Below, piece by piece: positions 1 through 64,000 of a stretch of DNA of 64,000 bases. The notes beneath the pieces were generated by a model. It worked only from the letters and a program-made list of their open reading frames with translations, was not told where the DNA came from and did no database searches. Where the stretch lies: assembly GCA_036874045.1 (NCBI GenBank), contig CM072337.1, positions 4,960,001 to 5,024,000 on the forward strand. The letters are read 5' to 3'. Each line of letters begins with the position of its first letter. Position 1 is the first letter of the stretch. A program made the translations under genes and the position numbers. This DNA is from Cymodocea nodosa (taxonomy: Eukaryota > Streptophyta > Magnoliopsida > Alismatales > Cymodoceaceae).

Positions 1-1284
1 GTGGAAGGAGCTTATTGCAAAAGACAAAAAGAAGATGTAAATAATCAAAGTTGGTGGACTAAATTTTAAAAGAAGTGGACATGCCAACGCCTCATTGGCT
101 CCCTTAGATCTATGGATTCTCATTGGAGGGTGATACACTTGATGTTGGAAGAGGTGGAATTGCGCGGAAGATGTGCGTCTGGTGGAGAGAATTATTTAAA
201 GCCGGAAGAAATATCCGCGACCGGAGAGTCCCGCGACCGAGAGTTCTGCGTCCGGAAGACAACGCGCGCGAGAGGTGGAGACGCGGTTGAGCATCCGAGC
301 ATCATTGTGGGAGTGAAAGCTCTTCCCAAGCTCCCTAATAAAGCTCCATTGTGCAAGTTCCTCTACTACAGATTTTCAAAGCTCACCAAGGTAGTGACAG
401 CCCTTGGAAAGTTTGTTTTCTGGTAGTAGAGGAAAGCAAGAGGAGTTTGGTAGAGATACACTTCTTGTTTATGATGTCTTAGTAGGATTAAATGTGTGTT
501 CAAGTTTAATTACTGCATTGTTCTCTTAATTTCAGTTTACATTCATTTGATTTGTTGGGACCATACATAGGGCTTTCACAAGAGTGGTCGACACCTATGT
601 ATGGTATACTTGGCACATATGAATGTGAAGTGTTGATTCAAGGAGAAGAAGAGGAGTATAAGAATTTGGAAGTATATTGTGTTGAATTTCTTCTTAATGA
701 AGAACCTCTCATTTACCTTAGTTGTTAATTTTAATTTCAGTAGTTAGTTGAATTTGTTATACCTTATATTGATCACATTTTGTCCAAATCAATCTCCAAA
801 AAGAATTTCTAATGCAAGTAATATAGTATAGTTTAGCTAGATTAGCAAATAGCATAGTTGCATGCATTTAGTATAAATTAGAATAGAGTAGTATAGTCTA
901 TTGAACCTTCTTGTTTTATTTTTTCTTTCCTTAATATTGATGCATGGATATCACTTCTGAAATCACGTGGAACTTGTGTGCATGTTATAATTGAATGAGT
1001 TGATAGATTTACAAGTAAAGAAATTGATTCACATCACCATTTTCCACTACACATTGCCTTGAAATTGCATGATTTGTGAGCTTGTGTTAACTTTGATTAT
1101 TCTACATTCACATGTCATTAATTTACTAAAGTATACCTAAGAGCTTGAAGAACAAGTTGAGTAATAGTTGATTAAGTCATAAACACAATCCTTGTGGAAG
1201 AATGACCTGTATTTGCCATGTACACCAAAAGAACTGTGCACTTGCAGTAAAGCTTGAGCTAAAAATATAGCTCAACACTCGCCA
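1..1284 (+). repeat. Right part of an LTR (family X) inserted in the protease of element A
   Basis: No convincing gene is present. The stretch ends with a U5-like signature (about 1187-1260: CCTTGTGG, GACCTGTATTTGCC, GTGCACTTGCAGT) that also occurs near the ends of the two gypsy LTR families at 24480-24530 and 22590-22660. It stops at CCACA just where protease-pol coding of element A resumes in frame. It does not resemble A's own 3' LTR at 20469-22709, so I read it as the 3' part of a foreign LTR (solo LTR or element end) that landed in A's protease. A GC-rich patch at 180-320 and AATAAA at about 334 would fit the R region. The left end is outside the window. The boundary is good to about 20 bp. 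Confidence 0.55.
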
Positions 1285-4200
1285 CAGTTGATGCTTACAT
1301 AGGATGTAGAGATGGGTCTATGCAAATAGTTTATGGTGACTCTAAGGTTGACTTAAATATTTTTGGAGCACATCATGAAATAAAATCTTTAACTAATGGG
1401 AATTTTCAGGTGAGTTTCATAGATGAAGCTTTAGATGATGATGAAGGAGAGGAAAATTCCATGTTAAGTAGTGAGGAATCTTATCCACCCGAGGAAGAAA
1501 GTGACATAGATGTTGAGTCTGACTTAGCTATTGAGGATGGTTTAGGGAGTGATCATGTTTGTGAAATGAATTTCATCGAACCATTGGTGAGCGACGTGAG
1601 AGAGGTGAAGAAACTGTCCATAGTGGAACCGCCTTTATTAGATTTGAAACCTGTTCCTCAGGACCTCAAGTATGCCTTTTTGGGAGAGGGAGATATTTTG
1701 CCAATCATCCTATCTTCCCATCTTTCTGTTGAGCAAGAGGAAAAGTTATTAGAGGTTTTGCAATCACATAAGGAGGCCATTGGTTGGACCATGGCTGACA
1801 TAAAAGGGATTAGTCCGAGCATATGTCAACATAGGATTCACGTAGAGAGTGATAGTACTCCTTCTAGAATTCCACAAAGACGACTAAACCCAAACATTAA
1901 GGACGTTGTAAAGAAGGAAATCATCAAGTCATTGGATCATGGCATAATTTATCCTATATCCGATAGTTCTTGGGTTAGCCCTGTACAGGTAGTCCCAAAG
2001 AAGTCGGGTATTATGGTAGTTGAAAACAGTAGCCATGAGCTTGTGCCCACAAGAGTGCAAACGAGATGGCGGGTATGTATAGACTATAGAAAGCTTAACA
2101 CCACCACTAGGAAAGATCACTTTCCTTTACCTTTCATGGACCAAATGTTAGAGAAGCTAGCGGGATAAGAGTATTACTGTTTCTTAGATGGTTACTCTAG
2201 CTACAATCAAATCCCCGTCGCACCTTGTGATCAAGATAAGACCACGTTCACTTGTCCATTTGGTACTTTTGCATTCCAGTGCATGTCTTTTGGTTTATGT
2301 AATGCTCCAGCAACATTTTAAAGGTGCATGACTAGTATGTTTTCGGACATGGTGGATAAATTTTTAGAGATTTTTATGGATGACTTCTCTATATTTGGAC
2401 CTTCTTTTGATTCATGCCTTTAGAATCTGGAATTAGTATTAAAAAGGTGTATAGAGAAGAGATTAGTTTTAAATTGGGAAAAATGTTATTTCATAGTTCA
2501 GCAGGGTATTGTGCTGGGTCATGTAGTATCTAAGAATGGGTTGGAAGTTGATAAGGAAAAAGTAGATCTCATAGCCAACTTACTAATTCCTAAATCAATA
2601 AAAGATATAAGAGCATTTTTGGGCCATGCAGGCTTTTATAGACGGTTTATCAAGGATTTTAGTAAAATCGCCCGTCCTTTAACGCTACTATTATCAAAGG
2701 ACACATCATTTGAATTTTCAAAAGATTGTCATGATGCCTTTGAGGAGCTTAAGAGAGTCTTAGTCTCTGCACCTATTATGCACCCTCTTGTTTGGTCTCA
2801 CCCATTCGAGTTGATGTGTGATGCCTCAAATTATGAAGTAGGGGCAGTTTTAGGACAAAAGGTAGATAACTTACCTAGGGTGATTTACTATGCAACAAAA
2901 ACCTTAAACGCGGCCCAAGTAAATTACACTGTTATAGAGAAGGAATTCTTAGCTATAGTGTTTTCCCTTGAGAAATTCTGCTCTTATTTGTTAGGGTCAA
3001 AAACTATCATTTACACTAATCACTTAGCTATCAAGTTCTTGTTAGCTAAACAAGATGCAAAAGCTAGGCTAGTTAGGTGGATCCTCCTACTCCAAGAATT
3101 TGATATAGAAATTCGTGATAAGAAAGGTAGTGAAAACATTGTGGCTAACCATTTGTCTCGTCTTCTCACACCTCAAGAGGGAGTACCAATCAATGACTCA
3201 TTCCCTGATGAACAATTGATGATGGTAACTCCAACCCCTTGGTTTGCTGACATTGTAAACTATTTGGTGACAAAGCAAGTGCCTAAAAATTGGTCAAGCC
3301 AACAAATTAAGAGATTTATGACCAAGGCAAGAGAATATCATTGGGATGATCCATATCTTTTAAAATCTTGTCAAGACTTAATTATTAGAAGATGCATCCC
3401 TGACACTGAAGTTCATAGTGTGCTATTTTTTTGTCATGACCAACCTACACGTGGTCATCTCAATCCTCTCAAGACGGCCACAAAGGTTTTGCAATGTGGT
3501 TTCTTCTAGCCCACACTGCATAAGGATGCATACTCTTTTGTAAGGAACTATGCTGAATGTCAAAGGGCAGGTAAACTTACAAGGAGAAACATGATGTCGC
3601 TCACTCTTATCATTGAGATAGAGATATTTGATGTTTGGGGCATTGATTTCATGGGACCATTCCCTAACTCTAGAGGCTTCATGTATATTCTCTTGGCCAT
3701 TGATTATGTGTCAAAATGGGTGGAGGCCATACCCACTCGTACTTGTGACTCAAAAGTCATAGTAAATTTTATTAAGAGTCACATTTTTGCCAGGTTTGGT
3801 ATTCCATGAGCAATTTTAAGTGATAGGGCACCCACTTTTGTAACAGGAGTTTTGAAGCATTAATGAAAAGATATGGTGTAACGCACAAAATGACTACCCC
3901 TTATCACCCGCAAACAAATGGGCAAGTGGAAAATGTGAATAAACAAATTAAGCAAATTCTAGAAAAGATAGTAGGAAAGTCAACAAAAGACTAGGCTGAA
4001 AAGTTAGATGAAGCATTATGAGCTTACCATATAGCATATAAGTCAGTTTTGAAAATGTCCCCATATAGAGTAGTGTACGGAAAAGCATGTCACCTACCGG
4101 TGGAACTAGAACATAAGGCCTTATGGACGATAAAGAGGCTTAATTTGAATTTAAAAGTTGCTGGTAGTAAAAGATCTTTCCAACTAGTTGAGCTAGAAGA

Positions 4201-4477
4201 AATAAGGCGTGAGGCATATGAGAATTCGAGTATTGCTAAGGAGCGAAACAAGGTGTTTCATGATAGCAAGCTTTTACACAAGGATTTTGAAATAGGGCAG
4301 TAGGTATTATTATACAATTCCAGATTGCATCTTTTTCCTGGAAAACTCAGATCTAGGTGGATTGGACCTTTTATGGTTAAAAGTATATTCCCGCATGGAG
4401 CTATGGAAATAGAAGACCCTAAGAGTGGAAGCTTAACTAAGGTCAATGGCCATCGTCTTAAACCATTTTTGCAGTAG
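1285..4477 (+). pseudogene. pol: Element A pol: PR remnant, RT, RNase H and integrase of Athila-type Ty3/gypsy
   Basis: Polyprotein for reverse transcription and integration, now broken. Order: the last protease residues (about 1285-1370), an acidic linker (1400-1640), then RT with the Athila hallmarks WRVCIDYRKLN, DHFPLPF and FLDGYSSYNQI and the catalytic FMDDF at 2373-2387. RNase H starts around FELMCDASN (2803). The integrase has an HHCC remnant, then VWGIDFMGPF, a second Asp in SDR (about 3822) and Glu in GQVEN (about 3925). No chromodomain follows; it ends at LKPFLQ-stop (4475-4477). In-frame stops lie at 2166, 2319, 2421, 3507 and 3807, with more after 3990. Most are explained by C-to-T or G-to-A. 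A one-base loss near 3827 shifts the frame. Gag and most of PR are absent upstream because the LTR at 1-1284 lies there. Confidence 0.9.
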
Positions 4478-4751
4478 GGTTTCATGGGTCGTGGATCTAG
4501 TATGGATTTAAGCCTTGCTGTTTATGCGTAAACATCCAGTAGTTTTATTTCTTTTCTTTTATGCTTCTGTATGATTGTTGTAATATTTATTTACTTCCTA
4601 TGTGTTGAATTGTGTATTTAATTTTGTGTAAAACTCGCTCCTCATTTTGTTTGATGATGTAGGTATTGGATACCTAGATCTCCCCAATGCGAGTATCTCT
4701 TATAGTTTACTAGTATTCTTACTCATATTTTTGAGTGATTGTTTTATTTTT
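4478..4751 (+). other. Short spacer between pol and the downstream gag of element A
   Basis: Only 274 bp separate the pol stop from the gag ATG. I see no LTR, PBS or PPT here, so the two genes are not joined across an element boundary. A TAG/GT at about 4661 preceded by a pyrimidine-leaning stretch could be a splice acceptor, and TGTATTTAATTTTG near 4610 is TATA-like. Both are weak. Confidence 0.6.
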
Positions 4752-5287
4752 ATGAAAACCTCTGGTTGGGTGAGAGATAGTACATCAAGACTAGTTAGAG
4801 GGAGGATTAGAAACGAGCATGGTAAACTAGATAGAGTGGAACCCATGGCAAACCAAGAATTACAATCACTAGAGGATATTTGTTACCCTAGGGTTCACAA
4901 TCACCCATCTTGTTTGTACTTACCACCTATAGATGGGAAAAAATTTGAACTTCATATGAACTATGTCAATCAATTGCCCCATTACCATGGATTAGACAAG
5001 GAGGATGCATATGTCTTTTTAAATGACTTTAATGATGTGTGCAATATGGCCAACTTGCCAAATGTGCCAATAGATGCTGTCAAGCTTAGATTTGTGCCCT
5101 TCGCTCTTCGGGATGATGCAAAACTTTGGTTGCACACCTTGCCAGCCGAGTCCATCCGTACCTGGACCAACTTTTGTGTTGTTTTCATAAAGAAATTTCA
5201 CCCTTTGCACAAAACAATCCAAGCCAAGAATGCAATCTTAGGTATTAGCCAACAACTCAATGAACCCTTTTGGAAGTATTTTAAGTG
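4752..5287 (+). pseudogene. gag: Element A gag (capsid), 5' part, interrupted by Sirevirus G
   Basis: Structural capsid protein of an Athila-type element. I choose the ATG at 4752 because the encoded start (M, T, W-R, RLVR) matches the start of the gag at 30959 in element B; the frame is open further upstream to 4647. Visible landmarks of the plant Retrotrans_gag family: PSCLYLPP, FELHMNYVNQLPHYHGL, EDAYVFLNDFNDVC, LRFVPFALRDDAKLWL and IRTWTNF. The frame stays open to 5287, where the copia LTR begins, and continues at 17741. Collapsing the 5-bp duplication restores the frame, so the gene was in frame here when G inserted. Its place after pol is abnormal. Confidence 0.88.
5283..5287. other. 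Left target-site duplication of Sirevirus G
   Basis: AAGTG immediately left of the 5' LTR pairs with GAGTG at 17741-17745 right of the 3' LTR, one mismatch in five. The copy lies in the gag reading frame. Confidence 0.8.
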
Positions 5288-6504
5288 TGTTAGGTATTTA
5301 ATTTTGATGATGTATGCTTTATTACCGTATTTAAATAAGTCTACATAATATTCTCTAAGTATATTTCTCTATGTATAATAGTTAACAGATTATCGAAAAG
5401 TTTCATTTTTATGTCGGATAAATTAAAGATTTCCGAAGAGCTAGATTTGCAATAGTTAAACTTTCGGATAGTTAACGTTTCGTTTTTGTCGAATACTTTA
5501 TGTTAAAAACTCGTATAGTTAAGTTATCCGCACGTGTGTTTTTAATGTTTTAAGTTGTCACGTGTTTTCCATATACGTTCGGTAATGAAAAATCGAATAG
5601 TTAGATAACTGTTCGAGTTTTTATATGCATGGATAGATAACTGTTCGAGTTTTGTAAAAGGACTAACGAACAGATAAGTTTCCTTGTTTAGTCACGTGTT
5701 TTGCAGGTGCAAGAACTCGAAGAGTTAAAGGATAAGTGTTCGAGTTTTGACAGAAGTTAAAGGATAAATGTTCGACTAAATCGAAGACTTAGAAGATATT
5801 CTACAAGACTCCAAGAAGAAAAAACTTCGGTGAATCTACGAGTGGAGATCGTGGAAACTCAGATTGTCAGTAAAGAAAGTGGAAATTTAAAGAGAGTAAT
5901 TTGGATTAAAGAGAAAATTAGTACGTGGATTATGGATTATGGATTGTGGATCAAGTGGATGAACATGCTGAACGTGAAAGACAACAGAGTTCGACTACTA
6001 ATAGAGAGTACGAGCTACATTACAAGCAGGATTCCAATCTCAAAAACCAAGTCTGAATGTTCAATCTAGATCCCTAACTGAAAAGTTAAGTTTGAATATT
6101 CATATTCTGAAAAGTTCTCCAACATCAGAAGAAGTTTGAAATTCCAAGCAATTTTAGAAAAGTAGCTGCAAACGCAAGAAGTCTGGAAATTCGACAACTG
6201 GAGAAGAAGAGATACAGAAGCTGAACAAAGAGAAAGAAAAGAGCTGTGTGCATAAAGATCAGGTTTTATACAATTCAAAATTAGTTTTGAAAAAGAGCTT
6301 TGTTTTCCTATTTGAATTGTATATCAAAAATTACTATATCAAAATCGTCAAGAAGGGAATTGAGCTGAAAAGATATTGTAAATTTTGTCTTGAAATAAAA
6401 GAATAGAATTTCATTTACGAGTATTTTGTGCTCTTGTTTTATCCGTTAGTTTAATTACTAAAGACACAATTCACCCCCCCTCTTGTGATACAGACGATCC
6501 TACA
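5288..6504 (+). repeat. 5' LTR of Sirevirus G
   Basis: Direct copy of 16508-17740. It starts TGTTAGGTATTTAATTTTGA and ends GACGATCCTACA. U3 holds repeated CGAATAGTTA / ACTGTTCGAGTTTT inverted motifs (5590-5660) and G-boxes (TCACGTGT near 5560 and 5692). It lacks a short ATTATGG repeat unit that the 3' copy has near 17150. Confidence 0.95.
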
Positions 6505-6506
6505 AC

Positions 6507-6518
6507 TGGTATTAGAGC
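6507..6518 (+). other. Primer-binding site, initiator tRNA-Met type
   Basis: TGGTATTAGAGC two bases after the 5' LTR. It differs by one transition from TGGTATCAGAGC, the initiator-Met PBS seen at 51830-51841 and 59232-59243 in elements C and D. Confidence 0.9.
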
Positions 6519-6608
6519 ATTTTAAACTGTTTAAAGCATTCGAAAGCCTTCATTTCTTTATTTAGGAATTGGTTTTTCCTGTCATTTACTTTGAATCATC
6601 TGTTTAAA

Positions 6609-8595
6609 ATGGATAATTCTGAAATCTTAGTTATGACTGAAGGACAGACCACTAATCATCCTCCTATGTTCGAAGGTAGCAATTATGGCTACTAGAAATA
6701 TAGGATGAAAGTATTCTTTCAGTCAATGGATTTCAAATTATGGCATATAATTAGCAATCATATAGTGTTAGTTACGACTCCATATGATACTTGGACTTTT
6801 GATGAAAAGGAGCGAATGACACTGAATGCTAAAGGTTTAAACATCTTGTTTTATGCTTTATCTCATGATCAATTTAATAAAGTTTTTGCATATCAAACTA
6901 CATATGAGATATGGCATGCATTAGATGTTGCCAACGAAGGTACTAATCAGGTCAAGGAATCTAAGATCAATATGTTAGTACATAAATATGAGCTTTTTAA
7001 AATACACGAAAATGAATGTATCTCTAACATGTTTTCCCGTTTTCTTGAGATTGTAAATTCATTAAAATCTTTAGGCAAGAAATTCGAGGAAAAAGACTTG
7101 GTAAGAAAGATCCTTAGATCTTTAACTAAAATTTGGGCTCAAAAGACAACATCTATTTAAGAGTCCAAAGACTTAAATACATATACTCTCGACGATCTCA
7201 TAGGAAATCTAACAGCCTATGAAGTACAACATTTAGATCCAAAAGGAAAAAATCCTAGAAGGGATCTGGCATTTGAGGCTGATAAAGTCTCAGATGTCAC
7301 TAGTGATTCTAACGATGATTTATTGTTGTTGACCAGAAAATTTAGAAATCTGTTGAAGAAACGTAGGAACTTCAGGTCAGCAAAGACATCTGGAGATATG
7401 GAGAAGAAGTCATTCACGAAAGACAAAAGTATATGCTACAAGTGCAACAGGCTGGGTCACTTTCAAACTGATTGTCCTCTCAACAAATATAAGAAGAATT
7501 CGAGGAAGAATTTCAGGAATAAGAAATTCAGAAAGAGAAGGGCGCTTAAAGTGACATAGGATGACTCTTCAGCTTCACAAAGTGAAGAAACAAAGGATTC
7601 AACATCAGACAATGAATCCTTATCAACATTAGATTCAGAAGAAAATCTGGCAAATGTATGCTTTATGGCAAAATCCAGTGAGGTATCCTTTGATTAAAAT
7701 GCTAATTTTGATAGTTTTGATGGATTACTTGTTGAATACAATAGACTGGCCAGAAAATATAAGAAAGTCAAAATAGAAAGAAAGGACACTAGGAAAATGC
7801 TAGATGAATCTGAAAATAAGATTGATTTTCTGAACTCTACGTTGAATAAATTTAAAGAAGAAAATCAAAGGCATGCACAGGAAATTTTAAAGTTCACTGC
7901 TATAGAAAGAAAATTGCATGTTGATTGTGAAAATTTAATTGCTGATAAGAAAAAAAATGATCTATGAAATTGAAAAACTGGAACTGACTATTACTGATTT
8001 AAATTCAGAAATTGATGTGTTAAAGATTAAAGTCTGCGATCAAAAGGCTATATTAAGTAAATGGAATAATAGTCAAACTTTAACAAATGAACTCAGTAGT
8101 AAAATATCAAATGTAGAAAAACATGGTATTGGTTTACACGATGCATTTTCTGAAAATTATATATTGCATGATGGTACTGCTAAAAATAATGTCTTTATTT
8201 CTAGTACTAAGAATAGTAAGAGAAAAACTATTTCGTGTGTAATCAAAAAGGGAGAAAAATATGTGCAAATTGATGAAATGCAGCATATAAATGATAGCAC
8301 ACAATGCAAGAATTTCAAAAGAAATCTTCAAAAGAATCAAGCTAAGACATTTGAGAATTTTAATATTCTTGATCAATTTTCTTCATATTTAAAGAATATC
8401 AGATATTGGAAATCAAATAATGTCAGAAATGAAAATTTCAACTTTGGTTTACATGGAGATAAATGTTTTGATAATTATAACACTAAGAGAAAGAAACGCA
8501 AAAATAATTATCAGAAAATAGATAAGTTGAAGTCTAAAAATATGGATTATTTTGATATGACTCTCTCTAAAATTCTTGGACCCACTCAAAAATAG
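6609..8595 (+). pseudogene. gag: Sirevirus G gag with zinc knuckle and long coiled-coil linker (broken)
   Basis: Copia-type nucleocapsid/capsid precursor. The start at 6609 matches the beginning of gag in C and D by position. UBN2-like gag landmarks are visible (LWHIISNHI, TWTFDEKER, YEIWHALD, KINMLVHKYELFK, FSRFLEIVNSLKSLG). A CCHC knuckle (CYKCNRLGHFQTDC) lies at 7434-7475 after a basic stretch. After it comes a Ser/Asp-rich and then Lys/Glu-rich segment with heptad-like coiled coil (about 7720-8090). In-frame stops occur at 6693, 7158, 7557 and 7695. An A-run near 7950 shifts the frame; the last piece is open from 7939 to 8595. D carries the intact version (58080-59045). Confidence 0.85.
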
Positions 8596-8908
8596 GTTCC
8601 AAGAGATAAAATCTCTCTTTAACTGTTTTGTAGGTACACAAATCAAAATGGATAATGGACAGTGGAGCATCCAGCCACATGACTAGAGATATACGATTAC
8701 TTACAGAAATAACAAAGACCAAGAACGGACAAGTTACCTTTGGAAATAAAAGCAAAACAAATATCCTTGGGTCTGGCAAGGTTCAGGTAACTTAGAAATG
8801 TTTTATAAATGATGTCTTATTAGTTGAAAACTTAGGTTTTAATTTATTGAGTGTTCCTATTTTAATGAAGATTTATAGAGTAATTTTGAAAAAGATTCCT
8901 ATAAAATT
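8596..8908 (+). pseudogene. Sirevirus G aspartic protease (broken)
   Basis: Retropepsin-like protease between gag and integrase. The active-site block WIMDSGASSHMT is encoded from 8649, then QVTFGNKSK and FNLLSV. It sits in a frame different from both the linker before it and the pol ORF after it. It has a stop near 8793 and shifts near 8870-8900, so it cannot be made as one piece with pol. Confidence 0.82.
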
Positions 8909-11731
8909 ATGGACATGACTACAAACAAAGTTTTACTCACTGCATACAAGAAAGGATCTGTTTGTATTCTAAATTTGCCTTCTGATATTATTAAAGACAA
9001 TGCTTGCTTAATTGCAAAATCGGATGAAGTCATTTTATGGCATAGAAGGCTAGGACACTCAAACTTAAAATTATTACAAAAGCTATCTAAAAAGAATCTA
9101 GTTAGAGGTTTACCTAGTATTAAGTACTCGAAAGAGTTTATGTGTGATGCGTGTCAACTAGGTAAGTTACATAAAACATCCTTTAAAAGTTTAAATGAAA
9201 TAACAAGCAAAAGAGTATTAGAACTAGTGCATATAGATTTATTTGGACCTACTAGAACAACCAATCTAGGAGGTAAACATTATACTTTTGTACTAGTTGA
9301 TGACTATTCTAGATTTACTTGGGTCTATTTTCTAGCTAATAAAATTGAAGTTTTTGAAATATTTAAGATATTCTGTAATAAAGTTCAGAATGAGCAAAAT
9401 GTTAAAATTCAAAAACTTAGGAGTGATCATGGTACAGAATTTGATAATGATCAAATGGACACCTTTTGTGAAGAATTAGGCATAGATCATAGGTACTCAT
9501 TTCCAAGAGCTCCTTCACAAAATGGGATAGTAGAACGTAAAAACAGATCACTTCAGGAAATGTCCAGAACCATGTTAAATGAGAATAAGTTACCCCTTTT
9601 TCTCTGGGCAGAAGCAGTTCATACAGCATGCTATGTTATAAATAGAGTACATCTAAGACCAATTTTAGATAAAACTCCTTATGAGATATGGTATAACAGG
9701 GTTCCCAAAATAAGTTATTTAAAACCCTTTGGTTGTAAGTGTTTTATTTTAAACACTAAGGAACGAAGAGACAAATTTAAAGCCAAATTAGATGAAGGGA
9801 TTTTTGTTGGTTATTCCATTAGAAGTAAAGCATATAGAGTTTATAATAAATCAACAAAAACCATTGAGGAAACCCTGCATGTGAAATTTCATGAAAATTC
9901 TCATTTGGATTTAAGACATGTTGAAAACTTTGATTCAGAAATTCTCCCAGAAATAGTACCAAATGATGTTGATAGAGAAATTGATAGATTATCTGACGGA
10001 ACAAGAAATCTAAATTTGAATGATGAAAATTTAGAAGAAAATAATGTCATACCTATAGAAAATATGGAACAACATAGAAATTGGCGTTATGCTTCATCTC
10101 ATCCTATTGATCAGATAATAGGCGATCCTAATCAAGGAGTTAGGACTAGGTCATCAGTAGTCAACATTTGTGGTGTTTATTCATTTGTTTCATTACTAGA
10201 ACCTAAGAAAATTGAAGATGCCTTAGAAGATGAATTTTGGTTTTTAGCTATGCAAGATGAGCTAAATCAATTTATAAGAAATGAGGTATGGGATCTAGTT
10301 CCACCACCTGAAAATCAATCCATAATAGGAACAAGGTGGGTATTTAGAAACAAAGTAGATCAAGATGGACATATAGTTAAAAACAAAGCTAGATTAGTTG
10401 CTCAAGGTTACAAGCAAGAGAAAGGAATTGACTATGATGAAACATTTGCTCCTGTTGCTAGACTAGAATCAATACGAATTTTGTTAGCATATGCTTGTTA
10501 TATGGATTTCAAATTATATCAAATGGATGTTAAGACTACTTTTTTAAATGAAAATATAAAAGAAGAAGTGTATGTAAAACAACCTCTAGGTTTTGAAGAT
10601 TCAAAACATCTTGAGTATGTTTACAAGCTTAAGAAGGCACTATATGGCCTTAAACAAGCTCCTAGGTCTTGGTATGAAAGATTATCTAAATTTCTTATGG
10701 AAAAAGGGTATTCTATGGGAAAGGCAAATCACACTCTTTTTATCAAGAAGATCGAAAAAGATATATTAGTAGTTCAAATCTATGTAGATGACATCATATT
10801 TGGAGCAACAAATGATAAATTAATTGAGTCCTTTTCGAAAGACATGACTAATCAATTTGAAATGAGTATGATGGGTGAACTATCATTTTTCCTAGGCTTA
10901 CAAATTAAACAATTAGATCAGGGTACTTTTATTTCACAAGAAAAATATACTCAAGATTTATTAAAGAGGTTTGGTTTAGACAACACTAAAACAAAGAATA
11001 CACCAATGAGTACTATCACCAAGTTGGATAAAGATGACTCTAGAAAAACTGTAGATGTAAAACAATATAGAAGTATGATTGGTTCATTACTCTATTTAAT
11101 AGCTAGCCGACTAGATATTATGTTTAGTGTGTGTACTTGTGCTAGATATCAATCAAATCCTAAGGAATCACACCTACTTGCTGTTAAACAAATTTTTAAA
11201 TATCTATTAGGAACCATCAATTTCAGACTATTTTACTTTAAACACAGTTCTTTAAACTTAGTAGGTTATAGTGATGCTGATTTCGCAGGATGTAAGTCTG
11301 AAAGAAAAAGCACCAGTGGCACTTGTCAATTGTTAGGTAATTCTTTAGTGTCATGGTTTAGCAAAAAGCAAAATTGTGTAGCATTATCTACAACTGAAGC
11401 TGAATATATAGCTGCTACACTTTGCTGTGCTCAAATCCTGTGGATCAGACAAACCTTAAAAGATTTTAATTTAAACTATGAATCAACTAAGATTTTCTGT
11501 GATAGTAGTTCTACAATAAGTTTATCTAAAAATCCTGTCTTACATTCACGAGCAAAACATATAGAAGTTCGACATCATTTTCTAAGGGATAATGTTATAA
11601 AAGGAAAAATAGTATTAAATTTTGTTCCTACCACAGAACAATTAGCAGATCTATTTACAAAACCCTTAGATGAAAATACATTCTCAAAATTACAATTAGA
11701 ACTTGGTATCTGTAGGTTATCTGATATTTAA
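8909..11731 (+). CDS. pol: Sirevirus G pol: intact integrase, reverse transcriptase and RNase H, 940 aa
   Basis: Uninterrupted 940-codon ORF covering the catalytic core of a copia element. The pre-integrase zinc finger has H45, H50, C79 and C82 (WHRRLGH...CDAC). The integrase DDE triad is D110 (HIDLFGP), D173 (SDHGTEF) and E209 (NGIVERKNR). RT runs from about 455 with [27 protein letters not shown] and the catalytic YVDD at 625-628. RNase H has D789 (YSDADFAG), E830 (STTEAEY) and D865 (CDSSS), ending in the usual copia tail [14 protein letters not shown]. The true precursor begins upstream in protease; the first ATG at 8909 is only where the open frame restarts. Everything upstream is damaged, so a full polyprotein is not possible, but these enzymes look complete. 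Confidence 0.93.
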
Positions 11732-12822
11732 ATGGCCCTGTTCATTGTATTTTGGTTTGTTATAAGGTAGTTTTAGAATTTAATGTCTTTATTATTAAAA
11801 AAAAAAAAAACAACAACAACAACATTTCTATTTTCGAATTACAATTTTCTGGTAGTTAAGAATTTATGAAATTTTGATTTTTATTGAAGTCAATTTATTT
11901 AAGAAAAATTCAGAAAAGATTACTTAAGGAAAAGTTAAATTGATTCAATGTGAGTGCCAACTATATTTTTGTTACTTATGTATATGCTATTACAGAGATT
12001 TTAACAGGAAAATACATAGAAAGTATGTACTTTTTATTAAAGGAAAGTTATTAACATTCTGTTAGAAAAATTAAGTCTTGCGGTTGCCTCTAATTTTAAT
12101 TTACTATCTTGTTTTATTTTTTTTTTTATCTGTAATTACTTGAGTAATTAAGTCCGTTGGGGGATCTTAAACCCTAGTCACTTAAACCAACTGGTTTGGG
12201 ATGTGCTGACTGAAAACTCATTTTGCAAGTAATTCAGATTATATTTAAAAAAAAATTTTTTTTTACCTGTTCTCACTTGTCATTGAGTAGTTGGTTATCT
12301 TTTCCCTAAGCAAGGGATTATGATCACGTAAAAAGATGATATTGTGGGAGGTAATACATAAAATATATATATATGAATATAAAAAAAAAAAAAAAAAAGA
12401 ACAAAAGGGGGCAATGTACTCAAGCTTAATTTATCTGTCAAGGTGTTATAACAATCCTGACATAATCTATGCATATAATCCTTGTTATTTTTTTATTATC
12501 TACTCTTTACACATAATATACGATATTTATTTGTCTTAAGTTGTGTACTCATTATTGAAATCTTTTAAGTTTCTGTAAGTATATCTCTATGAATTATCTT
12601 TTGTAAACTAAATAAGATAAAAGCCAAAAAGTCTAAATTGTTAACTCTACTACTTATTTCTGTATTTCATTCAAATTAAAAAAAGAAAGAAAAAGGAGAG
12701 ACTCAAATCTATTTAAGGCTTAGCATCCTCTTTAAGTAAGCTATTTGACCTTTTTAAGCCAACTCTACTTAGGGCTTGGCAACCCAGATTAAGTACGCCA
12801 TAGATTCTTTACACTACATTTA

Positions 12823-12835
12823 TGTAGGGGGAGCA
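12823..12835 (+). other. Internal polypurine tract of Sirevirus G
   Basis: TGTAGGGGGAGCA, found in the same place (between pol and accessory ORF) in Sirevirus C on the other strand at 45649-45661. It is purine-rich like the PPTs at the 3' LTR, so it could prime plus-strand DNA internally. Confidence 0.6.
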
Positions 12836-12899
12836 ATTTCTCGTATAATAATTCATAACTTTTGAACTATTATATGTTTTCATGAAAGAATCTACATAA

Positions 12900-13510
12900 T
12901 TTCAGGAAATACACCTTAATTAAGTACATTTCTAAACTGTCGATGACTTGCAGGTATTTTAATTCTTAAGTATCCGAATTTTCTATTGTTTCGGCAAGTT
13001 ATATTACAAGTATCAAACAGTTGTGTTTTAAAACGTTCAATAGACTATTTTATTATTTCCTGAAGTACACGTGTTGTGATCTAGATGATTAACTTAAGTT
13101 ATCTTTCCGAAGGTTATCTGTAACTCTCTGAAATGCACCTGAGCATTGGATAGTTAGGTTTATAAGTCTCCGAAACTTTCTGAACACCTTAAGTTCAAAT
13201 TGTGCACGTGTTGAATTTCACTACTTTATAATGTCTCAGTCGAAACTCGAACAGTTATGTTTAAATCTTCGAGTTTTCACACCTATTCCTTCGAGAAACT
13301 CGAACAGTTATCATAAATCTTCGAGTTTTCTCACTTTTTCACTTAGCCTGAAGTTATTTTCTTTATATGCACAATTATGCTAAGTATTCTGCAATTGTTG
13401 GTTGTAAAACTTATACAGTTATTGCAAGCACTCAAGTTATTTATCGGTAACGGATCTTATATTTATGATTTCAATGATTGAATCTGTTTATCCATTTATA
13501 AACTCAAAGA
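12900..13510 (+). promoter_or_regulatory. Promoter-like region before the Sirevirus G accessory ORF, homologous to gypsy B/E LTR U3
   Basis: Shares a 29-base identical run (13046-13074) with the E LTR (40660-40688), plus flanking matches such as TTCTTAAGTAT.CGAATTTTCT and the unit GAAATGCACCTGAGCAT..GATAGTTA. It contains G-boxes CACGTG at 13068 and 13205 and paired motifs AACTCGAACAGTTAT / CTTCGAGTTTTC (13250-13330). ATTTATAAAC at about 13494-13503 is TATA-like, 118 bp before the accessory ATG. Promoter activity is inferred from position and from homology to an LTR U3. Confidence 0.6.
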
Positions 13511-13620
13511 TTTATGAATGTTTTCCTAACAACCTTTCGTGTTTCTACCTTGGTAAAACCCTAGCTTCACAATCTTTCCTTCCACTAAGCTCTACAGTGC
13601 AAAGCGAAGATTAATCAACA

Positions 13621-16181
13621 ATGTCAAGACGTGGCAGAGGACGTGGTAGAATGACCAAAGTACAGAAAAGAGAGCTGGAACTTCAGAAAATGCAGAATGA
13701 AATCAACGATATTTACTCCAGGTACACATTTTCAAACAAAATACTACACGAAATCAGAAAAGCTGTTCAAGATGAGAAAAATTTCTATTGAAAATTTATT
13801 CGAAATTATGCTGAAACACAGTTTAGACAAAACAGATTGAACTTTCCGCATTGCATTTATGGAAAAGAAATTTACAACCTAACCTTGTGGTTGTAAGTTC
13901 TGGACATGTACTAGAGACATCGGTACAGTCTATCACTTATTATGGAATGAAGTGGGGACCAATGATCGAAAATGCAAACAGGGAATTACAATCCTTGTAT
14001 TCCCAACATTATTTTCCCCCAGCTGTTTTAGATGATATTAAATAGTATATCGATGAATAGAAAACTATCATTAGCAAAATGGGCCTTCGAAGTGAAGGAC
14101 AAAGAGTTTATCAACTCAAAATGGCAGAGGTGGAGAGCTTAAAACTCTATATTCTATTATTACCACCTAGGCATCATGGTGAAGGACCATCAAGACAACA
14201 GGTGCCTTTAACAAGAGAAATTAAGACAATTTTAGAACCTCCTGAACAACCTGAAACACTGTAGACATATAGTCGGAAAAAGAAAAAGACAATTGAATAT
14301 TTTGGACTAACTGTAGGTGTACAAAGAATATTGCAGCAAAAAGAAGAATCAGTTAAAAATGGAAAACTATGCTCCATTGCAGAAGCTGGACAGACATTTT
14401 TGTTAGGAATCCCAGCAGATGTGACAAATATTGGCTTACAAGCATATACTCTAAGGTATTGTGTCACATTAGTGCATAATGTATCTTTTAATACAATGGA
14501 TAGTTTTTCACACAATGCTGCAAGCACACATTCTTTTCTTACGGAAAGTGAGAATGTAGGAAATTTTGATGATATATATACAGATGATATCAAATTTGAT
14601 GATATTATTGATGACATAGACACTGAGTCTATGAATTTTGAAGATATTTCATCTGAAGAGGAATGTACAGATATTCTTCCTCTTACTGTATCTCGAACAG
14701 AGACTTTTGAATTTTGGTACAATTGCTTATACTACACTTTATATGTATGCTTATGTTTGTTACAATATATCGTATACTTGTTGATAAAAGTATATAATCA
14801 ACAACACACACAGTTACAAATAGAATATGATACTACCAATGTCTCACATATACAAATTTCAGAAATACAAGATGATTCTATTCCACAGACAAATATAGAA
14901 CATTCTTTCATACAGAGACAGTTGTATAGATCACATATAGATATACAGATTGTTACAGAGACTGTTGCTACTGAAATATTTCCAAAAGAACAAATAGAAG
15001 AAATTCAGCAGATTATTGATACGACAATAACAGATATTTCAGACATTTATACTAGTTTTGATTGAAATTCCACCAGTTCTGAAAGATCTGACAATATAGA
15101 TGCTGCTGATAATATTGAAACAAGTCCTAGATCAGAACATCATGATAGGAAAATACCTAATCCTGAACAGAGTTTAGATGCAAATACACTATTATGGTTT
15201 AGAAATAATTCCTGTTATGACAAATTTCAGACATATAAAACTTTTACAGTTTTATATTCAAGACCAGTTAAGTTTGAAGGGATGGCACACATACGTGAAC
15301 TATTTGAATTTCAAGGCTTGTTGACTCTACTTCCACAATAGCCAGGCCATCTTGCTATACCCGAACTTCTTAGTTGTTTTTACTCAAACTTAATAGTGGA
15401 AGAAGGTATTCCTGTTTCTAATATACAAGAAAATGACATATATTTAACTCCAGATTTACTTCATTAGGTACTTGGTCTGAAAAATGGAGTTAAATTATCA
15501 GAAAGAAAACAGGTTTATCGATTGGGATGGGACATTACAAGTTTAGCCAAAGATCCAACTACCAACAAACCATTGACATTACTAAATGACTTAAATGGCC
15601 AAGCATGTTTTATTGCAAAAATATTGCATGCTACATTGTTTCAAAGGTTTGGTCATGGGGCAGAAGTTGGTAGATGTTGTGTTTATGCTACATACGCATT
15701 AATCAACCATATACAGGTGAACTAGTATGATATTTTTGTTTCTCATAGCTTACATTTGCAGTGTAAATTATTTTATGGTGATACAATTTTAAGAATTGTG
15801 GCAAGTCAAAAAGATATTATACCTTGGCCACAGAAAAGATTAAAGTCACGATCTTTCTCTACAAAGGAACTCCAAAAATACCAAGCGGCAGATACACCTA
15901 TCCTCAGACAACAACAACAACAGGTTCGGCAAACATAGCAACAATCCACAGAATTTACAGAAACACAGCAACATCCAGATATACAACAAGGTATACATAG
16001 AGAAATACATACAGGTATAGATACAGACATACATACTGAATTTTTACAGCAACCATCACAAGTTTCTCAAAATGATTTAGATCAGGCATTACTTGATCAG
16101 ATAAACAAAGTTAGTACAGATATTGCAAAGACAATTTCAGATACCCTGTTTGATATTTTTCGAAGACAAAGAGGCTTGTGA
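13621..16181 (+). pseudogene. Sirevirus G accessory ORF (env-like position; plant-transposon-protein-like domain), broken
   Basis: About 853 codons, the reading after pol that Sireviruses often carry. It starts with an Arg/Gly-rich MSRRGRGRGR, moves to frame 3 by about 13800 and stays there to 16181, with stops near 13788, 14043, 14262, 15063, 15340, 15466, 15723 and 15936. The middle has an acidic part and a strongly hydrophobic stretch (about 14709-14795, ending YIVYLLIKVY) that could span a membrane. The C-terminal half has FEFQGLL, CFYSNL, LGLKNG, LNGQACFIAKILHATLFQR and LFYGD, matching the ORFs in B, C, D and F. It resembles proteins labelled putative plant transposon protein; the function is unknown. 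The end has a Gln-rich part and H/I/D repeats. Confidence 0.75.
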
Positions 16182-16444
16182 TTATACAAATTATGTATTA
16201 CATGATTTATTTTTTGTAATTTGTAACCAAAACCATTATGTAAACTGTTTACTGATTTTAATGTTACGTGATTATTTTTCACAGTTTATGATATTAAACA
16301 GTTTTTGCTTAATCCATAAATCCTATGTATGATTGACACTATCGTTTTGATTAATATATACTTAGTAAGATATCCTTCCTTACATTTATACAACTTAACT
16401 TCCTAAAGAGGGAGAAAATAGTTTGTTTACTTTTTTATAATGCC

Positions 16445-16507
16445 AAAAAGGGGGAGATATAAATTATGTGACTTATTAGGTTTTGACATCATCAAAAAGG
16501 GGGAGAT
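16445..16507 (+). other. Pair of polypurine tracts before the 3' LTR of Sirevirus G
   Basis: AAAAAGGGGGAGA at 16445-16457 and again AAAAAGGGGGAGAT at 16494-16507, the second directly touching the 3' LTR. Doubled PPTs are a known Sirevirus feature, and both are also doubled in C and D. Confidence 0.9.
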
Positions 16508-17740
16508 TGTTAGGTATTTAATTTTGATGATGTATGCTTTATTACCGTATTTAAATAAGTCTACATAATATTCTCTAAGTATATTTCTCTAAGTATAATA
16601 GTTAACAGATTATCGGAAAGTTTCATTTTTATGTCGGATAAATTAAAGATTTCCGAAGAGCTAGATTTGCAATAGTTAAACTTTCGGATAGTAAACGTTT
16701 CATTTTTGTCGAATACTTTATGTTAAAAACTCGTATAGTTAAATTATCCGCACGTGTGTTTTTAATGTTTTAAGTTGTCACGTGTTTTCCTTGTGCATTT
16801 GGTAATGAAAAATCGAATAGTTAGATAACTGTTCGAGTTTTTATATGCATGGATAGATAACTGTTCGAGTTTTGTAAAAGGACTAACGAACAGATAAGTT
16901 TCCTTATTTAGTCACGTGTTTTGCAGGTGCAAGAACTCGAAGAGTTAAAGGATAAGTGTTCGAGTTTTGATAAGAGTTAAAGGATAAATGTTTGACTAAA
17001 TCGAAGACTTAGAAGATATTCTACAAGACTCCAGGAAGATAAAATTTTAGTGAATCTACGAGTGGAGATCGTGGAAACTCAGATTGTCAGTAAAGAAAGT
17101 GGAAATTTAAATAGAAAGTAATTTGGATTGAAGAGAAAATTGGTACATGGATTATGGATTACGGATTATGGATTATGGATTGTGGATCAAGTGGATGAAC
17201 ATGCTGAACGTGAAAGACAACAAAGTTTGACTACTAATAGAGAGTACGAGCTACATTACAAGCAGGATCCCAATCTCAAAAACCAAGTCTGAATGTTCAA
17301 TCTGGATCCCTAACTGAAAAGTTAAGTTTGAATATTCATATTCTGAAAAGTTCTCCAACAATAGAAGAAGTTTGAAATTCCAAGTAATTTTAGAAAAGGA
17401 GCTGCAAACGCAAGAAGTCTAGAAATTCGACAACTGGAGAAGAAGAGATACAGAAGCTGAGCAAAGAGAAAGAAAAGAGCTGTGTGCATAAAGATCAGGT
17501 TTTATACAATTCAAAATTAGTTTTGAAAAAGAGCTTTGTTTTCCTATTTGAATTGTATATCAAAAATTACTATATCAAAACCGTCAAGAAGGGAATTGAG
17601 CTGAAAAGATATTGTAAATTCTGTCTTGAAATAAAAGAATAGAATTTCATTTACGAGTGTTTTGTGCTCTTGTTTTATCCGCTAGTTTAATTACTAAAGA
17701 CACAATTCACCCCCCCTCTTGTGATACAGACGATCCTACA
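16508..17740 (+). repeat. 3' LTR of Sirevirus G
   Basis: 1233-bp direct copy of 5288-6504 with scattered substitutions and a small duplication of a GGATTATGG unit near 17155-17175. It ends GACGATCCTACA at 17740, followed by the target duplication GAGTG. Confidence 0.95.
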
Positions 17741-18592
17741 GAGTGTTTCACAAAGATGCTAGCTAAATGTCCTAATCATGGATTGCCGCAGTCTAGGTAG
17801 TGCCAAGCTTTGTATGAAGGACTTGACTATAACACCAAGCTGATGTTGGAGTCCATGTGTCTTGGACATTTTATGCGCTTGGATGAGAGTAGAGCGTGGG
17901 AGGTATTAGTTGATCTAGCTGAAAGAACCATGGAGATGGAGACTTCCATAGATAGGATATATGATAGATCACCAGCAAGGGGGATGCATACTGTAGACCC
18001 TATGGTAGGTATGGAGGCAAGGATGTCCTCCATGTTTAAGAAGATGGAAGATCTCATTATATCGCAACAAAAAGGGAAAAACCCTGTTACTGGAGTTCAT
18101 TGTATTGCATGTGGAATGCAGGGTCATGTTATAAAGGATTGTCTAGCAGTTCAAGGCCAAGATGTTGAACAAATGGATGCTATAGGTGTGGGGCAATGGA
18201 TGTTCCAACCTTCTTCCCATTATACCCCGGGATGGCGAAGCAAGCCCAACTTTCCAGGAAGACAACAAGGATCACCATCACCCATGATAGAACGATCATT
18301 GGTTGAAGTACCTATGTTACAAGATCGGATGACCATTTTAGAAAAGAGATTAACTGAAATTGAAAAAGGCATTTAGTCAATATTATCGTTAAGTGGACAA
18401 ACAACGTCGATTCTCATGAATCATAATCAGTCCATAAAAAATATAGAAGCTTAATTAGAGAGATTGAATGCCCAACATAGAGGGCGAGTACGGGGGGATC
18501 TTCCATGTAACACTATTCCAAACCCTTGTATGACCAATATGCATGCTATGCAGGGGGAGATTCAAGGGTCTGATCCCTTATCATCTTCTTAG
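17741..18592 (+). pseudogene. gag: Element A gag, 3' part, with zinc knuckle
   Basis: Continuation of the capsid gene after Sirevirus G. The frame from 17741 continues that of 4752-5287 once the duplicated five bases are collapsed. Landmarks: KCPNHGLPQS, YEGLDYNTKLMLESM, a conserved W-E-L-A-E block, then CIACGMQGHVIKDC, a CCHC knuckle at 18101-18142, then YTPGWRSKPNFPG as in Athila gags, and a C-terminal helix. One stop at 17798 (TGG to TAG) and another at 18374 before the end at 18590-18592. No pol follows; the 3' UTR of the element begins directly. Confidence 0.87.
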
Positions 18593-20468
18593 TAAGTTGC
18601 GAGGTTTGGTAAAAAAAAAAAAAATCCTCTTTTTATTGTATTTTTAATTCAGTTCTTTTTATTTTCCCTTCTCTTGAATGTTTTGATGTGTTTGTTATTT
18701 TGTAGTATATCTCATCATCAAGTAAGGTACGCATTCCCTAACTTATTTCTTTATTATGCATATGAATTCAAAATTTACATAGAGCATTATTTCCTTTAGC
18801 ATGCTACTCAGTTTCCATGATATGTTTTAAGGAATAATGTCTGTTGAAATACTATATATGCTTATAAATAACATGCTAGGTATGGGGGAGTATCTCTTGC
18901 TTGTAGTTTTAGTTTAATTTTTATTTGTAACTATCTTTATGCACCTACCTTGTTGCCTAAATGATTTCTTTTACATTGAGGACCATGTAAAGTTTAGGTA
19001 TGGGGGGGAGGCATTTGCATGTTTTGTTGTTTCTTGTTAATTTTGGTGTTTTTTTATTGTTATTATGTTATTTATGTTAATTTTACGTTTTTCTTTGTAG
19101 TTTATTGTTTTTGATTGAAAATCAAACTTGAGAGATTGTAAATTCATTAATTGCTATTTTGATCAATGGGATGAGCTATTTTTGTTGAGTGGAGTGACTC
19201 CAAAGCCAATTGTATACAAAGCCTAATGTTTATGTTCCTTAGAATAAATAAATTTCAAATTAGGTGTGAAATGGTTTGAGTTTTCTCGTTGATTTGAATT
19301 AATGCCTTACTTTTATCATTCTATATCTTTTTATGAGTGAAACTAAACCGAGTGCCACTTTTAACCTAGGGTCCATTTTTTATATAACCCCTAGGTGAGA
19401 AATGTCCTAGGTACATCCCAAACTTTCACTAAAAGTTTGAAGGGTGTGTTGAAAATAGTGTCAAGGATATTAGATTTAGTATGCCATGGAGTTATTTTGG
19501 GTCAAGTGGTGGAGAAATAAGGCATATCTGTCAAGTTTGAGTTATTTTTGTTATATGGTCAAGCTTGTTATATGTGAAAAAAAAAGAAAAAAAGAAAAAA
19601 AAAACACACACACACAGAAAGAAAAAGCAAAAAAAAAAAAGAAAAAGAAAAGAAAAAAAGAGAGAATAGAAACACCATTTGGGGAGAATGGGGGTGGAAA
19701 GTCACTTGGGAAGTGAGAATGAAGTGGATGTCAATAAAAATTCTGGAGTGATGGTGTGTAATGGCATATTAGTGTCTAATCCCTTGTTCACTAGTCATCA
19801 GCATTACCCAACAACTTTGAATGGAAGGGAGGGATCCATTTACTTATTCTTATTCTTATTCAGCTTTGCATGCTTGTACTTTGGTTTATCTCTCTTTGGT
19901 GTGAAGTAAGGGTGTGAATCTTTTTGTGTAAGGTAGATAGTTCTCTTGAACGGGTAACTCCCTATTCATTATCTAAGGCGAGTTTATTCAATCTAAGGAA
20001 CAAGTGAGGGAATGATGTAAGGTTGAGCCACCACCATATGCTCAAAGATCTTAATAACGGTAATGAATCAAATAGTCTTTCGTTTGGTTGGTAGATCACT
20101 TCTTTACTTTCTTTTTGTCTTGATTCTCTTTTGTGAGTTGTTTTCTTATGTGTTTTATGTATTGATTTTTCACTGTTTTGTTGTGTTTTTCTTTCATTTT
20201 ATTTATTTTATTTTGATTTGAACTTTGTGGGTATGTCCTCTGCAAACCCTTTGGAGACACAACTCCGCCTTTTTGGTGACTTAGAGGTTTAACGGCTTAC
20301 TGCATATGCTAAATGCAGTCGTGCTCCCTACAAAAGTGGCTTAGGTTAGATTTGTTTATTTTGTTAATTTTGATTGATCTTTCTTTAGGAGTGTTTCTTA
20401 TGTAGGCTATTTGCTTCTTTTTAGATCTAGTTCTATGCTAAGGGACTAGCAAAGGCTAGGTATGGGGG
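18593..20468 (+). other. 3' untranslated region of element A with repeated PPT-like motifs
   Basis: No gene. Short frames at 19486-19909 come from an A/G-rich microsatellite (19575-19670, with a CA tract) and are not coding. CTAGGTATGGGGGAG occurs at about 18876, TTTAGGTATGGGGGGGAGG at about 18994-19012 and CTAGGTATGGGGGTG at 20456-20470. The last adjoins the 3' LTR and is the working PPT; the 18976-19012 copy has the same upstream words (TTGAGGACCATGTAAAG) as the internal copy of B at 27861-27898. Confidence 0.8.
18976..19012 (+). other. Internal PPT-like motif of element A
   Basis: TTGAGGACCATGTAAAGT followed by TTAGGTATGGGGGGGAGG. The same composite, reverse strand, is at 27861-27898 in B, about 1.3 kb before the real PPT in both. 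It probably marks a second plus-strand start or an older element end. Confidence 0.7.
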
Positions 20469-22709
20469 TGTGTAAAGTTAAGATTTGAGCATTTTATTAT
20501 ATGTTAAAGCATGCATTTTATAGATTCCAAGTGCATAGTATATGATTTTTATATTGAATTACATGAAAGTTATATTTTTAGGCTATGCATGTTTTTAGGA
20601 ATTAAAAATGAAATAATGCACAAATTTACCTTTAATGGAATTAATGTTAAGTTTAATAGCCCATGTGTAGACACTTAGTTATTTAGGATAAATTACATAG
20701 AACACAATTTTATTGCACGCATGATCTTCACTTATCAATTTCACTTATGCTTTTCAAAGATTTAGTATTAAGATATAAAAGTGATGCATGATAAGAATAT
20801 AAAATTATACTTTCATTATCTTAATGAAATATTGTTATAGATGCACCTATAATAATTGTCGTAATTATTCATGATATAATTATACATGTGATTGAATAAT
20901 CTTAATGTGTGTATGAGTTTTTATTGATGAAAATAGGTGACATCAAGGAATTATAAGAGGGTTAAATCTCAGCCCTTGGATGGTGTATCAAAAGGTAAAA
21001 GGGGTTGGGATAAATCTCAGCCATTAGATCAATCTTGGAAGATCAAGAGACACCAAGATTAATAAGAGGAGTAAGCCTCACATCCAAGGCATCTCTTCTC
21101 ATTTTCTTCCATTCCAGCCGACGGTTCTCTTCTCCAAGGACTCCTCTTCTTGTGGCTGAAGGTGGACACTCAAGGGTGTCATTCCCCCTCTCAAACCAGC
21201 ATCATCTCCATTGATCTCCATCTTGATTCACGTCCTCAAAGGATTCCAAGGGGGGCAACTTTGGTTGTCTTGGTGGAGGAAGCTTGGATGGCAAGTGGGA
21301 GTGGTGTTTGACGTGTGGATTTGGGTGGTTCCAAGGAGCATCTTCAGAAGCAAATGAGGGGTTGGAAACTCTGTTTTGACATCCAAGGGAAGTGGAAGGA
21401 GGCTGAGTGCTCTTGCTCTTGCAATCATGGAAGGCCCTTGCTATAGGTGACATTCCAAGGGGTGAGACCTTGGGAGAACGTGGCTGAAGAGTGTGGTTTC
21501 ATCCAACCACGGATCCATTGCTGAGGAAGAGGTGTTCTTCAAGGTATGAGTGAGATTTGAGAGAGATCCCTATGCATATTTTATGTTCATGTTGTGTATG
21601 TATGCATAGGTATGTTGTTTCATGTTTTTCTGTTATGTTTATATACGTTTGTGTTGTTTGAATGTTATTGCATTGCATTTCAGTATAGTTTTCATATAGT
21701 TAATTAATTCCAAATGTTATCTTGATGTGGATTCTAGTTTAAACGTGCCTTTCATCTTGTTTATATGTGCATATCATGGCTGTAAATAGGATGTTCGATG
21801 AAATGGTTGCTTATGTAACAAGGGGAACCATGTATAGAGTTTGGGTATTTTTATTATTTCAATTCTCTCAGCTCAGACATCGGTTTTGAATAATTTTTGA
21901 TGCAATCTCATGTATTTTCGAGTCTACTTACCAATGGTTTTGGTTTCGTAATTTTTGGAGATCATTTGAATGGTATTTTTGATTTAAGTGTTGATAGGTA
22001 TTTCTGACCTGGACGCAAGTTCTGGGTAGATTTTTTTAGCAAATTTGATTATCAATTTCTCGGAATCCAAATTGTATTTTTATGATCTATAAAATGGGTT
22101 TTTGAGATGACGAAGTTAACTTGCATTGAGATTTTGTTTCACGTCATTTCATAAAGATTTCAGGGAGATATGAATTTTCTTGTAAAGTCGTGCAATCTGT
22201 GTTTTGATCTCCGCATGTTGCACATCTGTGTTAGATTTGTCACTAATAATTCTATGGTTTGAATTAGGTCTTGAAATTATGCTAGTCTTTTAAAATCCTT
22301 TCCAAATCATATTTTTACATGATTTTTCAATGAGTATTTTGGGAAGAAATGATTTCCATAAGTGGATGCAAACTCTGTAATTTCAAGAGTTCTTTTAGAG
22401 TTATGAATGAGATTGTATGGAAGTGTTTTTCAAGTAGTTAAATTAACTAGTTAACCACATATGTATAATTTCTAATATAATTACCAATCATGGTGCTAAC
22501 TTTTGTTTTGATAAGAGTAGGATGTATAGAACGTTTCCAGGTTATATTATGACATGAGTCAAGTAATTAATCTAATAAAAGTTATTTAGACCAACTCCCT
22601 GTGGAAATGACCTGTACTTGCACCACTTAATACAATAGGCACTGTGCACTTGCGGTTAAATTATAAATGTAAAACTTGTGCTTTTATTGACACATGTTTC
22701 ATCCCTACA
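20469..22709 (+). repeat. 3' LTR of element A
   Basis: Begins TGTGTAAAGTTAAG right after the PPT and ends near ATCCCTACA at 22709, about 2.24 kb, close to the length of the unrelated B LTR (2246 bp). A GC-richer middle (21060-21540) would be R; the short antisense frames there (21202-21453) are not convincing. U5 carries CTCCCTGTGGAAATGACC and GTGCACTTGCGGTT at about 22590-22660, the shared Athila-type signature. The left border may be 2 bp off. The 5' LTR is not in the window. Confidence 0.75.
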
Positions 22710-22930
22710 TGATACTATGCTTCGGTAAAACTAACATTTTACTCAATATAATATATAGATTTTTTTATGTTTTTATGTTTCGATCAGATCGATGGATCTT
22801 GTTAGTTGAACTACAACAATTTTTTCTTTTAATATATGTTTTGGTAAAATCGATAATTTCTTTCGGCTAAACTGTGACTATGTTTAAATAAGGTTTTTCT
22901 TTTTTTTCACAATACTTAGATAATTTCTTA
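22710..22930 (-). repeat. Hairpin-rich block shared with the region after element B pol
   Basis: Matches 34440-34642 in the same orientation, including CTTACTAAGTAAAGCT, CCGATGGATC/GATCGG and GATACTATG.TTCGGT words, which form short inverted repeats around ACCGAT/ATCGGT. It follows the accessory ORF in F, but follows pol in B. A's LTR ends exactly at its left margin, so A is inserted here. Confidence 0.65.
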
Positions 22931-24291
22931 CTAAGTAAAGCTTGAGTAGTCTTCTACTCTTACTTGTTGCTATTGCTACGTTTGCTGGTGTTTTTGCAAA
23001 TCTTTTACATTGAATCCTCTCATGCCTTTAGTTTCAGAGGGCCAATCAGATAAATTCAATTGGCTTGCAATAATTTGACATACAGCATCACCAAAAAATA
23101 ACTTTGAACTCATATGTTGTAGTTGAGATATGAAAACATCAAACCAATTTATTTGAATTCTGTTCAATATGTCATAAGTTGCATATAAACAACTTCTGCT
23201 TACTTCTAGATTATGTCCGACTCTCTAAAATAAATTTGCATGCAGAATATTTGCAATAAACTTAGCTTCCGCATTTAGATTTTTCATTAATCTCATTTCA
23301 GTATATACACCTGGAATTTGTGATAAAGACTGAACGTCTCATTCCAGTTGTCTAATAATGTCAAATCTATTTGTAACAACAACACCTTCATTCCTTAATC
23401 CCAAAACTTCAAAAATTAATTCAGGAGATAAAGTAAACTCCTGTTGAGTTATTTGAGTTTTCAAAAGATTGTCATTTTGTACCAAATTATTGTAAAAAGC
23501 TGCAAGAAGCTCTTTATATTGTTTCCATTTTGTTTCAACTGGTAAGAATCACATTAAGCCTTGAAACTCAAATAAATCTTTGATTTCCAGTAAACTTCTA
23601 AATTTTATTGGTCGAGCATGTAGAATTTGATATGAAATCAAATTTTTATATTTCTACAATGCTTCCTCAAATCTAAAATATATTGAATTGCCTTGAATGT
23701 TTAGTGTTCTATACTCAGAAGTTGATACCTAAAGCCTTGATTCAAAATTTAAGTCTCCTTCAGGAATCTTTTCTTCAAAATGAATGTCATTGTGTTCCTC
23801 TATCAAAATATTTTCTTGAAGCTACTCGAGTAAGCTTGATTCTTCAACTTCAACAATGTAAGGAACATTTACAATATCCACAACATCCATAAGTTCAGTT
23901 TCTATATAGTGTTTAGAGTTCAAATTTTCCACAAATTCAACAAGTGGTATATCTGTCCATAATTCTTCATTTTCCTCAACAGATATTTCCATTTCAACAT
24001 GTTGTGAATTCTCATACTCTAGTTCTATAGATTCTAAAATAGGCTGATCAACGTTAAGCTCTTTTGGAGTATTGTCTTTTTCAATAGTTGCTACTCTAGA
24101 CAATCTAGACTCTGAACTAGTTATTGCCTCAATATTTTCAAGCACATTAGTAATAACTTGTTCAATGTCATCTGCTTGATGCTCTGATTGTTCAATCACC
24201 TTACCATCAGGGCTTGAAATTATAGAGAAACTTGAACTAATTTGTTGCTTTGTTCTCTTTTCAAGTTTTCTAGAAAAAGATAATAGAGTTT
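22931..24291 (-). pseudogene. Layer F: C-terminal part of a Sirevirus-type accessory ORF, cut by element B
   Basis: Reverse-strand reading from 24291 to the stop at 22931-22933, close to the accessory ORFs of C and D: a Glu/Ser-rich part, then LLAAFYNNLVQN, LGLRNEGVVVTNRFD, NLNAEAKFIANILHANLF, SCLYATYDILNRIQINWFDVF and LNLSDWPSETKGM. Stops occur for example at 22976 and near 23230, 23348 and 23548. The last residues (RV..YSSFT) and everything after them match the end of B pol rather than the C/D accessory ORF, which continues with a Gln-rich tail. The N-terminal part should lie on the far side of B, outside the window. Confidence 0.8.
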
Positions 24292-26537
24292 TGTTTGTAT
24301 TTTACCAGCACGACACCAGAATATCTAATTAGATCTCCAATAACGTACCAGAAAAACTTGGATTTGTTACTTCTATTTTTACTTGGTTAATTTATCTTTA
24401 TGCCTATTCTTTTTCTTTTAGAAGTAAACAAACAACCTTTAATACAATTTAGATATTAATTCCAATTTGTACTTTAACTGCAAGTGCACAATGTCTATTG
24501 TATTAGTGTGCAAGTACAGGTCGATCCCACAAGGAATTGCTTAAGAACTAAGAACTGTTCGTTTGTTAACAATCAAATTTATATCTTCAATAAGCTCTCC
24601 GTTGAATTATAGTTAACTCAATGGACAAAGTTCATTGAGTTATGGCTAACTCAACGGACTAACCTCGTGGACTTAAGTTAACTCCATGAGCCTGCCTTTT
24701 CTTTTTAAATATTGCTATTTATAGAGGAATTCGGCCAACCATTGGGCGATTCCATAGATTGTAAATAACATCAATTAAGCTCTTTAATGTTAGTAAACAT
24801 TGGATTTATCATTAAGCATACTAACATTCAGATAATTCAAATAGTAACCATTAAAATCTTTAAGTCTTTTGAACGAACAAATTTCAGTAAACTGTAAAAC
24901 TAAAATAAACATAAAACAATCACAACACTGACAAAGATAACATTAATTACGATACAACACAAACAATACAACACTTAAATACAAAATACAAACACAGATA
25001 AATTGTTTTTGGTATTTTTGTTTAATATGAACATGGAAATGGGTGAAAGGTGAAATGTAAAGTAATCTCAATCGATAGTAAATACTCCCGTCACTACTTG
25101 CAATGCGATTTCACCACTGAAAATTAAACCACTTACACTTCTGTCTCCTCTCCCTATAGAATCGCGAGTCCAGAATTGCAAGATGATCTCCTCTTCAACA
25201 TACAGGCATCAACCCGAAGCCAAGGCTAGAAGCTTTATGATCTCCTAAAATATGAGTCGACGCTTGGTGAAAATGGCTTCCCTTCCTGCGACGCGATCAC
25301 TCCTCATAGTGGTTGTCAGGCACTATGTTTGGCTCGGAATCGACCCGACATCAAGAAAGTATTCTCACAGACCTCTGATGGTTGGTGATTGTGGTGGTGG
25401 TAATGATGGTTGGTGTGGTACTTTGGAGAATTGTCGACACTACCTGCAGAAAGCTCGGTGCTCCTCCTCTGTACACATTGGTCGTCCATCGATCTCACAC
25501 ACTTTCTTCTTTTTCTTCTTTTCTTTTATATTTCTTCAGTAGTAACTACTTCTGCTTGAATGGTCGGTTGGATTTCCTTCATTCATATCAACGGCGATGC
25601 TTTCTTCTCCCTGCGCAATACGTGCAATCGTTGTTTTTTCTTCCAACTGTCCTGTTTTTGCAACCGCTACAGTGGCATATTAGAAAATAAATAGTCTGTG
25701 GAGTTACAGATAACTCAACGGACTTTCTTCGTTGATTTAACTATAAAACACGTGCATAAATTTAACTAACCGATGCTGAGGTGCATTTCAGATACTTACA
25801 AACTTAACTATCTGATGCTCAGATGCATTTCAGATACTTATAAACTTTAACTATCTGATGCCTAGATGCATTTCAGATAGTTACAGATAACTCACTGATA
25901 TATAACTTAAGTAAATCTACTAGATCTCGACACGTGCTAACAGTAGTTTAATAATAAAATAAACATTTTGGAGAGTTACAGGGTAACTATCCGATGCTTA
26001 GATGCATTTCGGATAGTTAGAGATAACTCACCGAAAATCCACTTAAGTCACTTTACCAGAACATGACACGTGTCCACAACTATTTTATAAATAAAAAGAG
26101 ATTTCGAAGAGTTACACATATAACTGTCTGATGCCCAACTGCAATTTCAGATAGTTATAGATAACTCACCAAAAGTTCACTTAAGTCATGCATTATGGTT
26201 TTGACACGTGTACTTTAGGAAATAATATACTATTCTTTGAAAACATAACTGTTCAGCAATTTAAACATAACTATCCGATACATGTTCGGCCTGTTAAACA
26301 TAACTGTCCGAAATATCAAAAAATTCGGATACTTAAGAATTTCATAGCCTGCAACTTACCGATAGTTCAGAAATGTACTAAATTAACATTAATTCCCCAA
26401 AATTAAGTAAATTCTTTAATTAAAGCTTATAATAGTGCAATTATAACATAATGGCTTAATTCTCATATGATAAGCTAAATATTATGCAATTAACCATCAT
26501 TTAACCGTTAATAATATGTACTTTTTCATTCTAAACA
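24292..26537 (-). repeat. 3' LTR of element B
   Basis: Reverse strand, 2246 bp, begins TGTTTAGAATGAAAAAG next to the PPT and ends TACAAACA at 24292. U3 (about 25690-26537) is an array of inverted repeats of the type TAACTATCCGA...TCGGATAGTTA (25771-25893, 25987-26030, 26115-26170, 26265-26345) with G-box-like ACACGTGT. The other end (24585-24695) carries CGTTGAGTTA/TAACTCAACG-type repeats. A + strand frame at 25252-25542 is antisense to the LTR and recurs in E; I do not call it a gene. Confidence 0.92.
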
Positions 26538-26576
26538 CTTCCCCCATACCTAAATTTTGCTAGTCCCTTAGCAAAC
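26538..26576 (-). other. Polypurine tract of element B
   Basis: On the reverse strand GGGACTAGCAAAATTTAGG then TATGGGGGAAG, immediately before the 3' LTR. Same layout as A at 20444-20468. Confidence 0.88.
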
Positions 26577-27015
26577 TAAGATCTAATTAATTGGTCTTTC
26601 AAAAAGTGCTAGAATTAATTCTTCTTCTTCTTTTTTTTCTTCTATTTAGCATAAGAATATATATTCTGTATGTTTCAGTAATCAACCTACAAATATACTT
26701 AGAATATATGTAAATTACATACAAAGTATATCATCATCACATAGGTGTTAATTACATTATCATGTTTTCTTCTTTTCATCATCTGCCATCCTGAATTTTT
26801 CAATAAGATTTCTAGAAGAAATTTCAACAACATACGAATCAAAGTACAATCCAATTCAATATGATTAAGACAAGTAGAATAAAGAATTGTATCTCCATTA
26901 AACAACTTCAAAAGTCAATTCTAGATTCATATTACAGCAATTCTAGATAACAGAAAATATACTCGATTCATAAGATATTTGTATTTCACAAAACACTTGT
27001 ATCTTTTCAGAACAG

Positions 27016-27058
<43 letters not shown>

Positions 27059-27860
27059 GTTAATTTGACAAGCTTGAATCATACAAGAGCTTTCTAATAT
27101 ACCCATGTAACAAGCTTTCAGTCAACAATCCCAAATCTGATCAGGATCTTAGGTTGCCAGATTTCAAGAGTCCATTTTTCAGGTCAACAATCCTTACATA
27201 CTTATTTGCTCAAGTACAAAAGGCTCGTGATCAAACAAGTCAATAAACTCTCAAATTTTCCTTTTTTTTTTTTTTTTTTCAATCAAAATACAAACACAAA
27301 ACAAAACATTAATCACATACTATATATGTACGTATTTTATTAATATAGATGTAGTAAAATACCAATCTCATAAAGTCCTACTTCTATCATTTACTGTAAA
27401 TATGAATCTATAACAATAAGCTCATACTTTTTCTGTAGTTTAATAAGTTCTACATATAAATCATTATACAGTTCAATCAGTCAAATTAAATGTATCTTTA
27501 ATCATATGTGTTTCATTTAATCTAGAATTCACATCTCAACTTCTTTAAGACTTCAAATTTTTTTTTTTTTTTTTTCATTAAGCATTTTGATTTCATTTTA
27601 AAATCGTGAAATTGTTAAACTCATGAAATTTAGAAAAAAACATAAGATACTATATCCAGATTTGCATAAATAGTAAATTCTATAGCATCTTATATAGCCT
27701 TCTAAATATAACATTCAAGTAGTTACAGTTTATATAAATTTTACAGTCTCAATTATCGAATAGTTACAGCAAGTTCATAAATATTTTCAATTTCCACAAC
27801 TTTGCAGTACCATTTTAATTCCTTTAATTAACAAACTTACATGGCTGTTACTTTAATTAC
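26577..27860 (-). repeat. Non-coding block of element B shared with Sirevirus C
   Basis: Between the internal PPT and the real PPT. Long parts match 45650-46640 of Sirevirus C in the same orientation; clearest around 27058-27245 versus 46018-46220 (on the + strand CATACAAGAGCTTTCTAAT, AGCTTTCAGTCAACAATCCC, CTCAAGTACAAAAGGCTC). It includes an AT microsatellite (27016-27043) and T-runs. No gene seen. Shared between a gypsy and a copia element, so transfer between superfamilies is implied. Confidence 0.8.
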
Positions 27861-27898
27861 CTCCCCCCCATACCTACATTTTGCATTGTCCTCAATGT
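27861..27898 (-). other. Internal PPT-like motif of element B
   Basis: Reverse strand: TTGAGGACAATGCAAAATG then TAGGTATGGGGGGGAG, the counterpart of 18976-19012 in A. Confidence 0.75.
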
Positions 27899-28499
27899 AA
27901 AAGATTTGACAATAAGTACAATAATTGTAGCAGGCATGAATACAGTTTTGTTTGATTTAAAATTCAGGATAAGTAATTGGTTACACACCTTGTTTCATTT
28001 GTATCTCCTTTTGCATATTCCGATTTTTGATTCTGAAAAACTTTTCATTCACAGATAAACGCAGAATATAAAACAAAATAACATTTAATAGATATTAATA
28101 AATCAGTGTCTTGTGGGGAACCCAAGCTCCTATGCCTTTGGTGGCTCACAAGCAAGCCCATTGGTTTCTCAAAATAGATACCAACAAACTGGATTGATAT
28201 TTTGTTTTGCTTTGTTTTTTTTTTTTTATACAATAAAATGAAAACTACAAATTTTTCTAAAAATAAATGTAGAATACACACAAAATCACAGCTTAAGAAC
28301 ATGATTGAAAAGTAGGAACAAATGGAATAAATGTATCAGTCTAAGCAAACTTTTTAGGCATAGTTCTTCTTGCTATTAATTCTATTTTAATGCAGTTCTT
28401 ATTCCTTGTTAATTTGTAAACGTGTAATATATTATAAATTTCAAATACAAGTGTATTACCATTAATGATATGAAATGCAGAAAGGGATCCTTTTTGATT
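27899..28499 (-). other. Untranslated stretch after the F-box ORF
   Basis: AT-rich, no supported gene. An 85-codon frame at 28045-28302 has T-run-derived composition and no recognisable motif. Confidence 0.6.
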
Positions 28500-29429
28500 C
28501 TAGGGTAATGTAGTAGTTTCTATTTCTACATCTATTTCAATATATTCCTCTTCCCACTTCCATTCATTAATGTCTTTCATAATCCATATTTGAAATTTCA
28601 TCAATTCATCCCACCATCTTATCAGACATAAAGTAGGATCATCTTCTTCATTATACCACATTCCTATTTGAATTTTATTAAATTCTGCAGATGGTGGTTT
28701 AGCTATTTCTCTCGGTATAGGTAAAATTTCTATAAATTCATCATAACTGTCTATGCTCACTATGTATAAATCAGATCCAAATGCTATTGATATATCTGTG
28801 ACTAGATATATATATCCATCAAGTATGACATGTGTTTGGTTAATTAATGATTTCTGTCCTAGATATATCATAATATTTTCATTCCAAGATCTATTCAGAA
28901 AATTATACACACTTAAGGGTAAATCTTCACCCCAATTTCCTGTAGGTCTCCAATAATATAATTTTTCAAGAATTGTAGAATTTTTATCAGAAAATATTAA
29001 AGCTGATCCACAATTTATAGTTGATACTTCATATCTATTAGGTCTTCCGATATTCCATTCTTCTCTTGTTATAGGATTTCTTATCAAAATATCAGGTAAT
29101 AAACTTGCATACCTTGGTCTCGTCCTATATATGATTAATCCTTCATCCATCCCCATAATATGATCTATTCCTTCTAATGTATTGGGTGGAATTCCAGTAG
29201 TTTCTTCCATAGGCATATATTCATAGTTAATTGAACTACGATTAAATGACCTCCATATGAATCCATCTCTAATCTTAGTTATTTTTGCAGCTTGTAGTCC
29301 TTGAAAATATTTTTCTTCAATACAGCCTTTAATTTCTTTTGATATACAACACAACCTGCACAGATATTTAGTTGATAAGTTACTTAATACTTCCCTTAGT
29401 GCATCCAACGATAATTGCATCAATTCCAT
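28500..29429 (-). CDS. F-box protein with F-box-associated-like C-terminal region, carried in element B
   Basis: Intact 309-codon ORF. An N-terminal F-box is visible at about residues 4-40 (LSLDALREVLSNLSTKYLCRL then CCISKEI), the part that in known F-box proteins binds SKP1 of SCF ubiquitin ligases. The rest resembles plant F-box-associated regions: a G-x-D/N-G-L block near 90 (GMDEGLIIYRT), LIRNPITREEW near 115-125, then alternating aromatic and acidic segments that would recruit a target. No membrane segment or signal peptide. It lies between gag and the internal PPT, on the element strand. A CAG acceptor-like site (TTCTTTCTGTTATACAG) ends at 29439, ten bases before the ATG. It is uninterrupted while nearly all neighbours are broken. 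The target is unknown; the family call is confident for the F-box, less so for the rest. Confidence 0.8.
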   Translation of the reverse strand: MELMQLSLDALREVLSNLSTKYLCRLCCISKEIKGCIEEKYFQGLQAAKITKIRDGFIWRSFNRSSINYEYMPMEETTGIPPNTLEGIDHIMGMDEGLIIYRTRPRYASLLPDILIRNPITREEWNIGRPNRYEVSTINCGSALIFSDKNSTILEKLYYWRPTGNWGEDLPLSVYNFLNRSWNENIMIYLGQKSLINQTHVILDGYIYLVTDISIAFGSDLYIVSIDSYDEFIEILPIPREIAKPPSAEFNKIQIGMWYNEEDDPTLCLIRWWDELMKFQIWIMKDINEWKWEEEYIEIDVEIETTTLP

Positions 29430-29500
29430 TTATCGATTCTGTATAACAGAAAGAAAAATTTAGCAGAGACAAAAAATTAACATAACTACTACACACCCTT

Positions 29501-29558
29501 GTGGAGTTAAGGCATAACTCAACGGACTAAGTTCGTTGAGTTAAGGACTAACTCTACG
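29501..29558 (-). promoter_or_regulatory. Inverted-repeat cluster upstream of the F-box ORF
   Basis: Contains TAACTCAACGGACTAAG / TTCGTTGAGTTA and flanking half-sites; the same words occur in LTR B/E. It lies 72-130 bp before the F-box ATG. On the coding strand an AT-rich TATATATAT stretch (29582-29596) precedes it. Either a promoter element (AACGG is a plant MYB-type core) or an RNA hairpin; not decided. Confidence 0.5.
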
Positions 29559-29619
29559 ATACTATTAACTATAAATAAAAACATATATATATATAGATAA
29601 TTGCTTCAGTTATGTTGCT

Positions 29620-30959
29620 TCATTCAGCTACCCTCCTAGAAGAGGTATCAATTTCATTAACAGTTCTATTGACAGGGTTAGGTATTGCTTGTATTGGCAA
29701 TCCTCTAGTAGGTCTACCTTCCGTTGGTTCTTTCTGTCTAAGTGGTATATTTCTATTCTGATTTTGAATTGCAGCATTTCCAAATACAAAATCTAAACGA
29801 TTGTTTAATTGTTGGATTATCTTTTCTAATTTCTCTATTCTAGATCATTGTTCAATTAATGCTTCATAACTTATATTCTTCTCATTTACATTTTCTCCTC
29901 CCTAGAAATTGTTGTTTCTCCAAGATAAATTCGGGTGATTTCTCCAATTAGGATTATAAGAATTTCCCAAGTTCTCTCTGGTTTCTAGCATAAATAATAT
30001 TTAAATCATTTATGTTTACATTCTTTTCTGCTAGCTTTTGATTTAATGATAACTCTTCTATTTTCTTTGTTAATTCAGTTAATTTCACCTCAAGCATAGT
30101 ACTTGAATCTATTTCATGCATTCCTCTAGGCAATATTTTTTATCTGCAATAGCTTCAGCCAAGTTTTCCCACTATGTAGTTCTTTTTGCAAAGTTTTCTA
30201 AATATGCCCATGCTTCTTCACTACATAACTTTAAAAATCCATTTTGAAAGTAGATTCTAATAAAGATTTTGTTGAAACATTTATGCCTTCATAAATTATA
30301 CTTATTAATTGTGCTTTACTCATTGCATGATGCAGACATTGAGTCAGTAAATCTTTAAATCTTTCAAAATATTTTTAGAATGATTCACCCTATTTTTGGC
30401 TACACATTAATATTTCTTTTTTCTTTTTAATCGTTTGATGTGTTTGATAATATTTTTCCAGAAAAATAGAGTAAAATTCAGTCCATGTAGAAATTGAATC
30501 AGGCGATAGAGTATATAACCATCTCTTAGCTGTGTCTTTTAAAGAAAAAGGGATATATCTAAGTTTAATAGCATCTATACTCATGTTCGACATTTTCATC
30601 AATTGACAAACTTCATTAAATTCTCTAAGGAAATAATAGGCATCCTCTCTTTCTAATCCATGAAAATGTGGCAATTGACTAATATAATTAGATTTCAGTT
30701 CAAACCTATCTCCTTCAAAGTTTGGCAATCGAATACATCAAGGTTCATCAACTAATTCAGGATACAGAATCTCTCCTAATGGTTTTTCTATTGGAACAAC
30801 CATTTTTACGTTCTCTTTTAAAGAAAGGTTAGCTACACCCCAAAGAATTTTGTTAAAGTTCAGTTCAGAAAATTTTTCAGTACTCCTCTACAATGAAAAT
30901 TCCTGGGTAGGTGTTCTTACTAATCGTTTAGTGCTTAGAGAACGGGTCCATGTGCTCAT
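29620..30959 (-). pseudogene. gag: Element B gag (capsid), located after pol, broken
   Basis: Capsid gene of an Athila-type element read from ATG 30959. The start (MSTWTRSLSTKRLVRT) parallels the A gag start. Landmarks: FELKSNYISQLPHFHGL, EDAYYFLREFNEVC, LRYIPFSLKDTAKRWL, SISTWTEFY, then NSYNPNWRNHPNLSW and a C-terminal helix with IEKLEKIIQQLNNRL. Stops lie near 30890, 30735 and 30390, with shifts after 30390; the last stop is 29620-29622. No CCHC knuckle is visible in it, unlike A gag; a knuckle is found instead in the ORF next to the PBS (39196-39237). Gag is about 3.7 kb downstream of the pol stop. Confidence 0.85.
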
Positions 30960-30992
30960 AAATAAATAGCAGAAGATTAATTACATACCAGT

Positions 30993-31232
30993 CTAAAGCT
31001 TTCCATTCAGTAAATATTCGTTGTCGGATGAAGTTGAATCAGCTGCTTCTCCTTCCAGTTCCTCCAACGCATTCTCCTTTCTTTTAAAAGTGTTGGTAAC
31101 TCGTAAATAACATTCTGTTTTATATATATAATGCACATCCATAAAGTGAATAAATCTCATTGCAAGAACGTGTCTTGCAACGTGCATTGTGGTTCTTGTT
31201 TTTATGGGTACGTGTACTACTACTAATTTCAA
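30993..31232 (-). CDS. Small ORF before element B gag, unknown
   Basis: 79 codons, unbroken, 33 bp before the gag ATG. Basic and hydrophobic N-terminal half (MKLVVVHVPIKTRTT, RHVLAMRFIHF), acidic end (ALEELEGEAADSTSSDNEY). I do not recognise it. A donor-like CTG/GTATGTAAT lies just after its stop (intron side from 30988), so it may be leader sequence of a spliced message rather than a gene. Confidence 0.4.
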   Translation of the reverse strand: MKLVVVHVPIKTRTTMHVARHVLAMRFIHFMDVHYIYKTECYLRVTNTFKRKENALEELEGEAADSTSSDNEYLLNGKL

Positions 31233-31908
31233 ATTTTGGTAACTACTAAACCGACGAAGTTTCGTTCATGGTTAAAAGAATAACCGTTCTGCTTAATCCA
31301 CTAACTAACCTCGTTGAGTTACAGATAACTCAACGGAACAAAGTCGGTTACTATTGCTAACTCCACGGACTAACTTCGTTGAGTTACAGATAACTCAACG
31401 GAGTGACCTTATATTATATTACTGACATCGTAGAGTTACGTTTAACTCAACGAACTTACTTTGTTGAGTTAACACTTAGCAACCTCTAAGTTTTACTCTC
31501 GTAAGTTCCTCTCTACTTTTTTTCTTTTTCATTCTGCTAACTGAAATAAAGTTAAATCTATGTCATTAATGCATCATTTTAATCAAAATTTGTTTAAATT
31601 TGAACATTATATAAAGATTTAACTTGTAGGTCATTTTATGTTATGCAGAATTTACATTTTACCTTGCAGCATATAGAAATTTTTAAGCATTTATCCTGTC
31701 ATTCAGCAAATTGTAAATATGTTAAACATTCATTCATAAAGTTCCACAAAAAATATATAACATTCAATAAATTCCATTCATTTCACATTCAAAACACATA
31801 TAAAAAGTACATCCAAAAAATTTATATTCATTAATATGAATCAATTTACAGTACAAATACATCAGACATTTTTCATACAATTATACAAGTAGACAAACAA
31901 TACAATTT
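31233..31908 (-). promoter_or_regulatory. Spacer with perfect inverted repeats between accessory ORF and gag of element B
   Basis: Two identical 24-bp hairpins, CGTTGAGTTA - CAGA - TAACTCAACG, at 31312-31335 and 31377-31400, then weaker copies at 31428-31451 and 31460-31473. They sit 80-240 bp before the 79-codon ORF. The rest (31480-31908) is AT-rich with no gene. Confidence 0.6.
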
Positions 31909-34143
31909 AATCTCTATTCCTAAGTTCATCTACTTCCTTCTAGAGTTTTTCTAATTATAGCTCTAATTGATTAATTCTTACTACTACTCCTGTAATTCCT
32001 CTAGAAGGTACAGCTAGCTCTACAGCTACAAAATTTCTGTATTCTTTCACTAAAATGGATCTAGATCTGATCCTTTTTTATGTCCGTTTAGTGAAATCGA
32101 TATAGTCCACCATCAGTAGTGGAATCAAATCTCCATAAAACAATTTTTTCTTCATTGTTTTCAGCTTGGAGATAAAAACTGCAGACCAATTTATTTGAAT
32201 CCTATTTACAACTGCAAATGTGGCCCATTTGACAAATTGACTTAATTCTATGTCATGGCCTTGTCATTGATAGACATTCTTAATCAAAATGTTGGCTACC
32301 ATGTGTGCTTTACCATTTAAATGCTTTAGTCTGTTTAATAAAGGCACACCAGGGTTGATAGCCAAACTGTCCTTTATTTCTTGTTCTGTCCATTCAACGG
32401 TAGTTGTGTCTTCCAAAATTTTTAGTCCTTCATTCTTTAATCTAAAAATGTTGTGTAGATGCTCTAGTGTTATTTGTACATCAGCTTCCTCCACGTTGGA
32501 AATTAATCCTCCTTCACTTTCTCTTAAATTTGCATAGAAACAAGGCACTAAATTCTCATAAACTACATGCCCTCTTTCTTGAGAAATAAAATTCAGTAGA
32601 CCTTGGAATTCAAATAAATCTTTGATTTCTTGCATTCCATCCCAATTTACTGGTCCACTGTAAATAATATCGTAACCCCTAATTTCTTGATATTTGATAT
32701 AAGCTTCCTGACTCCAAAAATGTACTTCATTCAAAACTATTGTTTCAGTTGGGTCAGGAATGTAACTTTGTTGTTCTAGAGGGGTTTGTTCTTGATCTTC
32801 CTCTACTATAGGCTGCATTTGAACATGCTCTACAGATTCCTGAATTTTTGCTTTCGCTTTTGTCTATGGTGGTGAGCCGGCAGAACTCTTTACTCTATCT
32901 TGAATTCTATCCATAAATTGCTGAAGAGTTTCTTGCTCTTCAATGGAATCTGTAAAGTTATTTTTGTCCAAATGGCTTATTTCAACCTCTTCATTTTCTG
33001 CTCTTTCTTCTTTCTCCTGACTACCAATCTGCTCTGTCACTATTCTTTCTGATTCTGTAATAGATTGGGATGGAGTCACGAGCAATTCAGTTTCTGCCCT
33101 AATTTCTGTTCTTTCTTCTTGTACAGATTGCAAACTAATTTCAGCCTGTTTTTCTTCTTCTCTTTGCTCCTGCTGCTGCAGCTCTTGCTCCTCCTCAAAA
33201 TCGGATAGCAGGTTTATAAAAATTTGCTCCACAGGCCCTGTTAACATTGGTACTTCAGATTTAATTTCCTCTCTATATTTAGGCACTTTCTCTTTTCCTT
33301 TCCTTTTTCTAATTAGTTGTGCTTGTTCTTCCTCTTCTTCTTCTGAAATTAAATCTACAAAAGTAGGTTCTACAGGCCTTCGAGCCATAGGTACTGGCTC
33401 TTCCGGTTTAATTCTCTCTATAATTACTAGTCTCGAAGGACCAACCTCAGCTTCTCTTGAAGCACTTGATTTAACTGCTGCCTGATGTTGCTTAACCTTA
33501 ATTCTGTACTAGGCCCTCAACTTTTCTTCGACCCTTCTTCTCTTAATGGCATCATATAAAATATGTGCCTTAGCTGTAGCTATTTCTTCATTATCACCTT
33601 GGTCTCTTGCTATTTTGACCAAGCTAGTAAACTCTTTTTCTTCTTCATTAGTTCTTGGCCAAGCAAATGCTACTCGTGGCAATGGCTCTGTTGGCTGAAC
33701 TAGAGGTCCTGATTGTTGTTCCTCAGGAACAGGTTTTTCAGTAGTCAGTTCTTCCTATTCTCCTGCTCGTTGCTGCTCCCATATTACCCAACTTCCATGA
33801 CCAGCAATGCATTTTTTAAACCACAATCTAGCTTTACGTTGAATTAGCTCTAGGTCTCTTCGTTGCTTGGCCGGATTTTTCTTTCTTTACTAACTGCAAT
33901 TTCTGTTGCCACTCTAATTCGTGTCTCCATTATCTAAGGTATTTGTATATCCAAATCAACCAAAACTTTCCTTAAGTTAAAGAGTTCTGATTCTACCTTT
34001 TGTAGCTCTTTCTCTCTTGTTGTATTCCGAATCTTTTGCCGCGTGTGCCATTCTTCTAATTCCTTCAGAAACTGTGCAGTGTTAACTACCTCTTCCCAGA
34101 ATTCAGGTGTCATCTTCCTCATCGTGGAGTTACACAACAGCAC
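31909..34143 (-). pseudogene. Element B accessory ORF (plant-transposon-protein-like domain), broken
   Basis: About 745 codons after pol, the gypsy counterpart of the Sirevirus accessory ORF. The start near 34143 (or 34122, MRKMTPEFWEEV) leads into a coiled-coil-like segment, then after a frame change near 33870 WFKKCIAGHG, a Pro/Glu-rich middle (EEEEEEQAQ, PVE.. repeats, 33388-32864) and a conserved C-terminal domain: FEFQGLLNFIS, VPCFYANLRE, IFRLKNEG, EIKDSLAINPGVPLLNRL, LNGKAHMVANIL and NRIQINWSAVF. Stops near 33930, 33755, 33510, 32864 and 32264. Same domain as in G, C, D and F. Role unknown; no catalytic motif recognised. Confidence 0.78.
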
Positions 34144-34213
34144 GGAATCACTCTGATTTCTACTGTTCTAGATTCTAAATGATTTGCCGGATAATGCCCC
34201 CAAAACCTTAGGT

Positions 34214-34401
34214 TTTAGTTTAAATAAGCCCTAAGTTTAGGTGGGTAATCGGGTCATTTCTCGAACCAACTATTGCTTTCTCATCTGTGGTCTTAGCTAC
34301 AGTACTCTGTTGAGTTACAGTTAACTCAATGAAATAAGCTCGTTGACTAACTCAAGACTCAACGGAGTAAGTTCGTTGAGTTAAGCATAACTCAACGGAC
34401 T
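34214..34401 (-). promoter_or_regulatory. TATA-like box and inverted repeats before the element B accessory ORF
   Basis: On the coding strand a cluster of TAACTCAACGG / CGTTGAGTTA repeats (34401-34308) is followed by CTTATTTAAACT (34228-34217), about 75 bp before the ATG. Sirevirus C has the same order: TAACTCAACG repeats, CTATTTAAAC (45224-45215), then its accessory ATG 58 bp on. This is promoter-like by position; activity is inferred. Confidence 0.55.
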
Positions 34402-34642
34402 TCCCATACAAACAGATATAATAATAAAAATACTACAGATAATAGTTTTCTTTTTTTTTTTTACCAGTTTAACCGATACTATGTTTCGGTCAGACCTAAT
34501 TTTTTTCTAAAAATTAATATACATATTTTTTATGTTCCAATCATACCGATGGATCCGATCGGTTGAACTGCAACAATTTTTATTTTTCATATTTTTTAAT
34601 ATTTTTTTTTATATATATATAAACATAAAAATTGATTTCTTA
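34402..34642 (-). repeat. Hairpin-rich block after element B pol, copy of the block in layer F
   Basis: Matches 22710-22930 (see there). It includes ACCGATACTATGTTTCGGT and CCGATGGATCCGATCGG inverted repeats and a TATATATA run. No gene. Confidence 0.65.
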
Positions 34643-37600
34643 CTAAGTAAAGCTCGAGTAGTACTTTACTCTAACTTCTTCTATAATTCCAAATGAGCTT
34701 TTTGGTGTTTTCAGAATAGGTCTAAGTCTTTGTCCATTTACTTTAAATATATTCTGATTTTTAGGATTTTCAATTTCAATAGCTCTATAAGGATAAATAT
34801 TTCGATCTATGTAAGGTCCTAGCCATCTAGATCTTAATTTTCCTAGATGGTTATGGAGTCTAGCCATATAAAGATATACTTCTTGTCCTATTTCAAAGCT
34901 ATTTGGAATAATTTTTCTATCATGCCAGAATTTCATTTTCTCTTTTTCTCTTACAGTCTTCGAATAAGCTTCATTTCTAAATTCTTCTAATTCAATTAAT
35001 TGCATTTTTCTATTTTCAACAACTTAATTTAAATTAGTGTTCAGAGTTTTTAATGCCCAATAAGCTTTATGTTCTATTTCAGTAGGTAAATGACAACTTT
35101 TTTCATATACTAGCCTAAAAGGTGACATATATAAGCTCGTTTTATAAGCAATTCTATAAGCCCGAAGTGCATCTACTAATCTATTAGCCCAATCTATTCT
35201 AGTAGGATTTACTACTTTTTCTAAGATTACCTTAATTTGTTTGTTTGCACTTTTTACTTGTCCACTTGTTTGCAGATGATATGATGTTGCAATTTTGTGG
35301 TTTACTCCATATTTCTTCATTAAGGCTTCAAAACTTCTATTATAGAAATGAGTTCTTCTATCACTAATAATAGCTTTAGGTATTCCAAATCTGGTAAATA
35401 TATTTGTTCTTATAAATTGTTTTACCACTTTGTTGTCATTAGTTTTTGTAGGAATAGCTTCTATCCATTTAGATACATAATCCACCCCCAACAATATGTA
35501 ATTAAATTGATTAGACATAGGAAATGGACCCATAAAATCTATTCCCCACACATCAAAGATTTCAACCTCAACAACAAGATTAAGAGGCATCATATTCCTC
35601 TTTGATATTCTTCCTATTTGTTGACATCTTAAACAACTTAAGCAATATTTATGAGCATCTTTGAATAGTGTTGGCCAATGAAACCCACATTGCAGAATTT
35701 TTGCAGCAGTTTTCCCTGAACCAAAATGCCCTCCACAAGCTTGATCATGACAGAAAGACAATATGCTCGGATATTCAGTTTTTGGAACACACCTCCTTAA
35801 AACTAGATCAGGACAATTCTTAAATAAGTATGGGTCTTCCCAATAGTAATAATTTAGTCTTGAGAAAAACAATTTCTTATCCTATGTATTCTAATCCTTA
35901 GGTGTTAAACAAGTAACTAAAAAATTAATTATGTCTGCATACCAAGGTATTGTGTTGATGGTCATTAATTGTTCATTAAGAAAATTATCCTTAATTTCAA
36001 TATTTGATTTTTCTATTTGTAATCTTGATAAATGATCTGCTACTATATTCTCACAACCTTTTTTATCTTTAATTTCTAGATCAAATTCTTGCAATAATAA
36101 TATCCATTGGATCAATCTAGGCTTAGTCTCTTTTTTCTTTATTAGATGATTTAGAGCTAAATGATCCGTGTATACTATTACTTTAGCTCCAATCAGATAT
36201 GATCTAAACTTTTCTAAAGCAAACACAACTGCTAATAATTCTTTTTCAGTAGTTGTATAATTAACTTGAGCATCATTTAAGGTTTTGCTTGCATAATGAA
36301 TCACTCTAGGAGATTTTTCTATCTTCTGTCCCAACTCTGCTCCTACAGCAAAATCAGAAGCATCGCACATTAATTCAAATGGATGGTTCCAATCAGGTGC
36401 TTGAATTGTAGGAGTTGAAATTAAGCTAGTTTTAAGTCTGAAAAATGCTTCCTTGCAATTTTTATCAAAGTTAAATGGAACATCTTTTAATAGATTAGTT
36501 AAAGGTCTAACTATCTTGCTAAAGTCTTTAATAAATCTTCTATAAAAACCAACATGTCCTAGAAATGATCTAATATCTTTTACTGATTTAGGTTCTGGTA
36601 GATTTGCAATTACTTCTAATTTAGCTTTATCTACTTCCAACCCTTTCTTAGAAACAACATGCCCTAAGACTATTCCTTGTTTAACCATGAAGTGACATTT
36701 TTCCCAATTTAAACCAGATTTTTTTCCACACAGCGTATTAATATTTTGTCTAAATTTTTTAAACACACTTCATATGAGTTGCCATATACATTAAAATCAT
36801 CCATAAATATTTCTAAAAAATCTTCAGTCATTCCAATGAATATGCCCTACATACACCTTTGAAAGGTGGCTAGTGCATTGCAAAATCTGAATGGCATTCT
36901 CTTAAAAGCATAAGTTCCATTAGGACAGGTGAAAGTTGTTTTCTCTTGATCCTCTAATGATACTTGAACTTGGTTATATCCTGAATACCCATCTAGGAAA
37001 CAAAAATATTCTTGCCCTACTAATTTCTCTAGCATTTGATCTATAAAAGGTAAGGGAAAATGATCTTTCCTAGTTACAACATTCAGCTTTCTATAGTCTA
37101 TACACACTCTCTAGTCTGATTGAATTCTAGTAGGTATCAAGTCTTGACTTTCATTCCTAATAACTGTTAATCCTGATTTCTTAGGAACTACATGGATTGG
37201 ACAAACCCACGAGCTATCAGAAATCAGATAAATTATGTCATTATCTAACCATTTAACTATTTCCTTCCTGACTACTTCTTTAAGGTTTGGATTTAATCTC
37301 CTCTCAGGAATTCTAACAGGTTTAGCATTCTCTTCTAAATATATGTGGTGACAATATAAAGTTGAACTTAACCCTTTTATATCAGTCATAGTCCATCCTA
37401 TTGCTTCTTTATAACTTTTTACTATATCTTTTAATTTAGCTATTTGATCCTTTTTTAAATCTAAAGTAATAATGATTGGACATGTTCATTTCTCTTCCAG
37501 AAATATATAGGTTAATTCAGGAGGTAAAGGTTTTAATTCTAAATGTTGCCCATCAGAAGCTAAAGCTCCTAATTGAACATCATCATTTTCTAACTTAATT

Positions 37601-38793
37601 TCTTCCAGATCTCTTTCTATATTTATGCTTTCACTTTCTTCTAAAGTTTCAGAATTGATTTGCCTATTTAATTCTTCTTGAATCACATCATCTAACATAT
37701 CTCCTTCATCCTCTAAAAAGTCTATGGTATGTAAGGACATTTCTAACTCCTCAAATCTTTCTAGTTTGAAAATATTTAATTGAGTATCCTTATTACCATA
37801 TGCTAACTTCATTACTCCAGTCTTACAATTTATAACAACCATTGATGTTGCTAAAAATGGCCTTCCCAAAATTAAAGATGTATCACTATTTTTATGTTTA
37901 ATTTGTTGGGAATCCAGAATTACAATATCAATAGGATATATAAAGTTTTTAATTTTAATTAAGACATCCTCTATTTTTCCTCTAAGGTATCTTATACTTC
38001 TATCAGCTAATTGAATAACCGTACTAGTAGAAGTTAAGCCTTTTATTCCTAAGGATGCAAATATATCACTTGGCATAACATTTATTCCTGCACCTAAGTC
38101 TATTAAGGTTCTTTCTAGAATGGTATTTCCTATAGTGCATGATATAACAGGGATTCCAGGATCAGATAACTTTTTAGGAATTTGTGGCAGAAATAGGGAA
38201 CTACTCTGCTCAACTAAAAAGACATTTCTAAGAACTTTTCGCTCTCTTTTCTTAGTACACCAATCATTTAGAAATTTAGCACAAGGTGGCATTTTCTGCA
38301 ATAAATCTAACAAAGGAATGCTAACTTGTACTTTTCAAAAATTTCTCTGATTTTTTTTGTTTTTCAGGTATTATTTGTTGTAATCTTTCAAGATAGGGTG
38401 CTAAAGATTGTGATTACAAATATTCTTTTTCTTTCATTTGATTTGTTTGATCATTTTTAGCTTCATTAGTAGATTTAGATTGTTCTTCAGTGATTTCTAG
38501 ATTTTCAGCTATTACATTTTCATTATCATTTTGATTTTTACTCTTATCCACCTTCATATTATTTTCATTTTGAGTTCTTGGTGGTATATTGTTCCAGATC
38601 TTAATGTTACACATACATCTTCCAGATTTTCATTACCCTTATGATGTTTTTGTATATCATTTTCGTGATTATGATCTTCAATTGTTCTTAGTTTTAAATT
38701 GCATTCTTTAAATTCTTTTGCATTAATATTTTATGTTTGCTGTATATTTTGCAAATTATGTAGGTTTATAATATTATAATTTTCATTATCCTG
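34643..38793 (-). pseudogene. pol: Element B pol: protease, RT, RNase H, integrase (Athila type)
   Basis: Reverse strand. A Glu/Lys-rich linker, then protease with LIDLGAGINVMPSD (Gly in place of the usual Ser after DLGA), RT with CIDYRKLNVVTRKDHFPLPF, FLDGYSGYNQ and FMDDF (36807-36793), RNase H from FELMCDASD, and the integrase with CHDQACGGHFGSGKTA, CLSCLRCQ, VWGIDFMGPF and SDR. The third acidic residue of the integrase is Lys (GQVKSAN) where A has Glu, a G-to-A change that should kill it. Three one-base losses between 38600 and 38330 together restore the frame. One more loss near 36717 shifts it for the rest. Stops near 37486, 37108, 36845, 35889 and 35022. The C-terminus ends RVKYYSSFT with no chromodomain. 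Confidence 0.9.
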
Positions 38794-39285
38794 TTACATA
38801 ACTTGTATTTTCATTGTATATTCATCTAATGCTTTTAATTTTATTTCCAGATCATCTAATCTCATTGCATTCAATTTTTGATCAATTTTCATTATGGTTT
38901 TTTCAATTTCGTAGATTATATCCTTTTTAGGTTTTGAATATGCTTCCTTATAATTTAATTGGTTGACTTCTTGTTGCTGACACATAAAGTGTTCTAGTTT
39001 GTCTAGGTTTTGCTCTATACTACGCTCTAGTCTGTCATACCTATCCCAAACTTCAGTGTCTCTCAACATATTACACATTCTATACTGACCATTAGTTGGG
39101 TAAACTATAGGATTCTCATACTCAGCTCTATTATACTGAGGATAATTCATTTGTTGTTCATGGGATCTAACCATCTACAAACATCTCAATTTCAAACAGT
39201 CAAAAATGTCGTGTCCTTCAGAATTGCAGAATTCACATATGCTAATTACAGGTTTCAGAAATCTTTGAGCATAAGCATATGCCAT
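38794..39285 (-). pseudogene. Element B 5' ORF with CCHC zinc knuckle, directly after the PBS
   Basis: Starts at ATG 39285 (MAYAYAQRFLKP), 110 bp after the PBS, so no capsid gene fits before it. It has a perfect C-x2-C-x4-H-x4-C knuckle (CEFCNSEGHDIFDC, 39237-39196), which in retroelements binds genomic RNA, then a coiled-coil-like helix (RYDRLERSIEQNLDKLEHF) and a Lys-rich end. One stop (CAG to TAG) at 39175-39177, another at 38794-38796, after which pol continues in the same frame. E carries the same ORF at 60635. It looks like a nucleocapsid piece without a capsid domain. Confidence 0.8.
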
Positions 39286-39355
39286 ATTCTCAAATATAGA
39301 AGAAAACACACAACTCTAGCGATTAAAACGAAACAGCTCTAATAGTTGCTTATAT

Positions 39356-39394
39356 TAATTCAATTCAATTCTATTCTATTCAATTCAATTCAAT
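39356..39394 (-). repeat. AATTG/AATAG pentamer repeat next to the PBS
   Basis: On the element strand about eight pentamers of AATTG with two AATAG variants follow the PBS directly, in the untranslated leader of element B. Confidence 0.75.
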
Positions 39395-39412
39395 TCCCCG
39401 GCAACGGTGCCA
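39395..39412 (-). other. Primer-binding site, tRNA-Asp type
   Basis: TGGCACCGTTGCCGGGGA on the reverse strand, complementary to the 3' end of plant tRNA-Asp with one difference (A for G at position 5). Seven bases separate it from the LTR. This is the usual PBS of Athila elements. Confidence 0.88.
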
Positions 39413-39419
39413 TAAAACT

Positions 39420-40322
39420 TGTTTGTATTTTCCCAGCACGACACTAGAATATCTGATTAGATCTCCAATAACGTACCAGAAAATCTTGGATTTGTTACTT
39501 CTATTTTTGCTTAGTTAATTTATCTTTATGCCTATTCTTTTTCTTTTAGAAGTAAACAAACAACCTTTAATACAATTTAGATATTAATTCCAATTTGTAC
39601 TTTAACTGCAAGTGCATAGTGTCTATTGTATCAGTGTGCAAGTACAGGTCGATCCTACAGGGAATTGCTTAAGAACTGAGAACTATTCGTTTGTTAACAA
39701 TCAAATTTGTATCTTCAATAAGATCTCCGTTGAATTACAGTTAACTCAATGGACAAAGTTCATTGAGTTATGGCTAACTCAACGGACTAACCTCGTGGAC
39801 TTAAGTTAACTCCACTAGCCTGCCTTTTCTTTTTAAATACTGCTATTTACAAAGGAATTCAGCCAACTATTGGGCGATTCCACATATTGGAAATAACATC
39901 AATTAAGCTCTTTAATGTTAGTAAACACTGGATTTATCATTAAGCAAATTAACATTCAGATAATTCAAATAGTAACCATTAAAATCTTTAAGTCCTTTGA
40001 ACGAACCAATTTCAGTAAACTGTAAAACTAAAATAAACATAAAACAATCACAACACTGACAAAGATAACATTAATCACGATACAACACAAACAATACAAC
40101 ACTCAAATACAAAATACAAACATAGATAAATTGTTTTTGGTATTTTTGTTTAATATGAACATGGAAATGGGTGAAAGGTGAAATGACATAGTAAATACTT
40201 CCATCACTACTTGCAACGTGATTATATCACTAAAAATTAAACCACTTACAATTCTGTCTCCTCTCCTTATAGAATCGCGAGTCCAGAATTGCAAGATGAT
40301 CTCCTCTTCAGCATGTAGGCAT
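39420..40322 (-). repeat. 5' LTR of element B, 3' part only
   Basis: Copy of 24292-25200. It is cut at 40322 by the insertion of E; the rest of this LTR should be found right of E's 3' end. Confidence 0.88.
40318..40322. other. Probable left target duplication of element E
   Basis: GGCAT next to the first base of the E LTR. In the intact B LTR the sequence continues GGCATCAACCCG (25197 on), so the same five bases should follow E's 3' LTR outside the window. Confidence 0.6.
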
Positions 40323-42356
40323 TGTTTAGAATGAAAAAGTGCATATTATTAACGGTTAAATGATGGTTAATTGCATAATATTTAGCTTATCATATGAGAA
40401 TTAAGCCATTATGTTATAATTGCACTGTTATATGCTTTAATTGAAAAATCTGCTTAAATTGGGGGAATTAATGTTAATTTAGTACATTTATGAACTACCG
40501 TTAAGTTGTAGGCTGTGAAATTCTTAAGTATTCGAATTTTCTGATATTTCGGACTGTTATGTTTAACATACCGAACATATTCGGACAGTTATGTTTAACA
40601 AACCGAACATGTATCGAATAGTTATGTTTAAATTGCTGAACAGTTATGTTTTGAGAGAATATTTTATTATTTCCTGAAGTACACGTGTCAAAACCATAAT
40701 GAATGACTTAAGTGAACTTTCGGTGAGTTATCTATAACTATTCGAAATTGCAACTGGGCATCGGATAGTTATCCTTGTAACTCTCCGAAATCTCTTTTTA
40801 TTTATAAAATAGCTAAAGACACGTGTCATGTTCTGGGAAAGTGACTTAAGTGGATTTTCGATGAGTTATCTATAACTATTCAAAATGCATTTGAGCATCA
40901 CATAGTTAGCTTTGTAACTCTCCGAAATGTTATTTTATGATTAAACTACTATTGACACATGTTGAGATCTGGTAGATTTACTTAAGTTATATATCAGTGA
41001 GTTATTTGTAACTATTTGAAATGCATTTGAGCATCAGATAGTTAAATTTATAAGTATCCGAAATGCACCTGAGCATCAGATAGTTAAATTTATGCACGTG
41101 TTGAATTTAAATGCTTTAGTATATCACGTGAGATGCACATGTTTAACTCATTAAGTTAGCATAACTGTACACGTTGAGTTACATGAATATATACTAAGGT
41201 AACGCGTTATGTAAGCAACTTATTTCTTTGTATTTTCTAATATGCCACTGTAGTGGTTGCATGAACAGACAATTGGAAGAAAAAACCACGATCGCACGTA
41301 TCACATAGGAATTCACTCGTCGAAAGGAGAAGAAAGCATCGTTGTTGATATGAAAGAAGGAAATCCAACCGACCATTCAAGCAGAAGCAGTTACCACTGA
41401 AGAAATATAAAAGAAAAGAAGAAAAAGAAGTAAAGTGTGTGTGATCGATGGGCGGACAATGTGTGCAGAGCAGGATGAGCATCGCAATTCTCTGAAGTTC
41501 CACACCAACCATCATCATCAGCACCATAATCACCAACCATCGGAGGTCTGTGAGGATACTTGCCTAATGTTGGGTCGATTCCGAGCCAAACACTATGCCT
41601 GACAACCACTATGAGGAGTGATCGCATCATGGGAAGGGAAGCCATTTTCACCAAGCGCCGACTCATATTTTAGGAGATCATAAAGCTTTTAGCCTTGGCT
41701 TCGGGTTGATGCCTATATGCTGAAGAGGAGATCATCTTGCAATTCTGGACTCGCGATTCTATAGGGAGAGGAGACAGAATTGTAAGTGGTTTAATTTTCA
41801 GTGGTGTAATCGTGTTGCAAGTAGTGTCGGAAGTATTTACTGTCAAGTAAGATTACTTTACATTTCACCTTTCGCCCATTTCTATGTTCATATTAAAACA
41901 AAAATACCAAAAACAATTTATCTATGTTTGTATGTTGTATTTGAGTGTTGTATTGTTTGTGTTGTATCATGATTAATGTTATCTTTCTCAGTGTTGTGAT
42001 TGTTTTATGTTTATTTTAGTTTTACAGTTTACTGAAATTGGTTCGTTCAAAAGACTTAAAGATTTTAATGGTTATTGTTTGAATTATCTGAATGTTAGTA
42101 TTGCTTAATGATAAATCCAATGTTAACTAACATTCAAGAGCTTAATTGATGTTATTTACAATCTGTGGAATCGCCCAATGGTTGGCCGAATTCCTCTGTA
42201 AATAGCAGTATTAAAATGAAAAGACAGGCTCGTGGAGTTAACTTAAGTCCACGAGGTTAGTCCATTGAGTTAGCCATAACTCAACGAACTTAGTCCGTTG
42301 AGTTAACTGTAATTCAACGGAGAGCTTATTGAATATATAAATTTGATTGTTAACAA
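40323..42356 (+). repeat. 5' LTR of element E, last ~270 bp missing
   Basis: Inverted copy of the B LTR starting TGTTTAGAATGAAAAAG. U3 (to about 41200) has three repeats of about 125 bp, each with a G-box-type word (CACGTG at 40682 and 40820, CACATG in the third) and a TAACTATTCGAAAT...GGATAGTTA-type inverted pair. GAATATATACT (41185) is TATA-like. It stops at TTGTTAACAA and runs into the Sirevirus PPT. Confidence 0.88.
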
Positions 42357-42375
42357 TCTCCCCCTTTTTGATGAT
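42353..42375 (-). other. Polypurine tract of Sirevirus C at the junction with E
   Basis: Reverse strand ATCAAAAAGGGGGAGATTGTT. The next bases should start an LTR (TGTTGAG in D) but continue as E LTR. The junction GATTGTTAACAATC (42345-42358) is a perfect 14-bp palindrome with AACAA common to both partners. Confidence 0.85.
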
Positions 42376-42855
42376 GACAAAACCATATTAAATCAATTAT
42401 GAAATATGTTTAACTCAATAAAGCACCTTCGTTGGGTTAACTTTTAATTCAACAAACTTGTTTGTTGACTTAAGTTCACTTAAGCTTATTTCTATTGTTT
42501 GTGTAAATTTTACCTCTCAGAACTAAAACTCTCAGATGTCAATAATTATATAAGTATCAGTTTTCTAATTATCATTTGTCAGATTACAATAACCATTTAA
42601 ATAGCATCTCCTTTTATAATATATATATGCAATTAACATCATAATCATCTTTTTATAATATTTCTCCCCCTTTTTGTCATTAATCAAAAAGATAATTACA
42701 AAGAATATATATACATATATAAGAGATATAATTACAACAACTCTTTTTGTAAACAAGAATAATAATTGAAGACATTTACAGAAAAATGTATTGTTCAATG
42801 AATCAAACAAGTAATACAAACATTACATTTTGTATTCAGAAATAAACAAAAACAG
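42376..42855 (-). other. 3' untranslated region of Sirevirus C with second PPT
   Basis: No gene. AAAAAGGGGGAG at 42664-42675 (reverse strand) is a second PPT, about 310 bp before the first. The matching pair in D is at 53522-53536 and 53831-53842. Confidence 0.75.
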
Positions 42856-45157
42856 TTATCGACCCCTCCTAAGTATATCACTTATAGCATTACATATTTT
42901 ATCTCCTAGATGCCTAATATCATTTCTGATGTCGTTAAGCACTACATCTAAGTCAGGAGGTAGCTGGGTTTGCTGTTCTGCTTGAACTGAATAACTTTGT
43001 TGTTGTTGTTGTTGTTGTTGTTGTATATGGTCTGTATCAGGTTGTTGTTGTTATTGTAGTTGAGGTTTATGCATGGCCTGGAATTTTTGCAAATCTTTGA
43101 CACTAAATGCTCTCATGCCTTTAGTTTCAGAGGGCTAGTCGGATAAATTCAATTGGCTTGCAATGAGTCTACATACAACATCACCATAAAATAACTTTGA
43201 ACTCATATGCTGTAGTTGAGAAGTGAAAACATCAAACCAATTGATTTGAATTCTATTCAGCAAGTTATAAGTTGCATATAAACAACTTCTGCTAACTTCC
43301 ATATTGTGTCCAACTCTCTGAAATAAATTTGCATGCAATATATTTGCAATAAACCTTGCCTATGCATTCAGATTTTCCAATAATCTCATTTCAGAATATA
43401 CATCTGGAATTTTTGATAAAGACTGAATGTTCCATTCCAATTGTCTAATCATGTCAAATCTGTTGGTAACAACAACACCTTCATTCTTTAATCCCAAAAC
43501 TTCAAAAATTAACTCAGGAGACAATATAAACTCCTATTCATTTATTTGAGTTTTCAGAAAATTTCCATTCTTGACTAGATTGCTATAAAAAGCTACAATA
43601 AGCTCTGTGTATTGCTTCCATTTCGTTCCTACTGGTAAAAATTTAATGAGGCCTTGAAACTCAAATAGATCTCTTATGTCCATCAAATTTCTGAATTTTA
43701 TTGGACGAGCATGCAGAATCTAACATGTAATCAGATTATTGTATTTCTACAATGCTTCTTCAGATCTAAAATGAATTGTATTACCTTGAATGTTTAACAT
43801 TGTACACAAAGAAGGTGATACCTGAAGCCGTGATTCAGAGTTTAATTCATCTTCAAGAACCTCTTCTTCAAAATGAATGTCATGTTGTTGCTCTTCCAAA
43901 ATATTATCTTGAAGTTGCTCAGGTAAGCTTGATTCTTTAGCTTCAACAGTGTTAGGAACATTGTCAATATGCTCAACATTCATCTGTTCAGTCTCTAAAG
44001 AATGTTCAGAGTACAATTTTTCTACAAATTCTACAGCCGGTGTATCTGTATGTAATTGTTCATTTTGTTCAACAGATATTTCCATTGATTCATGCTGTGA
44101 ATTCTCAGACTCTGCTTCTATAGATTCCGTAGAAGGCAGGTTAACTTTTAGCTCTTCTGGAGTCTTAACAATTTCAATATCTGCTACTCTAGACAATTCA
44201 GCCTGTGAACTAGTTACTGCCTCAACATTGTCAATTATATCTTCAATAACTTGTTCAATGTCAGGTGCCTGATGCTCTGATTTGTCAATTTTTGCATCAT
44301 CAAGACTTGTACTAATAGAAAAACTTGAGCTCATATTTGACTTGTATTTCTTCTCAAGCTTTCTAGCAAGGGAAAATAAAGTCTCATTATCTTCATCAGT
44401 TTCAGTGTGTTCGGAACTGATGAGTTTATCAGATGCACAGAAAGGTACAATGTCTAGATATACATTGTCCTTTGGAAATAAATTTTCATCTGATTTTCCT
44501 TTTTCAATAGACTTTGTCTTTGAAGACAACTTTTCTGATTTTCCTTCTACTATAACATTTTTGTTTCTCCTCTTCAAGTATTGATGTTTTCTTTTCAAAT
44601 TTCTCCATAAAAGTTTTCTGCTTTAATTCTTCTAAGGCACTTTCTATTGCAACGGCCTTTCGAAGACTAGAACCTTTTGTTTTGTCTACAGCAATATTTG
44701 ATTCTACTTGTTTTGAATATAAAGGAGTAGGGACAGTTGATTCATGCTCTTCCTCAAATGCATGTAGTCTTGTACCGTTTATAGGAGTTTGAGGAGTTCT
44801 ATTTGATAAACCTACACCTTTTTCCAAATATTTTGCATACTGTTCCAAAAATGCAATCTGAACACATTTCATTTTGTATTCTCTATCATATTTACTTCGA
44901 ATACCCATGTATGTAATGCTTGCATCAGTATGTTGAAGTTCTTGTCTAACTTCATCTAATATATCCTGAGAAAATAAGTAATCTCTATAAAGTTCTTCTA
45001 ACCTTTTGTCCACTCGAAATATTTTCTTGAACCAAGTACATGGAACTTCATCATTCTCTATTTCTTTTCCTTTTGCATCTCTTCTGCTTTTGCCTTTTCC
45101 TCTGCCACGACCTTTGTAGAACGTGGAGGTCATCGTCGCAGGTTGTAACATCAACAA
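42856..45157 (-). pseudogene. Sirevirus C accessory ORF, nearly complete
   Basis: About 767 codons. The start at 45157 or, more likely, 45133 (MTSTFYKGRGRGKGKSRR, basic) leads into PCTWFKKIFRVDKRLEELY and a helical part, then an acidic Ser/Glu-rich middle (44598-43950) and the shared domain: FQFQGLIKFLP, LIVAFYSNLVK, LGLKNEGVVV, ARFIANILHANLFQR, NRIQINWFDVF, LFYGDVVCR. The end is Gln-rich from a TTG/CAA microsatellite (42999-43022), closing ILRRGR-stop at 42856. A two-base loss near 44525 relative to D shifts the frame; stops near 43135, 43361, 43533, 43723 and 43750. No membrane segment is seen, unlike G. Role unknown. Confidence 0.8.
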
Positions 45158-46721
45158 GCGGGAAAGATTTTCTTTACAAAGTTTACAAATAACCTAAGTC
45201 CCCGTGTCATTAGTGTTTAAATAGGGTTTTTAGGCGTATAACTCAACGTGAAGATAAGTCGGGTTTAGAAATTAAATAAATATTGAATAAAGTTTATTCA
45301 ATCAAGGTACCTGAAATATTCAAGTATAACTCGTTGAGTTAACTAACCTAACGAGTAAAACGCTGTCTAGAGGCAGTTTTACACGTTACCTTATCTAATA
45401 TAACGTCTAGTTAGTACACTTAAACAAGTTTCAGATGCTTCCAACTAAAACCTTCCGAAAACAACACACATGCTAAAACTTTGCATTATCTTGAGAACAT
45501 AGTAAACTATTTGAACATTTTGTCATTTGAATCTAGAATAGTTTCTTTGTCTTTTTAAATTATTTCATCAAGATTTTAAGAGGACATTAATTCAGATTAA
45601 CTAAGATTTGTATTTTAAATTATATTAATCTGTTTTTGACATTGTTAATGCTCCCCCTACAAATATACTTCAAATATATTCAATCAAAATACAAAATATA
45701 CTTGTAGTGACAATAGATGTTAAGTATAACTATACTTTTACATTTTCTTTTCAGAGACTTCCGTTATCCTGACATCATCAAAAATGATTTCCAGAATCAA
45801 TTCCTACTGTATATGAATCAAAACACAACTTTGAACTCAATTCGATTAATTCAAGGAGAATAAAAGAATGTATCTCAAATAAACATTTTCAAAAGTACTA
45901 ATGTTGATTCAATAAATCAGTAGTCATATTGGTATAAACTATATGCGATTCAAAGATATCTATAATTAATGAAACAACTTTTTCTTTTCAAAACAGTAAA
46001 TATTGATAATTTTCTTTAAAAGTTAGTTTGAAAAGTTTTAATCATACAAGAGCTTTCTAATGTACTCGTGTAATGAGCTTTCAGTCAACAATCCCAGATC
46101 TGATCAGGACCTTAGGTTGCCAGATTTAAAGAATCCTTTTTCAGGACAACAATCCTTACATACCTATCTGCTCAAGTACAAAAGGCTCATGATCAAATTG
46201 ATCAATAAACTCTCAAAGATTTTCACTTTGTAAGCACTTTTCATTTTAAGCACAGTATATATGTATTCCAATAATACAAATGCAATAAAACACAAATCTC
46301 ATACAATTTTTACTTCTATGATTGTACTGAAAATATGAATCAGTTTCAATAAGCTTATACTTTTGATTAACAGTTTAAGATGAGTTTCATATAACTTATT
46401 CTACAAGTTTAATCAATTAAGTCAAATTTATGCATGATCATATGCATTTTCCTTGATTCAAAGAAAACATTTAATCAAAATTTCAGAATGTCAGAAGTAT
46501 TTAATGTTTTTCATATAAACTTCCACTTAAAATCGTAAAAACCATTAAAATTGATAAACTACTTAAAATCAATAAGATACTACTATGATTTTACAATAAA
46601 TATATAGTATCTTAAGCAGCAGTTTAAATATTACTTTAGATATTTATAATAAGTATATAATATCTATGAGGTGAACAACATCATCAATAATACTTATCTT
46701 TTTATGTGGAGTTTAAGCATT
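45158..46721 (-). promoter_or_regulatory. Sirevirus C region between pol and accessory ORF: shared block, internal PPT, TATA-like box
   Basis: From pol leftwards: the block shared with B (46640-45662), an internal PPT (GTAGGGGGAG, 45651-45660), then an AT-rich stretch with GTTAACTCAACGAGTTATAC (about 45346-45327) and CGTTGAGTTATA (45248-45237), then AAACCCTATTTAAACAC (45229-45213), and the accessory ATG 58 bp on. The TATA-like box with an ACCCTA telobox-like word recalls plant core promoters. Inferred, not shown. Confidence 0.55.
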
Positions 46722-49700
46722 TTACACATCACATAGCCTACAAATACCTAAATTTAATCTAATGTTGCAGAATGTATTTTCGTCTTGAGGTTTTGTAAAT
46801 ATATCAGCTAATTGATTTTTACTAGACACAAATTCTAATTTAATTTTTCCTTTAATTACGTTATCTCTTAGAAAATGATTTCTAACCTCTATATGCTTTG
46901 CTCTTGAATGTAATACAGGATTTTTGGAAAGATTTATTGCAGAACTACTGTCACAATAAATCTCAGTTGTATCATAAGATAATCCAAAATCTTCTAAAGT
47001 TTGCCTTATCCACAGAATCTGAGTGCAACACAGTGCAGCAACAACATATTCAGCTTCTGTAGTAGAAAGTGCTACACAGTTTTGCATTTTACTAAACCAT
47101 GACACCAAATTATTTCCCAATAATTGACATGTGCCACTAGTACTCTTTCTATCAGATTTAGATCCTGCATAATTAGCATCAGTATATCCCATAAGATCTA
47201 TTAAACTATCCTTAGAATAATACAGTCCGTTATTTTTAGTTCCTTATATATATCTAAATATTCTTTTAACTGCAATTAAGTGTGATTCTTTAGGATTAGA
47301 TTGAAATCTAGCACAAACACACACAACAAACATAATATCAGGTCTACTAGCAGTCAAATAAAGTAAAGAACCAATCATACTTCTGTATTTTCTTTGATCT
47401 ATAGATTTTCCTATGTCATCAATATCTAACTTTAAAGTAGTACTCATAGGAGTTCCTCGAATCCTTGTATCATTAAAATTAAATTTCTTAAGCATTTCAT
47501 CTGCATATTTTTCCTGATTTAAAAATATACCTTTATCCATTTGCTTAATTTGAAGTTCTAGAAAATATGAAAGTTCTCCTATCATACTCATTTCAAACTG
47601 ATTAGTCATCTCTTCAGAGAATATTTCTATCAACTTATCAGAGGTTGCTCCAAAGATTATATCATCCACGTATATTTGAACAACAATCTGATCTTTACCA
47701 TCTCTCTTAATAAATAGAGTATGATCCACTTTTCCCATGATATATCCTTTTTCTATTAAAAAAGTAGACAATCTTTCATACCATGATCTAGGTGCTTGCT
47801 TCAAACCATATAAGGCTTTCTTCAATTTATACACAAAGTCAGGATTTTTAATATCTTCAAATCCAGGTGGTTGTTTTACATAGACTTCTTCATTAATTAA
47901 ACCATTTAGAAATGCACTCTTTACATCCATTTGATATAATTTAAAATCCATATAACAAGCATAGGCCAATAATATTCTAATACTTTCTAACCTAGCCATA
48001 GGAGCAAATGTTTCATCATAATCTAATCCTTCTTCCTGTGTATACCCTTGTGCAACTAATCTAGCTTTATTCCTTATAATTTGACCAGTTTCGTTAGTTT
48101 TGTTTCTAAAGATCCACTTTGTACCTATTATGGACTGATTTTCTGGTGGAGAGACTAATTCCCATACATCATTTCTAATGAATTGATTTAGTTCTTCTAG
48201 CATTGCCACTATCCAATTTTCATCAGATAATGCTTCTTGTATATTCCTTGGTTCCACCATAGAAACAAACATACACATACTATTTAAATTTACTGAAGCT
48301 CTAGTTTTAACTCCCTCATTAATATTACCAATGACTTGAGTAATGGGATGTGATGAAGAATAATGCCAATTTCTCTGATTTTACTCGATATTCTCATCAA
48401 CATCTGAAAGTCCATCACTTTCATCATTAGTTTGATCATTTAAGTTCATATTTTTGATTTTCTCAGATAAATCATCAATCTCTCTATTGATCTTTAACTC
48501 ATTTGGAAAATTGATCATATCATCATTATCAACTTTAGATTGAGATTCTCTAAGAGAATTTTCATTGAAGCTTACATGGAGGGTTTCTTCAATAGTCCTA
48601 GAAGTCTTGTTATATACTTTATAGGCTTTACTTCTAGTAGAGTAACCGACAAAAATTCCTTCATCCGATTTGGCTTGAAATTTATCCCTTTTATCCTTAG
48701 TATTAAGAATAAAACACTTGCAGCCAAATGGTTTCATATAGGAAATTTTTGGAACCCTATTAAACAAAATTTCAAAAGGAGTTTTACTAACATGAGGTCT
48801 TAAATGACTTCTGTTAATAACATAACAAGCTGTATTTACTACTTATGCCCAAAGATTTTGAGGTAACTTATGTTCATTCAACATATTTCTGGCCATTTCT
48901 TGAAGTGATCTATTCTTTCTCTCAACAACACCATTTTGACACGGTGCTCTTGGAAAAGAAAATATGTGATCAATGCCATGCTCATTACAATAGTTATCCA
49001 TTTGATCATTATCAAATTCAGTTCCATGATCACTCCTAAGTTTTTGAATAGAGACACTTTGCTCATTTTGAACAAAATTGCAAAACATTTTAAATTTTTC
49101 AAAAACTTTTGTCTTAGATGCTAGAAAATATACCCAAATGTATCTAGAGAAGTCATCTACTAAAACAAATACATACCGTTTACCACCAAGACTCATGATT
49201 CTTGTTGGTCCAAATAGATCCATATGTATAAGTTCTAAGACTCTCTTGCTTGAAATATCAGTTTTGGATTTAAAAGAGTTTTTGTGAAGTTTACCTAACT
49301 CACATGCATCACACATTAAGTTCTTTGAGTATTTAATCTTTGGTAAACCTCTCACTAAATGTTTTCTAGATAGTTTATGTAGCAGTCTCATATTTATATG
49401 CCCAATCCTTCTATGCCATAGATATGCATCACTAGTTTCAACTAGCAAACATGAATTTAAATCAACTACATCAGAAGGTAAAGATAAAATACATACAGAA
49501 CCTTTTCTTTTAGCAATAAACTTAATTTCATCTGTATTTTTATCAATTATTTTGCATACATTATCTTCAAATACTACATAATATCCATTTTCAGTTAGTT
49601 TTATGACACTCAGCAAATAAAATCCTAGGTTTTTTACATATAGTACATTCGAAATAACATAAGTAGGAGTTATTTGAACATTGCCCATACCTATGATTTT

Positions 49701-49830
49701 ATCTTTGCTTTTGTTTCCAAATGTTACATTTCCTTTCATGGTATTTGTAAAATTTTGTAATAGACTTTTTTTGTCCGGTCATGTGACTTGACGCTCTATT
49801 GTCCAAGATCCATTTTGATGTTGTTTCCTC
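46722..49830 (-). pseudogene. pol: Sirevirus C pol: protease remnant, integrase, RT, RNase H
   Basis: Reverse strand, one main frame from 49739 to 46722. The protease active site (about 49830-49770) is shifted. Then NVTFGNKSKDKIIG, FIAKRKGSVC, WHRRIGH and CDACELGKLH (zinc finger), [19 protein letters not shown] and [11 protein letters not shown] (integrase triad). RT has RLVAQGYTQEEG, QMDVKSAFLNG and YVDD (in [12 protein letters not shown]). RNase H has YTDANYAGSK, STTEAEY and YCDSSS, ending QLADIFTKPQDENTF. In-frame stops at 48843-48845, 48381-48383 and 47244-47246. Close to G in plan but another subfamily. Confidence 0.9.
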
Positions 49831-49842
49831 CTGCAACACAAA

Positions 49843-51643
49843 TTAAGAAAAACTTTTTCTTGGTACCCAATGTTGTTGAGGACCAAGTTCATTAAACGCA
49901 TATATCTTCTTTTTGTTTAAAAATAGTTTGACATTATCATTTATATTCTTATTAGTTGTTAGTACTATTGATTTATCATTAGCTTCATACTCACATATAG
50001 CATCATTGCTTTTGCTATCATTCTTTTTGTTTTCAGATGTAGTATAATGAAGACCAAACATATTTTTATCAGATGTTAATTTATTTTGGTCATGGTTATA
50101 CATTTCTGTAAGTTCATATCAAGATTTTGTACTTGTATTAACACTTTCCGTACTTACAAAATCATTTTTTGCACAAGAATTTTTTTGTTTTATCATATGC
50201 AGAATGAGTAATTGGTCTAATACTAGTGTATTGAATTACATGCTCAGGTTTCTGAATTTTCAGTTTACTACAATTGTCTGAAATTTTAGAAACATTAGAA
50301 ACTGAATTTTCAGAATAAGAAACAAGATTTTTAGAAACATTTATAGTCATGTTAGAAGTACAATTTGACAAATCACATTGATTTATATTATTACTACATG
50401 ATTCATCCCTTGAAGTATCTACTTCTACATATTTATTACCTTGTTTCATAATAAAAGGAATTTTAGTCTTAGATTTACTTGAATTGCAACTAATAAATCT
50501 TTTATTGGCTTGAGATTCAGGATATTCAGGATAATCAAATCCTAAGCCAAATTTATAAGACACAACAGGGGTACTAGTTAGTTTGTCTAACTTAGTTTGA
50601 CTTAAATTCCATTTCTCAAAGGTAGAATTTAAATCTTGCACTCTTAGTTTTAATTTATCTATCTCTAATTCAAGTTCCTTTATATTGTTTCTCAACATTT
50701 CATTTTCAGATTCTATCTTTAATTTTTCAGCATTTATATTCTGTATTTGTTCATGCAAGATACATTCATTAAATCTAAATTTTTGTAAATCTCTAGCATG
50801 ATTTTCATTATCACATTTAAACTTTTCTAAAATAGTAGACAAGAAACAATTTTCTTCTTCCATAATGGATGAAGATTTTCTAATATTCTTATTTTCTAGT
50901 TTACAAACTTTAAGTTTTTGTAATAATGCATGATAAGCACATAATAATTCATCAAAGTTGAAATCTGAATGACTTTCAGGATCAGATATTACCTTAGACC
51001 CATCTGCCATGAAGCATGAGCAACGTCTTCTAACTCTTGTTCTCCTTCTGAATGTGAAGATTTTGATGCTGATTCCTCAGATTCAGACACTTCAGACGTG
51101 TCATCTCAAGTGACCTTCAAAGCCTTTTTCTTGTAAAACTTTTTCTTAGTTTTCTGAGCCGTCTTCTTCTGATTTGTCCTATTTTAAAGAGTTTATGATA
51201 TCAAGAAATCTGGAAAACATCTCAGAAATATTCTCGTCTTCATGCATCTTAAAGAGTTCCTACTTATGAATCAACATGTTTATTTTTGTCTCTTTAACTT
51301 GAGAAGTACCTTCACGTGAAACTTCTAATGCATGCCACACCTCGTAAGCAGATTTATATGCTGACACTTTACTAAACTGTTCATAACTCAATGCACAAAA
51401 TAAAATAATTAAGCCCTTAGCATTCAGAGTTTCATTTTCTTTTTCAGTAATTGTCCAAGTATTATAAGGAGTAGTTAACGGAGTATATGGTTTAGAAATC
51501 ATGAACCACAACTTATGATCTATACTTTGAAGAAAAACAGTCATCCTATATTTCCAATATTCAAAATGTATTCCATCAAATAAAGGAGGACGATTAAGAT
51601 TTTGGCCTTCATATAAAGAAAAATTACCATTTCGAGTAGCCAT
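49843..51643 (-). pseudogene. gag: Sirevirus C gag and linker with internal deletion of the zinc knuckle
   Basis: Start at 51643 as in D (MATRNGNFSLYEGQNLN). The first 130 codons match D closely. Near 51180 the sequence jumps from the FLDIINSLK region to the segment after the knuckle; relative to D about 450 bp (58131-58583), including the CCHC knuckle and basic region, are gone. The coiled-coil linker continues (51010-50162: IKELELEIDKLKLRVQDL) and then a Ser/Asn-rich part to 49843. One stop at 51260 and several shifts. Confidence 0.85.
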
Positions 51644-51829
51644 TTTACCTTAGATTTTTCAACCTATTTGATTTTAAACAGTCTAAAAACTTTAAAACAA
51701 CTTGAGCCTTAAATCAATAGAGTTAAACGTATGCTCAGATATTAATTTCTGTTTAAAAACAAGGAAGGTAGAATAAGCAATGATATTAAATAAGTTGGTA
51801 TCGATTTTATATCAAAGATTATTAACAAA

Positions 51830-51841
51830 GCTCTGATACCA
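51830..51841 (-). other. Primer-binding site of Sirevirus C (initiator tRNA-Met)
   Basis: TGGTATCAGAGC on the reverse strand, two bases from the end of the central LTR. This shows that the LTR at 51844-53521 is the 5' LTR of C. Confidence 0.93.
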
Positions 51842-51843
51842 CT

Positions 51844-53521
51844 TGTAGGATCGTATGGCTACACAAGAGGGGGGTGAATTGTGTATTTTTAATATTTTCT
51901 GAAATATAATAGAGACTTTAAAACTCAAAAACAAGTCGAGACATTATTTTCATAAAATCATTTTTATTCAAGGTTTCAATTACAATATACAATTCAATTC
52001 TCCTCAGAAATTGTAGATGCAATTATATTTCGATACCATGTATCATCTAAACAATTTCATAACTACAAACAGAGAAAACTAATTTGCGAAATTTAAAACT
52101 TTTCTCCCTGTTTGAGATATTTCTTCTTCTTCTTTTTCTTCTTCAGCAATTCTTCAGTGATGAATATCTTGTCTTTTCATGCTTCACCGAATTTGCTTTC
52201 TTCTGATACTTCAAATCTTCAGTGATGAAAATCTTACCTTTTTATGCTTCACTGAACTTTCTTCCTTCTGATACTTCAAATTTTCAGTGACGAAAATCTT
52301 ACCTTTTTATGCTTCACTGAACTTTGTTCCGCTTGAGAGATTTTCCCCGAGAAGGTGTTTTTGATCCCTGAAAAAGATTTTTCTTTTGGTGTGCAGGGAT
52401 GGTTTGATCCTTGAAAAGATATTTCATTTTGTGTGCAAGGATAAATTGATCAACGAGAATTCTATACCTTTTATACTATATCTTCATTTCATGCATATCC
52501 TTCACGTTTAACCACCACCAGTTTTCCACTTCTCCACGTCTTTTCTTTTTCCTTCATTGAAACACACACGTTCTAACCCACGTTTATATTTCGAATTTTC
52601 TTTAATCATCAGTCTTAGATCTCTGAAAAATTTCCTGCAAAATAAACTTTCCCGTCTAAAGGTTTTCCATTAGTGTAATAAGAAGTCGTTACTTTAATGT
52701 TAACTAAACGAGTAACACAAGTATATATATAACTTAACGTTTCTAACTTCACTAGTTCCTCATGTGCCATTTCACGTGACAAGTATTGTATCTAACTCAA
52801 CGAACTAAGTCCGTGGTGTTATGCTGTCTCAACGAACCATCTCCGTTGTATTATGATAACTCAACGAACCATCTCCATTGTGTTATGCTAATTCAACGAA
52901 CCAGTAATAAACAAATGTTTTTATAATAAGAATTTTACCACGTGCAAAAATAACAACTTAAGTTTATAATGCTAACCTAACGCGTTGCCTTAGTGTTCAA
53001 TATAGCAAGTCAACGTGTTTAGTTATGTTAACTTAACGAGTTAAACATGTGCACCTCACGTGATACAATACAACATTCGTAACTTATAATTTCACCACGT
53101 GTATAACACTAACTTAACGAGTTCGTCTCTTCTTTTACTCACTAACTTAACGAGTTATCACGTGACCTATTTTAACTTTTAAGCCTCTAACTTAACGAGT
53201 TCTCACGTGACCTCTATACAAACAAAACTCTAACTTAACGAGTTGTCTAAACGTGCACTGTTCATGATACAGAAGATATAACATTAAAACATATCATGCT
53301 TTTCAATAAAAACACACGTTAACTTAACGTTTAGCTAAATGAGAAATTAATGCAATGAAACGACTAGTTATTAACTTTAGATCCAATACAGACAAGTATT
53401 TATATCAGTAAGCTTTTTCTATATTAATTGATGATTTTAATTTCTTTTCACAAGCAATAGTAATTGAGCAAATATGATTATTTTCATTCAGCACACATCA
53501 TCAAAACAAAAATACTCAACA
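51844..53521 (-). repeat. Central LTR shared by Sireviruses C and D, 1678 bp
   Basis: Starts TGTTGAGTATTTTTG at 53521, ends ACGATCCTACA at 51844. It has a PBS on one side (C) and a PPT on the other (D). U3 carries units of CTAACTTAACGAGTT followed by TCACGTGACC (53145-53245), with at least six CACGTG G-boxes between 52750 and 53210, and AACTCAACGAAC words (52797-52905). Longer than the D 5' LTR (1363 bp), which has lost parts. Confidence 0.93.
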
Positions 53522-54022
53522 ATCTCCCCCTTTTTTATGATGACAAAACCATATTAAATCAATTATGAAATATATATAAGTCAACAAAGCACCTTCGTTG
53601 GGTTAACTTTTAATTCAACAAACTTGTTTGTTGACTTAAGTTCACTTAAGTTTATTTCTATTGTTTGTGTAAATTTTACCTCTCAGAACTAAAAACTCTC
53701 AAATGTCAATAATTTTATAAGTATCAGTTTTCTAATTATCATCTGTCAAATTACAATAACTATTTAAATAGCATCTCCTTTTATAATATATATATGCAAT
53801 TAAGATCATAATCATCTTTTTATAATATTTCTCCCCCTTTTTGTCATTAATCAAAAAGATAATCACAAAGAATATATATACATATATAAGAGATATAATT
53901 ACAACAACTATTTCTGTAAAAAAGAATAATAATTGAAGACATTTACAGAAAAATGTATTATTCAATGAATCAAACAAGTAATACAAACATTACATTTTTT
54001 ATTCAGAAACAAACAAAAACAG
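53522..54022 (-). other. 3' untranslated region of Sirevirus D with doubled PPT
   Basis: Reverse-strand AAAAAAGGGGGAGAT at 53522-53536 touches the LTR; AAAAAGGGGGAG at 53831-53842 is the second copy. Otherwise AT-rich with no gene; near-identical to 42367-42855. Confidence 0.85.
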
Positions 54023-55755
54023 TTATCGACCCCTCCTAAGTATATCACTTATAGCATTACATATTTTATCTCCTAGATGCCTAATATCATTTCTGATGTC
54101 GTTAAGCACTACATCTAAGTCAGGAGGTAGCTGGGTTTGCTGTTCTGCTTGAACTGAATAACTTTGTTGTTGTTGTTGTTGTTGTTGTAGTTAAGGTTTA
54201 TGCATGGCTTGGAATTTTTGCAAATCTTTGACACTAAATGCTTCATGCCTTTAGTTTCAGAGGGCCAGTCGGATAAATTCAATTGGCTTGCAATGAGTCT
54301 ACATACAACATCACCATAAAATATCTTTGAACTCATATGCTGTAGTTGAGAAGTGAAAACATCAAATCAATTGATTTGAATTCTATTTAGCAAGCTATAA
54401 GTTGCATATAAACAACTTCTGTTGACTTCCATATTGTGTCCAACTCTCTGAAATAAATTTGCGTGCAATATATTTGCAATAAACCTTGCCTTTGCATTCA
54501 GATTTTCCATTAATCTCATTTCAAAATATACATCTGGAATTTTTGATAAAGACTGAATGTTCCATTCCAGTTGTCTAATCATATCAAATCTGTTTGTAAC
54601 AACAACACCTTCATTCTTTAATCCCAAAACTTCAAAAATTAACTCATGAGATAATATAAACTCCTATTCATTTATTTGAGTTTTCAGAAAATTTCCATTC
54701 TTGACCAGATTGCTATAAAAAGCTGCAATAAGCTCTATGTATTGCTTCCATTTCGTTCCTACTGGCAAGAATTTTATGAGGCCTTGAAACTGAAACAGAT
54801 CTCTTATGTCCATCAAATTTCTGAATTTTATTGGACGAGCATGCAGAATCTGACATGTAATCAGATTATTATATTTCTGTAATGCTTCTTCAGATCTAAA
54901 ATGAATTGTATTACCTTGAATGTTTAACATTGTACACAAAGAAGGTGATACCTGAAGCTGTGATTCAGAGTTTATTTCATCTTCAGGAACCTCTTCTTCG
55001 AAATGAATGTCATGTTGTTCCTTTTCCAAAATATTATCTTGAAGCTGCTCAGGTAAGCTTGATTCTTCAGCTTCAACAGTGTTAGGAACATTGTCAATAT
55101 GCTCAACATTCATCTGTTCAGTCTCTATGGAATGTCTAGAGTACAATTTTTCTACAAATTCTACAGCCAGTGTATCTATCTATAATTGTTCATTTTGTTC
55201 AACAGATATTTCCATTGATTCATGCTGTGAATTCTCAAACTCTGCTTCTATAGATTCCGTAGAAGGCTGATTAACTTTTAGCTCTTCTAGAGTCTTAACA
55301 ATTTCAATATCTGCTACTCCAAACAATTTAGCTTGTGAACTAGTTACTGCCTCAACATTGTCAATTATATCTTCAATAACTTGTTCAATGTCAGGTGCCT
55401 GATGCTTTGATTTGTCAATTTCTGCATCATCAAGACTTGTATTAATAGAAAAACTTGAGCTTATATTTGACTTGTATTTCTTCTCAAGCTTTCTAGCAAG
55501 GGAAAATAAAGTCTCATTATCTTCATCATTTTCAGTGTGTTCGGAACTGATGAGTTTATCAGATGCACAAAAAGGTACAATGTCTAGACATACATTGTCC
55601 TTTGGAAATAAATTTTCATCTGATTTTCCTTTTTCAATAGACTTTGTCTTTGAAGACATAACTTTTCTGATTTTCCTTCTACTATAACATTTCTGTTTCT
55701 CCTCTTCAAGTATTGCTATTTTCTTTTCAAATTGCTCCATAAAATTTTTCTACTT
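54023..55755 (-). pseudogene. Sirevirus D accessory ORF, 5' third missing, fused to integrase remnant
   Basis: From about 55755 the reading matches C's accessory ORF from FMEKFEKK on (here FMEQFEKK), through the acidic middle (SMEISVEQNEQL) and the shared domain (FQFQGLIKFLPVG, LIAAFYSNLVKN, GLKNEGVVVTNRFD, NLNAKARFIANIL, NRIQIN) to ILRRGR-stop at 54023. It lacks the basic N-terminus and promoter region, removed by the deletion that joins it to integrase. Stops near 55180, 54664 and 54367, and a one-base loss near 54243. Confidence 0.82.
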
Positions 55756-56783
55756 CTATTAATAATATAACAAGCTGTATTTACTGCTTCAACCCAAAGA
55801 TTTTGACGTAACTTATTTTCATTCGACATAGTTCTGGCCATTTTTTGAAGTGATCTATTCTTTCTCTCAACAACACCATTTTGACACGGTGCTCTTGGAA
55901 AAGAAATTCTGTGATCAATGCCATGCTCATTACAATAGTTATCCATTTGATCATTATCAAATTCAGTTCCATGATCACTCCTAGGTTTTTGAATAAAGAC
56001 ACTTTGCTCATTTTGAACAAAATTGCAAAACATTTTAAATTTTTCAAAAACTTATGTCTTAGTTGCTAGAAAATATACCCAAGTGCATCTAGAGAAGTCA
56101 TCTACTAAAACAAATACATACCGTTTACCACCAAGACTCAAGATTCTTGTTGGTTCAAATAGATCCATATGTATAAGTTCTAAGACTCTCTTGCTTGAAA
56201 TATCAGTTTTGGATTTAAAAGAGTTTTTGTGAAGTTTATCTAACTCACATGCATCACACATAAAGTTCTTTGAGTATTTAATCTTTGGTAAACCTCTCAC
56301 TAAATGTTTTCTAGATAGTTTATGTAACAGTCTCATATTTATATGCCCAATCCTTCTATGCCATAGATATGCATCACTAGTTTCAACTAGCAAACATGAA
56401 TTTAAATCAACTGCACCAGAAGGTAAAGATAAAATACATACAGAACCTTTTCTTTTAGCAATAAACTTAATTTCATCAGTATTTTTATCAATTATTTTGC
56501 ATACATTATCTTCAAACACTACATAATATCTATTTTCAGTTAGTTTTATGACACTCAGCAAATTAAATCCTAGGTTTTCTACATATAGTACATTCGAAAT
56601 AACACAAGTAGGAGTTATTTGAACATTGTCCATACCTATGATTTTATCTTTGATTTTGTTTCCAAATGTTACACTTCCTTTCATGGTATTTGTAAAATTT
56701 TGTAATAGACGTTTTTGTTCGGTCATGTGACTTGACGCTCCACTGTCCAAGATCCATTTTGATGTTTTTTCCTCCTGCAACAC
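55716..56783 (-). pseudogene. pol: Sirevirus D protease end and integrase, truncated by deletion
   Basis: Protease with WILDSGASSHMTEQK (about 56755-56710), then the integrase zinc finger (WHRRIGH, CDACELDKLH), [19 protein letters not shown] and [13 protein letters not shown]. The reading stops in the middle of integrase: after YIINRS (about 55755) it runs out of frame into the accessory ORF. RT and RNase H are absent. Element D therefore cannot move by itself. Confidence 0.88.
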
Positions 56784-58079
56784 AAATTAAGAAAAACTTT
56801 TTCTTAGTACCCAATGTTGTTGAGGACCAAGTTCATTAAACGCATATTTCTTCCTTTTGTTTAAAAATAGTTTAACATTATCATTTATATTATTATTAGT
56901 TGTAAGTACTATTGATTTATCATTAGCTTCATACTCACATATAGCATTATTGCTTTTGCAATCATTCTTTTTGTTTTAAGATGTAGTATGATCAAGACCA
57001 AACATATTTTTATCAGATGTTAATTTATTTTGGTCATCCTTATACATTTCTATTAGTTCATACCAAGATTTTGTACTTGTATTAACACTTTCTGAACATA
57101 CAAAATCTTTTTCTGCACAAGAATTTTTTGTTTTATCACATGCAGAATGAGTAATTGGTCTAATACCAGTGTATTGAATTACTTGCTCTGGTTTCTGAAT
57201 TTTCAATTTACTACAATTGTTTGAAATTTTAGAAACATTAGAAACTGAATTTCCAGAATAAAAAATAAGATTTTTAGAAACATTTATAGTCATGTTAGAA
57301 GTACAATTTGACAAATCACATTGATTTATATTATTACTGCATGATTCATCCCTTGAAGTATCTACTTCTACATATTTATTACCTTGTTTCATAATAATAG
57401 GAATTTTAGTCTTAGATTTACTTGAACTGCAACTAATAAATCCTTTATTGGCTTGAGATTCAGGATATTCAGGATAATCAAATCCTAAGCCAAATTTATA
57501 AGACACTGCAGGGGTACTAGTTAGTTTGTCTAACTTAGTTTGACTTAAATTTCATTTCTCAAAGGTAGAATTTAAATCTTGCTCTCTCACTTTTAATTTA
57601 TTTATCTCTAATTCAAGTTCATTTATATTGTTTCTCAACATTTCATTTTCAGATTCTATCTTTAATTTTTCAGCATTTATATTCTGTATTTGTTCATGCA
57701 AAATACATTCATTAAATCTAAATTTTTGCAAATCTCTAGCATGATTTTCATTATCACATTTAAATTTTTCTAAAGTAGTAGATAGGAAACAATTTTCTTC
57801 TTCCATAATGGATGAAGATTTTCAAATATTCTTATTTTCTAGTTTACAAACTTTAAGTTTTTGTAATAATGAATGATAAACACATAATAATTCATCAAAG
57901 TTGAAATCTGAATGACTTTCAGGATCAGATATTACCTCAGACTCATCTGCCATGAAGCACACATGAGCAACGTCTTCTAACTCTTGTTCTCCTTCTGAAT
58001 GTGAAGATTTTGCTGTTGATTCCTCAGATTCAGACTCTTCAGACGTGTCATCCCAAGTGACCTTCAAAGCCTTTTTTTT
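56784..58079 (-). pseudogene. Sirevirus D linker between gag and protease (coiled coil)
   Basis: Same frame as gag and protease. Acidic Ser/Glu segment (EESESEESTAKSSHSEGEQE, around 58040), a coiled coil (57806-57552: NINELELEINKLKVREQDL), then a Ser/Asn/Lys-rich part (57506-56976). Stops near 58078, 57822, 57550 and 56976. Sirevirus gags are long and include such coiled coils; the part may act in particle assembly. Confidence 0.7.
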
Positions 58080-59045
58080 TTAAAACTTTTTCTTAGTTTT
58101 CTGAGCCGTCTTCTTCTGATTTGTCCTACTTTGCTTTTCATTTTTCCTCATAGGACAATCTGGAGAAAGATGTCCAGGTTTCTTACAGTTGTAACATACA
58201 TACTTTCTAGATGAAGAATTCTTGTCATTCAATGATTTTGACGTTGAGGGTTTATCATTTTTGTTCCTTTGCTTTTTCCTAGCTTTCCATACTTTCTTGA
58301 ATTTCCTAGTGAGCAAAATCAAATCCTCGTCAAAATCAGTAGATATATCTGAATCTGAATTAATTTTGAAGGCTATTTCTTTCTTCATTTTTAGTTTGTT
58401 GTGACTTAGTGATTCATTTAATTGAACTTCATAAGCTGTTAAATTTCCTATAAGTTCATTCATAGAATAAACATTTAAATCTCGTGATTCCTCAATTGAT
58501 GTTACTTTCTGAGACCATTTAGAACTTAGGGATTTGAGAATTTTCCTCACCAAATCCTTTTGTTCAAAATTCTTTCCTAAACATTTTAAAGAGTTTATGA
58601 TATCAAGAAATCTGGAAAACATCTTAGAAATATTTTCGTCTTCATGCATCTTAAAGAGTTCATACTTATGAATTAACATGTTTATTTTTGTTTCTTTAAC
58701 TTGAGAAGTACCTTCACGTGAAACTTCTAATGCATGCCACACCTCATAAGCAGATTTATATGCCGACACTTTACTGAACTGTTCATAACTCAATGCACAA
58801 AATAAAATATTTAAGCCCTTAGCATTCAGAGTTTCATTTTCTTTTTCAGTAATTGTCCAAGTATTATAAGGAGTAGTTAACGGAGTATATGGTTTAGAAA
58901 TCATGAACCACAACTTATGATCTATACTTTGAAGAAAAGCAATCATCCTATATTTCCAATATTCAAAATGTATTCCATCAAATAAAGGAGGATGATTAAG
59001 ATTTTGGCCTTCATATAAAGAAAAATTACCATTTCGAGTAGCCAT
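58080..59045 (-). CDS. gag: Sirevirus D gag, intact 321 aa with zinc knuckle
   Basis: Uninterrupted 321-codon ORF starting at ATG 59045 after a leader of about 190 bp from the PBS. UBN2-type gag body (FEYWKYRMIAFLQSIDHKLW, TWTITEKENETLNAKGLNI, YEVWHALEVSREG, KINMLIHKYELFKMHEDENI, FSRFLDIINSLK, LVRKILKSL), then a basic stretch (KKVWKARKKQRNKND) and a CCHC knuckle CYNCKKPGHLSPDC at 58196-58155. Its stop comes soon after the Lys-rich tail, so the normal gag-linker fusion may be cut by mutation. It is the best preserved gag in the window and the reference for the damaged C and G copies. Confidence 0.88.
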   Translation of the reverse strand: MATRNGNFSLYEGQNLNHPPLFDGIHFEYWKYRMIAFLQSIDHKLWFMISKPYTPLTTPYNTWTITEKENETLNAKGLNILFCALSYEQFSKVSAYKSAYEVWHALEVSREGTSQVKETKINMLIHKYELFKMHEDENISKMFSRFLDIINSLKCLGKNFEQKDLVRKILKSLSSKWSQKVTSIEESRDLNVYSMNELIGNLTAYEVQLNESLSHNKLKMKKEIAFKINSDSDISTDFDEDLILLTRKFKKVWKARKKQRNKNDKPSTSKSLNDKNSSSRKYVCYNCKKPGHLSPDCPMRKNEKQSRTNQKKTAQKTKKKF

Positions 59046-59231
59046 TTTACCTTAGATTTTTTAACCTATTTGATTTTAAACAGTCTAAAAACTTTAAAAC
59101 AACTTGAGCCTTAAATCAATAGAGTTAAACGTATGCTCAAATATTAATTTTTGTTTAAAAACAAGGAAGGTAGAATAAGCAATGATATTAAATAAGTTGG
59201 TATCGATTTTATATCAAAGATTATTAACAAA

Positions 59232-59243
59232 GCTCTGATACCA
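59232..59243 (-). other. Primer-binding site of Sirevirus D (initiator tRNA-Met)
   Basis: TGGTATCAGAGC on the reverse strand, two bases from the 5' LTR end. Confidence 0.93.
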
Positions 59244-59245
59244 CT

Positions 59246-60608
59246 TGTAGGATCGTATGGCTACACAAGAGGGGGGTGAATTGTGTATTTTTAATATTTT
59301 CTAAAATATAATTGAAACTTTAATACTCAAAAATAAGTTGAGACATTGTTTTCATAAAATCATTTTTATTCAAGGTTTCAATTACAATATACAATTCAAT
59401 TCTCCTCAGAAATTGTAGATGCAATTATATTTCGATACCATGTATCATTTAAATAATTTCATAACTACAAACAGAGAAAACTAATTTGCGAAATTTAAAA
59501 CTTTTCTCCCTATTTGAGATCTTTCTTCTTCTTCTTTTTCTTCTTCAGCAATTCTTCAGTGACGAATATCTTGTCTTTTCATGCTTCACCGAATTTGCTT
59601 TCTTCTGATACTTCAAATTTTCAGTGACGAAAATCTTACCTTTTTATAATAATTATATAATTATATAATTAACGAGAATTCCCTTTTTCGTTTTGTGTGC
59701 AAGAATAAATTGATCAACGAGAATTCAATGCCTTTTATACTGTATCTTCATTTCGTGCATATCCTTCACGTTTAACCACCACCATTTTTCCACTTCTCCA
59801 CGTCTTTTCTTTTTCCTTCATCGAAACACACACATTCTAACCCACGTTTATATTTCGAATTTTCTTTAATCATCAGTCTTAGATCTCTGAAAAATTTCAT
59901 GCAAAATAAACTTTCTCATCCAAAGGTTTTTCATCAGTGTAATAAGAAGTCGTTACTTTAATGTTAACTAAACGAGTAACACAAGTATATATATAACTTA
60001 ACGTTTCTAACTTAACTAGTTCCTCATGTGCCATTTCACGTGACAAGTACTATATCTAACTCAACGAACTAAGTCCGTGGTGTTATGCTGTCTCAACGAA
60101 CCATCTCCATTGTGTTATGATAACTCAACAAACCATCTCTGTTGTGTTATGCTAATTCAACAAACCAGTAATAAACAAATGTTTTTATAATAAGAATTTT
60201 ACCACGTGCAAAAATAACAACTTAAGTTTATAACACTAGCCTAACGCATTGCCTTAGTGTTCAATATAGTAAGTCAACGCGTTTAGTTATGTTAACTTAA
60301 CGAGTTAAACATGTGCACCTCACGTGATACAATACAACATTCGTAACTTATAATTTCACCACGTGTATAACACTAACTTAACGAGTTCGTCTCTTCTTTT
60401 ACCCACTAACTTAACGTTTAGCTAAATGAGAAATTAATGCAACGAAATGACTAGTTATTAACTTCAGATCCAATACAGACAAGTATTTATATCAGTAAGC
60501 TTTTTTTGTATTAATTGATGATTTTAATTTCTTTTCACAAGCAATAGTAATTGAGCAAATATGATTATTTTCATTCAGCACACATCATCAAAACAGAAAT
60601 ACTCAATA
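59246..60608 (-). repeat. 5' LTR of Sirevirus D with two internal losses
   Basis: Copy of 51844-53521 but 1363 bp. One loss at about 59643-59675 is filled with AT-rich DNA made of repeated TTATATAA; another near 60415 removes several of the TAACTTAACGAGTT/CACGTG units, probably by recombination between them. The outer end reads TCAATA instead of CAACA (the terminal CA of the + strand is changed to TA), followed by GTGTG, the likely target duplication in E. Confidence 0.88.
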
Positions 60609-60634
60609 GTGTGTTTTCTTCTGTAATTAAGAAT

Positions 60635-61129
60635 ATGGCATATGCTTATGCTCAAAGATTTCTGAAACCTGTAATTAGAATATGTGAATTCTGCAATTCT
60701 AAAGGACTAGACATTTCTGACTGTTTGAAACTGAGATGTTTGCAGATGGTTAGATCCAATGAACAACAAATGAATTATTCTCAGTATAATAGAGCCGAGT
60801 ATGAGAATCCTATAGTTTACCCAGCTGATGGTCAGTATAGAATGTGTAATATGTTGAGAGACATTGAAGTTTGGGATAGGTATGACAGACTAGAGCATAG
60901 TATAGAGAAAAATCTGGACAAACTAGAATACTTTGTGTGTCAACAACAAGAAGTCAACCAATTAAACTATAAGGAAGCATATTCAGAATCTAAAAATGAT
61001 ATAATTTACGAAACTGAAAAAACCATAATGAAAATTGATCAAAAATTGAATGTAATGAGATTAGATGACCTGGAAAGAAAATTAAAAGCATTTGAAGAAT
61101 ATACAATGAAAATACAAGTTATGCAGTAG
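60635..61129 (+). pseudogene. Element E 5' ORF with degenerate zinc knuckle
   Basis: 165 codons, same ORF as 39285-38794 of B, start MAYAYAQRFLKP. The frame is open back into the Sirevirus LTR (60551) but the B copy fixes the start at 60635. The knuckle at 60683-60724 has Leu where the zinc-binding His should be (CEFCNSKGLDISDC). The helix RYDRLEHSIEKNLDKLEYF follows. A TAG at 61127-61129 separates it from pol in the same frame; B has a stop one codon earlier. Confidence 0.78.
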
Positions 61130-64000
61130 GACAATGAAAATTATAATGTTATAAACTTGCATAATTTGCAAAATATACAACAAACAGAAAATACTAATGC
61201 AAGAGAATTTAAAGAATACACTTTAAAACTGAAAACAATTGAAGATCATAATCACAAAAATGATATACAAAAACATCATGAGAGTAACGAAAATCTGGAA
61301 GATGTATGTATAACATTAAGATCTGGAACTGATATACCACCAAGAACTCAAAATGAAAATGATATGAAGGTGGATTTGAGTAAAAATCAAAATGATAATG
61401 AAAATGTAATAGCTGAAAATCTAGAAATCACTAAAGAACAATCTGAATCTGAAAATGAAGCTAAAAATGATCAAACAAATCAACTAAAAGAAAAAGAGTC
61501 TTTGAAATCAAAATCTTTAGCACCCTATCTTGAAAGATTACAACAAACAATTCCTGAAAAACAAGAAAAAATCAGAGAAATTTTTGAAAAAGTACAAGTT
61601 AACATTCCTTTGTTAGATCTATTACAGAAAATGCCTCCATGTGCTAAATTTTTGAAAGATTGGTGTGCTAAGAAAAGAGAGCGAAAAGTTCTTAGAAAGG
61701 TCTTTTTAGCTGAGCAAAGTAGTTCCCTATTTCTGCCACAAATTCCTAAAAAGTTATCTGATCCTGGAATCCCTGTTATATCATGCACCATAGGAAATAC
61801 CATTGTAGAAAGAACCTTAATAGACTTAGGTGCAAGTATAAATGTTATGCCAAGTGATATATTTGCATCCTTAGGATTAGAAAGCTTAACTCCTACTAGT
61901 ATGGTTATTCAATTAGCCGATAGAAGTGTAAGATACCCTAGAGGAAAAATAGAGGATGTCTTAATCAAAATTAAAAATTTTATAAATCCTATTGATACTG
62001 TAATTCTAGATTCCCAACAAATTAAGCATACAAATAGTGATACATCTTTAATTTTGAGAAGACCATTTTTACCAACATCAGGGGCTACTATAAATTGTAA
62101 AACTGGAGTAATGAAATTAGCATATGGTAATGCGGATACTCAATTAAATATTTTCAAACCAGAAAGGTTTGAGGAGTTAGAAATGTCCTTACATACCATA
62201 GACTTTTTAGAGGATGAAGGAGATATGTTAGATGATGTGATTCAAGAAGAATTAAATAGGCAAATCAATTCTGAAATTTTAAAAGAAAGTGAAAGCATAA
62301 ATATAGAAGGAGATCTGGAAGAAATTCATTTAAAAGATGATGATGTTCAATTAGGAGCTTTAGCTTCTAATGGGCAGCATTTAGAATTAAAACCTTTACC
62401 TCCTGAATTAACCTATATATTTCTGGAAGATAAACGAACCTGTCCAATCATTATTGCTTCAGATTTAAAAGAGGATCAAATAGCTAAATTAAAAGATGTA
62501 GTAAAAAGTTATAAAGAAGCAATAGGATGGACTATGACTGCTATAAAAGGGTTAAGTTCAACTTTATGCTGTCACCACATATATTTAGAAGACAATGCTA
62601 AACCTGTTAGAATTCCTAAGAGGAGATTAAATCCAAACATTAAAGAAGTAGTCAGGAAGGAAATAGTTAAATGGTTAGATAATGATATAATTTATCCAAT
62701 TTCTGATAGCTCGTGGGTTAGTCCAATCCATGTAGTTCCCAAGAAATCAGGATTAATAGTTATTAGGAATGAAAGTCAAGACTTGATACCTACTAGAATT
62801 CAATCAGGTTGGAGAATATGTATAGACTATAGAAAGCTGAATGTTGTGACTAGGAAAGATCATTTTCCCTTACCTTTTATAGATCAAATGCTGGAAAGAT
62901 TAGCAGGGCAAGAATATTTTTGTTTCCTAAATGGGTATTCAGGGTATAATCAAATTCCAGTAGCATGAGAGGATCAAGAGAAAACAACTTTCACCTGTCC
63001 TAATGGAATTTATGCTTTTAAGAGAATGCCATTCGGATTATGCAATGCGCCAGCTACCTTTCAAAGGTGTTTGCAGGGCATATTTACTAAAATGACTAAA
63101 GATTTCTTAGAAATATTTATGGATGATTTTACTGTATATGGCAACTCATATGAAGTTCGTTTAAGCAATTTAAACCAAATATTAAAACGCTGTGTGGAAA
63201 AAAATCTAGTTTTAAATTGGGAAAAATGTCACTTCATAGTTAAACAAGGAATAGTCTTAGGGCATGTTGTTTCTAAGAAAGGGTTAGAAGTAGATAAAGC
63301 TAAAATAGAAGTAATTTCTAATCTACCAGAACCTAAATCAGTAAAAGATATTAGATCATTTCTAGGACATGCTGGTTTTTATAGAAGATTTATTAAAGAC
63401 TTTAGCAAGATAGCTAGACCTTTAACTAATCTATTAAAATATGTTCCATTTAACTTTGATAAAAATTACAAGGAAACATTTTTCAGACTTAAGACTAGCT
63501 TAATTTCAACTCCTATAATTCAAGCACTTGATTGGAACTATCCATTTGAATTAATGTGCGATGCTTCTAATTTTGCTGTAGGAGTAGTGTTAGGACAAAA
63601 GATAGAAAAATCTCCTAGAGTGATTCATTATGCAATCAAAACCTTAAATGATGATCAAGTTAATTACACAACTACTAAAAAAGAATTATTAGCTGTTGTG
63701 TTTGCTTTAGAAAAGTTTAGATCATATCTAATTGGAGCTAAAGTAATAGTATACACGGATCATTCAACTCTAAAACATCTAATAAAGAAAAAAGAAACTA
63801 AACCTAGATTGATCCGATAGATATTATTGTTGCAAGAATTTAATCTAGAAATTAAAGATAAATAAGGTTGTGAGAATGTAGTAGCAGATCATATATCAAG
63901 ATTACAAATAGAAAAATCAAATATTAAAATTAAGGATAATTTTCTTGATGAACAATTAATGGCCATCAATACAATGCCTTGGTATGTAGACATAGTTAAT
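61130..64000 (+). pseudogene. pol: Element E pol: protease, RT and part of RNase H, cut by window end
   Basis: Close to B pol. Asn/Glu/Lys-rich linker, RSGTDIPPRTQ, LPPCAKF-like region (KMPPCAKFLKDWC), protease with LIDLGASINVMPSD (catalytic Asp at 61823-61825), RT with CIDYRKLNVVTRKDHFPLPF, FLNGYSGYNQIPVA and FMDDF (63116-63130), RNase H from FELMCDASN. Here the linker-PR-RT frame is open for 603 codons (61157-62968), so the three one-base losses in B are B-specific. Stops at 62966 (TGG to TGA), 63818 (TGG to TAG) and near 63863. Continues past 64000. Confidence 0.9.

Follow-up and report, generated by a model that had tools for sequence, protein, structure and literature searches.

Elements A, B and F in the window

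The window, as the whole 64,000-nucleotide stretch of Cymodocea nodosa DNA is called here, contains two Athila-type elements, A and B, in which a capsid gene (gag) lies downstream of pol, together with the end of a third family, F, and the start of a B-type element, E (Table 1). The A pol is broken by stops and its integrase frame closes at a TAG (4475-4477), and the gag ATG stands 274 bp past this end; as an earlier sequence-only reading of the window had claimed, neither an LTR repeat nor a plus-strand PBS pattern lies between the two. The A protease is interrupted at 1278 by F and resumes at the F TSD, and A gag is split at 5288 by a Ty1/copia insertion and continues from about 17741. The inserted copia element keeps the usual gag-before-pol order (Retrotran_gag_2 at 6696-7157, RVT_2 at 8879-11728). 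A, B and F themselves have integrase after RNase H and a gag of type PF03732, and not the Ty1/copia arrangement of integrase before RT with Retrotran_gag_2. One A copy elsewhere in the genome retains an intact, separate gag of 455 aa with its own ATG, capsid domain and zinc knuckle, which ends at GELPSNTIPNP, a motif that in the canonical Athila locus L009 shortly precedes LRSG. An AlphaFold prediction of the A capsid part from four sequences gave a pLDDT of 46.6, too low to use.

Table 1. Features of the window, with positions counted from its first letter
Feature	Position	Strand	Evidence and remarks
F 3' LTR, most of it	1..1277	+	begins upstream of the window at L031:7739; ends ...CAACA
F TSD, CTCGC	1278..1282	+	identical CTCGC precedes the F 5' LTR, at L042:8316-8320
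A end of protease, RT, RNase H, integrase	1278..4477	+	PF17917 E=4e-31; rve E=3.5e-5 (below cut-off); tblastn
A pol-gag spacer	4478..4751	+	contains 3' splice site-like TAG at 4660-4662
A gag first part, capsid domain	4752..5287	+	PF03732 (Retrotrans_gag) E=6.4e-12 within 4632-5345
Ty1/copia element inside A gag	5288..17740	+	LTRs 5288-6504/16508-17740, 95.7% alike
A gag remainder with zinc knuckle	17741..18376	+	17801-18373 89% identical to L033:2092-2664
B 3' LTR	24292..26537	-	TGTTTAGAATGA...AAACA; 93.3% to 39419-40322; start at 26537
B polypurine tract (PPT)	26538..26550	-	ggtatgggggaag
B F-box ORF, 309 aa	28500..29429	-	PF00646 E=1.1e-6
B gag, broken in the window copy	29620..30959	-	PF03732 E=1.2e-7; ATG 30959
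B accessory ORF	32264..33508	-	PF20167 matches weakly, E=0.011 and 16 bits (cut-off 45)
B protease, RT, RNase H, integrase	34643..38334	-	RT_RNaseH E=3.6e-35; rve E=5.9e-13
B pol start: zinc-knuckle region and spacer	38414..39285	-	no capsid domain found
B PBS	39395..39412	-	TGGCACCGTTGCCGGGGA
B 5' LTR, shortened	39419..40322	-
E, start of B-type pol	60609..64000	+	93.2% to 39311-35924

The claims made for B were likewise borne out, with gag following pol and the accessory ORF on the same strand and the PBS lying about 110 bp from the pol ATG at 39285. The B protease match (Asp_protease_2, E=9e-5) falls just below the cut-off, the zinc knuckle is intact in copies L017, L025 and L027, and an oppositely oriented B-type LTR truncates the 5' LTR at 40322. 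The accessory ORF and the F-box ORF are each present in 9/10 B loci, and a copy on C12 is flanked by the TSD gtagt/gtggt with one mismatch. Past the end of the window, at C5:5024452, a second element of B type interrupts E, and there too gag (C5:5035080) lies downstream of pol.

F has the structure LTR-PBS-[zinc knuckle-PR-RT-RH-IN]-[gag]-PPT-LTR with a perfect 5-bp TSD. Its 3' LTR matches the 5' LTR in L042 at 98.4% over 1,072 bp and 97.2% over 177 bp, and the pair is 97-100% alike across the aligned parts; the PBS, TGGCGCCGTTGCCGGGGA, is of tRNA-Asp type and adjoins the 5' LTR. Only about 150 aa precede LRSGK, with a zinc knuckle near their start, which leaves little room for a capsid. The idea of tandem elements that lost an LTR between pol and gag was rejected on this element, which is bounded by LTRs and a TSD and whose sole recognisable gag is 3'.

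Order of pol and gag across the source genome

Ty3/gypsy elements are described as placing gag before pol in the ICTV Metaviridae profile (PMC7879559) and in Neumann et al. 2019 (PMC6317226), in agreement with the sequence-only reading, which had attributed the opposite order to two families. That order holds for A and B; the limit to two does not, and the nine gag loci that were read come from about eight families. Pol precedes gag on one strand in 10/10 B loci fetched from the source genome, with LTRs flanking both sides in seven of them. Integrase lies just upstream of gag in 4/4 A loci (the window's own A counted) and in 6/6 more distant gags of the same genome, so that the order proposed as conserved held in all ten A and other gag loci as well.

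A second line of evidence came from the protease side, where a canonical Athila protease was used as the query and its 129 genomic matches were compared with the listed gags on the same strand within 6 kb. Among the gags listed, the nearest one was downstream for 58 of the 59 paired proteases and upstream for one, and 50 of the 58 downstream pairs were spaced by 3.0-3.45 kb. For the exceptional protease the closest gag on the lists is 4.6 kb upstream, and this same gag sits 3.07 kb downstream of another protease. The remaining 70 of 129 matches had no listed gag within 6 kb and are uninformative on order; this is expected, since the gag lists comprise only the best 150, 103 and 150 matches. 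Protease loci L043 and L044 were followed for 4.2 kb downstream and showed no gag; RT or RNase H runs into other DNA there. At locus L047 neither a PBS nor a pol frame was found.

The window is crowded with nested, broken elements, and in A and B the place of a gag fragment behind pol could be a matter of chance, through local rearrangement or an assembly artefact; this is hardly credible given the constancy of the order in every B locus, every other gag locus and nearly every protease-gag pair, the narrow spacing, and F with both its LTRs and its TSD. A gag between PBS and protease, the pattern sought in source-genome copies, was not the pattern in the copies read. It is thus very probable that Athila-clade Ty3/gypsy LTR retrotransposons here, in diverged families, carry the capsid gene 3' of integrase, and the reversed order is, on present sequence evidence, common to several old, separate families. 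No report of a pol-gag element was listed by searches of the open-licence PMC literature.

Clade membership, the frame before protease and constraint on gag

These elements share with the canonical Athila group (Athila, Diaspora, Calypso; L009/L010) the sequence of protease, RT, RNase H and integrase in the Ty3-type succession PR then RT-RH-IN, TG..CA LTRs, a PPT, 5-bp TSDs (CTCGC/CTCGC in F), the gag zinc knuckle and a homologous gag, which in L009 matches the B capsid part at 40%. A PBS of tRNA-Asp type stands beside the 5' LTR, with variants of few changes in B copies, L045, L046 and L048, and was not found for A or L047; tRNA-Asp pairing is reported for the Diaspora/Calypso PBS (PMC1142308). 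The clade's usual GAG-PROT-RT-RH-INT order, with GAG upstream of PR, is absent here: the canonical elements encode gag-PR-RT-RH-IN as one polyprotein (a single 2004-aa ORF in the outgroup L009, 1892 codons in Diaspora, PMC1142308), whereas the gag of these elements has a frame of its own, 3' of integrase. In an RT tree of 49/111 rows, A, B and F fall among Athila-type rows, with open forks and long branches, and F with P0002 is the only strong grouping (100/96). The gag tree separates the source-genome gags plus P0001, P0122 and P0123 from canonical gags on a 100/100 branch, subject to long-branch warnings. Two scans of viral contigs yielded no relatives.

The pol frame opens about 110-125 bp past the PBS in B and F and after a leader of about 0.9-1.4 kb in L045, L046 and L048, and it contains a zinc knuckle, the LRSGK segment, protease, RT, RNase H and integrase with no capsid domain found. 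In all loci with a PBS found, a zinc knuckle and no capsid domain lies in the part that precedes protease; the pol frames in the copies read are broken by stops or frameshifts or were read in part, none being intact at full length. A capsid hidden in the 5' frame was also considered and rejected, with Pfam finding none in the B pieces or in L031:30-2111, where no family matched at E up to 0.01 even though the B protease matches there at 2e-58 (tblastn). Before protease in F, A, L045, L046 and L048, the zinc-knuckle region is all that gag queries match (E 0.004-0.085).

Between families, synonymous differences in gag are near saturation (0.72-0.89 per site in 20/21 pairs), whereas dN is 0.17-0.65 and the protein is conserved; one close family pair has a dN/dS of 0.10. 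Among B copies the capsid dN/dS is 0.12 in eight copies ranked by amino-acid identity, a value hence biased low, the C-terminal piece of gag reaches 1.24, and most copies are decayed. Given this conservation despite near-saturated synonymous sites, and the same order across families, the pol-then-gag plan is an old, constrained variant within the Athila clade, with gag a separate 3' gene.

The downstream gag might instead be an extra copy, with canonical gag-pol elements at other genomic sites providing the working capsid in trans, much as the pol-less Athila families of Arabidopsis are considered dependent on other families (PMC2410132). Canonical gags could escape lists of the best-scoring matches; even so, neither a canonical Athila gag query (103 matches) nor the Pfam gag model (best 150) returned a listed match with an open frame above 677 aa. 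The one 1076-aa frame, from another gag search, is an integrase-gag fusion by deletion, so that pol still precedes gag. Since each of the 129 protease matches lacks a listed gag in the 3 kb upstream of it, and the downstream gag is itself under constraint, supply in trans is improbable.

Expression, origin and meaning of the reversed order

Stops and a spacer separate pol from gag, and gag would therefore need its own message, which is likely produced by splicing. Sequences resembling splice acceptors stand before gag in A, G2, L040 and B, and before pol in A, L045, L046 and L048; an acceptor/donor pair lies before gag in 4/8 families, a pattern picked after looking. In F and B, whose leaders are short, inspection by eye identified no splice donor. 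This, and a pol-gag spacer of only about 274-309 bp in A and F, fits a real pol-gag order with gag expressed unspliced, through an internal promoter, reinitiation or internal ribosome entry; the acceptor-like sites before both genes and the accessory ORF between B pol and gag speak against such expression, which is judged rather unlikely.

In the expression model proposed for these families, Pol would be translated, unfused to Gag, from full-length or leader-spliced RNA, and Gag from a subgenomic, probably spliced RNA whose acceptor lies just upstream of the gag ATG; Pol would enter particles through RNA bound by its zinc knuckle and not through a Gag-Pol fusion. The spacer of about 330 aa before the B protease has no explanation in this model and counts against it. 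A bolder reading, about as likely as not, extends the model to a whole, old lineage of LTR retroelements with an inverted plan: pol would come first and gag last, each with its own splice acceptor, the dosage of capsid and enzymes would be set by alternative splicing in place of a Gag-Pol fusion, and the zinc knuckle of Pol would serve for its packaging.

Foamy viruses (spumaretroviruses) make Pol apart from Gag and package it via RNA, as is proposed here. The sequence fits this, the pol frame opening before protease with no capsid domain found; foamy virus gag is 5' of pol, and no kinship is claimed. The Env-like ORF of Athila relatives likewise lies 3' of integrase and probably has its own message, but the 3' gene here is the capsid gene, and B adds further ORFs around gag. 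The reversed order may have arisen once, early in the lineage, by gain of a second gag 3' of pol, for example by recombination with a gag-only Athila, after which the 5' gag would have lost its capsid part and retained the zinc knuckle. The pol-less Athila elements of Arabidopsis, which carry gag or gag plus env, would offer a plausible donor if able to recombine with pol-bearing ones; they differ in missing pol, and their account as consulted (PMC2410132) describes no reversed order.

The 5' position of gag, treated as fixed in Ty3/gypsy elements, is thus not obligatory, a successful lineage having abandoned it. In the usual plan it is the Gag-Pol fusion that accounts for the surplus of Gag and also for how Pol is packaged, and the pol-gag lineage is a natural setting in which to study how Pol reaches particles without Gag. 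Neumann et al. 2019 (PMC6317226) state that elements whose domain order was unexpected were taken for likely mispredictions and 'in every case removed', and surveys of that kind may therefore have hidden pol-gag elements. If the inverted plan is true, order-filtering surveys would have missed such elements in other plants too.

Capsid genes 3' of pol in and beside the window

The sequence-only reading had placed a capsid gene (gag) 3' of pol in A and B, two families of Athila type, and the analysis located both genes at the positions collected in the table below. The A frame at 4632-5345 matches the Retrotrans_gag model (PF03732, E=6.4e-12), and 3' of the B gag come an F-box ORF and then the 3' LTR. 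Because stops or frameshifts disrupt both copies, and another B-type LTR truncates the 5' LTR of the window's B, the window alone is insufficient to settle the gene order.

A third family, F, located just upstream of the window and inserted in A's protease, is bounded on both sides. Its pol ATG lies 125 bp 3' of the primer binding site (PBS), and the frame, disrupted by stops and one frameshift in the copy read, contains a zinc knuckle (CSYCHVKGHDESIC), the segment LRSGK, protease (PR), reverse transcriptase (RT), RNase H (RH) and integrase (IN). A gag frame (PF03732, E=5.2e-20; containing stops) begins 309 bp 3' of the IN stop, followed by a purine tract and the 3' LTR, which ends at window position 1277. 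The longest alignment between the two LTRs spans 1,072 bp at 98.4% identity, two shorter ones reach 97.2% and 100%, and the five bases CTCGC flank both LTRs.

Features of elements A, B and F and related accessory stretches
Feature	Position	Strand	Remark
A integrase stop	4475-4477	+	frame end
A gag start	ATG 4752	+	after IN stop
B PR-RT-RH-IN	38334-34643	-	upstream of B gag
B accessory ORF	33508-32264	-	between B pol and B gag
B gag start	30959	-	PF03732 E=1.2e-7
LFEFQGL-like accessory stretch	32264-32863	-	similarity
LFEFQGL-like accessory stretch	15066-15341	+	similarity
LFEFQGL-like accessory stretch	43534-43719	-	similarity
F 5' LTR	C5:4950321-4951907		LTR alignment
F PBS	TGGCGCCGTTGCCGGGGA		adjoins 5' LTR

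Several further features of the window were recorded. The F-box ORF of B (309 aa; 28500-29429, minus strand; PF00646, E=1.1e-6) follows gag in nine of ten B loci and carries internal stops in six of the seven copies compared; it is read as a captured ubiquitin-ligase adaptor, which may act against silencing by analogy with polerovirus P0. An LFEFQGL-like stretch is shared by accessory proteins of the Ty3-type B and of the window's Ty1/copia-type elements, a similarity that suggests exchange between the two superfamilies. Two related units (42352-53519 and 53518-60606, minus strand) stand head to tail, the second being without some parts of the first; their resemblance to the 5288-17740 element marks both as Ty1/copia-like.

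Gene order across the source genome

The suggestion of a conserved pol-gag order was upheld in B, in A, in loci with divergent gags and in PR-gag pairings across the source assembly (374,616,459 bases, 28 contigs), in which the window is C5:4960001-5024000. With the B capsid piece as query, the best 150 of 5397 candidates were scored, all of them 92-100% identical. Ten of these, seven from among the top nine rows and three from further down (one adjoining the window), were read in pairs of stretches covering about 20 kb around each. In all ten, gag is preceded on its own strand by PR, RT, RH and IN; the accessory ORF is present in nine, and a B LTR stands on either side within the fetched stretch in seven. 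Among the best 150 of 5323 candidates scored with the A capsid part, RH/IN stood immediately 5' of gag in four of four A loci, the window's copy included, and integrase lay 5' of gag in all six loci selected for divergence (57-74% identity to A). At one of the latter (L037:1-1731), a natural deletion joins IN and the downstream gag in a single open frame.

A protease from a canonical Athila, in which gag, PR, RT, RH and IN occupy one 2004-aa ORF, was expected to favour canonical elements, so that this test could have failed. The two canonical contigs, L009 (NZ_QPKJ02000021.1) and L010 (NZ_JABGCL010000066.1), are 99.7% identical and belong to two bacterial assemblies, where a plant-type Athila is probably contamination. 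The L009 query gave 129 PR places, which were compared with the best-listed gag places (150 for the A capsid, 103 for the L009 gag and 150 for the Pfam gag model, with some overlap). A same-strand listed gag lay within 6 kb in 59, the other 70 being uninformative on order since only the best gags were listed. The nearest was downstream in 58 of the 59 pairs (median distance 3,062 bp) and upstream, 4.6 kb away, in one; no listed gag lay less than 3 kb upstream of any of the 129. The spacing was 3.0-3.45 kb in 50 of the 58, which leaves room for RT-RH-IN, and without the Pfam-model list the counts were 52 downstream and 2 upstream. An intact canonical element would give a frame of about 2000 aa, and none above 677 aa occurred among the listed matches of the L009 gag (103) or the Pfam model (150), a length test that decayed canonical copies would escape.

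The stretch 5' of the protease and possible expression of the two frames

Four stretches upstream of PR were sampled. In three (L045, L046, L048) a PBS-like site is followed by about 0.9-1.4 kb of leader and then by a frame that carries a zinc knuckle and LRSGK, the latter reading LRSER or LRSGR in two of them, and no capsid domain was found 5' of PR in these; the fourth (L047) has neither the site nor the frame and is uninformative on order. Upstream of F, the 5' part of A contains a zinc knuckle (CFKCKLNDHLASDC) and LRSGK and runs into the beginning of the protease. No capsid domain was found in L042:5901-8320, and neither a PBS nor a 5' LTR belonging to A could be located. Gag queries match these 5' frames at the zinc knuckle only (E 0.004-0.02 in L046, 0.06-0.09 in A). 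An A gag of 455 aa that is intact (L033:1504-2868) closes with ...GELPSNTIPNPCMTNVHVVQGEIRGFDP, and since a similar motif sits shortly before LRSG in L009, the canonical polyprotein seems to have been divided between the pol and gag frames near that point. Leaders before pol (L045, L048, L042) contain long stretches 78-87% alike between families, which is high for non-coding DNA.

Because a spacer stands between pol and gag in A and F, and the accessory ORF as well in B, gag, judged from this layout, cannot be a simple readthrough product of pol. In four of eight families gag is preceded by a CAG or TAG that resembles a 3' splice site and has GTAAGT, GTGAGT or GTATGT no more than 60 bases further on; shuffling gave an expectation of 0.8 (P about 0.003, for a pattern picked after looking). 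A conserved TGCAG also stands roughly 75-105 bp 5' of the pol start codon in A, L045, L046 and L048. These motifs hint at two spliced messages from one leader, and the full-length RNA would serve as genome. By analogy with foamy viruses, Pol may be packaged by way of its own zinc knuckle.

Age, relatives and classification

Among seven gag loci (A, G2, F, L037, L038, L039, L041; B left out), 20 of 21 pairs show 0.72-0.89 synonymous differences per site, near saturation, with dN of 0.17-0.65, and the close pair G2/L037 gives a dN/dS of 0.10. It follows that the shared pol-gag order is probably older than the divergence of these families, and that purifying selection has acted on the downstream gag. 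The gag tree (35 rows, LG+G4, with a program warning of long branches) sets the nine source-genome gags and the proteins P0001, P0122 and P0123 opposite the canonical gags across a 100/100 branch, with P0001 placed within the source-genome gags. The RT tree (49 of 111 rows) pairs F with P0002 (100/96), a metagenomic pol protein that starts without the canonical gag end but is possibly partial, and leaves A and B on long branches of unsure placement. These four proteins are no more than a lead to a possible pol-gag order in other species.

The order in Metaviridae is gag-pol(-env) (ICTV profile, PMC7879559), Diaspora carries gag-pol as one ORF (PMC1142308), and elements whose domains stood in an unexpected order were in all cases discarded by Neumann et al. 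(PMC6317226). In Arabidopsis, pol-less Athila elements are documented to recombine with pol-bearing ones (PMC2410132), which offers a possible route to a second gag. We found no report of a reversed pol-gag order in the open-access literature on gene order and neighbouring topics. In enzyme sequence, PBS and LTRs the elements resemble Athila, from which they depart in gene order, and we therefore call them a variant of the Athila kind, whose reversed gag/pol order breaks a rule thought general.
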